Origin: Hemileia vastatrix
Taxonomy: Eukaryota > Basidiomycota > Pucciniomycetes > Pucciniales > Zaghouaniaceae
DNA length: 64,000 nt
Reading direction: 5' to 3'
NCBI GenBank assembly: GCA_030280995.1
Contig: JASXTE010000002.1
Coordinates: forward strand, 14,274,683 to 14,338,682
Each line of letters starts with the position of its first letter. Position 1 is the stretch's first letter. Position numbers and translations under genes: made by a program. Positions 1 through 64,000 of the stretch are shown piece by piece. The notes under the pieces were generated by a model, which searched no databases, was not told where the DNA came from, and was given only the letters and a program-made list of their open reading frames with translations.

Positions 1-201
1 GAAGAGAATGATCAAATATATTTAATAGTAAGTCCTTTCAAAGAGCTCCGTCCAGAAGAAACATCAAAGGATCCATATGAGCTTTTCCCACAAGTGCATT
101 GTCGGTTAGTAAGAGTACCCAAAGCAACTCAAATTGTGATTAAGAAAGATGCAATAATTGGACATGCAGCTACTGTCGAGCACAAAAAAGGAATGTTTTG
201 A
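1..201 (+). CDS. Transposase C-terminus (E1, partial)
   Basis: Open from base 1 in frame 1 to TGA at 199-201, encoding 66 residues that end HKKGMF. It matches the last exon of the E2 transposase (38021-38595) almost exactly, for example PEETSKDPYELFPQVHCRL. It is the 3' end of the E1 Tnp2-type transposase; the catalytic domain lies outside the window. Whether the rest is intact cannot be seen. Confidence 0.8.
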   Translation, partial: EENDQIYLIVSPFKELRPEETSKDPYELFPQVHCRLVRVPKATQIVIKKDAIIGHAATVEHKKGMF

Positions 202-729
202 ATCAAAGACGAGGTTGTCACTGCCATTGGACTGCAGACAGTAGTGAGTGAAAAAATTAATCAAATTTATTTTCTGTTGACTAACATCTTTGTGTTAATT
301 TGGGATTGGTGATATTTGTAAATGGTGAAAGAAATAATTCAATGCTCGATTAAAAAATGCAATGCATCCAACTTACCTTATCATAAATCAGTGAACAATT
401 AATTTGGTTGCTTTTATTGCGAGAGAAACCATGCTTTCAATGAGTCACTTTTATCTTAAATGTAAGAATGAAAGAAATAAAATCATGATAATGAGAAATA
501 TGATAAAATTTTTACTTAATGAATGATCTTCTTGCTCATTCATCTACTATAAATAGTTTGACCTTCCAACTTTAGCTGATAGCTATATATTATTCACTTT
601 ATTTTTCGACAAGAGAACATACACGTTTACAAGACTATATACATAGTATCTTTTTTTACTTTAGCTTTGATAGGTATAAATTTTAACAACTGATTATTTT
701 TATTTTATTTTATTTTATTACAGTTCATT
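202..729. other. Intergenic region between transposase and accessory gene A (E1)
   Basis: AT-rich and without a convincing ORF. A TATAAATA box at 548-555 lies about 175 bp before the ATG of accessory gene A at 730 and is the best promoter candidate. The E2 mirror is 37493-38020. Confidence 0.5.
548..555 (+). promoter_or_regulatory. Candidate TATA box for accessory gene A (E1)
   Basis: TATAAATA in an AT-rich stretch, conserved in E2 at 37667-37674 on the other strand. Suggested only by sequence and position. Confidence 0.35.
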
Positions 730-2427
730 ATGGATGATAATTTTGAAGGGATTTCTGTTGACCCAACTGATTCTGATTGCTTTCCACCTCAACATACTAA
801 TACTGGAAATACTCCTCCACCAACCTCTGCTGATCCACCTCCAGATGCATCTCAATCTGTACCACCTAATCCTAACCCACCACCTAATCCCAATCCAGGC
901 CAAGAGTCTCATTCAGAACCAAGAAATTTTAATTCCAATCATCCTTCTGCTTCTGAAAGTGCTGATCAGCAAGGAAGAGATTGGGCTAGTGAAGTATTGA
1001 GGGAATTTTTCGGAGACCAATCATCATCTGCTCAGCCTAAACAAGGAGCAAGCACCAGTGGAGCAGGTAAGTCAAATTTGTAGTGTATTCTTTTATTGAA
1101 AAATAACCAATTTAATTAACTTATTTGAATTGTTGGTGAATCCCTCAATCATTATGGGTATCAGTGATTACCACAGACTCAATTCAGCAGAGTCTCATGA
1201 GCGAGAACGGGGGTTAAGGGCTGTAAGAGGCTTAGTTAGAAGGAATGATGTTCCCAGGAGCTCGGACAGTCTAAATAGAAATATTTACCACTTTCTGAAG
1301 TATTGTCTTGGGGGACCAACACAAATAACAAAATATCCTGCCAGCCCAACACCTTTGGAGATTGAAAATTGGAAAGCTTGAAACCAATTCAAACTGTCCT
1401 AACCCAAGTCCAATCTTCTAACCGTGCCAATTCTGCAGCTGATCGACAATTTCTGATAACCAATTCTATAGCCTTCTTGCGATCCAAAATTTGACTACCC
1501 AAATTTTTTCCAGCACCTGAGCCTCGAGGACTAAAAGGAGGAGCACCAATCCCACTTTCTGTCAAAAGAAACTTAGAACGTGAATTACAAGAAAAAGGTT
1601 TTCGGAAATTCGCGTTTGATTGGACTTGCCGTGATTTTTCAGAATCAACTTGGAATTAAGTCATGGGAAGCATAGTATGCGACCACTGTACCAGATGGCT
1701 CACCACCTTGAATACAATCAATCAGTCAAAGCTTCAGTTCACTCAATGTGTTATTGAGAAATGGGTAGTTAATAAGGGGAAGGAGATGATAAGGTTGTTT
1801 GGGCAAGAAGAGGAAAGGGTAGCAAGAGAAAAGATTGAAAAGAGGGCAAGGGCACAAGTAAAATGTTATTGGACCAAGGTAAGTTTTTTATTTTACTTTG
1901 CTTTTTGTTATTATGAAGCTAATTTAGTTGGAATTCAGATTGCTAGTGCATGCTACAAGTTAGCAAGAGATCTTTGCAGTGATGAGCCAGGTTTTGTTGT
2001 GCTTTTTCATGATACTAGGTGCATCTCTGATATCGAGGAAGGCCCAGCACCAGCCCCAACTGCACCTATCCGAGCTATTCCTGGATGGAGAAATCCTGAA
2101 CTCAATGATTTGTTTAAAAAAATGGATAAGATGATTGAGGACATAGCCCATACAGCAGCTCAAAGAAAATCAGCATTAAAAACATATTCACGGTCATCAG
2201 AAAGGACAGTTGCAAAAAATGGTATATTCAATGTTCCCAAATACCTCCCCAAGAATTGCTATTCAGCAACATTTTTGCAAGGATTATCTGTGAATGAACG
2301 TGAGTCGCTTGAGGTTGGAGCTGATATTGATCTGGTAAAGATTCGGGAATCAATTAATAGAGCATCAACATCATCATTACTTAGGTATAACGGCAATCTT
2401 CTGTGTAATATAGCTATCTTATATTGA
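730..2427 (+). pseudogene. Accessory gene A, E1 copy (unknown protein, broken)
   Basis: Not recognised. Exon 1 starts at ATG 730 and encodes an acidic Pro/Asn/Ser-rich segment with PNPNPPPNPNPG, ending at a GTAAGT donor near 1067. The next exon carries SDYHRLNSAESHERERGLRA and a basic stretch, then continues to a Cys/His segment (VCDHCTRW) and a charged helix rich in Glu, Arg and Lys. A 60-nt GTAAG...TTCAG intron follows WTK near 1879 and was kept open by chance. The last exon contains PAPAPTAPIR and ends near 2390-2427. Compared with E2, E1 has a 16-nt deletion and TGA near 1380, TGA for CGA near 1490, and TAA for CAA at about 1660. It lies downstream of the transposase in the same direction on the element, so it may be a transposition accessory or DNA-binding protein; that is inference. 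Confidence 0.6.
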
Positions 2428-2594
2428 ATTTTATGTATTCTGTTTTTTTTCAAAGCAGCTTCGTAAATGTTATAAAGTGATATTGAGAGAGAGTAACATT
2501 TTATTTAAGAAAAACAAATAATGTATGAGATATAAAAATGTATTTTCAACAAATTGATGGTCCATACCTCTTTATGTCACATTTATGTATCCAT

Positions 2595-4532
2595 ATTAAT
2601 TTCAATCAAATTTAATGTTGACCAATAAATAGTGAATACACGCTATGCCACTTATACTTGCCAGGCATTTCTACCATTAAATATGCCAGTATCAAAAATT
2701 AATTTCGATCGAAATTAATGAGCATGATAATCATGAATTTCTGGAGTCAACTGCTTATTTTTATGCATGGTGCCTTGCCAACATTAATTTCAATCGAAAT
2801 TACTTTTGATACTGGCATATTGCATGGTGTCTATTCCTGGAAAGTGTAAGTGGCATAGTGTGTATTCATTACGTATTGGTCAACATTAATTTCAATAGAA
2901 TTTAATATTGACATTTTCATATTGAACCCAAACCAGCAAACAACCCAAAAAATTCTTCATAAAACTGCTCATTAATTTCGATCAAAATTAGTGAGCACCA
3001 TATACATATTGAATGGTAGTTATATCTGGTGTGTGTAAGTTGTAAAGCTTGTGTTCAATGTTTATTGGTCAACATTAATTTTGATTGAAATTAATATTAA
3101 TGTGTAAATGATATTTACATGCTCAATATGCATTGTAATGTGTTTACTTAAGAATAGAGTGCCCTACTTTTCATCTTACATAAAAATGCTTGGTGGCATG
3201 TCAAATTCAATTTTTATTAAAATTAATGTTGACATGTTACCATGAATAACAGTAAGCAACTGACTGAATAAATTGATGATAATCATGAACCTTAATTTCA
3301 ATCGAAATTAATGTTGCCAAGTGCAGATTGAAAAAAAGCTATGCCACTTACGCTAGCCAGGCATATTTACTATTTATTATGTATTGTTCAACATTAATTT
3401 TTATAGAAATTAATATGGATATGTAAATTTTATATTTACCCTCAACATGTATAGTAAATTTCAATACTTAAAAATACTTGCCGTCCTTTACATGTCATGC
3501 AAAAAAGCATTATATCATTTCAACATTAATTTTGATCAAAATTAATGTTGGCATGCCATTATGCATTGAAACAACTGACTGACTGAAAAGTTTCATGATC
3601 AAAATGCTCATTAATTTTGATCAAAATTGATTTTGACCAATACATATTGAATATAAGTAATCTCTGCTTACTCAGACTAGATATAACTACCATTCAATAT
3701 GTATATGGTCAGCCTTAATTTCGATCGAAATTAATGGGAAGTTTTATGAAGAATCTTCTGGGTTGTTTTCTGGCTTGGGTTCAATATGAAAATGTCAACA
3801 TTAAATTCAATTGAAATTAATGTTGACCAATACATAATGAATACACACTATGCCACTTACACTTTCCAGGCATATTTACATGCAATATGCCAGTATCAAA
3901 AGTAATTTCGATTGAAATTAATGTTGGCAAGGCACCATGCATAAAAATAAGCAGTTGACTCCAGAAATTCATGATTATCATGCTCATTAATTTTGATTGA
4001 AATTAATTTTTGATACTGGCATATTTAACGGTAGCTATGCCTGGCAAGTGTAAGTGGCATAGCATGTATTCATTATGTATTAGTCAACATTAATTTCTAT
4101 TGAAATTAATATGGACATGGACTATGCATAAAATTCCTATAAGTATAGGTAAGCTAAGCAGTTAGATAAACTGGTTTGATCAAGTACACCATATAAAAAT
4201 TGATGTTTTAATGCCTTGGTTAATTTCGATCAAAATTAATTTTAAGCCATGCATGTTGAATTTTATCTATGTCTGTGTAGTCCATGTGAAATGGCTTGTA
4301 TTCAATATGCAGGGGTCTATATTAATTTCGATCAAAATTATGAGGTTCATTGCCTCATAAATTTGATGGTTTCTGTAAGTGTTTTATGCATGGTGCCATA
4401 TGATACTTGTTGATTCCTATCAAAATTAATTTCAACACCAATATATTGAATACAAACCATGGCACTTACAGTACTTGGTCATAGCTAAAATTCAATATGC
4501 TAGTTTCAAAATTAATTTCGATAGAAATTAAT
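2595..4532. repeat. Palindromic iteron array (E1)
   Basis: About 20 copies of a 22-bp palindrome, best form ATTAA-TTTCGATCGAAA-TTAAT, spaced roughly 70-130 bp. Variants mostly replace CG by TG or CA, for example TTTTGATCAAAA and TTTCAATTGAAA. Between them lie recurring motifs such as GTGTAAGTGGCATAG, TTGACCAATACATAATGAAT and GGCATATT in both orientations. No coding potential. Mirror in E2 at 33658-35595. Likely protein-binding sites, a centromere-like or satellite array, or an internal regulatory region. Confidence 0.8.
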
Positions 4533-5565
4533 CAGGATCCATGAAGTTTATCAATAGTGTATGAGTTAAGTTTCAAGTCATATGTTTCATCATATTCTTG
4601 CACCCATTTCTAGGTTATCTCAACAATTTTTTTCAAGTTTTATTATATTAATCAAAACTGTGGTAAGTTGTGAAAAATTAGCTAATCCAAATCTCAAATT
4701 GAATTTTAATATTTTAATAATTTTGAATGTTGCTTAAGGTATTTCATTGGGTGATTCATAATAATATTTTATCAACTTAGTAGTCCTATAACTTTTTAAA
4801 AGTAACAATATTGGTATAGTTAGGGACAACAATGCAATATCTTGTGCAGACTAAGATATATTGCAAAATAAAACTATTCAATTTTTTTTTCCCTTAGTTG
4901 TATCCAAGTTTATCAAAGGTTTGGTCACGGTGCCCACACCCTAGCCTGACACTCCTCCTGTCACTTAAAAAACAAATTCTTATCTTAAATTCTAATGTTA
5001 CCAATTTTATATTTATAATTCATTTCTTGTTTGATGAGGCATATCAGTATATATGTGAATCTTGCATTGTCATCTGAAAGTGAATTTAACAAATATTCAT
5101 AAAGGATTATCCTTTTTTTTCATATAATATACTAATTAAGTGTATCTCCATTGTTTAGGAGTAAATTCTAATTTAAAAAATTTTGTATTTACCCGTGGCA
5201 ATTTGCATATGGGATATACATTTGTTATTATTTGTTTTTCACACTAAAAGTCCCCAAAGAATTACTAGTATTTTCTGTTAGCTACATCAAATTTTGCTTC
5301 AATATAAACAGATTGTGATTTAGCATGTTACTCAGTTTACCCCACTATGAATAATAAATGTTAAAAAAAGCTCAAATAATATAAAATTCCCCTCTTTATG
5401 TTTTCTGTTTCTTTCATCCTCACTTTAATTTTAATCTTATTCAATTTTTTATCCTATTAAATTATCAACTTCAATTTTCTAGAATAGAGTTTCTTATAAT
5501 TATTCATCATATTACATCATAATTTTTTGATATCAAATACTTTTTTTTAATATTCATTAATCAAT
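4533..5565. other. AT-rich intergenic region (E1)
   Basis: No ORF or clear repeat. It contains a short GC-richer patch near 4925-4965 (GGTGCCCACACCC...) conserved in E2 near 33235-33280, and leads into accessory gene B at 5566. Confidence 0.5.
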
Positions 5566-7996
5566 ATGTCTAGTATACAAAATCCTACACCTCCACTTTG
5601 TATGTATATCATGTTCCTCTCTCTTAATTTATATATTTCACTTGTGTTCTATATCTTTTTTTTTTCAAAAATTTGATTTTCCAGCACCCGAATGTGTTTC
5701 ATCCCACTCTCTGATTGATACTCTCTTTGAAGCTTTTGAGCTTGCACCATGTCTGCCACATGGCATGGCACCTAACCCTCCTGTACTTAGCAATGAGAGG
5801 CAGGAAATAACGAGAGTTCAGTATTGCAACTTACTTGAATTGGCTAGAGATAAAACAGAAGAGCTTGTCAAGATCCTTAACAATAATCCTTCTCCTTCAT
5901 ATTTATCTAACCCTTGTAATGACTTACTCCAATATGTGAAAAGCCTTGAAAAATGTATGTTCTTCACCTTTTTTGTCTCCTTTTAAATTAGTAGATAAGA
6001 TTATTAATATTTTTTTTTCTTCATATATATTTGTAGCTTATGAGGAGGGTATGATTCCTCCTGATGAAATCATTGTCATTAGGGATGATGATGAGACAGA
6101 TGAACCATCAGATTTAACTCATGCTTCAACTTCTAAGGAAAATCTTGAAACACCTGTTATCCGCTCCAAGAAAAAGAGATTATCCCAAGGCTCCTCTTTT
6201 GTTCGACATATTAAACCAGCTTCTGCTAATGAATTTTCTGATGTATCAAATAATAAATCTCAAAAAAAAGCAAAGGTTTTGATAATGAGTATATTCTTGT
6301 TTCCTTTTTTTTATTGTTATTCTTTTATCTTTAAAATTCTATCATATATCTCTTTTATTGCTTACATATTGTACTTTTTATCTTTCTTTTGATATTTTGT
6401 ACCAGAAACTCACCTGCTGTAGATTGTTCCATCGATAAACGCCCTATCCCTGATGAAGATGATGAAAAGAGCGATGAAAATAGCGATGATCAACTGCCAG
6501 AATATGAAGCTATGCTTGTTCATCAAAAAAAGCAAAGTTTAAAATCTTCTTCAAGACATGTTGATATGTTTGATAAAGATGATGATTCAAACAGCTCATC
6601 ACCGAATTCCTTCATTTCTAAGAAGCAATACCCATCACCTCCTAAATTACCTACTTTGACCACTTTGAAAGCTTCTCTACCAATGAAATCAACTCCAATC
6701 AAGATATCAAAAAAACCTCTAACTTATTCACCCTAAGTTCTAAAAGAATCTGATTTGCAGGAGGAATTCTGTAAAATTCATAATTTTTATAAAGGTAGAA
6801 TCAGCATGGCAAAGGTCCTCAGGTCGTGGTTGGAAATTGTTACTCTCCTCGAATTACGCTCTTCTACTTCTTTCCAAGAACCCATGTCAAATATTCCAAT
6901 GTTTACTTTTCATTGGGAATAATCTTTTGGAGAAGATTGGCTTTCAAAACTTACTGAGTTATGTAAGTTACCATAATTTTTAGTCTTTACTTTTGTTCTT
7001 TTAATTATTTTTTTTTTCCTTTTGTAGCAAATATTTTTTTAGAGATTGATAGCTCACAGCTATGGGTACTCGATAATATTGATTTCAAAAAAATAGAAGA
7101 TTTATGTGATCCTGATGGTTTAAATACTGAAATTCTTTCCTCAACAAAGAAAACGGATCACCCTGAATCCAATCTTATCCGAATGCTCATAAGATTAATG
7201 ATCCCAAGTGACCACTGCCGTTCTTCATGGGTATCTCTTATATCATCTTCACTTTATCTGACCGCACATGAATTCAGCCAGCTTCCATCACATCAAAACA
7301 TTAACTCAGATTGTCCAATTGAACGTGGTCTTCAGCTTCTAGCTCACCTTTCAAATCTGAAGTGTCCGATTTCTGATGGCTTAGAAGTTGGTCCCACTGC
7401 ACTTCAAACCCGTGATATATCAATGTCAACTCTTCTTCAAATCAGCAATATTATCATTGATATAATTATGTCAATTATCATTCTTAAATCAAAATATTCT
7501 GCTGCAACAATATCAAGTGGCAAGACTAGTGAAGCTCAACAATCAAGTGAGAAAAACGAAAAAATACTGAACTGACTATAATGAGAGAGAAACAAAAGGC
7601 TGCACTAAACAAAATAAATTCTGAATACTCCCACCACCAATATCAATCTTTCACATTTTATATAATTGATGGTGTCCGTGGTTTATTTCTGAGCTCTCAA
7701 GATCATAGATTGGCTTCAGCAGCTGATTGCTTGAAGGTAATATCAGAAGTTAAGTTTCTTAATTTACATGAAAAAAAAATCATTTGATGGAAGAAATAAT
7801 TTGGAAAAATTTAAATAACTATATTTTAACATTAATAAAACCTTTTATAGGCAAGTGTGATCCATTTCCTTTAAAATTTGATACCCCAAGTCCTCCAGGA
7901 ATTGCTAGGGCTATTTCTGCAGATTTTCTTAATCACTGGAGCTCCATTCAGCCAGTATCACCTTTTTTTGCTAAACATAGCCTTTCAATAAATTAA
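5566..7996 (+). pseudogene. Accessory gene B, E1 copy (unknown protein, broken)
   Basis: Not recognised. Proposed exon 1 is 5566-5599 (MSSIQNPTPPL) with a GTATGT donor; intron 5600-5684 ends TTTTCCAG. Exon 2 encodes a helical segment (RVQYCNLLELARDKTEELVK). After an intron ending TTTGTAG near 6036, the protein is acidic, then Ser/Lys-rich (RSKKKRLSQG), then acidic again (DEDDEKSDENSDD). The C-terminal half holds WVLDNIDFKKIEDLCDPDG and a predicted helical domain (SNIIIDIIMSIIILKSKYSA), ending near 7996. E1 lesions relative to E2: TAA after LTYSP near 6736, TAA at 6920-6922, and a 2-nt A insertion near 7565. Introns near 6275-6405 and 7735-7850 are uncertain. It could be a nuclear accessory factor of the transposon; function unknown. 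Confidence 0.6.
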
Positions 7997-8795
7997 TATT
8001 CCAACATGTAAATAGATAAAGTTCTGTCTATATGATTTATCTTGTATAATTCAAGTTATTTTCCTTCAAATACGTCAAAAATGTGACCATCTTTGAAATT
8101 TATTAAGTAACCTTTGACATGATTTTCTAAATTAATTATTAAAAAAAATTATTGTAAGTCCAGCAATAACAAAGATTTTAAAATCTAATTATATGATTTC
8201 AAATACTTGTATTAAATTCTTAAATATTTTATTGTTTATATAAAAATATTATAACTGCTCTAGTTTTGTTACTTTACCTTTAATATTATATAATCTATTA
8301 ATTATTACAAATATTTTTGTTCATTGTAACATTTTTAATCAGAAGTAGAACAATTTAAATAATTAAATGAGTACATTCTTAAAAAAATACAATTTTAATA
8401 TATTATTGATTCAAAATTCTTTCTTCAACTCTTTATCATTAACTTTTTTATTAATAAGCCTGTTTGACCTAAAATACTATACAGTTAATTTGGTAGCATT
8501 AAAAGCACATTTTTATGGCTAATATATTTCAAATTCTTTATTATAGTTTTTTTTATTTAGAACCTTTGCTACCAATTTAATAAAAATGACATTTAAAGAT
8601 TTCACAACTTTTATATTTCCTCAAAAGTAAATCAAATTTTCTTATAATATTATGAAAAAACATTATTTTATTTCACAAATAAAAAAAATAGATAATACTA
8701 TAATTATCAAAACTGAAAATGTTACAGCTGCTCCCAGTATTTATAATGTTTAAATTTACATTAAGTTGTGTATATATAATATAAATTTTTAATAT
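7997..8795. other. AT-rich convergent intergenic region (E1)
   Basis: Lies between the 3' ends of accessory gene B and the TET/JBP gene. Very AT-rich, no ORF; probably holds both polyadenylation regions. E2 mirror is 29395-30238. Confidence 0.5.
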
Positions 8796-9979
8796 TTATA
8801 TATCTAGATTTTTTAGATTTGTCTTAACATTAGATATATAATACTTTGCTGATTCTATTTCTTCCTCTATTAAGTCATCTCTTTTCAAAAAATCTCTTAA
8901 AGCACTAATCAAATATTCTAACCTAAATTTTTCTTTTTTAATTTCTAAGTATTCTGAAATATCAATATCAAAAACATTAAGCTTTTCTATAGCATGAAAA
9001 AGTCTAGTGCTGATTTGAAAAGAAGAACCTATCCTAGTGAAGCCAGGAATTTCATGAAATCTTGAGGTAAAATGCCTTAGTTGATTGGAAGGCCATAATG
9101 TCACTGTTATTCCATTAGTTGCTTCAAAGTTGATTTTACTTCGAATTTATAGAAACATAAGTTCTCCACCTATTTGTCGTGGTTGGGTCTTATCATACTT
9201 CATATGAATGGTGTTTTTTTCTGTATCTTTAGGAAAAATTATTCCTAAGGTATACTCACTTGCATCCTTATCGAGATGAACCTCATTAGAGAACCCATTA
9301 CCATTCCCTCCAGATGTCCAAGTTAAATTACTAGCAAACGGTACACCCTCTTCTTCACTAGAAACTTTTGAAAATCCAGGAATACCAAGTTTTGCGCAAA
9401 GATTAGTTGCCTCATTGTACTTTACATATGATATTTTTTTAAAAAAATATTTAAAGTACATTGCAATCCTCTTCATTTGTTTTTTATATTCATCCGTTTT
9501 TACAATATCATCAGTGTATTCATCTGCAAGGAAAAGCATACAAAAATTCAGTATTTAAATTAAAAAAAGTGATACTTGTGAATATATAAAGATTTCGTTC
9601 TATCTAAAATAAAGCCACCACCAAACATTTTTCCAAAACCACCAGCTCTTCGATGATAACCATTATTTTTAATTTCATGTTCGCAGTAAGAAAGATCCTT
9701 AATGCATCGCACCGTAGCTTCTAAAATATCTAGTTCTTTGAGCTCATGAATTTCAAAAGTCTGCACAAGAACATTAGGTATTAAGACACCTTTTGGTTTA
9801 TAAATACTACATCCAGGAAAAAAATTGTAATAATTATTGCAATCTGTCATATTATTTGCATAAGATTGTGCATAGAAATGTGGCTTCTTCCCATTTGTAT
9901 CCATTCCAAGAGCGTTTACAAGTTTCATTCCAGTAGCAATGTCTTTCACCCACCTATTGTTAGAGTTCTTCCCTGGCCG
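8796..9979 (-). pseudogene. TET/JBP-type 2OG-Fe(II) dioxygenase, E1 copy (nonsense-broken)
   Basis: Same gene as 28185-29394. The upstream part (9949 to 9560) encodes KKPHFYAQSYANNMTDCNNY; the catalytic part starts near 9517. The iron-binding motif is intact as H-L-D (Asp codon 9270-9272). The frame ends at TAA 9147-9149, where E2 reads CCC GAA ATG as ...CCGAAATG and stays open. The second metal His (RHFTSR) and the Arg that anchors 2-oxoglutarate (FTRIGSS) lie downstream of the stop. A T10 run at 9980-9989 shifts the upstream frame, as in E2. This copy therefore has the better active site but a premature stop. Confidence 0.75.
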
Positions 9980-9989
9980 TTTTTTTTTT

Positions 9990-11750
9990 CAAATCGTTAC
10001 TCATTGATGGTTCAATCCTAAGAGAATTCAATTTTGATTTAAAATAGAAAAAAATCAAAAATTAGAAAATAGTAACATAATTTCAATTATCAGTCAATGA
10101 TACCTTTAACTTTATCATATCTTCAATATTAGAAATACAAAAGTTAGCATATCTACATATTAGTAAATTTATATACTTTTTCTTTATTTCAAATATTAAG
10201 AAAGCGTTTCAAAGGTATACTTTATTAAATTATACATATAAAGAGTATAGCTTTATCCTGTATGCATTCAGCAAGTACGATGTTTGGCTCTACACTTAAT
10301 ATTAATAATATAATGAAAGTATAACTCCAATACACTAGTAATATTAAAAAATTTACGGAATTATGATATCCACATATATAAAATGAAAAATCTTGCTCTG
10401 ATCAATATATTGACTTAGAAAGTTATACTTCAATAAATCATTAATTTTTAAATTGTAGCATTGTCCTGTATGCTTTCAGCAAGTACGAGACTTTGAAACA
10501 ACTTAAAAATCAATAAATTAAAGGTAAAGTACAAACAATCTAATTATTATTATGAAAAGCAAAACATTATCCTGTATGCTTTCAGCAAGTACGAGATGAT
10601 GTTTTACTTTTCATATTAATAATATAATGGTTGAGAAAGTATTAAAGAAATATAGAAAAATGATAAGCAAAACATGAACTTACATGTCTATAAAATCTTC
10701 TTCCATTTGTAGCTGATTGATCAAAATTAATTATAAAGTTTTTTTTATAATCACTGTTTTAAAAAATAAATGGTTAGATAAATAAATTGAACATTTTTGA
10801 TAAGGAATAAAGAAAAGTAAATTGACAAACAAATAAAAAAACTTTAAGTTAACTGAAAAAGAATTTTTTTATAATGAATCAAAAGGGTACAGTAAAAGAT
10901 ACCATAAAAATAAATTCAGAATTAGAATCATTAGATTAACTTGTAAAAAGTGTAAAAAAGTGTAACAAACCAAAATGATATGAAATGCAATAGCAAGAAA
11001 AATTTGCTTACCGGTAATCAGATAAGGTCAAGAAAATAGTACCAATAATTCAAAATGATAAAGCAAAAATATGATTGATAATTTTTGAAAAAGGTAAGTG
11101 AGAAAGAGAAAGGAAAAATAAATTGGGTGGCAAACAGATGTATATATCATGAATTTTCACTGATCACATTTTCAAAAAAATGCAGCTCTCCAAGTCATAT
11201 GATAAACTTCATCTAAATTCCAAGAATGATGTTGCCAAGGCACTGTACACAGCATGATCATTTTTTCCTATGCATATACTAATTCCAGCTAGAATTTACT
11301 TGGCTGCATGTTGTACAGATGCACATTTGTGGAACACTGAATTTCACATCTAAAAAAAATTGACGCCACATAATTCTAGCTACCATGTTTCACGTAGCTA
11401 AAAGACATACACTTATCACATTTAAATTTACATTGCGCCAAAATTAATTCATTTTTGAATTTTTTTAAAGGAAACTATAATGTGCACCACCTATTTCTAA
11501 AATATGAACCTCCGCACCATATTAAATTGGGAGACTTTTAATTATGCAATTTTTTTGCCGTGACCTTTTTCCTGATCTTACTTGGTTCAAAATATTGAAA
11601 CATGACCAATGTTGATGAAAAAAACATTTGATTTTGTTTTTATGTGTAACAATGGAAGGCTGTTTCTTACTGGCTGAAGAGTGTTGTATATTTTATTTGA
11701 ACACATTTTTATTTTTTTATGTATTTTATTTAAAAAATTTACTTTTTATT
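9990..11750. other. TET/JBP upstream region (E1) with three shared-loop stem-loops
   Basis: AT-rich. It contains three copies of a 25-nt sequence (TCCTGTATGC...AAGTACGA) at about 10257-10284, 10462-10488 and 10569-10595. Each sits between imperfect inverted repeats that differ from copy to copy. A possible small exon lies near 10680-10750, and a CT/GA-rich stretch near 11090-11125. Mirror in E2 at 26440-28171. Confidence 0.55.
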
Positions 11751-12430
11751 GCAGCCAGATTTATACTGGCTGCTTTTTAGAAACCTTAATTTATGACCCA
11801 AGCCTTTGAAATTGGCTTGGGTCCCTTACATTGCAATTTAGTACTTCCAGCCAGGTTTCCCCTGGCTGGAAGTGTCTCTTTCAAGCAATCGAAGTCGCTA
11901 AAAGCAACTTCGATTGCTTGCTGTAATGTTTGCCACCCTCCCAGCTAATTTACTAGGCTGGGAGGTGGCCAAAGCAGTGTGCAACGCGCATTGCACAATC
12001 GCTACCATATCTCATGCAGCTGATATCAAGTCAGCTGCATGAGATATGCGCAGCACATGCAACGGGCATTTCTGCTGCATGCAATGCGCATTACTTGCAG
12101 CAGCGATTTGTGTTGCATGTGCTTCATGCAGTGCATTGCACAGCCAGTTTATTTCTGGCTGTGCAATGCACAAAGAGAAACCAAAGTCCCTGCAAGGGAC
12201 TTTGGTCTCTAAAATGGAAGCGACTTTCCCTACCAGGTGCAATCTGGTGGGAAAGTGAGAGAAACGTTAGACCGAAGTTGTTTGAAAGCAACTTCGGTCT
12301 TAAAAACATTAAAAATCATAAAAAAAATGAGAAATCTAGAAAAAAAAAATTAAAAAATTAAAATGTGAGTATAAGAAAAAAAATAAGTGCTAGTGATACC
12401 AAAAATCCAAGCCAATTTCATTTGGCTTGG
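11751..12430. repeat. Array of about 12 unrelated perfect or near-perfect hairpins (E1)
   Basis: Consecutive short inverted repeats with different stems: 11751-11773 (GCAGCCAG), 11795-11823 (GACCCAAGCC), 11843-11873 (ACTTCCAGCCAGG), 11882-11920 (CAAGCAATCGAAGT), 11932-11969 (GCCACCTCCCAGC-like), 11978-11997 (TGTGCAA), 12007-12047 (ATATCTCATGCAGCTGA), a nested TGCATGCA/GCAGCA-rich part 12048-12130, 12131-12171 (GTGCATTGCACAGCCAG), 12180-12206 (ACCAAAGTCCC), 12223-12256 (ACTTTCCC), 12269-12300 (AGACCGAAGTTG) and 12407-12430 (CCAAGCCAA). ORFs here are by-products of the symmetry. Mirror at 25721-26439. Confidence 0.85.
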
Positions 12431-14583
12431 TTATTTAATAATTATTTTTTAATACATTAAATATAAAATTCAAACACCATAAAATATATGAATTTTTTTA
12501 TATGAATATTATAAATTTAATCTACCTCTTTCTCATAATTATATTTATAATTTTGTTTTTTTAATTTTTGACATTTAAGTTTATTTTTTGGAAATACAAA
12601 ATTAAATTTTCAACTAAATTTTTTAGTAAGGTAAAATAAATTATAAATTTGACATTTTGTAATTGAATAATGAAAAAAATTTTAAATTTATTTAAAAAAT
12701 ATTTTTGTTAGAAGAATACCAATATTTTAAGGGTAGAAATATGGTGCAAATTTTAAGTAAAAAAAATTATATTTTTTTTTGTGAGGGGTTATTTCTATTT
12801 TTAAAAATATTTTTCAAAAACATTCATTAAATAATAAATTAAATTACTTTGCAACTCAAATTTTTTGTAAAATAATTAAAAATGAAATAATAATATTGTT
12901 ATATTTGATATAAAATTTGAATTGGTAATATTAATGTCTCTTTAAGTAAATTTGAAAATCATTTAAAAAGACCATGTTGATAAGTACTTCATTTTTGATA
13001 TACAATGGTTATATATATATCTTATATATATTTCTTGAGTGTTATTTTTATATACATTCAATAAAATTTGTAATATAAAATGCCATTTAATCATTAATTA
13101 TTGTTCAACTTAGTTATAACAACTTCATATTTAATACCAGCCACTAGTATTTATTTTTAATTTAAAACTCCAATATAACATGAGAGTATCCTTATTTTGT
13201 CTGTATGTAATGAACAACAATAACAGACCATAAATGAGTGGGTAATTAATTACAATAAATAGTTGAAGAATAACCTATAAGAAATGATAAGTTTATCAAA
13301 AAGAGTACATTAAAAAAATATACTTTTGAATTTTTTTTGATATAATTTGGGTAGTTAAATGAAAATTTAAATTATCAGACATCAAAATGGATAAAATCTA
13401 AAAGTGGTGTTTATATAATAAGCCTCATATAAAAAAAGGATAAAAAATCTTCTATGTAACTAAATTATTAAATATTAAGGTATTATTAAAATTATTGAAA
13501 AACTTATTTTACAGTTATAATGAAATCTAAATGTGAAAATAATGGTGGGATAATAGTAAGACTATGTGGAAACACTTTAATTTATACATACTTTCAACTA
13601 TGTTCAGATAAAAAAATTGTTAAAATTGTATAATAACATCTAGTTAATAGTGATGCAATTTTATTTAGATCAAGAATAAATTTTTCTGAGGAAAAACTAA
13701 TTAAATTGAGATATGGCCATCTCCTTTCAAGAGATAGAATAATAATAAAAATTTAAAAAATTATAATAAGTATTCTTAATCACCATTTTTGAAAAGTCTC
13801 TAGTAAAATTCATTATGATATATCATTCATTTATTACATTATATGGAGTTTCATCTTGAAGTAGTGATGTGCAGCTTTGAACTTATGTTATGAAAAACAA
13901 AAAAGTTAAAAAATATATAGTTATACTAATGAAAAAGCCAAAAATAAAAATACTATTATAAATTAAAAAAATAAAACTACATAAATTTTATTCTGCTCTA
14001 ATGATGGAAGGGTACTATGTATGAATTTCCACATGTTAAATCCAAACCTGCTTTAAGGCTAGTTTACAGGTAGAGCTATTAAGTTTCCTTAAATTCTAAA
14101 AATAACTTATGCATTTTACTAATTATTTTTTTCTTGTTTTCTTTCCAAAGTTGTTAGAGTTGCTTAATTAATACTGTTATCTTGATTGTAAGATATATAA
14201 TTTTTTTTGAATACATGATTTATTGTTTCAAAAATTATATTATAAATTTAAATCATTTATTTCATTTTCTAAAGCTTCATTGTCAAAGACACAACTCCAT
14301 TTTCTATTACTTAACAAATATATAAAATGTGATAGTAAAATTTGAGGAATTTTCTTTTTGAGAGGGTCAAACTATATTGTGAAGATTTTTATCTAGAAAT
14401 TCTTGTACTCTAAAACCAAATAATTTTCTCCCTTAAGTAAGCCATTTCAAAAATATGAGAATATAAACAAGAATATTAACTTATCTTATTTTTATTTTCT
14501 TTACTGAAAGTTTTAGTTCAATCCCTTTTTTTATATGACATTAGTATAAAAACATGGTTAAATGCTACTATATAATTAATTTT

Positions 14584-14638
<55 letters not shown>

Positions 14639-16349
14639 TTAGAAGGTCATCCTTTTTTATTTACTTGAATAAATGGCTCAATTATAATACCCAACACTTA
14701 TTAATGTTTCCCAAACTCAATAACAAATTTCTCATATGAAATATTAGCTTCTAATATAAGAAGTTTATCTATAGATGATATTCAACATGTGATTTTACTT
14801 TTTAGATTCAGCTAAAATTAAACAAAAGGAGAAATCATGCATATGTGTATAAATGGTAACCATATGTTACTTAGAGGATTGCGAAATTCACTCATCAGAA
14901 TGGTTTAAGTATTAAAATAAATTGAGGTCATTATTTTCTAGTATTTGAAACTAATTAGGAAATTATTCTAAAAATATATTTTAATGTGTATCATGTTTAA
15001 AAAGTTGGAAATATGATTTTTGAAAATTGTGAGTTTCTTATGAGATACCAAGCTTTAGTTTACATTGTTTCAAGTAGAATAGAATTTTAGTATTAGAAAT
15101 TGAAAGCAATGTACCATTATCAGATTTTAACTGTGTTCTACTTATAGAATGATTACATAACATTAAACATTATTTAAATCAAAAAGGTTTAAAAGATATT
15201 TAGAATTTTACCAAATTTCACCATTTATTAATCTTTGATTTGAAAACAAACTATGATGTACACTCACTAGAAATAAGCAATCCCAATTTTAACATAATTT
15301 ATCAATCCAAAAATAATGAGTCAATTAACATGAAAATATATATTATTTCAAAACCAATTCTCTAGATTTAAAATATGATGCTTTAATGAAAAATTATTAC
15401 AAAACTTTAATGCAATGAACTCTCTTAAAAAATTCAAAAATAGAATATCAAAACAAGTAATTTCTGCAAAAAAAAACTACTAACTATTGTAGATAAAGCA
15501 TAAAAATAAGTCATATATTTTAAAAAAATGATCTAACAATATTTATTTTTGTTAAAAAAATCAAAACATTGTTACGTTTGCTTGTAATAATAATGTTAAA
15601 GTCCACTAAACATTATCTAAAGGTGGTAAAATATGTTAAAAATATGTTGAATTTTGTGAGATAAAAATCAACAATTTTGTATCATTTCCTGTTGTGCTAT
15701 GACTTTATTCCACCCTTTTTATTTTGATTCTTCCAGTATTACTTTGCTATGATCACTAGTTTTCAAGTTAAAATTTACAAATGTTCATTATACTTGATAA
15801 TATGAAAAATAACTCAAACTTTTATAACTACAAAATAAGATTTTGTAACTCCTTCTTTCAATCAATATTTGAAGAAATTTTTAGTTTATTTGAGTAATGA
15901 TTTTAAGAATAACAAAAAATTTGAAATTCACAAGGAATTATTTCCAGAGACTATAATTATTTACTTGTGTAATGCATGAGCTACTTATCAATGATGTAAA
16001 ACATCAGAAAAGTAAGTTATAGTTATAAATCTACAGATTATACTGTTTCTGGTATATATATCTTCAATAAATCTTTTAAACTTATCTTAGCCTACATACC
16101 ACACAATAGAAAATCATTATATTAAAAAGGGAAAAAATTCTATGATAATATCATAAAGAATGATAACCATGGATTAATATTCCATAAAAATGGTTAATAA
16201 TATTTTAAGAGAACCTAAATCAGTATTCTTTCATCAAAATATATCCTTTTTGTCTTTGTAATTTATTCCAAACAAATTTTTTGAAAGTTGAATCTATATA
16301 TCTAATGCCAAAACCACTATTAAGTTCCCTCTTAGACTTTTTAAGAAAT

Positions 16350-16380
<31 letters not shown>

Positions 16381-18285
16381 TATTTATCAAAAATTGAAAT
16401 AAAGAATAAAAACATAATTTTATTTACCTTTAATTATTTAAATATAGAGTATTTTCAGAATGCATTGTGGTTACTTGTGAAGGTTAGAAGATTTGAAGTT
16501 GGATTTATGAGTTTTTAGAAGGGCAAATATTATAAAATTCTTTCATAAATATTTATTTCATAGTTTCAAATGTTGAAATCTACAAACTAATGGGATTTAA
16601 AATTATATTGAGATTTAAAATCTGTTTTCTACTCAAGTAAAATAAAATAAAATGATGATATCAAAATTGAAATTAAGTTTAAACTTTTGATATGCTCTAT
16701 CTTCAATTTTATTGATAGTGCATCAAAAATTTAATAATATATTTTTCCTTCATCACTTTTTACATAAAAGATAGTTTTATCATTTTATGCATTAAAGATT
16801 ACTTATATAAATTTAACATCTATGTCAACTGTTTATGACTATTAATCTATATAATAAATTTTTTAGAAGAAAAAATAACATCAGTATATACTGACTTTGA
16901 AATTATTCAATTTAAAATAGTTTACAGGTAGATAATGAAGGGTGATTACATTTTTGAATATGAATTATAGAAGTCTTATTTTGTCAATTTTAATTCTTTT
17001 TGAGCTCAAATGTATCCACCGCAACTTATGTAAGAATAAAAATTATTTTTATTGAAATTTACATGAGAAAGTATGCCTATTATTCAAAATCAAACTTGCT
17101 CTAATGGTGTTTTTCAATCATTATTTCCATTCATAACAATAAAAAACATTTCAATTTGCTGATGTTTTAGTTTTTGATATCCCCAAGTTTATATCTCAGG
17201 TGTACTATTCACAAAATTATTAAAAATATAATTTTCGAAATACATGATAAACTTGAAAGTGAGGGGGCATTAAATTTTTAAAAATTAATTCTAAATTCAG
17301 GATGGATAGTATTTTTTCTATTTTCACAAATGAACGATTTTTTGTTTCAATTAATCCAGAAAGAAAATTTTGTTGTAAGCATATTATATTATATTTATTA
17401 TGATTTTAAATACTATATTTTCAAGATTTGTGTTTAATATTTCCTGTGAAAGTTAATGTTAATGTGAATTTAAAGTAAGCTTGAAGAAATTTAATCAATA
17501 GGCATATTGGATATTCAAAATAATATTTTGCTCCAATCTTGAATCATCCTGGGCTAACAAATATCCCAAATAAGGTTTTTGTGGGTCAATTTGGATTTAA
17601 GTAGGATTAAGTGAGGTTTAATAAAGGACAGATAAAAGGCTAAATTCATTACTAGTGACTTTTTTCTCAAAATAGTTATAAAATATGTATCATTCTGGAA
17701 TCAAGCTTCAATAAAATTGAATTGAAACAGAGATAATTTCTAGCAGCACAACACCATATTTACAAAGGTGTAAAATACCTCAAATATTACTCATAATATA
17801 GGAAGGCAAGGAATCTACAAAATTCACATTTCAAACGAGGATATATATTTTGAATTTGAAATTGAGAAATGGAATATTATTTTCCAATTTAAATATCTAT
17901 TAGTCATTTTACCAAAAGTTTTCAGTAATCAGATTGAATTTTGATGGTATTTTGTTGTAGATTAATCATTTCGATGAGACATTTACTCAAAATTACTGGT
18001 TTCGTTTCTAATATTCCATGTGAAATTCATTATGAATCTTTTTGAAAGTGAATAGTTGACATATTAAATATGCAAAAGCTTATGTTAGATCAAAGTGAGA
18101 TCAAAGGGAGTTTAACTGATGATCAAATTAGGATTTTACAAGATCAAATGGTGATCAATGTAGGTTCATCTTGAGCTCAATTTGTGACAAATCTCTGACT
18201 AAATGTAAGGCCAAACAATTTCCTACATGGTGATGATGTGTGCATAATTCAAGCATAGATTTGTGGCTCAACGGAGTTCAAGCAA
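12431..18285. other. AT-rich non-coding arm (E1), including subterminal TTTGATC repeats
   Basis: About 5.9 kb without a credible gene. It holds an (AT)n microsatellite near 14588-14632, a second AT tract near 16350-16382, and clustered GATCAAA motifs at 18087-18158, about 130-200 bp from the terminus. The short ORF across the microsatellite (IYIYIYIY) is not a gene. The stretch matches 19865-25720 almost perfectly. Confidence 0.7.
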
Positions 18286-18325
18286 GGGGTATTGCTAGCA
18301 ATACCCCCCCATTTTTTCTGTGGTG
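18286..18325 (+). repeat. Terminal inverted repeat, E1 TET end
   Basis: Reads GGGGTATT-GCTAGC-AATACCCC, then CCC, A, T6 and CTGTGGTG. Followed by TAT. Confidence 0.85.
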
Positions 18326-19824
18326 TATATGCATGAAATACATTAAAATAAATGACCAAAAGGAAAAATTAAGACTTACTTTTTATTAATCCATATTAAG
18401 GGGGATAAACAGTAGAAATGATGAGGCTAATCATGAAATCAAACTACATGAAATCCTTATTCAAAAATAACCAAAATTGACTGAGAAACTACTTAAAAAC
18501 CCAAAAAAGGGTGTGAGATGTGGGGTTACTACATGTAGTGCTTGGCAGGGGCTTGCACAGGTGAATCCTTGACTAATTTAGGCAAATTTAAGTGTAGTAG
18601 TGAATTAAAGCACCAAGTTTGAGGTTATTAATTAAATTAGTGGATACAATAAGGGTCCATGCATTTATAATTAAACTAGGAAACAAAATAAGTGTATTTT
18701 TCCTATTTTGGCCAGTTTCCCCACAGTTGGTGTAAAATGTAAGGTAATTATCATGTGAAGAAGCTAAATTTGCTAAAAATGAAGCTATTCACATGGGAAA
18801 AATGCAGGAAGTATGTATCCAGTACACAGAAGCCATTTCTGGCATAAAAATCACCAAATTTAAAAAGTTTTATTTTCATGCTTTGAGTAGCCATTTCAAT
18901 AGCTCTAATTAAGACAAATTGATATTTCAAAGATATTTTTTAATATTATTAAATTTATAGCACATATAGTCAACTTTTAAGTTATTTGAAGCACATTTCT
19001 TGTTTTTCACATAAAATAATCAAAACAACAGCTTTAAGTCTACTTAAAAATTAAGTAGTCTGATATTTAAGGTTCTTAAGATTAGTCCAACATATTCCAG
19101 CTTAAATTTAGGTACATAAGACTTATAAAAGGTGGATATATGCATGTATATAAGGTGTTATAATGGCATATTTTGTATTTTATCTTAGATTTACTTATGT
19201 ATACAATTTGTGTACTCTAATTTATTGCCCCAATTTATAGTCTATGTGTTTAACATAACTTATAAGTACTTTTTACTCACTCCTGGGGATATCCAGGCTG
19301 AAACTCACCCACCCAAAAAAAACAATAAAAAAATGATAAGCTATACACTTTTTTTTTATTTTATATTATTTTTCAGGTATTCAGAAAATTCTGTAGCATT
19401 AATGATTAATTATTTAAAGAAATATAACATAACAAAATATTTTGAGTACTGGTTTTTAACCCCTCAGTTATTTGAACAGAAATTAATTTCTGTTTATATT
19501 TTTTGATAAGGAAGGATAAATTTGAAATTACATTCTCAGGTATCCATTTATCAAATTCATTTGATTTTCTCTTAAATCTTAATAAATACTCAGTTTCTTT
19601 CTATTTACTAAGTATTCTTTTCTTAAATATTTTTTCAATCTCTGCTTTTTCCACAATTTCTTCAGGTTGCTTTTTAGGTCTTCCTGTTTGTTTTGGAAAT
19701 AAGTCAGGATCATTTGCATGGTAAGGTTTTAATAATGAGATAGAGAAAACTGGATGTTTCCTATCATATGGGGCATATAATATGACTTCCACAGCATTAT
19801 TTTCAAAATTTTGTTTACTACAAA
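18326..19824 (-). mobile_element. Ty3-1 fragment: integrase C-terminus, chromodomain-like tail and LTR part
   Basis: On the minus strand from 19824 it reads the end of a Ty3 integrase (NNAVEVILYAPYDRKHPVFS, then SLLKPYHANDPDLFP), then a chromodomain-like stretch (ILSK, stop, then ETEYLLRFKRKSNEFDKWIPE). It is frameshifted and has stops. A purine-rich tract (GGGTGGGTGAG) near 19303-19315 precedes TTTCAGCC, the probable start of the 3' LTR, which continues to 18326. Its first bases TTTGTAGTA continue the integrase frame broken at 51274, so this is the missing 3' half of the Ty3 copy at 50585-51274. Confidence 0.75.
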
Positions 19825-19864
19825 CACCACAGAAAAAATGGGGGGGTATTGCTAGCAATACCCC
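19825..19864 (-). repeat. Terminal inverted repeat, E2 TET end
   Basis: Begins CACCACAG and ends in the GCTAGC-centred 22-bp dyad. Preceded by AAA, which is TTT on the element strand. Confidence 0.85.
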
Positions 19865-21769
19865 TTGCTTGAACTCCGTTGAGCCACAAATCTATGCTTG
19901 AATTATGCACACATCATCACCATGTAGGAAATTGTTTGGCCTTACATTTAGTCAGAGATTTGTCACAAATTGAGCTCAAGATGAACCTACATTGATCACC
20001 ATTTGATCTTGTAAAATCCTAATTTGATCATCAGTTAAACTCCCTTTGATCTCACTTTGATCTAACATAAGCTTTTGCATATTTAATATGTCAACTATTC
20101 ACTTTCAAAAAGATTCATAATGAATTTCACATGGAATATTAGAAACGAAACCAGTAATTTTGAGTAAATGTCTCATCGAAATGATTAATCTACAACAAAA
20201 TACCATCAAAATTCAATCTGATTACTGAAAACTTTTGGTAAAATGACTAATAGATATTTAAATTGGAAAATAATATTCCATTTCTCAATTTCAAATTCAA
20301 AATATATATCCTCGTTTGAAATGTGAATTTTGTAGATTCCTTGCCTTCCTATATTATGAGTAATATTTGAGGTATTTTACACCTTTGTAAATATGGTGTT
20401 GTGCTGCTAGAAATTATCTCTGTTTCAATTCAATTTTATTGAAGCTTGATTCCAGAATGATACATATTTTATAACTATTTTGAGAAAAAAGTCACTAGTA
20501 ATGAATTTAGCCTTTTATCTGTCCTTTATTAAACCTCACTTAATCCTACTTAAATCCAAATTGACCCACAAAAACCTTATTTGGGATATTTGTTAGCCCA
20601 GGATGATTCAAGATTGGAGCAAAATATTATTTTGAATATCCAATATGCCTATTGATTAAATTTCTTCAAGCTTACTTTAAATTCACATTAACATTAACTT
20701 TCACAGGAAATATTAAACACAAATCTTGAAAATATAGTATTTAAAATCATAATAAATATAATATAATATGCTTACAACAAAATTTTCTTTCTGGATTAAT
20801 TGAAACAAAAAATCGTTCATTTGTGAAAATAGAAAAAATACTATCCATCCTGAATTTAGAATTAATTTTTAAAAATTTAATGCCCCCTCACTTTCAAGTT
20901 TATCATGTATTTCGAAAATTATATTTTTAATAATTTTGTGAATAGTACACCTGAGATATAAACTTGGGGATATCAAAAACTAAAACATCAGCAAATTGAA
21001 ATGTTTTTTATTGTTATGAATGGAAATAATGATTGAAAAACACCATTAGAGCAAGTTTGATTTTGAATAATAGGCATACTTTCTCATGTAAATTTCAATA
21101 AAAATAATTTTTATTCTTACATAAGTTGCGGTGGATACATTTGAGCTCAAAAAGAATTAAAATTGACAAAATAAGACTTCTATAATTCATATTCAAAAAT
21201 GTAATCACCCTTCATTATCTACCTGTAAACTATTTTAAATTGAATAATTTCAAAGTCAGTATATACTGATGTTATTTTTTCTTCTAAAAAATTTATTATA
21301 TAGATTAATAGTCATAAACAGTTGACATAGATGTTAAATTTATATAAGTAATCTTTAATGCATAAAATGATAAAACTATCTTTTATGTAAAAAGTGATGA
21401 AGGAAAAATATATTATTAAATTTTTGATGCACTATCAATAAAATTGAAGATAGAGCATATCAAAAGTTTAAACTTAATTTCAATTTTGATATCATCATTT
21501 TATTTTATTTTACTTGAGTAGAAAACAGATTTTAAATCTCAATATAATTTTAAATCCCATTAGTTTGTAGATTTCAACATTTGAAACTATGAAATAAATA
21601 TTTATGAAAGAATTTTATAATATTTGCCCTTCTAAAAACTCATAAATCCAACTTCAAATCTTCTAACCTTCACAAGTAACCACAATGCATTCTGAAAATA
21701 CTCTATATTTAAATAATTAAAGGTAAATAAAATTATGTTTTTATTCTTTATTTCAATTTTTGATAAATA

Positions 21770-21800
<31 letters not shown>

Positions 21801-23511
21801 ATTTCTTAAAAAGTCTAAGAGGGAACTTAATAGTGGTTTTGGCATTAGATATATAGATTCAACTTTCAAAAAATTTGTTTGGAATAAATTACAAAGACAA
21901 AAAGGATATATTTTGATGAAAGAATACTGATTTAGGTTCTCTTAAAATATTATTAACCATTTTTATGGAATATTAATCCATGGTTATCATTCTTTATGAT
22001 ATTATCATAGAATTTTTTCCCTTTTTAATATAATGATTTTCTATTGTGTGGTATGTAGGCTAAGATAAGTTTAAAAGATTTATTGAAGATATATATACCA
22101 GAAACAGTATAATCTGTAGATTTATAACTATAACTTACTTTTCTGATGTTTTACATCATTGATAAGTAGCTCATGCATTACACAAGTAAATAATTATAGT
22201 CTCTGGAAATAATTCCTTGTGAATTTCAAATTTTTTGTTATTCTTAAAATCATTACTCAAATAAACTAAAAATTTCTTCAAATATTGATTGAAAGAAGGA
22301 GTTACAAAATCTTATTTTGTAGTTATAAAAGTTTGAGTTATTTTTCATATTATCAAGTATAATGAACATTTGTAAATTTTAACTTGAAAACTAGTGATCA
22401 TAGCAAAGTAATACTGGAAGAATCAAAATAAAAAGGGTGGAATAAAGTCATAGCACAACAGGAAATGATACAAAATTGTTGATTTTTATCTCACAAAATT
22501 CAACATATTTTTAACATATTTTACCACCTTTAGATAATGTTTAGTGGACTTTAACATTATTATTACAAGCAAACGTAACAATGTTTTGATTTTTTTAACA
22601 AAAATAAATATTGTTAGATCATTTTTTTAAAATATATGACTTATTTTTATGCTTTATCTACAATAGTTAGTAGTTTTTTTTTGCAGAAATTACTTGTTTT
22701 GATATTCTATTTTTGAATTTTTTAAGAGAGTTCATTGCATTAAAGTTTTGTAATAATTTTTCATTAAAGCATCATATTTTAAATCTAGAGAATTGGTTTT
22801 GAAATAATATATATTTTCATGTTAATTGACTCATTATTTTTGGATTGATAAATTATGTTAAAATTGGGATTGCTTATTTCTAGTGAGTGTACATCATAGT
22901 TTGTTTTCAAATCAAAGATTAATAAATGGTGAAATTTGGTAAAATTCTAAATATCTTTTAAACCTTTTTGATTTAAATAATGTTTAATGTTATGTAATCA
23001 TTCTATAAGTAGAACACAGTTAAAATCTGATAATGGTACATTGCTTTCAATTTCTAATACTAAAATTCTATTCTACTTGAAACAATGTAAACTAAAGCTT
23101 GGTATCTCATAAGAAACTCACAATTTTCAAAAATCATATTTCCAACTTTTTAAACATGATACACATTAAAATATATTTTTAGAATAATTTCCTAATTAGT
23201 TTCAAATACTAGAAAATAATGACCTCAATTTATTTTAATACTTAAACCATTCTGATGAGTGAATTTCGCAATCCTCTAAGTAACATATGGTTACCATTTA
23301 TACACATATGCATGATTTCTCCTTTTGTTTAATTTTAGCTGAATCTAAAAAGTAAAATCACATGTTGAATATCATCTATAGATAAACTTCTTATATTAGA
23401 AGCTAATATTTCATATGAGAAATTTGTTATTGAGTTTGGGAAACATTAATAAGTGTTGGGTATTATAATTGAGCCATTTATTCAAGTAAATAAAAAAGGA
23501 TGACCTTCTAA

Positions 23512-23566
<55 letters not shown>

Positions 23567-25720
23567 AAAATTAATTATATAGTAGCATTTAACCATGTTT
23601 TTATACTAATGTCATATAAAAAAAGGGATTGAACTAAAACTTTCAGTAAAGAAAATAAAAATAAGATAAGTTAATATTCTTGTTTATATTCTCATATTTT
23701 TGAAATGGCTTACTTAAGGGAGAAAATTATTTGGTTTTAGAGTACAAGAATTTCTAGATAAAAATCTTCACAATATAGTTTGACCCTCTCAAAAAGAAAA
23801 TTCCTCAAATTTTACTATCACATTTTATATATTTGTTAAGTAATAGAAAATGGAGTTGTGTCTTTGACAATGAAGCTTTAGAAAATGAAATAAATGATTT
23901 AAATTTATAATATAATTTTTGAAACAATAAATCATGTATTCAAAAAAAATTATATATCTTACAATCAAGATAACAGTATTAATTAAGCAACTCTAACAAC
24001 TTTGGAAAGAAAACAAGAAAAAAATAATTAGTAAAATGCATAAGTTATTTTTAGAATTTAAGGAAACTTAATAGCTCTACCTGTAAACTAGCCTTAAAGC
24101 AGGTTTGGATTTAACATGTGGAAATTCATACATAGTACCCTTCCATCATTAGAGCAGAATAAAATTTATGTAGTTTTATTTTTTTAATTTATAATAGTAT
24201 TTTTATTTTTGGCTTTTTCATTAGTATAACTATATATTTTTTAACTTTTTTGTTTTTCATAACATAAGTTCAAAGCTGCACATCACTACTTCAAGATGAA
24301 ACTCCATATAATGTAATAAATGAATGATATATCATAATGAATTTTACTAGAGACTTTTCAAAAATGGTGATTAAGAATACTTATTATAATTTTTTAAATT
24401 TTTATTATTATTCTATCTCTTGAAAGGAGATGGCCATATCTCAATTTAATTAGTTTTTCCTCAGAAAAATTTATTCTTGATCTAAATAAAATTGCATCAC
24501 TATTAACTAGATGTTATTATACAATTTTAACAATTTTTTTATCTGAACATAGTTGAAAGTATGTATAAATTAAAGTGTTTCCACATAGTCTTACTATTAT
24601 CCCACCATTATTTTCACATTTAGATTTCATTATAACTGTAAAATAAGTTTTTCAATAATTTTAATAATACCTTAATATTTAATAATTTAGTTACATAGAA
24701 GATTTTTTATCCTTTTTTTATATGAGGCTTATTATATAAACACTACTTTTAGATTTTATCCATTTTGATGTCTGATGATTTAAATTTTCATTTAACTACC
24801 CAAATTATATCAAAAAAAATTCAAAAGTATATTTTTTTAATGTACTCTTTTTGATAAACTTATCATTTCTTATAGGTTATTCTTCAACTATTTATTGTAA
24901 TTAATTACCCACTCATTTATGGTCTGTTATTGTTGTTCATTACATACAGACAAAATAAGGATACTCTCATATTATATTGGAGTTTTAAATTAAAAAGTAA
25001 ATACTAGTGGCTGGTATTAAATATAAAGTTGTTATAACTAAGTTGAACATTAATTAATTATTAAATGGCATTTTATATTACAAATTTTATTGAATGTATA
25101 TAAAAATAACACTCAAGAAATATATATAAGATATATATATAACCATTGTATATCAAAAATGAAGTACTTATCAACATGGTCTTTTTAAATGATTTTCAAA
25201 TTTACTTAAAGAGACATTAATATTACCAATTCAAATTTTATATCAAATACAACAATGTTATTATTTCATTTTTAATTATTTTACAAAAAATTTGAGTTTC
25301 AAAGTAATTTAATTCAGTATTTAATGAATGTTTTTGAAAAATGTTTTTAAAAGTAGAAATAACCCCTCACAAAAAAAAATATAATTTTTTTTACTTACAA
25401 TTTGCACCATATTTCTACCCTTAAAATATTGGTATTCTTCTAACAAAAATATTTTTTAAATAAATTTAAAATTTTTTTCATTATTCAATTACAAAATGTC
25501 AAATTTATAATTTATTTTACCTTACTAAAAAATTTAGTTGAAAATTTAATTTTGTATTTCCAAAAAATAAACTTAAATGTCAAAAATTAAAAAAACAAAA
25601 TTATAAATATAATTATGAGAAAGATGTAGATTAAATTTATAATATTAATATAAAAAAAATCATATATTTTATGGTGTTTGAATTTTAAATTTAATGTATT
25701 AAAAAATAATTATTAAATAA
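19865..25720. other. AT-rich non-coding arm (E2), including subterminal TTTGATC repeats
   Basis: Mirror of 12431-18285. TTTGATC-type motifs cluster at 19992-20063 (five within about 70 bp). AT microsatellites lie at about 21770-21800 and 23518-23562. No gene seen. Confidence 0.7.
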
Positions 25721-26439
25721 CCAAGCCAAATGAAATTGGATTGGATTTTTGGTATCACTAGAACTTATTTTTTTTCTTATACTCACATTTTAATTTTTAA
25801 ATTTTTTTTTTCTACACTTCTCATTTTTTTTTATGATTTTTAATGTTTTTAAGACCGAAGTTGCTTTCAAACAACTTTGGTCTAACGTTTCTCTCACTTT
25901 CCCACCAGATTGCACCTGGTAGGGAAAGTCGCTTCCATTTTAGAGACCAAAGTCCCTTGCAGGGACTTTGGTTTCTCTGTGTGCATTGCACAGCCAGAAA
26001 AAAACTGGCTGTGCAATGCACTGCATGCAGCACATGCAACACGCATCGGTGCTGCAAGTAATGCGCATTGCATGCAGCAGAAATGCGCGTTGCATGCAGC
26101 CGGAATTGCTGCTGCATGCAGCACGCATTGCACATGCTGTGCATATCTCATTCAGCTGACTTGATATCAGCTGCATGAAATATGGTAGCGATTGTGCAAC
26201 GCGCGTTGCACACTGCTTTGGCCACCTCCCAGCCTAGTAAATTAGCTGGGAGGGTGGCAAACATTACAGCAAGCAATCGAAGTCGCTTTTAGAGACTTCG
26301 ATTGCTTGAAAGAGACACTTCCAGCCAGGGGAAACCTGGCTGGAAGTACTAAATTGCAATGTAAGGGACCCAAGCCAATTTCAAAGGCTTGGGTCATAAA
26401 TTAAGGTTTCTAAAAAGCAGCCAGTATAAATCTGGCTGC
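25721..26439. repeat. Hairpin array (E2)
   Basis: Mirror of the E1 array, with the same order of stems. It is about 40 bp longer because the nested GCATGCA/GCAGCA part (26030-26130) has an extra hairpin-like unit. The outermost hairpin at 25721-25744 is degraded here. The long arms stay paired in both copies although a few stem bases changed. Confidence 0.8.
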
Positions 26440-27436
26440 AATAAAAAGTAAATTTTTTAAATAAAATACATAAAAAAATAAAAATGTGTTCAAATAAAAT
26501 ATACAACACTCTTCAGCCAGTAAGAAACAGCCTTCCATTGTTACACATAGAAACAAAATCAAATGTTTCTTTCATCAACATTGGCCATGTTTCAATATTT
26601 TGAACCAAGTAAAATCAGGAAAAAGGTCACGGCAAAAAAATTGCATAATTAAAAGTCTCCCAATTTAATATGGTGCGGAGGTTCATATTTTAGAAATAGG
26701 TGGTGCACATTATAGTTTCCTTTAAAAAAATTCAAAAATGAATTAATTTTGGCGCAATGTAAATTTAAATGTGATAAGTGTATGTCTTTTAGCTACGTGA
26801 AACATGGTAGCTAGAATTATGTGGCGTCAATTTTTTTTAGATGTGAAATTCAGTGTTCCACAAATGTGCATCTGTACAACATGCAGCCAAGTAAATTCTA
26901 GCTGGAATTAGTATATGCATAGGAAAAAATGATCATGCTGTGTACAGTGCCTTGGCAACATCATTCTTGGAATTTAGATGAAGTTTATCATATGACTTGG
27001 AGAGCTGCATTTTTTTGAAAATGTGATCAGTGAAAATTCATGATATATACATCTGTTTGCCACCCAATTTATTTTTCCTTTCTCTTTCTCACTTACCTTT
27101 TTCAAAAATTATCAATCATATTTTTGCTTTATCATTTTGAATTATTGGTACTATTTTCTTGACCTTATCTGATTACCGGTAAGCAAATTTTTCTTGCTAT
27201 TGCATTTCATATCATTTTGGTTTGTTACACTTTTTTACACTTTTTACAAGTTAATCTAATGATTCTAATTCTGAATTTATTTTTATGGTATCTTTTACTG
27301 TACCCTTTTGATTCATTATAAAAAAATTCTTTTTCAGTTAACTTAAAGTTTTTTTATTTGTTTGTCAATTTACTTTTCTTTATTCCTTATCAAAAATGTT
27401 CAATTTATTTATCTAACCATTTATTTTTTAAAACAG
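26440..27436. other. Upstream region of the TET/JBP gene (E2)
   Basis: AT-rich. A pyrimidine tract (TTTTTCCTTTCTCTTTCTCAC) spans about 27070-27092 and may mark a fungal core promoter. No ORF. A splice-acceptor-like TTTTTTAAAACAG ends at 27436. Confidence 0.4.
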
Positions 27437-27506
27437 TGATTATAAAAAAAACTTTATAATTAATTTTGATCAATCAGCTACAAATGGAAGAAGATTTTAT
27501 AGACAT
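27437..27506 (+). CDS. Possible 5' exon of the TET/JBP gene (E2)
   Basis: Bounded by an acceptor-like AAAACAG and a GTAAGT donor. One frame reads DYKKNFIINFDQSATNGRRF, which looks coding. No start codon is seen and the following intron would be about 665 nt, long for this genome. The connection to the exon at about 28172 is therefore only suggested. Confidence 0.35.
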
Positions 27507-27570
27507 GTAAGTTCATGTTTTGCTTATCATTTTTCTATATTTCTTTAATACTTTCTCAACCATTATATTA

Positions 27571-27945
27571 TTAATATGAAAAGTAAAACATCATCTCGTA
27601 CTTGCTGAAAGCATACAGGATAATGTTTTGCTTTTCATAATAATAATTAGATTGTTTGTACTTTACCTTTAATTTATTGATTTTTAAGTTGTTTCAAAGT
27701 CTCGTACTTGCTGAAAGCATACAGGACAATGCTACAATTTAAAAATTAATGATTTATTGAAGTATAACTTTCTAAGTCAATATATTGATCAGAGCAAGAT
27801 TTTTCATTTTATATATGTGGATATCATAATTCCGTAAATTTTTTAATATTACTAGTGTATTGGAGTTATACTTTCATTATATTATTAATATTAAGTGTAG
27901 AGCCAAACATCGTACTTGCTGAATGCATACAGGATAAAGCTATAC
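27571..27945. repeat. Three stem-loops sharing a 25-nt loop (E2)
   Basis: The loop, CGTACTTGCTGAAAGCATAC plus AGGA, recurs at about 27597, 27703 and 27910. The first is enclosed by TATGAAAAGTAAAACAT and its near complement, the second by ATTTTTAAGTTGT/ACAATTTAAAAAT, the third by a weaker stem. Stems are unrelated between copies while the loop is conserved. They lie inside or upstream of the TET/JBP gene. E1 has the same three. Confidence 0.7.
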
Positions 27946-28184
27946 TCTTTATATGTATAATTTAATAAAGTATACCTTTGAAACGCTTTCTTAATATTTG
28001 AAATAAAGAAAAAGTATATAAATTTACTAATATGTAGATATGCTAACTTTTGTATTTCTAATATTGAAGATATGATAAAGTTAAAGGTATCATTGACTGA
28101 TAATTGAAATTATGTTACTATTTTCTAATTTTTGATTTTTTTCTATTTTAAATCAAAATTGAATTCTCTTAGGATTGAACCATC

Positions 28185-29394
28185 AATGAGTAACGATTTG
28201 AAAAAAAAAACGGCCAGGGAAGAACTCTAACAATAGGTGGGTGAAAGACATTGCTACTGGAATGAAACTTGTAAACGCTCTTGGAATGGATACAAATGGG
28301 AAGAAGCCACATTTCTATGCACAATCTTATGCAAATAATATGACAGATTGCAATAATTATTACAATTTTTTTCCTGGATGTAGTATTTATAAACCAAAAG
28401 GTGTCTTAATACCTAATGTTCTTGTGCAGACTTTTGAAATTCATGAGCTCAAAGAACTAGATATTTTAGAAGCTACGGTGCGATGCATTAAGGATCTTTC
28501 TTACTGCGAACATGAAATTAAAAATAATGGTTATCATCGAAGAGCTGGTGGTTTTGGAAAAATGTTTGGTGGTGGCTTTATTTTAGATAGAACGAAATCT
28601 TTATATATTCACAAGTATCACTTTTTTTAATTTAAATACTGAATTTTTGTATGCTTTTCCTTGCAGATGAATACACTGATGATATTGTAAAAACGGATGA
28701 ATATAAAAAACGAATGAAGAGGATTGCAATGTACTTTAAATATTTTTTTAAAAAAATATCATATGTAAAGTACAATGAGGCAACTAATCTTTGCGCAAAA
28801 CTTGGTATTCCTGGATTTTCAAAAGTTTCTAGTGAAGAAGAGGGTGTACCGTTTGCTAGTAATTTAACTTGGACATCTGGAGGGAATGGTAATGGGTTCT
28901 CTAATGAGGTTCATCTCAATAAGGATGCAAGTGAGTATACTTTAGGAATATTTTTTCCTAAAGATACAGAAAAAAACACCATTCATATGAAGTATGATAA
29001 GACCCAACCACGACAAATAGGTGGAGAACTTATGTTTCCCGAAATGCGAAGTAAAATAAACTTTGAAGCAACTAATGGAATAACAGTGACATTATGGCCT
29101 GCCAATCAACTAAGGCATTTCACCTCAAGATGTCATGAAATTCCTGGCTTCACTAGGATAGGTTCTTCTATTCAAATCAGCACTAGACTTTTTCATGCTA
29201 TAGAAAAGCTTAATGTTTTTGATATTGATATTTCAGATTACTTAGAAATTAAAAAAGAAAAATTTAGGTTAGAATATTTGATTAGTGCTTTGAGAGTTTT
29301 TTTGAAAAGAGATGACTTAATAGAGGAAGAAATAGAATCAGCAAAGTATTATTTATCTAATTTTAAGACAAATCTAAAAAATCTAGATATATAA
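28185..29394 (+). CDS. TET/JBP-type 2OG-Fe(II) dioxygenase, E2 copy
   Basis: TET/JBP enzymes use iron and 2-oxoglutarate to oxidise 5-methylcytosine or thymine in DNA in the nucleus; rust genomes carry many Tet-like members, some on transposons. Visible landmarks: conserved NNMTDCNNYYNFFPGCSIY upstream; catalytic core SNEVHLNKDASEYTLGIFFP with the H-x-D position; GGELMFP; the second metal His in LRHFTSRC; and the 2-oxoglutarate Arg in FTRIGSSIQIS. Here H-x-D reads H-L-N (Asn codon 28918-28920), so iron binding should be impaired; E1 has H-L-D. An A10 run at 28201-28210 breaks the frame from the candidate ATG near 28187; nine A would keep it open. An intron joins the 28241-28630 segment to the core starting at about 28667 (TTGCAG acceptor), but its donor is unclear. 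Probably inactive as it stands. Confidence 0.75.
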
Positions 29395-30238
29395 ATATTA
29401 AAAATTTATATTATATATACACAACTTAATGCAAATTTAAACATGATAAATACTGGGAGTAGCTGTAACATTTTCAGTTTTGATAATTATAGTATTATCT
29501 ATTTTTTTTATTTGTGAAATAAAATAATTTTTTTTCATAATATTATAAGAAAATTTGATTTACTTTTGAGGAAATATATAAGTTGTGAAATCTTTAAATG
29601 TCATTTTTATTAAATTGGTAGCAAAGTTTCTAAAATAAAAAAAACTATAATAAAGAATTTGAAATATATTAGCCATAAAAATGTGCTTTTAATGCTACCA
29701 AATTAACTGTATAGTATTTTAGGTCAAACAGGCTTATTAATAAAAAAGTTAATAATAAAGAGTTGAAGAGAGAATTTTGAATCAATAATAGATTAAATTG
29801 TATTTTTTTAAGAATGTACTCATTTAATTATTTAAATTGTTCTACTTCTGATTAAAAATGTTACAATCAACAAAAATATTTGTAATAATTAATAGATTAT
29901 ATAATATTAAAGGTAAAGTAACAAAACTAGAGCAGTTATCATATTTTTATATAAACAATAAAATATTTAAGAATTTAATACAAGTATTTGAAATCATATA
30001 AGTAGATTTTAAAATCTTTGTTATTGCTGGACTTACAATAATTTTTTTTAATAATTAATTTAGAAAATCATGTCAAAGGTTACTTAATAAATTTCAAAGA
30101 TGGTCACATTTTTGACGTATTTGAAGGAAAATAACTTGAATTATACAAGATATATCATATAGACAGAACTTTATCTATTTACATGTTGGAATATTAATTT
30201 ATTGAAAGGCTATGTTTAGCAAAAAAAGGTGATACTGG
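29395..30238. other. AT-rich convergent intergenic region (E2)
   Basis: Between the convergent 3' ends of the TET/JBP gene and accessory gene B. No ORF or structure seen. Confidence 0.5.
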
Positions 30239-32624
30239 CTAAATGGAGCTCCAGTGATTAAGAAAATCTGCAGAAATAGCCCTAGCAATTCCTGGAGGAC
30301 TTGGGGTATCAAATTTTAAAGGAAATGGATCACACTTGCCTATAAAAGGTTTTATTAATGTTAAAATATAGTTATTTAAATTTTTCCAAATTATTTCTTC
30401 CATCAAATGATTTTTTTTTTTCATGTAAATTAAGAAACTTAACTTCTGATATTACCTCCAAGCAATCAGCTGCTGAAGCCAATCTATGATCTTGAGAGCT
30501 CAGAAATAAACCACGGACACCATCAATTATATAGAATGTGAAAGATTGATATTGGTGGTGGGAGTATTCAGAATTTATTTTGTTTAGTGCAGCCTTTTGT
30601 TTCTCTCTCATTATAGTCAGTTCAGTATTTTCGTTTTTCTCACTTGATTGTTGAGCTTCACTAGTCTTGCCACTTGATATTGTTGCAGCACAATATTTTG
30701 ATTTAAGAATGATAATTGACATAGTTATATCAATGATAATATTGCTGATTTGAAGAAGAGTTGACATTGATATATCACGGGTTTGAAGTGCAGTGGGACC
30801 AACTTCTAAGCCATCAGAAATCGGACTCTTCAGATTTGAAAGGTGAGCTAGAAGCTGAAGACCACCTTCAATTGGAAAATCTGAGTTAATGTTTTGATGT
30901 GATGGAAGCTGGCTGAATTCATGTGCGGTCAGATAAAGTGAAGATGATATAAGAGATACCCATGAAGAACGGCAGTGGTCACTTGGGATCATTAATCTCA
31001 TGAGCATTTGGATAAGATTGGATTCAGGGTGATCCGTTTTCTTTGTTGAGGAAAGAATTTCAGTATTTAAACCATCAGGATCACATAAATCTTCTATTTT
31101 TTTGAAATCAATATTATCGAGTACCCATAGCTGTGAGCTATCAATCTCTAAAAAAATATTTGCTACAAAAGGAAAAAAAAAATAAGTAAAAGAACAAAAG
31201 TCAAGACTAAAAATTATGGTAACTTACATAACTCAGTAAGTTTTGAAAGCCAATCTTCTCCACAAGATTTTTCCCAATGAAAAGTAAACATTGGAATATT
31301 TGACATGGGTTCTTGGGAAGAAGTAGAAGAGCGTAATTTGAGGAGAGTAACAATATCCAACCACGACCTGAGGACCTTTGCCGTGCTGATTCTACCTTTA
31401 TAAAAATTATGAATTTTACAGAATTCCTCATGCAAATCAGATTCTTTTAGAACTGAGGGTGAATAAGTTAGAGGTTTTTTCGATATCTTGATTGGAGTTG
31501 ATTTCATTGGTAGAGAAGCTTTCAAAGAGGTCAAAGTAGGTAATTTAGGAGGTGATGGGTATTGCTTCTTAGAAATGAAGGAATTTGGTGATGAGCTGTT
31601 TGAATCATCATCTTTATCAAACATATCAACATGTCTTGAAGAAGATTTTAAACTTTGCTTTTTTTGATGAACAAGCATAGCTTCATATTCTTACAGTTGA
31701 TCATCGCTATTTTCATTGCTCTTTTCATCATCTTCATCAGGGAGAGGGCGTTTATGGATGGAACAATCTACAGCAGGTGAGTTTCTGGTACAAAATATCA
31801 AAAGAAAGATAAAAAGTAAAATATGTAAGCAATAAAAGAGATATATGATTGAATTTTAAAGATAAAAGAATAACAATAAAAAAAAGGAAACAAGAATATA
31901 CACATTATCAAAACCTTTGCTTTTTTTTTGAGATTTATTATTTGATACATCAGAAAATTCATTAGCAGAAGCCGGTTTAATACGTCGAACAAAAGAGGAG
32001 CCTTGGGATAATCTCTTTTTCTTGGAGCAGATAACAGGTGTTTCAAGATTTTCCTTAGAAGTTGAAGCATGAGTTGAAGCTGATGGTTCATCTGCCTCAT
32101 CATCATCCCTAATGAAAATGACTTCATCAGGAGGAATCATACCCTCCTCATAAGATACAAATATATATGAAGAAAAAAAAATATTAATAATCTTATCTAC
32201 TAATTTAAAAGGAGACAAAAAAGTTGATGAACATACATTTTTCAAGGCTTTTCACATATTGGAGTAAGTCATTACAAGGGTTAGATAAATATGAAGGAGA
32301 AGGATTATTGAAAAGGATCTTGACAAGCTCTTCTGTTTTATCTCTAGCCAATTCAAGTAAATTGCAATACTGAACTCTTGTTATTTCCTGCCTCTCATTG
32401 CTAAGTACAGGAGGGTTAGGTGCCATGCCATATGGCAGACATGGTGCAAGCTCAAAAGCTTCAAAGCAAGTATCAATCAGAGAGTGGGATGAAACACATT
32501 TGGGTTCTGGAAAATCAAATTTTTGAAAAAAAAAGATATAGAACATAAGTGAAATATATAAATTAAGAGAGAGGAACATGATATACATACAAAGTGGAGG
32601 TGTAGGATTTTGTATACTAGACAT
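30239..32624 (-). pseudogene. Accessory gene B, E2 copy (unknown protein, broken)
   Basis: Same gene as 5566-7996. The central and C-terminal parts are more intact than in E1: 31678-31214 runs through LTYSPSVLKESDLHEEFCK without the E1 stops, and 31007-30372 keeps the frame where E1 has extra A. E2 has its own lesions: splicing 32591 to 32506 would create TAA (E1 gives TCA), CTG TAA near 31695 (E1 CCA), and TAG at the 3' end near 30240 (E1 CAG). The two copies share no obvious stop, so the parental gene was probably intact. Product unknown: an acidic and Ser/Lys-rich N-terminal half with a helical C-terminal domain. Confidence 0.6.
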
Positions 32625-33657
32625 ATTGATTAATGAATATTAAAAAAAAGTAATCGATATCAAAAAATTATGATGTAATATGATGAATAATTATAAGAAA
32701 CTCTATTCTAGAAAATTGAAGTTGATAATTTAATAGGATAAAAAATTGAATAAGATTAAAATTAAAGTGAGGATGAAAGAAACAGAAAACATAAAGAGGG
32801 GGATTTTATATTATTTGAGCTTTTTTTAACATGTATTATTCATAGTGGGGTAAACTGAGTAACATGCTAAATCACAATCTGTTTATATTGAAGCGAAATT
32901 TGATGTAGCTAACAGAAAATACTAGTAATTCTTTGGGGACTTTTAGTGTGAAAAACAAATAATAACAAATTTATATCCCATATGCAAATTGCCACGGGTA
33001 AATACAAAATTTTTTAAATTAGAATTTACTCCTAAACAATGGAGATACACTTAATTAGTATATTATATGAAAAAAAAGGATAATCCTTTATGAATATTTG
33101 TTAAATTTACTTTCAGATGACAATGCGAGATTCACATATATACTGATATGCCTCATCAAACAAGAAATGAATTATAAATATAAAATTGGTAACATTAGAA
33201 TTTAAGATAAGAATTTGTTTTTTAAGTGACAGGAGGAGTGTCAGGCTAGGGTGTGGGCACCGTGACCAAACCTTTGATAAACTTGGATACAACTAAGGGA
33301 AAAAAAAATTGAATAGTTTTATTTTGCAATATATCTTAGTCTGCAAAAGATATTGCATTGTTGTCCCTAACTATACCAAAATTGTTACTTTTCAAAAGTT
33401 ATAGGACTACTAAGTTGATAAAATATTATTATGAATCACCCAATGAAATACCTTAAGCAACATTCAAAATTATTAAAATATTAATCTTCAATTTGAGATT
33501 TGGATTAGCTAATTTTTCACAACTTACCACAGTTTTGATTAATATAATAAAACTTGAAAAAAATTGTTGAGATAACCTAGAAATGGGTGCAAGAAAATGA
33601 TGAAACATATGGATTGAAAATTAACTCATACACTATTGATAAACTTCATGGATCCTG
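32625..33657. other. AT-rich intergenic region (E2)
   Basis: Mirror of 4533-5565; probable promoter side of accessory gene B. No clear motif beyond AT-rich tracts. Confidence 0.45.
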
Positions 33658-35595
33658 ATTAATTTCTATCGAAATTAATTTTGAGACTAGCATATTGAAT
33701 TTTAGCTATGACCAAGTACTGTAAGTGCCATGGTTTGTATTCAATATATTGGTGTTGAAATTAATTTTGATAGGAATCAACAAGTATCACATGGCACCAT
33801 GGATGAAACACTGACAGAAACCATCAAATTTATGAGGCAATGAACCTCATAATTTTGATCGAAATTAATATAGACCCCTGCATATTGAATACAAGCCATT
33901 TCTCATGGACTACACAGACATAGATAAAATTCAACATGCATGGCTTAAAATTAATTTTGATTGAAATTAACCAAGGCATTAAAACATCAATTTTTATATG
34001 GTGTACTTGATCAAACCAGTTTATCTAACTGCTTAGCTTACCTATACTTATAGGAATTTTATGCATAGTCCATGTCCATATTAATTTCAATCGAAATTAA
34101 TGTTGACTAATACATAATGAATACATGCTATGCCACTTACACTTGCCAGGCATAGCTACCATTAAATATGCCAGTATCAAAAATTAATTTCGATCAAAAT
34201 TAATGAGCATGATAATCATGAATTTCTGGAGTCAACTGCTTATTTTTATGCATGGTGCCTTGCCAACATTAATTTCAATTGAAATTACTTTTGATACTGG
34301 CATATTGCATGTATATATGCCTGGAAAGTGTAAGTGGCATAGTGTGTATTCATTATGTATTGGTCAACATTAATTTCGATCGAATTTAATGTTGACATTT
34401 GCATATTGAACCCAAGCCAGAAAACAACCCAGAAGATTCTTCATAAAACTTCCCATTAATTTCAATCGAAATTAAGGCTGACCATATACATATTGAATGG
34501 TAGTTATATCTGGTCTGAGTAAGCAGAGATTACTTATATTCAATATGTATTGGTCAACATTAATTTTGATCAAAATTAATGAGCATTTTTATCATGAACT
34601 TTTTCAGTCAGTTAGTTGTTTCAATGCATAATGGCATGCCAACATTAATTTTGATCAAAATTAATGTTGAAATGATATAATGCTTTTTTGCATGACATGT
34701 AAAGGACGGCAAGTATTTTTAAGTATTGAAATTTACTATACATGTTGAGGGTAAATATAAAATTTACATATCCATATTAATTTCTATAAAAATTAATGTT
34801 GACCAATACATAATAAATAGTAGATATGCCTGGCTAGTGTAAGTGGCATAGCTATTTTTCAATCTGCACTTGGCAACATTAATTTCGATCGAAATTAAGG
34901 TTCATGATTATCATCAATTTATTCAGTCAGTTGCTTACTGTTATGCATGGTAACATGTCAACATTAATTTTAATAAAAATTGAATTTGACATGCCACCAA
35001 GCATTTTTATGTAAGATGAAAAGTAGGGCACTCTATTCTTAAGTAAACACATTACAATGCATATTGAGCATGTAAATATCATATACACATTAATATTAAT
35101 TTCAATCAAAATTAATGTTGACCAATAAACATTGAACACAAGCTTTACAACTTACACACACCAGATATAACTACCATTCAATATGTATATGGTGCTCACT
35201 AATTTCGATCGAAATTAATGAGCAGTTTTATGAAGAATTTTTTGGGTCGTTTGCTGGTTTGGGTTCAATATGAAAATGTCAATATTAAATTCTATTGAAA
35301 TTAATGTTGACCAATACGTAATGAATACACACTATGCCACTTACACTTTCCAGGAATAGACACCATGCAATATGCCAGTATCAAAAGTAATTTCGATTGA
35401 AATTAATGTTGGCAAGGCACCATGCATAAAAATAAGCAGTTGACTCCAGAAATTCATGATTATCATGCTCATTAATTTCGATCGAAATTAATTTTTGATA
35501 CTGGCATATTTAATGGTAGCAATGCCTGGCAAGTATAAGTGGAATAGCCTGTATTCACTATGTATTGGTCAACATTAAATTCGATTGAAATTAAT
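33658..35595. repeat. Palindromic iteron array (E2)
   Basis: Mirror of 2595-4532, with about 20 palindromes of the TTTCGATCGAAA type in the same order. Individual units differ from E1 mainly at the two CG positions (for example CGATCG in one copy and CAATCG or TGATCA in the other). Confidence 0.8.
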
Positions 35596-35736
35596 ATGGA
35601 TACATAAATGTGACATAAAGAGGTATGGACCATCAATTTGTTGAAAATACATTTTTATATCTCATACATTATTTGTTTTTCTTAAATAAAATGTTACTCT
35701 CTCTCAATATCACTTTATAACATTTACCAAGCTGCT

Positions 35737-37492
35737 TTGAAAAAAAACAGAATACATAAAATTCAATATAAGATAGCTATATTACACAGAAGATCACCGT
35801 TATACCTAAGTTATGATGATGTTGATGCTCTATTAATTGATTCCCGAATCTTTACCAGATCAATATCAGCTCCAACCCCAAGTGACTCACGTTCACTCAC
35901 ACATAATCCTTGCAAAAATGTTGCTGAATAGCAATTCTTGGGGAGGTATTTGGGAACATTGAATATACCATTTTGTGAAAATGTCCTTTCTGATGACCGT
36001 GAATATGTTTTTAATGCTGATTTTTTTTGAGCTGGTGTATGGGCTAAGTCCTTTGTCATCTTATCCATTTTTTAAACAAATCATTGAGTTCAGGATTTCT
36101 CCATCCAGGATTATCTCGGATAGGTGCAGTTGGGGCTGGCGCTGGGCCTTCCTCGATATCAGAGATGCACCTAGTATCATGAAAAAGCACAACAAAACCT
36201 GGCACATCACTGCAGAGATCTCTTGCTAACTTGTAGCGTGCACTAGAAATCTGAATTCCAACTAAATCAGCTTCATAATAACAAAAAGCAAAGTAAAATA
36301 AAAAACTCACCTTGGTCCGATAACGTTTTACTTGTGCCCTTGCCCTCTTTTCAATCTTTTCTCTTGCTACCCTTTCCTCTTCTTGCCCAAACAACCTTAT
36401 CATCTCCTTCCCCTTATTAACTACCCATTTCTCAATAACACATTGAGTGAACTGAAGCTTTGACTGATCAATTGTATTCAAGGTGGTGAGCCATCTGGTA
36501 CAATGGTTGCATACTATGCTTCCCATGACTTGATTCCAAGTTGATTCTGAAAAATCACGGCAAGTCCAATCAAATGCGAATTTCCGAAAACCTTTTTCTT
36601 GTAATTCACGCTCTAAGTTTCTTTTGGCAGAAAGTGGGATCGGTGCTGTGATCCTCCTTTTAGTCCTCGAGGCTCAGGTGCTGGAAAAAATTCGGGTAGT
36701 CGAATTTTGGATCGCAAGAAGGCTATAGAATTGGTTATCAGAAATTGTCGATCAGCTGCAGAATTGGCACGGTTAGAAGATTGGACTTGGGTTTGGACAG
36801 TTTAAATGGTTTTTAGTTTGAATTGGCTCCAATCTTTCCAATTTTCAATCTCCAAAGGTGTTGGGCTTGCAGGATATTTTGATATTTGTGTTGGTCCCCC
36901 AAGACAATACTTCAGAAAGTGGTAAATATTTCTATTTAGACTGTCCGAGCTCCTGGGAACATCATTCCTTCTAACTAAGCCTCTTACAGCCCTTAACCCC
37001 CGTTCTCGCTCATGAGACTCTGCTGAATTGAGTCTGTGGTAATCACTGATACCCATAATGATTGAGGGATTCACTAACAATTCAAATAAGTTAATTAAAT
37101 TGGTTATTTTTCAATAAAAGAATACACTACAAATTTGACTTACCTGCTCCACTTGTGCTTGCTCCTTGGTTAGGCTGAGCAGATGATGATTGGTCTCCGA
37201 AAAATTCCCTCAATACTTCACTAGCCCAATCTCTTCCTAGCTGATCAGCTTGCTGATTAGCACTTTCAGAAGCAGAAGGATGATTGGGATTAAAATTTCT
37301 CGGTTCTGAATGAGACTCTTGGCCTGGATTGGGATTAGGTGGTGGGTTAGGATTAGGTGGTACAGATTGAGATGCATCTGGAGGTGGATCAGCAGAGGGT
37401 GGTGGAGGAGTATTTCCAGTATTAGTATGTTGAGGCGGAAAACAATCAGAATCAGTTGGGTCAACAGACATCCCTTCAAAATTATCATCCAT
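35737..37492 (-). pseudogene. Accessory gene A, E2 copy (unknown protein, broken)
   Basis: Starts at ATG 37490-37492 (MDDNFEGMSVDPTDSD). The Pro/Asn-rich N-terminus is followed by the RERGLRAVRGLVRRNDVPRS region (37080-36802) and the VCNHCTRW/charged-helix region (36526-36056). E2 keeps CGA and CAA where E1 has stops. Its own lesions are TAA after FKLKTI near 36804, a 5-nt insertion near 36650, loss of one A near 36068 that shifts the frame to WIR-stop, and TAA in the last exon near 35811. Product not recognised. Confidence 0.6.
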
Positions 37493-38020
37493 AATGAACT
37501 GTAATAAAATAAAATAAAATAAAAATAATCAGTTGTTAAAATTTATACCTATCAAAGCTAAAGTAAAAAAAGATACTATGTATATAGTCTTGTAAACGTG
37601 TATGTTCTCTTGTCGAAAAATAAAGTGAATAATATATAGCTATCAGCTAAAGTTGGAAGGTCAAACTATTTATAGTAGATGAATGAGCAAGAAGATCATT
37701 CATTAAGTAAAAATTTTATCATATTTCTCATTATCATGATTTTATTTCTTTCATTCTTACATTTAAGATAAAAATGACTCATCAAAAGCATGGGTTCTCT
37801 CGCAATAAAAGCAACCAAAGTAATTGTTCACTGATTTATGATAAGGTAAGTTGGATTCATTGCATTTTTTAATCGAGCATTGAATTATTTCTTTCACCAT
37901 TTACAAATATCACCAATCCCAAATTAACACAAAGATGTTAGTCAACAGAAAATAAATTTGATTAATTTTTTCACTCACTACTGTCTGCAGTCCAATGGCA
38001 GTGACAACCTTGTCTTTGAT
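37493..38020. other. Intergenic region between accessory gene A and transposase (E2)
   Basis: Mirror of 202-729, with a TATTTATA (minus-strand TATAAATA) at 37667-37674. No ORF. Confidence 0.45.
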
Positions 38021-41000
38021 TCAAAACATTCCTTTTTTGTGCTCGACAGTAGCTGCATGTCCAATTATTGCATCTTTCTTAATCACAATTTGAGTTGCTT
38101 TGGGTACTCTTACTAACCGACAATGCACTTGTGGGAAAAGCTCATATGGATCCTTTGATGTTTCTTCTGGACAGAGCTCTTTGAAAGGACTTACTATTAA
38201 ATATATTTGATCATTCTCTTCCTTTGATCTGAAAAGATCATCAATTTGCCCAAACTGGCTATCTTTTCCATAGTAGAATTCAATTTTTGAATTAGCAACG
38301 TGTCGATGGTAACTAGTAAACCTCTTTCCATGTATCAATATGCTTGCTACATTTTCAACTAACCGATCCCCACTTTTCTCCAATGGTGTTAAAGCCCGTC
38401 TTGAAGTTTCTTTTCCCATTTGTGCCCTTACCCATTTAGTAAATAATGCCATACTTAGATGGATCCATTTGTTTTGTTTATCGAGATCAATATGGATTTT
38501 TTTATTCTCACATTGATCATTATCTTCAGCTTCACCAAGATCTAATACCCTAGACTTCCGATACCAATGTTTGAGCATTGTTAGCGGTATCTCTCCTGTG
38601 GTAAATATTAATAAATTAGCACAGCTGAGTTTTTAAATCATTTCTTACAAACATTACATACGTGGATGGTGATTGTTTGGAATTTCAGATAATATATGAT
38701 TCACCCGCTCTCCAGACCAAGTAGCTGTACCTGATGGTGGACCAAGACGCTTTATCATTTCAGGATAATGTTGAGTGATATGCAGATTTGGCTTTGCATT
38801 AATATTCTTTCAACCCTCTTCAAGGCACTCACGATACTCTAACAGAAATTGATCTAGATCTTTAAGCTCATTAGTCTGTATATTTTTTAATGTCAAAAAA
38901 TTGGTGATCGAGCATAATGTTACAAGTGACTTGAGAAGATAATATTCTCTTGGTTTATCAGCTGAGGAAGCTGAAGATTCAGATTCTTTAAATTTTTCAA
39001 ACCAAAGGGGTATAAGTGACAAAGGGTAGTAGAGAGTATACAGCATGTGCCATTCTGCTGCCTTGAGGGATCCTGCCTTTTTAGATCCTACTGATTTTGG
39101 AACTTGTGTTAGCCAGGAAGGTCTTCTTACTTGATCAATCATCTTCCATACAACCTGTAGCTCTGCTGCTGTGATTCGTGGATTACTACTACCTTCATTT
39201 TCTTTCTCCTTACCTTTCCTTTTATTTTCTTCATCTCTAGCTGTCTCATTTGATGAGTGAGATCCTTCACTCTGTGATATGCTAATGCTTCTTTGCCTTA
39301 AGTTATACAATGAATTCCTACTGTCACTGCTGTGAGACTGTATTGAGGCCACATCGCTATATGGAGGAATAAATTTGGAGCTGGATGACCTACTCTGGCT
39401 TCTTGATCGATTTGTTCCCAATCCTTCATTATCTAGTCCATGATGACTTGATGACTGTCTTGAACTCATAAGTCTTTGCCGCTTGTGCTGTCTCGTGTGT
39501 CCTGTATCATCATCATCATTATTTGTGGTGCTTAAGCTACTTCTACGTTTTTTCGAATGTTTGTGCAGTGAAGTATCAGAAAAGAAATCATCATCTTCTT
39601 CTCTTACATGCCAATTTTTATCCTTTTCCAGCTTTCTTTCTAGATCTTTTGCTGCATTTTGGATTTGAAAATAGCTTAGACTGTGATCTTTTAGGTTGCC
39701 AAGCATATGTGAATGCATAACATCAATTGAGCAATATTCAGTTGGACGCCAATATTCAAGGTTATTCAGCTCACTCCATTGTACCCCATGATTCCGAACA
39801 ATTGATACACGCTCCCAATGTGACTTAGAATTTTTCTACTTTGTTGCCCAGCACATATGATCCTCATGATTCTGTAATGAAAAATTTTCCACATTCTTTT
39901 AACTAATTTCATCTTTAGAGATATTACAGAAAGAGCAGAACATTTTTGCAGATTGACTCGAAAAGCCAGCCAATTTTCGTATTGCAGGAATGTCACCTAT
40001 CAAAGAGAACAATGCAACTCTTAATTTCCGGCCTCGTGGATAAAGATGTGTCTTTTCAATCAATATACCATCCCATAGAGTTTGTAGATCATTAACCAGT
40101 GGTTTTAGAAGGTGATTAAGCTGTTCACTTGTGGGTTCTGTTGGTCCGGGTATAATAGAATACAAAAAAAGATTTTCCATTTTGTATCTATCTTCTTGAG
40201 GTAGGTTCATACACACCATCATAATATTGCCTACAGACTTCTGATGACCTCCAATCCTATTGCCACCAGGCCTAAACCAGTCGACATATAAAGTAAACAT
40301 TAAGTTGCCTGAAGTTATCGTATATTCATCATCATTGCTATCCAGAGCTGGAGTGGTTATGGGAATGTTTTTCCAAATTGAACCATCACAAACATCCTTC
40401 ATCAAATCACACTCTACACTTTCTGCCACAGGGGTTTTCTTCTCAATCAGAAGCTCAGATTTGAACAGTTTGATCTTTTCCTTAAGCCAGTCGATAAAAG
40501 AATGGTGATGAAATGTTTTAAGAGATAAGTATTTTACATGTTCTTGATGTTCCTCCATCAAATACAGCCTTTCATCACATTTAACTGCAACTTGTCCTGC
40601 TCCAAACATTTTTAAATAGCGCTTTGATGATGAAAGAAACGGTTGATTGCAACATAGTATAGATAGTTGAGATTCAGAGCTATACTCATAAAGAGCAAAG
40701 CATTTAGGACAGCATGTTTTAGTGAAAAATGATTGATTGAGCTTTAATCAACTAAAAACTGTATCTATCAAGCGTGGGACCAGGCGGACAATGCTATCAG
40801 AATCCAGTATTCCACTATCACCTAGAAGTTTGAGCTTCTTAATTTCTTCATCCAAAAATTGAGTACAACCTTCTTTGCTCAAATGATGAATCAGAGAAAG
40901 CTTTGCTGCCTGCCACATAATTATTTGGCTATACCGTTCCCCAAGATTTGAGTTTCTAGAGACTGTTGAAGATACTTCTGCCCCCAATAGCAACTGCCCC

Positions 41001-41279
41001 TATGTAATAAATCATTGAAACATCATAAAGACTTTAATTCTAACATTGAACTATAGATATACAGCTTACTGTTTCTGTGGAGCGGGAACTTCCAATGTTA
41101 AGTGGATTGTTGGAAGAAATAACCATCTGGGCCTTCCTATTTCTTTCCTCTTGATGTTTTGCATAAGAATTAGAGCTTTTGAAAGCCATACCAACTTCAA
41201 AGGACCCAGAAGAAGTTTGATACTTTCTATTGACACATCCAAGATCTTGACATTGACATACATGAAAAAATTGAGGCAT
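38021..41279 (-). pseudogene. Plavaka/CMC-type (Tnp2-like) transposase, E2 copy
   Basis: The DDE transposase that would cut and join the element ends. Exons 41279-41070, 40999-38662 and 38595-38021, with introns of 70 and 66 nt, give one frame of 1,041 codons. Landmarks: zinc-ribbon-like Cys pairs (FHVCQCQDLGC; TKTCCPKCFALY; LCCNQPF); TLYVDWFRPGGNRIGGHQ with a probable first Asp near residue 310; NLPQEDRYKMEN; IIPGPTEPTSEQLNHLL; SLIGDIPAIRKLAGF; FCSFC; SIDVMHSHMLGNLKDH; a Ser/Arg-rich linker; LKAAEWHMLY; and SGERVNHIL, whose Glu near 834 is the probable last catalytic residue. Stops in E2: TGA after DTVFS, TAA after KDEIS, TAG after CWATK, TGA after CLEEG. The last two are shared with E3. No functional product expected without readthrough. 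Confidence 0.85.
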
Positions 41280-42354
41280 TGTAATTGTGATAATTGTAGG
41301 AATAAGTTAGATATTCGAAGTTACCGATTGAAGGTATTCCTTTTTTTGAAAGGCACTAGCTAATATAAGCTACATTTTTTTATCAAAAGAATATGATGGA
41401 ATATGTGTTGAAATTATTTAAGTTTAAATGTTTAATTTTTAATCGGATAAATTATATATTAATTTAAAGTTATGCAGTCTACTTTATTTGTATTCTGTAT
41501 ACTCTCTGCATTTGTACAACAATGCATGCATGTTTATCAGAATATTTTCTATCATAGAAAAAATTCTGTTGTACGCACAAGCATCTTAATTATTTTTCCA
41601 TCAAATGCCTTCTGAGTTATATCTAACTACCCTATAATTATTTGATTTTGATAAAAATTCTTAGTTATGGACTATAAGAAAAGTAATCCATATTTTTAAC
41701 ATAATTATTTAAAAAATTACCCCAAAAATCAAAGTTAAACCCAATAATAAGGTTAATATTTTGTAAAAAACAATCACAAACATATTTCTTTCACTTTGAA
41801 AATTGGTCTGTACTAGGTAGAATTTTCTATAAAGAAAAAATCAAAAAAACTCAAATAATAGATGCTACAAAAGTGTAAACCTTAAAGAATTACATAAAAG
41901 CTGAAACCTTGTATAACTTTTCATACATAAATGTGATGAAGTGACACTCTAGTCTATTTATTCAGGTTGAAAAAAATTACTCAATAGAATATGTATTACT
42001 ATCATATTGGACCAAAAATAATTTTTTGGTAATCAAAAAATGAACATAGCCTCACATTTAACAAATTATTTTTGTGGAAGAATTTTTTGAAAAGAAAAAA
42101 AAATCTGTTTCTTAAATGAGTCTGCTTTTATCACATAATCATTCTCTTTATTTTATACCATTCCTTTTGAGTTCAAGTTGCATATAAAAATATAATTTAT
42201 GCATATTATAATTCCATAAAGTCGAAATATTTCTTATTCATAATTTTTGTGATATTTCTCCTTAAATCAACTTTGATCATAAAGTTTTGGAGCTCAACAA
42301 TTTATCCTTCCTCTTTGTTTAATTTAATTGAACACTTTCTTAATCTAATTATTT
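41280..42354. other. Divergent AT-rich promoter region (E2)
   Basis: Between the divergently transcribed transposase (minus) and the 339-aa unknown gene (plus). AT-rich, no ORF; presumably holds both promoters. Mirror in E3 at 55703-56778. Confidence 0.5.
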
Positions 42355-43476
42355 ATGAACCCTAGTAGCTCTTACTTTCCTCATGGAAACCTGCCCACAA
42401 ACACAAGAACACTTAATAGAATTTTTAATGAGACTTTGCCTCCATTCAATTCTCACTTTTGTAGATCTATACACAATTTTTGTCGTTCACTTTTGGATAT
42501 GTCACCAGAATCAAATGGATGGAAACAAAACCCTACTGAAGAGCAATTAGACATATTTTCATCATTCGACATGAATTCTTGAAACATTGCCTTTGAACTA
42601 CCTCATCCAGAATCAAATTCAGCGGTTTCGGAAAAGTTTCCACCAATTTTCCGTGAATCTTTTATTGAGCATCTTTGCATGTGTGGTTTCCCAGGATCAA
42701 CTTTCGCTTGGAACCTAGATTGGTTTTACAAATGGAACCAGGTCTTGGCAAATATTCTCATTAAACACTGGGACAATGCCTTAAAAACCAATAATTTGAT
42801 TGCATATCCAATTGACTCAACTCAAATTAGCTTCTCAAATCAAATAGGAGTTCTTCACCGTTGGTTTTTAGGTCATGCTGATAGATTAAGACTTGGGAAG
42901 GATTCTCATAGCTCTCAAGAAATAATCAAAGTGAGAAAGCATAAATATAGAATAAAAAAAAAAGTATGAAAATCCCTTTTTTTTCAACCGTTTTTATTTA
43001 TGATCTTTATTTCAAATAACAAAGATTCTTAGAATTCAGTTAACTGAACTAAACTTCTTAAACAACTTCCACATTGTGAAACTTATCACAACCTTTTCAC
43101 AAACATCAAGTGTTGTTCAGACACCGAAATTGATAATGATGGATTGTTAAGACGTATCTTAATGCAATGGAGGTCTGAAGATTTTTCTAAAGTTGCACAA
43201 TATCTTGACCAACAACACTTTGATATTCGAGATAATTCAACCAACTCTGGAAGTGTGCTAAAGGACTTGGCCTTGTACAAAAGAATCAGTTTGGTTTCAA
43301 CATTATCCCCTAACCTTAATCCTTCTCATGTCCCCCGGGGTTTGCCGAATGACTGTTATTCTCCCTTATATCTTGCATCTCTAAATCCTCAACAACTCAG
43401 ACTTTTAAATCCTCAAAATACCATAAATTTACCTGCTCTCCTTGAAATTCTTTCTTCCTCTAATGTGAGTGATTGA
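42355..43476 (+). pseudogene. Unknown 339-aa gene, E2 copy (two stops)
   Basis: Exons 42355-42930 and 43033-43476, split by a GTGAGA...TTCTTAG intron of 102 nt, have the same coding lengths as the intact E3 copy. TGA at 42580-42582 (E3 has TGC) and TGA at 43045-43047 (E3 has CAA) inactivate it. The last 17 bases overlap the 3' end of the convergent SNF2 gene. Confidence 0.75.
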
Positions 43477-45888
43477 CAAACTCCCTTAATAATAGGTTTG
43501 CACACTCATACTCCTCATTTCCACTGTTTGGGACACTTAGCCTTGAAAACAAAAACATAATTTTAATGATTACTATTATCATTAAAATTTATAGAAATGA
43601 AATTTGGCTTACATTGTTAGCTCCATTTTTTTCCTTTGAATCTTATACATGCTGAATTCTATACTTCCTTTTACAAAATAATTCAAAACATTTACTTCAT
43701 TTTGCTGCCCCATTCTATACAGCCGATCAACAGCCTGTTGCTCAACTGCTGGATTCCAATTTGGCTCCTATTTCAACATTGAAAATATAAAAAATTTAAT
43801 ATTTTTGTTCTTAATATGAAATAAAAGAAATTGAGCTCACCATTATATATACATTTTGAGCACACCTGAGATCTATACCCACTCCTGCAGCCTGAATCGT
43901 TCCAACCAAAACTTGGCAATTTTTATTAAAATGGAATTCATGCATATTTTTGTCTCGCTTTGTCCTGCTGAGTTCACCAGTAAGCTGGGTATACCTAATA
44001 TTGTGGTCATCTAAAGCCATTTTTATTCTATTTTGAAATATTAGAAAATTGTTTTTAATAAGCCAACACAATTTTGTAAAACAATTCATTATAGAATCAC
44101 TTACATCTGCAAAAAGTCTGAAAAGTTGGAGAATATAACAGCTTTTGGAAAATTTATATCCCTTTCACCAGACAAAAAGTTTTTTAAGTGGCCTATAAGA
44201 TGACAAATCTTTGCGGAATGCTGCCAGGTGAAATCAAAAGTTGGAGTTTCATCCAGATTTTTGTAGATTGGATGGTTGCAGAATTTTCTTAAAATCATCA
44301 GCTCTCTTAGAAACTCAGATGAGTCCCAAGGGAAGTCAGTGCTTCTGGAGGGCCCATATCGCTCAGTGAATCCTTCTTGAAGCACATCAAGCTTAGACCT
44401 CCATGGATCTGCTAATTGAACCGATATCCCCCTTTGAATCTTTTTTGGAAGAGACAAAATTGCATCCTTTGTTCTACGTAGGCTTATGACTTTTATTAAG
44501 TGATTGATTGATTCAATAGAATTAGCCTTTCCTTTTTGCAAACCTGGAAAAAGGAAATTCTTCCATAACCAGTCTTCTTGCCACTTTTCGATTCTAAGAA
44601 AAAATATGAGACTTTGAAGGTCAGTGGGCCTGTTCTGAAGTGGAGTTCCAGTCAAGCATAGTTGGTGTTGGGATTCCAAGTCAAATATTGTTTGAGCCCT
44701 CTGCGAGTAAGGATTTTTAATGTAACTAAAAGAATATTTATAAAAATTGATTATAAAAATTAAGTTTTAAGTTTTAGATATAGAAATGGGCACTAACTGA
44801 GCTTCATCTAAAACAACTCTATACCAAAAGAGCATTTGAGTCACCGGTATCTTTTTTTGGCTTTGATTTTTTGACATCGTTGGGCTAGCTATTTCATAGG
44901 TCGTTAAAACAATAGCAGTGTCCTGTAGCTCATTGACATTAGTATTTTGACAATCCTTCCCATAAAGAGCCTTGAAAGGAAGGGCATTATCTTCAAAGTG
45001 CACACTTATTTCATTGATCCAATTCGATAGTGTTGCCAGGGGGCATATAATCAGTGTGGTTGAACTCCGATTAATACCTTCTTGATTTTCTGATACCTGG
45101 AATTGTCTTGCTTCACCTTGAGTTGCACTTATAAGAGAAAGAGTTGAAAGTGTCTTTCCCAAACCCATATCATCAGCAAGTATTGACCCGTTTCCTTCAG
45201 GCGTTAATTGATTGTTAGGAAACTGATCTTTATAGTCATTGAATCCAGTTCTAAGCCAATGGTTGTCCTGGTGCCTCCACATGATATCCAACTTTTCCTT
45301 TAACATTTGTTCATTGTCAATCATAAAATTTATTGCTTGAAGTTGATGTGTTTTGAGAACTGTTTTGATTCCTCGGATAAGTTGATCAGCTTTCCAATCT
45401 TGAGTACTCTGAGATATTTGGAAAGAGCCTTCAAAAATTACATGCGGGATATTAAAAAAGATAGTGGAGTCGTAGTTCAGGATTGGACATAAATCGATTT
45501 GTGCAGAAGAAAATGCTTCTTTAGCAAGACTGATTAGTGTACTTGAAGAAAAGAGGCATCCTTAAAGTTGATACTGATTACCAAAAACTGGAACCAAGTA
45601 AGCATGAAAATTGAAAGGCTTCATAGGATTCAAGGCACTTCTTTGGTTTAAATGGTGAGATCCAGAGCCAATGTCACCCAATAGTGGTCCAATGTGCTGA
45701 CTCTGCACTTGAGAAAGATTACCGACAAGGGTTGGTTTTCTTTCTTCAAATAGTCCAAAAATATGAACATTCGAATGGCCTCGCTGTAAAATTGTGGGGG
45801 TCGGTGAGTTTTGAAATCTTGAAATTACATTCATATAAATTTGATCGATTTTTATTGAGAACTGTCCAACACATCTGAGACTTGACAT
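43460..45888 (-). CDS. SNF2-family ATPase, Rad5/HLTF-like, E2 copy (intact)
   Basis: ATP-driven DNA translocase expected to remodel chromatin or protein-DNA complexes in the nucleus. Six exons: 45888-45582, 45518-44798, 44725-44105, 44027-43841, 43767-43613, 43541-43460. All introns are GT-AG, 63-77 nt, and total coding length is 2,073 nt, exactly 690 residues plus TAG. Motifs: Walker A DDMGLGKT near 218-225; DEAH at 340-343, which forms only after the 72-nt intron is removed; LTGTPLQN near 367-374; helicase C QAAGVGIDL; and VDRLYRMGQQ near 626-635. The N-terminal 160 residues are not recognised, and no RING or bromodomain is seen. The TAA at 45562-45564 lies inside intron 1. It overlaps the convergent unknown gene by 17 bp. 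Kinetoplastid JBP2 fuses a TET/JBP domain to an SNF2 domain, so carrying both on one element is suggestive. Confidence 0.88.
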
Positions 45889-46743
45889 ATTAAGTAAGAA
45901 TAGTATCTGAAGATAGTGGTTGTTAAAAGATGAATTGAAGCAAAAAATGAAGAATCAGTTTTGAATAAAACGACAAAATAACTTTTTAGCATATGCTATG
46001 CTAAGCTCATAATTCGTTCACATGTATTATTATTATCTTTTTAATAAATATTGGAAGTAAATCAATGATAACTGAAATGAATAATATGGCTTAAAAATAA
46101 ATCTTGAGCCTATAGAGTAAATTTTGGTTTGTGGAGGAAGAAAAATTTTCTCAATAAAAATGTGCTTTATTGTTACATTATAATCACAAAATAGATTAAT
46201 TTCACTCTTATTACACTTATTTATGTTTCTGTCTAATAGTAAAATGCTTTAGATGTCAGTTCAAAATCCAAATTGAAACTACTACCTAGAACGATGTCTT
46301 GATACTAACATACTTTTTGTAAGTCTTTGGAAAGACACTTATGGTGATCTCAATAATATTAAAATTGATTTGAATTGTATGTTTTATCAAATATCTATGT
46401 AGTCTAGTGTAATAATTGAGATACTACAGTTTAACCTTCTGTTACCAACTTGGCAAGAAAATATATGTAGATATTCTTAGAACGAATATCAAATTTTGCT
46501 TTCCACAAGATGGGAAAGTGAATATTATGATATGTTAAGTGATATGTTCAAGCTTTGCTCAATCTGTGCTCAGCTCAAAATCAAAGTAATCACCAAGCTC
46601 CAAGAAACCTGTGATTGAGTTTGGTTGAACCTAGGTCTAACTGATTACCAAATCTTTGTCCAATTAATTTAAATCTGGTTTCACAATGAACTCCCAACAG
46701 CCTTCCAACAGCTTTCCAACCACTTCCCAACATTTTTAAATGA
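45889..46743. other. SNF2-end subterminal region (E2)
   Basis: Promoter side of the SNF2 gene and element end. It holds four short tandem units of the form (C/T)TTCCAACAGC at 46690-46732, next to the terminal repeat, and TGAGCTCAAAATCAAAG-like sequence near 46570. No ORF. Confidence 0.55.
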
Positions 46744-46783
46744 GGGGTATTGCTAGCAATACCCCCCCAAATTTTCTGTGGTG
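46744..46783 (-). repeat. Terminal inverted repeat, E2 SNF2 end
   Basis: Inverted match to 19825-19864; dyad at 46744-46765, terminus CTGTGGTG at 46776-46783. Followed by ATA on the plus strand. Confidence 0.85.
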
Positions 46784-49700
46784 ATACTCTCTTTTTTGCT
46801 TATTCTTTATTTTTGATGGATTATCCCTTTTACTGCAGGATTTTTGCAGGTGATGAAGTTCTAATTATGTTACTTGTCACTTTTTATGTTTTTTCAAATA
46901 TCTATTTTCTGGAATGAGGTGTTATTAACATGTATAGAGCTGGTAAATCAAGGGGTTCATTGGGGAAATTATTGTGTATAAAAGGAGTGGGTTTTTGGTC
47001 TTGTTTTCTACATTCTTTATCATCACGATCAAACATATAACCAATACAATGACAATACATATCAATAGAGATTATAATTTCTTTGAATAGTGTCTGAATT
47101 ATTACATCTATTTTTCTACCAACTATAAGATTTTAACCCATTTATAATTAGTGAGATTAAAATTACTGAGACCCTTATATTGAGTTATATTTTAATACTT
47201 ATTGGATTTGTACTACAGTATTCATATAGGAACATTAAAATATTCTAGGAAACTGACCATTCAAGCTAGTATAGATCTCTGTACTTGATATCAGCCTGAC
47301 AAATTTAGTTGTCCAAACTGGATATTTGTGCCTGAAAAAGGTGTACATGCTTGTGTAGGCATGGTTGGTCCATTGAATACATCCATATGAGCTAAAATAA
47401 GCAGAAAAATAAAGCTTATAGGCTATTTAGAGGTTTAAAACTTCTTGTAGACCCATATATATATGATATAACTACATATTTCTCTGAATATGAGGTTTAT
47501 GCATACATATAAGCTTATGTATGTCTATAATTTTTTAATATCACTTAAGATAAGTATATTGTCACTCCATTCGCACCTTAATAAGTATTATGTGTTTATG
47601 TATAAGCTATTTAAACTTCTATGGGTCATTTAATAGTGTAATAAATATATATATAAGCATAATAACCATAATGTTTACTTATAAGCTTTATGCATGTAAG
47701 GTTATATAATTTTCAGAATAAGAAATTCTTAGTACTGGAAATACCTAGGCTGACACTCCCTCACTCAAAATAAACAATAAAAAATTCTTAGACACTTTAA
47801 CAAATAAGTATGAAGTGGATAGAAAGTTAATTTAAACATTTCTATATTGCATATACTGTATTTTACAGTATTATTTGGGTTTAAATTTTTTCAAGAGTTT
47901 TTTAAGATCAGATATTTCATTTTCAGGAATCCACTTGTCATATTCACTTTATTTATTTTTAAACCTGAATAGATGCTCCACTGCCTTTTCTTTAGTAAGG
48001 TTTCTCTTTTTAATTATATTTTCAATTTCTGCTTTTTCAACTATTGGTTCAGGTTGCTATTTATGCCTTCCTTATCTTCTTGGAAATAGAGCAATATCAT
48101 TAGAATGGTATGGTTTTATATGAGAAATAGGAAATATTGGATGTTTTCTATCATATGGTGCATATAATATGACTTCAACAGCATTTTTACCAACCATATT
48201 TTTTACTACAAATGGTGCAATGAATGGATGTTTCAATTCAACATTACCGTTTAAATTTAAATGTATTTTAGAAATCAGAAATTCATCACCCTCTTTGAAA
48301 ATTTTCTCTTTATGGGATTTATCCAATGTTTTCTACTCATACTCAAAATCCTTATTTATACATTCTTGAGCATGCTTTCTGCATAATTGTTGCATTTAAA
48401 AAAAGATTTTATACCTGGATGGATAACCAATCTTAGTAATTTTTTTTGAGTTTTAGCAGGAGTTTTAGGTACATAACCCAACCATAAATCAAATGTCTTT
48501 TTGCCAGTAACAGAATGTACTGTACTATTGTATGCAAACTCTAAACTTGGGATAAGGTTTACTCAATCATGAGTGAATTTATAATTGTCTTCAAACTCAA
48601 GACCAAAGCAAAAAAATTTCTTATCATATCTTCTAAGGTTTGTATCATTCTTTCTGCCAGCCCATCAGTTTGTGGATGGTGTCCTGTAGAAAGTTTTGAT
48701 TGAAACCCTGAAATATCTATAAGTGATGTTCAGAACTCAGAAGTAAATTTTGGAACTCTGAATGAAACTTTTTCTTTGGAAAATCCTTCTATATTTAACA
48801 TTGGTGTCCACCATAAAAAATCTAAGTCCTTTTCAGAAACCACTTTGTGGGTAGGAATAAATTTACACATTTTGTAAATATATCTACAATTAACCAACAG
48901 GAGTTATAACTCTTATTTACTGATATTGGAAAACCTGTTACAAAGTCCATGTTAACTATTTCCCATGGAGATTTTGGTTTCTCAATTTGTTGTAAAAAAC
49001 CAGCTCTCTTTACTGTCAGTCTTTTAGATTTTTGACAAGAATCACATGTTTCAACATATTTTTGAACCTCATCAGATATTTTAATCCACCAACAGTATTT
49101 ATAACTATGTTTAATGTTTTATGGAAGTCAAATTGACCTACTAATATATCATCATGACATATACTTAACATTCACTCCTTCATTGAAGGGGTATTACAAT
49201 TATATTACTTTATATTTTTCTATATTATATTAAACCATCCTCAATGGAAAATTTTCCTTTTTCTAATGTTTCCCTATAATTTTGTGGCAATGTTTATATT
49301 AAAAATTCATTGAAGCATTAGATGGATCATTTAATATTAAAGTAGGTTTACTCAATACAGGATATGAAGCATATTAATCAAGATTTAATTGCATAAATTC
49401 ATCTTCAAGATCTAAAATATAAATTCCATGAATGTTATTAATTTCTGTTTCAGGAACATAAGCAGGATTATCATCATTATTGGGTAGAGGCACTATAGAT
49501 AAAATCTCTACATTAGAATGTAAAGTTCCTGCTCTATGTGTAATAGTCATCCTTCCTCTGTACTTTTGTACAGCCAATTTCCATCTAATCATATGCCTAT
49601 TAGGGGTTTTCATTTTTAAGAGTGACTTAACTGCACTAAAGTCAGTTATTAACTAAAATGATGGGCTTCAAGGTAATAATGTAGCATTTTAAGAGCCCCT

Positions 49701-49948
49701 ACTACTTCAAAGTATTCAAGTTGAGTAGCATCATATTTCAATTCATTACTTCTTAGAGTACGTGAAATATAGCAAATTCTTACTCCTGAATTTTTTTCCT
49801 TTAATAAGTTGTTTTTTATGCAAAGCAGCACCCAAACCAATAAAACTTGCATCAGTATACAAGAAAAATGGTGATTGGAAGTCTGGTAATTCCAAGATGG
49901 GAGCTATCATTATAAATTCTTTCAGCTTATCAAAAGCTTGTTGTTATT
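46784..49948 (-). mobile_element. Ty3-2 remnant: RNase H, integrase C-terminus and LTR
   Basis: On the minus strand: RNase H segments (ELKYDATQLEYFEVVGALKM at 49852-49649; KTPNRHMIRWKLAVQKYRGR at 49613-49374), a stop-ridden integrase core, then the integrase C-terminus (DEFLISKIHLNLNGNVELKH, NAVEVILYAPYDRKHPIFP; 48326-48072) and a chromodomain-like tail. A purine-rich GAGTGAGGGAG precedes TGTCAGCC at 47755, the probable LTR start; LTR-like sequence extends toward 46784. A plus-strand TATAAAAGG at 46977-46985 suggests part of another LTR is also present. Full of stops; dead. Confidence 0.75.
46977..46985 (+). promoter_or_regulatory. TATA box, LTR-like promoter
   Basis: TATAAAAGG followed by AGTGGG and a CT-rich stretch, typical of a retrotransposon LTR. 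Opposite in strand to the Ty3-2 coding remnant, so it may belong to a different LTR. Confidence 0.4.
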
Positions 49949-49988
49949 CACCACAGAAAATTTGGGGGGGTATTGCTAGCGATACCCC
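49949..49988 (+). repeat. Terminal inverted repeat, E3a
   Basis: CACCACAG start with the dyad carrying one A to G change (GCTAGCGATACCCC). Confidence 0.8.
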
Positions 49989-50584
49989 TCATTTAAAAAT
50001 GTTGGGAAGTGGTTGGAAAGCTGTTGGAAGGCTGTTGGGAGTTCATTGTGAAACCAGATTTAAATTAATTGGACAAAGATTTGGTAATCAGTTAGACCTA
50101 GGTTCAACCAAACTCAATCACAGGTTTCTTGGAGCTTGGTGATTACTTTGATTTTGAGCTGAGCACAGATTGAGCAAAGCTTGAACATATCACTTAACAT
50201 ATCATAATATATACTTTCCCATCTTGTGGAAAGAAAAATCTGATATTCGTTCTAAGAATATCTACATATATATTTTCTTGCCAAGTTGGTAACAGAAGGT
50301 TAAACTGTAGTATCTCAATTATTACACTAGACTACAAAGATATTTGATAAAGCATACAATTCAAATCAATTAATATTATTGAGATCACCATAAGTGTCTG
50401 TCCAAAGACTTACAAAAAGTATGTTAGTATCAAGACATCGTTCTAGGTAGTAGTTTCAATTTGGATTTTGAACTGACATCTAAAGCATTTTACTATTAGA
50501 CAGAAACATAAATAAGTGTAATAAGAGTGAAATTATTCTATTTTGTGATTATAATGTAACAATAAAGCACATTTTTATTGAGAA
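49949..50584 (+). mobile_element. E3a: 636-bp SNF2-end fragment of the transposon
   Basis: Starts with the same CACCACAG repeat and matches 51275-51910 closely, with small differences including an A to G change inside the terminal dyad. Similarity ends after GAGAA at 50584, where Ty3 integrase sequence begins. It holds only subterminal DNA and no gene. Left flank is ATT in Ty3 sequence. It could be a truncated insertion or a remnant of recombination between copies. Confidence 0.75.
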
Positions 50585-51274
50585 TAGGTAATTGAAGATA
50601 GATTAACAAAAATGTGTAAATTTATCCCTACCCATAAAGAGGTATCTGAAAAAGACTTGGCATTACTATAGTGGACTAAGATGATTAATACTGCTGGGTT
50701 TCAAAAATCCATAATATCTTACAGAGACCCTAAACTTACTTCTGAGTTCTGGACATCTTTGATGGAAGTATCAGGTTGGCAATTGAAATTGTCTACAGCA
50801 CACCATCCACAAACTGATGGGCTGTCTGAAAGAATGATACAGACCCTGTAAGACATGATAAGTATATATTTTGCCTTTGGATTAGAATACAAAGACAATG
50901 AGAAATTCACACATGACTGGGTAACATTAATACCTGGTCTTGAATTTTCTTATAATAGCACAACTCATTCTGTAACAGAGAAAAAACCATTTTAACTCTG
51001 GCTGGGATATGTACCAAATACCCCAGTAATTCACTTAAATAAATTAACAAGGTTAGATATACACCCTGGTACTAAATCCTTTATTCATATGAAAAAAATG
51101 TGTAGAAAGCATGAAGAAGAGTGCATTCAAAGATCATTTGAATATGGAAAGAAAAGGTGGGATAAACGTCATAAAGAATTTGAATTAAAACAAGGAGATG
51201 AATTGCTAATTTCAACACTACATTTTAACTTACAAGGTAATGTTATATAAAAGAACCCCTTTGTAGGAAACTTT
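50585..51274 (+). mobile_element. Ty3-1 fragment: integrase core, 5' half of an interrupted copy
   Basis: Plus-strand translation gives PTHKEVSEKDLALL, SIISYRDPKLTSEFW with the central catalytic Asp, and STAHHPQTDGLSERMIQTL, all landmarks of a Ty3 integrase, then GDELLISTLHFNLQGNVI, stop, KNPFVGNF. Several stops show decay. It breaks after GGAAACTTT at 51274, where E3 begins. The next residues of the same domain are found at 19824 reading left. Confidence 0.8.
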
Positions 51275-51314
51275 CACCACAGAAAATTTGGGGGGGTATT
51301 GCTAGCAATACCCC
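51275..51314 (+). repeat. Terminal inverted repeat, E3 SNF2 end
   Basis: CACCACAG start and intact GCTAGC dyad, preceded by TTT inside a Ty3 integrase reading frame. Confidence 0.85.
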
Positions 51315-52169
51315 TCATTTAAAAATGTTAAGAAGTGGTTGGAAAGCTGTTGGAAGGCTGTTGGGAGTTCATTGTGAAACCAGATTTAAATTAATTGGAC
51401 AAAGATTTGGTAATCAGTTAGACCTAGGTTCAACCAAACTCAATAACAGGTTTCTTGGAGCTTGGTGATCACTTTGATTTTGAGCTGAGCACAGATTGAG
51501 CAAAGCTTGAACATATCACTTAACATATCATAATATTCACTTTCCCATCTTGTGGAAAGCAAAATTTGATATTTGTTCTAAGAATATCTACATATATTTT
51601 CTTGCCAAGTTGGTAACAGAAGGTTAAACTGTAGTATCTCAATTATTACACTAGAATACATAGACATTTGATAAAAAATACAATTCAAATCAATTTTAAT
51701 ATTATTGAGATCACCATAAGTGTCTGTCCAAAGACTTACAAAAAGTATGTTAGTATCAAGACATCGTTCTAGGTAGTAGTTTCAATTTGGATTTTGAACT
51801 GACATCTAAAGCATTTTACTATTAGACAGAAACATAAATAAGTGTAATAAGAGTGAAATTATTCTATTTTGTGATTATAATGTAACAATAAAGCACATTT
51901 TTGTTGAGAAAATTTTTCTTCCTCCACAAACCAAAATTTACTCTATAGGCTCAAGATTTATTTTTAAGCCATAGTATTCATTTCAGTTATCATTGATTTA
52001 CTTCCAATATTTATTAAAAAGATAATAATAATACATGTGAAAGAATTATGAGCTTAGCATAGCATATGCTAAAAAGTTATTTTGTCGTTTTATTCAAAAC
52101 TGATTATTCATTTTTTGCTTCAATTCATCTTTTAACAACCACTATCTTCAGATACTATTCTTACTTAAT
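51315..52169. other. SNF2-end subterminal region (E3)
   Basis: Mirror of 45889-46743, with the GTTGGAAAGCTGTTGGAAGG-type tandem units at about 51330-51369. No ORF. Confidence 0.55.
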
Positions 52170-54598
52170 ATGTCAAGTCTCAGATGTGTTAGAAAGTTCT
52201 CAATAACAATCGATCAAATTTATATGAATGTAATTTCAAGATTTCAAAACTCACCGACCCCCACAATTTTACAGCGAGGCCATTTGAATGTTCATATTTT
52301 TGGACTATTTGAAGAAAGAAAACCAACCCTTGTCTGTAATCTTTCTCAAGTGCAGAGTCAGCACATTGGACCACTATTGGGTGACATTGGCTCTGGATCT
52401 CACCATTTAAACCAAAGAAGTGCCTTGAATCCTATGAAGCCTTTCTATTTTCATGCTTACTTGGTTCCAGTTTTTGGTAATCAGTATCAACTTTAAGGAT
52501 GCCTCTTTTCTTCAAGTACACTAATCAGTCTTGCTAAAGAAGCATTTTCTTCTGCACAAATCGATTTATGTCCAATCCTGAACTACGACTCCACTATCTT
52601 TTTTAATATCCCGCATGTAATTTTTGAAGGCTCTTTCCAAATATCTCAGAGTACTCAAGATTGGAAAGCTGATCAACTTATCCGAGGAATCAAAACAGTT
52701 CTCAAAACACATCAACTTCAAGCAATAAATTTTATGATTGACAATGAACGAATGTTAAAGGAAAAGTTGAATATCATGAGGAGGCACCAGGACAACCATT
52801 GGCTTAGAACTGGATTCGATGACTATAAAGATCAGTTTCCTAACAATCAATTGACCCCTGAAGGAAACGGGTCAATACTTGCTGATGATATGGGTTTGGG
52901 AAAGATGCTGTCAACTCTTTCTCTTATAAGTGTAACTCAAAGTGAAGCAAGACAATTCCAGGTATCAGAAAATCAAGAAGGTATTAATTGGAGTTCAGTC
53001 ACACTGATTATATGCCCACTGGCAACACTATCGAATTGGATCAATGAAATAAGTGTGCACTTTGAAGATAATGCGCTTCCTTTCAAGGTTCTTTATGGGA
53101 AGGATTGTCAAAATACTAATGTCAATGAGCTACAGGACACTGCTATTGTTTTAACGACCTATTAAATAGCTAGCCCAACGATGTCAAAAAATCAAAGCCA
53201 AAAAAAGATACCGGTGACTCAAATGCTCTTTTGGTATAGAGTTGTTTTAGATGAAGCTCAGTTAGTGCCCATTTCTATATCTAAAACTTAAAACTTAATT
53301 TTTATAATCAATTTTGATAAATATTCTTTTAGTTACATTAAAAATCCTTACTCGCAGAGGGCTCAAACAATATTTGACTTGGAATCCCAACACCGACTAT
53401 GCTTGACTGGAACTCCACTTCAGGACAGGCCCACTGACCTTCAAAGTCTCATATTTTTTCTTAGAATCGAAAATTGGCAATAAGACTGGTTATGGAAGAA
53501 TTTCCTTTTTCCAGGTTTGCAAAAAGGAAAGGCTAATTCTATTAAATCAATCAATCACTTAATGAAAGTCATAAGCCTATGTAGAACAAAGGATGCAATT
53601 TTGTCTCTTCCAAAAAAGATTCAAAGGGGGATATTGGTTCAATTAGCAGATCCATGGAGGTCTAAACTTGATGTGCTTCAAGAAGGATTCACTGAGCAAT
53701 ATGGGCCCTCCAGAAGCACTGACTTCCCTTGGGACTCATCTGAGTTTCTAAGAGAGCTGATGATTTTAAGAAAATTCTGCAACCATCCAATCTACAAAAA
53801 TCTGGATGAAACTCCAACTTTTGATTTCACCTGGCAGCATTCCGCAAAGATTTGTCATCTTATAGGCCACTTAAAAAACTTTTTGTCTGGTGAAAGGGAT
53901 ATAAATTTTCCAAAAGCTGTTATATTCTCCAACTTTTCAGACTTTTTGCAGATGTAAGTGATTCTATAATGAATTGTTTTACAAAATTGTGTTGGCTTAT
54001 TAAAAACAATTTTCTAATATTTCAAAATAGAATAAAAATGGCTTTAGATGATCACAATATTAGGTATACCCAGCTTACGGGTGAACTCAGCAGGACAAAG
54101 CGAGACAAAAATATGCATGAATTCCATTTTAATAAAAATTGCCAAGTTTTGGTTGGAACGATTCAGGCTGCAGGAGTGGGTATAGATCTCAGGTGTGCTC
54201 AAAATGTATATATAATGGTGAGCTCAATTTCTTTTATTTCATATTAAGAACAAAAATATTAAATTTTTTATATTTTCAATGTTGAAATAGGAGCCAAATT
54301 GGAATCCAGCAGTTGAGCAACAGGCTGTTGATCGGCTGTATAGAATGGGGCAGCAAAATGAAGTAAATGTTTTGAATTATTTTGTAAAAGGAAGTATAGA
54401 ATTCAGCATGTATAAGATTCAAAGGAAAAAAATGGAGCTAACAATGTAAGCCAAATTTCATTTCTATAAATTTTAATGATAATAGTAATCATTAAAATTA
54501 TGTTTTTGTTTTCAAGGCTAAGTGTCCCAAACAGTGGAAATGAGGAGTATGAGTGTGCAAACCTATTATTAAGGGAGTTTGTCAATCACTCACATTAG
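52170..54598 (+). pseudogene. SNF2-family ATPase, E3 copy (broken)
   Basis: Same six-exon layout and same genomic length (2,429 bp) as the intact E2 gene. Lesions: GKT of Walker A changed to GKM (codon 52905-52907), TAA for GAA at 53163-53165 before the DEAH motif, and TAA at 53481-53483 after ENWQ. The helicase C part (54000-54420) is still open. The 63-nt first intron that hides the in-frame TAA is conserved. It ends in TAG 54596-54598, overlapping the convergent 339-aa gene. Confidence 0.8.
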
Positions 54599-55702
54599 AG
54601 GAAGAAAGAATATCAAGGAGAGCAGGTAAATTTATGGGATTTTGAGGATTTAAAAGTCTGAGTTGTTGAGGATTTAGAGATGCAAGATATAAGGGAGAAT
54701 AACAGTCATTCGGCAAACCCCGGGGGACATGAGAAGGATTAAGGTTAGGGGATAATGTTGAAACCAAACTGATTCTTTTGTACAAGGCCAAGTCCTTTAG
54801 CACACTTCCAGAGTAGGTTGAATTATCTTGAATATCAAAGTGTTGTTGGTCAAGATATTGTGCAACTTTAGAAAAATCTTCAGACCTCCATTGCATTAAG
54901 ATACGTCTTAACGATCCATCATTATCAATTTCAGTGTCTGAACAACACTTGATGTTTGTGAAAAGGTTGTGATAAGTTTCACAATGTGGAAGTTGTTTAA
55001 GAAGTTTAATTTGGTTAACTGAATTCTAAGAATCTTTGTTATTTGAAATAAAGGTCATAAATAAAAACGGTTGAAAAAAAAGGGATTTTCATACTTTTTT
55101 TTTATTCTATATTTATGCTTTCTCACTTTGATTATTTCTTGAGAGCTATGAGAATCCTTCCCAAGTCTTAATCTATCAGCATGACCTAAAAACCAACGGT
55201 GAAGAACTCCTATTTGATTTGAGAAGCTAATTTGAGTTGAGTCAATTGGATATGCAATCAAATTATTGGTTTTTAAGGCATTGTCCCAGTGTTTAATGAG
55301 AATATTTGCCAAGACCTGGTTCCATTTGTCAAACCAATCTAGGTTCCAAGCGAAAGTTGATCCTGGGAAACCACACATGCAAAGGTGCTCAATAAAAGAT
55401 TCACGGAAAATTGGTGGAAACTTTTCCGAAACCGCTGAATTTGATTCTGGATGAGGTAGTTCAAAGGCGATGTTGCATGAATTCATGTCAAATGATGAAA
55501 ATCTGTCTAATTGCTCTTCAGTAGGGTTTTGTTTCCATCCATTTGATTCTGGTGACATATCCAAAAGTGAACAACAAAAATTGTGTATAGATCTACAAAA
55601 GTGAGAATTGAATGGAGGTAAAGTCTCATTAAAAATTCTATTAAGTGTTCGTGTGTTTGTGGGCAGGTTTTCATGAGGAAAGGAAGAGCTACTAGGGCTC
55701 AT
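54582..55702 (-). CDS. Unknown 339-aa protein, E3 copy (intact)
   Basis: Not recognised. Exon 1 55702-55127 (576 nt) and exon 2 55025-54582 (444 nt), joined across a 101-nt GTGAGA...TTCTTAG intron in phase 0, give 1,020 nt with no stop before the end. The start MSPSSSSFPHENLPTNTRTL was chosen because the second copy shares it. Features: a Trp-rich segment with CGFPGSTFAWNLDWFDKWNQ, a central Cys/His stretch (LPHCETYHNLFTNIKCCSD), QWRSEDFSKVAQYLDQQHFD, and a Leu/Asn/Pro-rich C-terminus (YLASLNPQQLRLLNPQNPIN). No signal peptide or membrane helix seen. It is divergent from the transposase and tail-to-tail overlapping with SNF2, so co-regulation by antisense 3' ends is possible. Confidence 0.75.
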
Positions 55703-56778
55703 AAAGAATTAGATTAAGAAAGTGTTCAATTAAATTAAACAAAGTGGAAGGATAAATTGTTGAGCTCCAAAACTTTATGATCAAATTTGATTTAAGGAGA
55801 AATATCGCAAAAATTAAGAATAAGAAATATTTCAACTTTATGGCATTATAATATGCATAAATTATATTTTTATATGCAATTTGAACTCAAAAGGAATGGT
55901 ATAAAATTAAGAGAATGATTATGTGATAAAAGCAGACTGATTTGAGAAATGGATTTTTTTTTCTTTTCAAAAAATTCTTCAACAAAAATAATTTGATAAA
56001 TGTGAGGCTATGCTCATTTTTTGATTACCAAAAAATTATTTTTGGTCCAATATGATAGTAATACATTTTCCATTGACTAATTTTTGTTCAACCTGAATAA
56101 ATAGACTAGAGTGTCACTTCATCACATTAATGTATAAAAATTTATACAAGGTTTCAGATTTTTTGTAATTCTTTAAGGTTTACACTTTTGTAGCATCTAT
56201 TATTTGATTTTTTTTGATTTTTTCTTTATGGAAAATTCTACCTAGTACAGACCAATTTTCAAAGTGAAAGAAATATGTTTGTGATTATTTTTTACAAAAT
56301 ATTAACCTTATTTTTGGGCTTAACTTTGATTTTTGGGGTAATTTTTTAAATAATTATGTTAAAAATATGGATTAATTTTCCTATAGCCCATAACTAAGAA
56401 TTTTTATCAAAATCAAATAATTATAGCGTAGTTAGATATAACTCAGAAGGCATTTGAGAGAAAAATAATAAAGATGCTTGTGCGTACAATAGAATTTCTT
56501 CTATGATAGAAAATATTCTGATAAACATGCATGCATTGTTGTACAAATGCAGAGAGTATACAGAATACAAATAAAGTAGACTGCATAACTTTAAATTAAT
56601 ATATAATTTATCTGATTAAAAATTAAACATTTAAAATTAAATAATTTCAACACATATTCCATCATATTCTTTTGATAAAAAAATGTAGCTTATATTAGCT
56701 AGTGCCTTTCAAAAATAGGAATACCTTCAATCGGTAACTTCCAATAGCTAACTTATTCCTACAATTATCACAATTACA
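55703..56778. other. Divergent AT-rich promoter region (E3)
   Basis: Mirror of 41280-42354. No ORF seen. Confidence 0.5.
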
Positions 56779-59398
56779 ATGCCTCCATTTTTTCATGTAT
56801 GTCAATGTCAAGATCTTGGATGTGTCAATAAAAAGAATAAAACTTCTTCTGGGTCCTTTGAAGTTGGTATGGCTTTCAAAAGCTCTAATTCTTACGCAAA
56901 ACATCAAGAGAAAAGAAATAGGAAGGCCCAGATGGTTATTTCTTCCAACAATCCACTTAACATTGGAAGTTCCAGCTCCACAGAAACAGTAAGCTGTATA
57001 TCTATAGGTAAATGTGAGAATAAAAGTCTTTATGAAGTTTCAATGATTTATTACATAGGGGCAGTTGCTATTGGCGGCAGAAGTATCTTCAACAGTCTCT
57101 AGAAACTCAAATCTTGGGGAACGGTATAGCCAAATAATTATGTGGAAGGCAGCAAAGCTTTCTCTGATTCATCATTTTAGCAAAGAAGGTTGTACTCAAT
57201 TTTTGGATGAAGAAATTAAGAAGCTCAAACTTCTAGGTGATAGTGGAATACTGGATTCTGATAGCATTGTACGCCTGATCCCACGCTTGATAGATACAGT
57301 TTTTAGTCTATTAAAGCTCAATCAATAATTTTTCACTAAAACATGCTGTCCTAAATGCTTTGCTCTTTATGAGTATAACTCTGAATCTCAACCATCTATA
57401 CTATGTTGCAATCAACCGTTTCTTTCATCATCAAAGCGCTATTTAAAAATGTTTGGAGCAGGACAAGTTGCAGTTAAATGTGATGAAAGGCTGTATTTGA
57501 TGGAGGAACATCAAGAATATGTAAAATACTTATCTCTTAAAACATTTCATCACCATTCTTTTATCGACTGGCTTAAGGAAAAGATCAAACTGTTCAAATT
57601 TGAGCTTCTGATTGAGAAGAAAACCCCTGTGGCAGAAAGTGTAGAGTGTGATTTGATGAAGGATGTTTGTGATGGTTCAATTTGGAAAAACTTTCTCATA
57701 ACCACTCCAGCTCTGGATAGCAATGATGATGAATATACGATAACTTCAGGCAACTTAATGTTTACTTTATATGTCGACTGGTTTAGGCCTGGTGGCAATA
57801 GGATTGGAGGTCATCAGAAGTCTGTAGGCAATATTATGATGGTGTGTATGAACCTACCTCAAGAAGATAGATACAAAATGGAAAATCTTTTTTTGTATGC
57901 TATTATACCTGGACCAACAGAACCCACAAGTGAACAGCTTAATCACCTTCTAAAATCAGTGGTTAATGATCTACAAACTCTATGGGATGGTATATTGATT
58001 GAAAAGACACATCTTTATCCACAAGGCCGGAAATTAAGAGTTGCATTGTTCTCTTTGATAGGTGACATTCCTGCAATAAAAAAATTGGCTGGCTTTTCGA
58101 GTCACTCTGCAAGAATGTTCTGCTCTTTCTGTATTATCTCTAAAGATGAAATTAGTGAAAAGAATGTGGGAAATTTTTCATTACAGAATCATGAGGATCA
58201 TATGTGCTGGGCAACAAAGTAGAAAAATTCTAAGTCACATTGGGAGAGTGTATCAATTGTTCAGAATCATGGGGTACAATGGAGTGAGCTGAATAACCTT
58301 GAATATTGGCGTCCAACTGAATATTGCTCAATTGATGTTATGCATTCACATATGCTTGGCAACCTAAAAGATCACGGTCTAAGCTATTTTTAAATCCAAA
58401 ATTCAGCAAAAGATCTAGAAAGAAAGCTGGAAAAGGATAAAAATTGGCATGTAAGAATAGAAGATTACGATTTCTTTTCTGATACTTCACTGCACAAACA
58501 TTCACAAAAACGTAGAAGTAGCTTAAGCACCACAAATAATGATGATGATGATATAGGACACACAAGACAGCACAAGCGGCAAAGACTTACGAGTTCAAGA
58601 CAGTCATCAAGTCATCATGGACTAGATAATGAAGGATTGGGAAAAAATTGATCAAGAAGCCAGAGTAGGTCATCCAGCTCCAAATATATTCCTCCATGTA
58701 GCGATTTGGCCTCAATACAGTCTCACAGCAGTGACAGTAGGAATTAATTGTATAACTTAAGGCAAAGGAGCATTAGCATATCACAGAGTGAAGGATCTCA
58801 CTCATCAAATGAGACAGCTAGAGATGAAGAAAATAAAAGGAAAGGTAAGGAGAAAGAAAATGAAGGTAGTAGTAATCCACTAATCACAGCAGCAGAGCTA
58901 CAGGTTGTATGGAAGATGATTGATCAAGTAAGAAGACCTTCCTGGCTAACACAAGTTCCAAAATCAGTAGGATCTAAAAAGGCAGGATCCCTCAAGGCAG
59001 CAGAATGGCACATGCTGTATACTCTCTACTTCCCTTTGTCACTTATACCCCTTTGGTTTGAAAAATTTAAAGAATCTGAATCTTCAGCTTCCTCAGCTGA
59101 TAAACCAAGAGAATATTATCTTCTCAAGTCACTTGTAACATTATGCTCGATAACCAATTTTTTGACATTAAAAAATATACAGACTAATGAGCTTAAAGAT
59201 CTAGATCAATTTCTGTTAGAGTATCGTGAGTGCCTTGAAGAGGGTTGAAAGAATATTAATGCAAAGCCAAATCTGCATATCACTCAACATTATCCTGAAA
59301 TGATAAAGCGTCTTGGTCCACCATCAGGTACAGCTACTTGGTCTGGAGAGCGGGTGAATCATATATTATCTGAAATTCTAAAAAATCACCATCCACGT
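56779..59398 (+). pseudogene. Plavaka/CMC-type transposase, E3 copy (stops, cut at 59398)
   Basis: Exon 1 56779-56988, then the large second exon from 57059. The core Tnp2 segment 57449-58222 is open and retains TLYVDWFRPGG, IIPGPTEPTSEQ, GDIPAIKKLAGFSSHS and FCSFC. It lacks the E2 stops after DTVFS and KDEIS, but has its own (TAA after LKLNQ, TAA after LSYF, TGA after GLGKN, TAA after RN). It shares TAG after CWATK and TGA after CLEEG with E2. The copy ends inside the donor of the last intron, where another element begins, so the C-terminal exon is missing from this side. Confidence 0.82.
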
Positions 59399-59626
59399 TG
59401 TAGACAATCCTATAGTACTAGCTATAGGCCTTGACCAAGGATTTGGAGAAAAACCAGAGAGAAAATCCCCTGTCCCTTTAGAAAAATAGAGTGAGATTTA
59501 CTTGCTAAAGTAAGTTGGTTCCTGTTTTGCTAAAGACCCCTTTTCAACATACTTGACTGCTTGATGAGCCAAGAAAGTAGTCCCCAGATAGACTACCAGA
59601 TCAAAGAACTGAAATGTAGAACAATG

Positions 59627-59729
59627 TCCACACTAGAGACAGCAAAGATACTTGATGTAGGCTGCAAATCCACACCAGAGACAGCAATAATACTTGCTAT
59701 AGCTTGCAAGACTATAACAGAGAAAACAG
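59627..59729 (+). repeat. 42-bp tandem repeat, about 2.5 copies
   Basis: Units at 59627-59668 and 59669-59710, each TCCACAC(T/C)AGAGACAGCAA... ending CTGCAAA or TTGCAAG, and a partial third from 59711 (ACTATAACAGAGAAAACAG). Confidence 0.75.
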
Positions 59730-59989
59730 TTTCCAAAGTTAAGTTAAATGAAGAACTCACTTGCAACAAACACAGCCGATTGTGGCCAGAAAACAGTGAA
59801 AACTGAGTGAGGAACAATGAGATCACCTCCGGATGGTTGTATGATGATTAAGGTTGACCCAAACTGTCTTATTCACTATGTACACACAGACCACTAACTA
59901 AGAGCCCATGCGCACCCACCAATCTGGCACCTGTACCTGCCAGATTGCATAAAAAACCCTCCTGGAGCGCTCACCAACCTCCTAAAACA

Positions 59990-60013
59990 GAGGCGGGGGG
60001 GCCGCCCGACGTC
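59990..60013. repeat. GC-rich 24-bp inverted repeat, left half
   Basis: GAGGCGGGGGGGCCGCCC followed by GACGTC; exact reverse complement of 62364-62387. Confidence 0.85.
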
Positions 60014-60419
60014 AGAGATGCCGCCTGAAGCGGCCCGGCCTCCCTGAAGCCAGAAAACCAACAAAAACCACTAATCTACTTAGAAAAATTAGCTACAACT
60101 ACTAAAACCTTTAAACCACAGAATTTCACTATAACAACATTGAGGCATGAAATATAGAGAAAAATTAGCTCTATCAAATGGTACTAAGCACTTAACCCTA
60201 AGACTTAAGGTTAGCCCGTAAAACACAAAAAACAAAATTAAACAGCAATCTTTTATAAATGAAAAATGAGGAAATGACCCCTTAAAACTCAGAATATAAA
60301 AAATGTCTACAGGACATAAAATATAGAGAAAAACCAGGGCTATCCAATGATAGTACCCACATAACCGCAGACCCGATATCCACGGAATAAAACCAGAAAA
60401 ATACCAAATTCCTTAACAG

Positions 60420-61180
60420 ATGTCAATTAAGACATGCACAAACAGTGCCAAATCACACAACAAAGGCCCCTGTCAATGTTGGAAGACCACATCCTCCCTC
60501 CAATTGAGAATGTCCGCATTCTTTCTTCATCCAACCACCATGTTTAACCTCCTTTCCAAATCTGCCTCTGAAATGGGCCCCTGCCAATCCTGCATCAAAA
60601 ATAATTTAATCTGCGCCATAACACCACCTGTTCATCCATACATAACGTCCTGCAAAGTCTGCCACTCCAGAAAGATGACCTGCCACAGACCTGGTCCACT
60701 TTCTTCTACAACAGATTCACCTCCGCCTCAACCTGGTCCTTCTTCTGCCAGCACCAAAAGATCTAGGCCATCCATCCTGATACCCAGATTAATCAAAAGG
60801 ATCCACCCTTCCCAGAAGAGTGCCACAACCCATAAAGCAACTAGTTCCCCCATCCCTGGTCCATCTGATGGTAAAGAACATTCATTCCTTCCTTCAACTT
60901 TAAAACTGATAACTTCTCAGTTACTTCCTCTTCTGATAGTGATGATAACAATGTAGGATCCATTGCACCACCAACACCAACGCACTTGCCCACTATCAAG
61001 GCCAAGTTCCAACAACACACATCTCAACAGAAACAACTTCTGCTTCACTATTTCCAATCCACTCCTGCTAGAGATCCACAGGACATTGAGAACAGAAGAC
61101 ACCTCATTCACCAGTTCAAGGCTAATTCTGAACACTTCATTTCATCTCTTGCTTCACTCTGTAATTCCACTAGTACTTGA
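60420..61180 (+). CDS. Zn2Cys6-like protein 1 (236 aa)
   Basis: Exons 60420-60870 and 60921-61180, split by a 50-nt GTAAAG...CTTCTCAG intron, give 711 nt. A later ATG at 60540 is an alternative start. Residues near 53-90 read CQSCIKNNLIC, then 12 residues, then CKVCHSRKMTC: C-x2-C-x6-C-x12-C-x2-C-x6-C, the spacing of a fungal Zn(II)2Cys6 cluster. After it come a Pro/Ser-rich linker (DSPPPQPGPSSASTKRSRPS), an acidic Ser/Asp stretch (SSSDSDDNN) and a Gln-rich helical tail (KAKFQQHTSQQKQLLLHYFQ). Family use would be sequence-specific DNA binding, but the cluster is not N-terminal and the host element is unknown, so a structural (gag-like) role is possible. Confidence 0.6.
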
Positions 61181-61239
61181 GTTTGATTCAGAAAAGAAAA
61201 ATTGACCACACCCTCTATAGGATTTAACCACAAACAACC

Positions 61240-61773
61240 CTCAGTTTTAAGTCTTGGGGGACCATCCTCATTTTATAGTCTTGGGGGACTCAAAAAACCT
61301 CAGTTTAAAGTCTTGGGGGACTCAAAAACCTAAACCATAAACCCAGAGCAAGAGATCAACCACATTAAGACACAGAGAAAAAACTAACATTCTGGGGTAA
61401 CTGTGAATAGAGCAGCCAGCCCATCAATTACCCCCAAACTTGCCTTTGCTAAATTCGGAGGCTCCCCCTGTGGATACCCTCCACCAATCTTTCAAAACAA
61501 CTCCAACAACAAAAACTTTTCCCTCAGCTTATAGTTTTGGGGGACTTACAACCCTCATTTTAAAGTCTAGGGGGACTAACACAGTGTTCAGTTTAAAGTC
61601 TTGACAGACTACTTCTTGACAAAATCTTGAAACCAGCCAGTTTAAAGTCTTGGAGGACTAACAGAAACCAGATTTCAGTCTAAAGTCTTGATGGACTGAC
61701 TTGATACCATAGCTTTTTCAGTTTAGAGTCTTGATGGACTGATAAAATTTCCAGTTTAGAGTCATAGAGGACT
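61240..61773 (+). repeat. Ten-copy AGTTTAAAGTCTTGGGGGACT-type array
   Basis: Copies begin near 61242, 61271, 61301, 61525, 61557, 61591, 61638, 61676, 61718 and 61752. Constant parts are AGT(T)TAAAGTCTTG and GGACT; the middle varies (GGG, ACA, GAG, ATG). Spacing is irregular, 28-220 bp, with unrelated sequence between. It lies between the two Zn2Cys6-like genes, in the presumed leader of the second. Confidence 0.85.
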
Positions 61774-61920
61774 GCCAGAATCTTGCATGAATCTGACCCA
61801 GCCAATTTCATGCAATACACACACAGCTAGACCCACGGAGCGTCCACCTTCACTTCATCTTCTACTCATCACTGATAAAATCTCCTCTTATCCTTTTCCT
61901 CACCTTTCATACCACAAATC

Positions 61921-63511
61921 ATGTCTGGATCCCCTGCTGTTGACTCCTCTACTCTTCCTTGCTTCACTGCTCCAAGAAACTATGCCTGCAAAAAGTGCAT
62001 CCACATGTGCAGACCTTGCACATTCACTCTTCCAAATCCAGAAGCCAAATTCTACAACAGGGCTTGTGACTCTTGCTATTCCAAAAAAAAGAAATGTGAC
62101 AGAGATGCCCACTATCCTATTCCTCCGCCTTCTCCTTCTCACAAGTACATCTCCAGATCCCCTACCAGGTCTCCAGAACTTAGTCCATCCTCTTCCTCTC
62201 TATCTTCAGCTCCTTCCAGAAGATCCAGAAGCTCAGCTTCCCACACTCTTCCAAAAAGACCAGCCTTAGCTTCTCAAGAAACTGCTTTTATCACTGCTAA
62301 ACTAGCTCCAAAAGCTTCAAAATCAACCATTAGGCTTCTAGACCGTGTCCAGGCGGCCCGGCCGACGTCGGGCGGCCCCCCCGCCTCACCAAACAGCGAA
62401 AATCAGGGCCAAAACCTCCAAAAACGGCCAGAAAATAGCCAAATTCATCCAGACAACAATACCAACTCAACCCAACTACCTCCTACTGCTCCCAGAGTAA
62501 TGCAATCCACCCTTCCAAAATCCAAAAACACCAAAATTTCCCAGATTTCTAAGAGAACTGCCAGAGAACCCCAAGAAGAAACCATAACACCACACACTGC
62601 TCCACAACAACAACTTTGTCCCCAACTAAGACAAAGAAACAACACGTCTCCTCTGTCAGCAAACTACTCTTCTGACAGTTCCATCTCTTCAAATTCTCCA
62701 TCCAGAAGAGAGCAGTCTGCTTCCAAATCCCCCTCTCCTGCTCCATCCTTTAACAACCCTGGTACTCCATCACCAGCACCTCCTCCAGCTGAATCCCACA
62801 GAAATAACAACCACAACAACAACAACAATCTCACTGCTCCAACTAGGCCCCAGGAACATCAGCATCCCAGTTCACCTTCTCAAGATCCTTCAGAGGAAGA
62901 CCATGAGAATCCATATCTTTCCCTAGTTGATCCACTCACTATGACCATAACAAAATCGTAGAGATCCAAATCCCAGATGCTTACAGATTTGATGAGCTTC
63001 CAATCTTTAAGTACCAAATTAATTATTCCATTTCTTCAACAAAAATAATTACTGATCCAATTCTTCTTGTCTAGTTGGCACCCCTCCTCCTGAATCTATT
63101 ATTGGAGTTGGCCAAACTCTTGAAACTTCTTTGACCCTGGATTATGGAGACATGAAGAAACACCTAAGCACCATGTGTTCCAATATGCTAAAAGCCTTTG
63201 CCCTCCATGGACCCTTGAATGACTTTGAAAAATCCCTGAGAAAGCGCCTACTGGATGACCACTGGAAAATGTCTAGGATCATTAAACACACCCTCCAGCA
63301 CTCCATTCCTGCCTCTTCTTCTTCCTCATCTGAACTTCCCTCTAATCCAATCCCTATAATCTCTCCAGCAGGATGCACTTCAAAGAACACAGTGCTTCCC
63401 ACAATCCCAACAAAAAATAAAAATGTCATCAAAATCTGGACCAGCCTCCAGAAGCTTCATCATCCAGACAATGAGCTCCTGCAAAAGATTAGAAACATAA
63501 AAATAATATAA
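61921..63511 (+). pseudogene. Zn2Cys6-like protein 2 (paralogue; one in-frame TAG)
   Basis: ATG 61921 opens 346 residues to TAG 62959-62961. Residues 22-60 give CKKCIHMCRPC, 15 residues, CDSCYSKKKKC, again C-x2-C-x6-C ... C-x2-C-x6-C with an extra Cys. Then Ser/Arg/Pro-rich, and Asn-rich (HNNNNN) tracts. The same frame continues past TAG to a 64-nt intron 63011-63074 (GTACCA...TTGTCTAG) and joins in phase to GTPPPESIIGVGQTLETSLT, ending at 63511. So one gene with a nonsense codon, or two products, is likely. The GC-rich inverted repeat lies inside the coding sequence (AARPTSGGPP). Function unknown. Confidence 0.55.
62364..62387. repeat. GC-rich 24-bp inverted repeat, right half
   Basis: GACGTCGGGCGGCCCCCCCG then CCTC; perfect inverse of 59990-60013, 2.35 kb away. 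Confidence 0.85.
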
Positions 63512-63627
63512 AAGAAATAATAAAAAATAATTTCAGTAATTTTTTTTTTTTTTTACTACTAATATACTAAAATTAAAAATTAATAACTAAAATGAAATGA
63601 AATAAAATATAAAAAAATAATACAAAT

Positions 63628-63697
63628 GGTATCCCCCCGCCAATTGATGAGCTGATCCCCTGATACCTTACCCACATCCAAGTGCACCTTAATGTGG
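63628..63697 (+). repeat. Hairpin module 1
   Basis: Stem GGTATC (63628-63633)/GATACC (63662-63667) enclosing GCCAATTGATGAGC, followed by CCACAT (63672-63677)/ATGTGG (63692-63697). Confidence 0.65.
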
Positions 63698-63825
63698 ATA
63701 CACAATTAATTCTTTTAAATGATTAACAGAAAACAAAATTCAAAAAAATTTAGAAACTCAGAAGATAATAAAAATAATGAAACACAGAAACACACAAAAT
63801 AAATAATAATTAAAAATAAAAAAAT

Positions 63826-63895
63826 AGCATTGCCTGGCCAATTGATGAGCCTTTCCCCACCAATGCTTGCCCACATCCAGGTGACCCTGAAGTGG
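63826..63895 (+). repeat. Hairpin module 2
   Basis: Stem AGCATTG (63826-63832)/CAATGCT (63861-63867) enclosing the same GCCAATTGATGAGC, followed by CCAC (63871-63874)/GTGG (63892-63895). Stem bases differ from module 1 yet remain complementary. Confidence 0.65.
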
Positions 63896-64000
63896 TAACA
63901 CCTATCTTTTTGATTTTATAATTTTAAACAACCCCCATAAAATAATTAAAAGAAAAAAAGAGAAAAAATAAAATAATCTAAAACTGCTATCTAGCAAAAA

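What the first reader, a model, noticed from the sequence alone, without database searches (positions are those of the whole stretch)
19825..46783. A 27-kb cargo-carrying CMC/Plavaka transposon with a TET/JBP dioxygenase and an SNF2 ATPase
Seen: both terminal repeats, a Tnp2-like transposase, a TET/JBP gene, a Rad5-like SNF2 gene, three unknown genes and several palindrome arrays in one unit, at least partly repeated three times. Known: fungal TET/JBP genes have been linked to DNA transposons, and kinetoplastid JBP2 fuses TET/JBP with SNF2. Inferred: the element encodes its own epigenetic opening system. The full cargo and the array structure look undescribed.
Basis: partly seen in the sequence, partly recalled or inferred. 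Interest (0 to 1): 0.9.

Follow-up and report, generated by a model that had tools for sequence, protein, structure and literature searches.

The report
Giant rust transposon carrying epigenetic enzymes
In the genome of a probable rust fungus, a 27,000-base jumping gene present in about a thousand copies carries, besides its own transposase, an enzyme of the kind that erases DNA methylation, a chromatin-type motor protein and three unknown proteins, so it may bring its own tools to escape silencing.

Summary
Window 19825-46783 is one 26,959-bp DNA transposon with 41-bp inverted ends, a Tnp2-type transposase, a TET-like dioxygenase, a RING-less Rad5-type SNF2 ATPase, three unknown genes and a 19-palindrome array. 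Six of six copies fetched elsewhere in the genome are collinear with it where covered. Of nine copies with both ends read, seven have matching 3-bp target duplications; the other two, the window's inverted pair, match crosswise, as an inversion predicts. Genome-wide 40-mer counts: 2,088 ends, 1,372 TET, 1,401 SNF2. TET and SNF2 are thus integral genes. The label needs correcting: ends and duplications match the rust TET+ "EnSpm" lineage of Kojima 2025, not Plavaka; its main text never mentions SNF2. The SNF2 groups with multicopy Puccinia proteins. Copies decay strongly from C to T at CpG, most at TCG, so they bear the marks a TET could remove. TET shows purifying selection, SNF2 only a trend. 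"Own epigenetic opening system" stays an inference: no biochemistry, no examined copy with every gene open, and no sign of protection at the palindrome array. New variant of a known kind.

The parts
19825..19865 (+). left terminal inverted repeat; holds the 22-bp palindrome GGGGTATTGCTAGCAATACCCC
46743..46783 (-). right terminal inverted repeat, with the same 22-bp palindrome
27484..29394 (+). TET/JBP-like dioxygenase gene; predicted exons about 27484-27506, 28173-28610, 28667-29394. In this copy the splice donor after exon 2 and the HxD iron-binding Asp are changed
   Evidence: exon limits read by eye from GT-AG sites, no transcript
30194..32625 (-). unknown gene U1 (several exons, broken in this copy)
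   Evidence: limits approximate, by eye; no Pfam hit
33659..35594 (.). array of 19 palindromes (TTAATTTCGATCGAAATTAA-like), spacings mostly about 102 and 86 bp in turn
35811..37492 (-). unknown gene U2
   Evidence: limits approximate; no Pfam hit
37955..41279 (-). Tnp2-type (CMC) transposase gene; main exon about 38680-40990; its 3' end is not established
42355..43476 (+). unknown gene U3
   Evidence: no Pfam hit
43609..45888 (-). SNF2 ATPase gene, 685 aa in four predicted exons (45888-44798, 44725-44105, 44027-43841, 43767-43609 with stop); this copy has an in-frame stop, 3 of 6 fully covered copies are open
1..18326 (-). second copy, inverted, cut by the window's left edge
51267..59398 (-). 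third copy, inverted, right end at 51267; match to the middle copy ends at 59398

Best explanation
SHOWN: a 26.96-kb transposon of the CMC/EnSpm (CACTA) group, amplified to roughly a thousand copies in a 747.6-Mb genome that is most likely a rust fungus, moves as a six-gene unit: transposase, TET-like dioxygenase, Rad5-type SNF2 ATPase and three unknown genes. INFERRED: TET and SNF2 serve the element itself as an anti-silencing kit. The host methylates the copies at CpG; the TET oxidises 5-methylcytosine on element DNA, the SNF2 motor moves along chromatin to expose promoters or ends, and one of the unknown proteins may bind the palindrome array and bring them there. This restores transposase expression and lets new copies spread before they decay. 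Likelihood by step: one transposon unit with these genes 0.97; TET and SNF2 act for the element rather than for the host 0.75; the joint mechanism is anti-silencing 0.5; recruitment through the palindrome array 0.2.
For: Six of six fetched copies are collinear at about 98% where covered; four reach the right end, two were cut off by the fetched stretch after nested inserts. 3-bp duplications match in 7 of 9 copies with both ends read: ATA, AAT, ATA, AGT, AAT, AAG, ATG. The other two are the window's inverted pair: the middle copy has AAA left and ATA right, its neighbour ATA left and AAA right, the last read after I had predicted it. Counts at <= 3 mismatches, controls 0: 2,088 ends, 1,372 TET, 1,401 SNF2. 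Of 99 perfect left ends (of 100 listed; one left out by oversight), 79 have a perfect TET or SNF2 40-mer on the right strand at the expected distance or up to 25 kb longer; wrong-strand control 0 of 99 for SNF2, 1 of 99 for TET. C-to-T at CpG 0.084 per site and copy against 0.003-0.006 at other C, TCG highest at 0.124. TET exon 3: fixed differences between old and young copies 3 nonsynonymous: 6 synonymous, polymorphic 64: 18 (one-sided Fisher p 0.009, binomial p 0.013). SNF2 open in 3 of 6 fully covered copies, with SNF2 and Helicase_C domains, grouped with Puccinia proteins (SH-aLRT 100).
Against: CpG decay in the palindrome array is not lower but slightly higher than elsewhere (47 of 416 against 273 of 3,390, p 0.03), so no footprint of targeted protection. 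TET has not prevented decay of the copies. SNF2 constraint inside the family is only a trend (7 nonsynonymous: 6 synonymous fixed, p 0.09 and 0.11, resting on two older copies). Among young copies, changes look neutral: SNF2 3.29 against 3.04 expected, TET exon 2 4.43 against 3.38. No copy examined has every gene open. A search with the TET against 5.8 billion proteins found nothing at E <= 1e-3, and no listed relative of the transposase bears a rust name. No expression, methylation or biochemical data.
Confidence: 0.55

Rival explanations
1. TET is the functional anti-silencing gene; SNF2 serves transposition or repair, for example as a Rad5-like translocase that processes gaps or stalled forks after excision, which may matter for a 27-kb element.
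For: Best sequence match in the PDB is K. lactis Rad5 (E 3.9e-47, next best 1.4e-37); a model of the Puccinia homologue P0001 has Rad5 as best Foldseek match by E-value. Many of the listed non-rust hits are RAD5B or HLTF proteins.
Against: No RING and no HIRAN Pfam match. Remodellers such as DDM1, ISWI and INO80 match too (E about 1e-34 to 1e-31) and superpose better on the model (TM 0.53 against 0.37 for Rad5).
Confidence: 0.3
2. TET and SNF2 are passengers: captured host genes carried by chance and kept only because the whole unit is copied.
For: After insertion the copies decay as if neutral; SNF2 constraint is not significant inside the family.
Against: TET fixed differences are mostly synonymous; the SNF2 keeps 43% identity over its full length to P. 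triticina PTTG_29311; PU-type TET occurs in seven rust transposon lineages (Kojima 2025 abstract).
Confidence: 0.12
3. SNF2 or TET are independent insertions present only in this copy or in a few.
For: 3 of 20 checked places lacked the TET region where it was expected; 20 of 99 left ends have neither perfect 40-mer near by.
Against: Collinear copies, matching duplications and similar genome-wide counts.
Confidence: 0.01

Closest known systems
TET+ EnSpm transposons of rusts (Kojima 2025, PMC12730594)
   Same: 5'-CAC..GTG-3' ends, 3-bp target duplications, transposase with similarity to Plavaka, TET/JBP gene inside (passages)
   Different: SNF2 gene (0 mentions of SNF2, Swi2 or ATPase in the main text), three further genes, palindrome array.
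Plavaka (PlavakaA/B)
   Same: related CMC transposase; TET+ PlavakaB exist in Agaricales
   Different: ends TGT..ACA or CATCA..TGATG in that paper; here CACCA..TGGTG
KDZ (Kyakuja, Dileera, Zisupton) TET+ transposons (Iyer et al. 2014 recalled; features from Kojima)
   Same: TET/JBP gene on a DNA transposon in basidiomycetes
   Different: unrelated transposase, 7-8-bp duplications
VANDAL/VANC anti-silencing transposons of Arabidopsis (PMC10398659, abstract)
   Same: as a working analogy: a transposon that codes for its own anti-silencing, with targets in noncoding tandem repeats
   Different: VANC binds DNA; TET and SNF2 are not part of it as described in the abstract; homology not tested
Kinetoplastid JBP2 (recalled) and fungal DNMT5 (PMC13297926, passages)
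   Same: an SNF2 ATPase paired with a base-modifying enzyme
   Different: there one fused protein, here two separate genes; DNMT5 is a writer, not an eraser
Rad5/HLTF/Rad16 SNF2 group
   Same: sequence and model match
   Different: no RING insert and no detectable HIRAN; grouped with Puccinia-only proteins

Membership tests
Rust TET+ EnSpm (CMC) | 5'-CAC..GTG-3' termini | tested here: met
Rust TET+ EnSpm (CMC) | 3-bp target site duplication | tested here: met
   7 of 9 copies with both ends read; the other two, the window's inverted pair, match crosswise. Six further right ends had no left end at the predicted place
Rust TET+ EnSpm (CMC) | Tnp2-like transposase | tested here: met
   PF02992 E 6.5e-15; 24 homologues, 23 of them with PF02992
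[quoted passage not shown]
   invariant D, D, CxxC, H, H and E in that order in 9 aligned sequences, not aligned to RAG1 or Transib; the H-H spacing is wider than H(3-4)H
Rust TET+ EnSpm (CMC) | place in the published transposase tree | not testable with these tools
   supplementary sequences not available
Plavaka | termini CATCA..TGATG or TGT..ACA | tested here: not met
   termini CACCA..TGGTG; definition
TET/JBP dioxygenase (Tet-like 2OG) | Pfam domain and HxD | tested here: met
   PF20515 74.6 bits, cut-off 27; HLD in 6 of 8 copies, HLN in 2, the middle window copy among them
PU-type TET | residues specific to the PU type | not tested
   alignment figure not held
SNF2 ATPase | SNF2 N domain and Helicase_C | tested here: met
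Rad5/HLTF proper | RING insert and HIRAN domain | tested here: not met
   no RING or HIRAN Pfam hit at E <= 0.5, nor in five rust homologues at E <= 5
Starship-type fungal cargo elements (recalled) | tyrosine-recombinase captain | tested here: not met
   none among the 10 ORF pieces scanned or the four pieces of unknown genes; a Tnp2 transposase instead

The most novel reading that the evidence does not exclude
A transposon that carries a complete two-part methylation-eraser machine, the mirror image of the SNF2-methyltransferase DNMT5: a TET oxygenase plus a Rad5-type ATPase that feeds it chromatin-bound methylated DNA, steered to its own copies by an element-coded protein bound to the palindrome array. 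The SNF2 enrichment reported in wheat rusts would then partly be transposon-borne, and rust genome inflation partly the work of such self-opening elements.
Probability: 0.2. Interest if true: 0.88.

Novelty: new variant of a known kind. Interest (0 to 1): 0.72.

Why it matters
TET genes on fungal transposons are known, but their function is open. An element that keeps TET and an SNF2 motor together over about a thousand copies, in a genome with a plain CpG/TCG decay signature, makes the anti-silencing idea directly testable: methylation of copies can be compared by which genes they keep. It also suggests a source for the multicopy rust SNF2 proteins; the SNF2 domain is listed as enriched in wheat rusts (PMC5295586, section read).

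Tried and rejected
Rejected: cargo outside the ends or present in few copies. Rejected: filing under Plavaka (ends differ). Tried without result: TET protein search, 0 of 2,052 candidates at E <= 1e-3; Pfam on four pieces of the unknown genes; predicting left ends from right ends worked for three of nine copies (d1, d2, d3, d5, d6, d8 not at the expected place, not followed up); a test for lower CpG decay in the array, which came out the other way. Discarded: the TET exon 3 line, counted in a wrong frame; the right frame was used. Not reached: genome-wide counts for the transposase (search busy each time) and for U1-U3 (not sent), and a search for related families with P0122. Gene neighbours of the Puccinia SNF2 proteins could not be read. 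Papers: Kojima 2025 outline, passages and sections 23, 26 and 34; PMC5295586 passages and section 15; PMC13297926 passages; PMC10398659 abstract and outline; others as search listings only; Iyer 2014 not held, recalled. That an SNF2 gene on such an element is not in print rests only, and Kojima's supplements were not read.
Full report
WHAT IS THERE. Window 19825-46783 is bounded by 41-nt arms, 95% complementary, that start CACCACAG and end CTGTGGTG; each end carries the 22-bp palindrome GGGGTATTGCTAGCAATACCCC. Between them lie six genes. TET-like dioxygenase on +, PF20515 at E 1.4e-20. U1, U2 and the transposase on -; the transposase matches PF02992 at E 6.5e-15 and 24 proteins of the big protein set, the best two at 35-36% identity and unnamed. 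U3 on +. SNF2 on -: four predicted exons, 685 aa, SNF2-rel_dom E 1.4e-56 and Helicase_C 1.4e-16 in the spliced protein of another copy. Exon limits are predicted from splice signals; no transcript was seen.

IT IS ONE UNIT. The own genome has 747,610,610 bases in 791 contigs. I fetched six copies: the first five left-end hits outside the window and one further down the list; two of the six also had a paired right-end hit beforehand. All six are collinear with the middle copy at about 98% where covered; four reach the right end, two carry nested inserts and were cut off by the stretch fetched. Nine copies have both ends read. Seven have matching 3-bp duplications: ATA, AAT, ATA, AGT, AAT, AAG, ATG. 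The other two are the window's inverted pair: the middle copy has AAA on the left and ATA on the right, and its neighbour ATA on its left. If the two had recombined and flipped the 1.5 kb between them, the neighbour's right flank should read AAA; I then fetched it, and it does. In six further copies the left end was not where I predicted it and was not pursued.

HOW MANY. At up to 3 mismatches in 40 bases: 2,088 ends (left and right ends differ at 2 places, so both are counted), 1,372 TET, 1,401 SNF2; the reversed-pattern controls gave 0 each. If each copy has both ends, that is roughly a thousand copies and about 28 Mb (my arithmetic). Linkage was tested on the listed perfect matches of three whole contigs and part of a fourth: of 99 left ends (100 were listed, one was left out by oversight), 40 have a perfect SNF2 40-mer at the expected distance, 25 more at up to 25 kb longer, 34 none; for TET 24, 20 and 55; 79 of 99 have one or the other; wrong-strand control 0 of 99 (SNF2) and 1 of 99 (TET). 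From the other side, 64 of 83 listed SNF2 places have such a left end and 74 of 83 a left end or a TET. Of 24 left ends of contig C2 without a perfect TET 40-mer I looked at 20: 17 show the TET gene or its upstream intron region (window 26994-29210) at the expected place, at 92.7-99.0% identity, 2 show a later part of the element and 1 nothing. Of 20 SNF2 first-exon places taken, 18 lie in the listed range: 10 within 100 bp of the expected distance from a perfect left end, 5 further off, 3 without one.

STATE OF THE COPIES. SNF2 is open in 3 of 6 fully covered copies; of 63 best-scoring first exons in the genome, 51 show no stop by my count of the listing (a sample biased to good copies). The transposase main exon is open in 2 of 7 covered copies. 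TET exon 3 is open up to its stop in 2 of 8; a third has no stop in frame but a changed length. A run of A near the TET start differs in length between copies. No copy examined has every gene open.

METHYLATION FOOTPRINT. Among nine copies (two of them partial), C-to-T (or G-to-A) at CpG is 0.084 per site and copy, against 0.003-0.006 at other C; TCG is highest at 0.124. TCG hypermutation is what Kojima cites for Pucciniomycotina, which with the SNF2 relatives supports a rust host; the species was not identified. By element part, decay runs from 0.054 to 0.113, and the palindrome array is at the top, not the bottom: this is against a protected array.

SELECTION. Five older copies were read in part (94-97% identical to the young ones where covered); four bear on TET and two on SNF2. 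TET exon 3: fixed 3 nonsynonymous, 6 synonymous; polymorphic 64 and 18 (stops counted as nonsynonymous); one-sided Fisher p 0.009. SNF2: 7 and 6 fixed, 177 and 58 polymorphic, p 0.09. An earlier run with four older copies gave 3 and 7 for TET. Young copies drift as if neutral: SNF2 3.29 against 3.04 expected, TET exon 2 4.43 against 3.38.

ORIGIN OF SNF2. The first 34 of 120 listed homologues are all Puccinia: PTTG_29311, 43% identity over the full 685 aa, then others from P. triticina, P. graminis and P. striiformis. In a quick tree of 37 rows (this one, 20 Puccinia and 16 others chosen from the list) the 21 rust rows are one side of a branch (SH-aLRT 100), and this one groups with 9 Puccinia rows at 99. 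The best solved relative is Rad5 by sequence and by E-value of the model of P0001 (mean pLDDT 81.6, pTM 0.57), though several remodellers superpose better; RING and HIRAN are not detected. Whether the Puccinia copies lie on transposons I could not test.

HOW IT MOST LIKELY WORKS. The shown parts (transposon unit, TET with HxD in 6 of 8 copies, SNF2 with its helicase domains, CpG decay of copies, TET under constraint) fit an anti-silencing kit. That TET and SNF2 together remove silencing from the element (0.5) and that a palindrome-binding protein recruits them (0.2) are inferences. VANDAL/VANC of Arabidopsis is an anti-silencing system by a different protein (abstract), and DNMT5 shows that fungi pair an SNF2 motor with a DNA-modifying enzyme (passages).

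KNOWN AND NEW. Known: TET+ DNA transposons in rusts, including an EnSpm lineage with these ends and duplications and a transposase similar to Plavaka's. New here, as far as the searches named in Tried and rejected go: an SNF2 gene as an integral part, three further genes, the 27-kb unit, the palindrome array, and the copy number.

Noticed in passing
L068 and L069 (C26:29475462-29504058 copy): A 28.6-kb variant carries the same ~0.83-kb MITE-like insert twice (CACCACGC..GCGTGGTG ends with TTGCTAGCAA palindromes; flanking TAA and ACA repeated on both sides by eye). Four other copies are longer by a similar 1.56-1.64 kb, so this double-insert form may itself have amplified (only one copy read).
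   Followed up: partly
18327-19823 with L070: The 1.5 kb between the two inverted copies seems to have been inverted by recombination between them; their flanking triplets swap partners as predicted. The arms 13154-18326 and 19824-24996 are 100% complementary.
   Followed up: yes
49948-50584: A truncated extra right end of the same element, 1.3 kb before the third copy's right end.
   Followed up: no
L070 and 51255-51266: The neighbour's and the third copy's right flanks are nearly the same sequence (AAAG[GT]TTCCTACAAAGGGG), perhaps the same site in copies of one retroelement.
   Followed up: no
47700-51260: Degraded sequence that looks like Gypsy-type retroelement around the copies (by eye, motif recalled).
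   Followed up: no
27559-27962 and 25940-26240: Three 90-nt repeats in the first TET intron and a CpG-rich, palindromic patch rich in GCATGCAGCA upstream of TET.
   Followed up: no
28202-28212: Run of A near the TET start varies from 9 to 12 bases between copies; slippage or assembly error cannot be told apart.
   Followed up: partly
61231-61581: Short tandem repeats of 31-32 bp with a CCTCAG..TTAAAGTCT..GGGGGACT unit right of the third copy.
   Followed up: no
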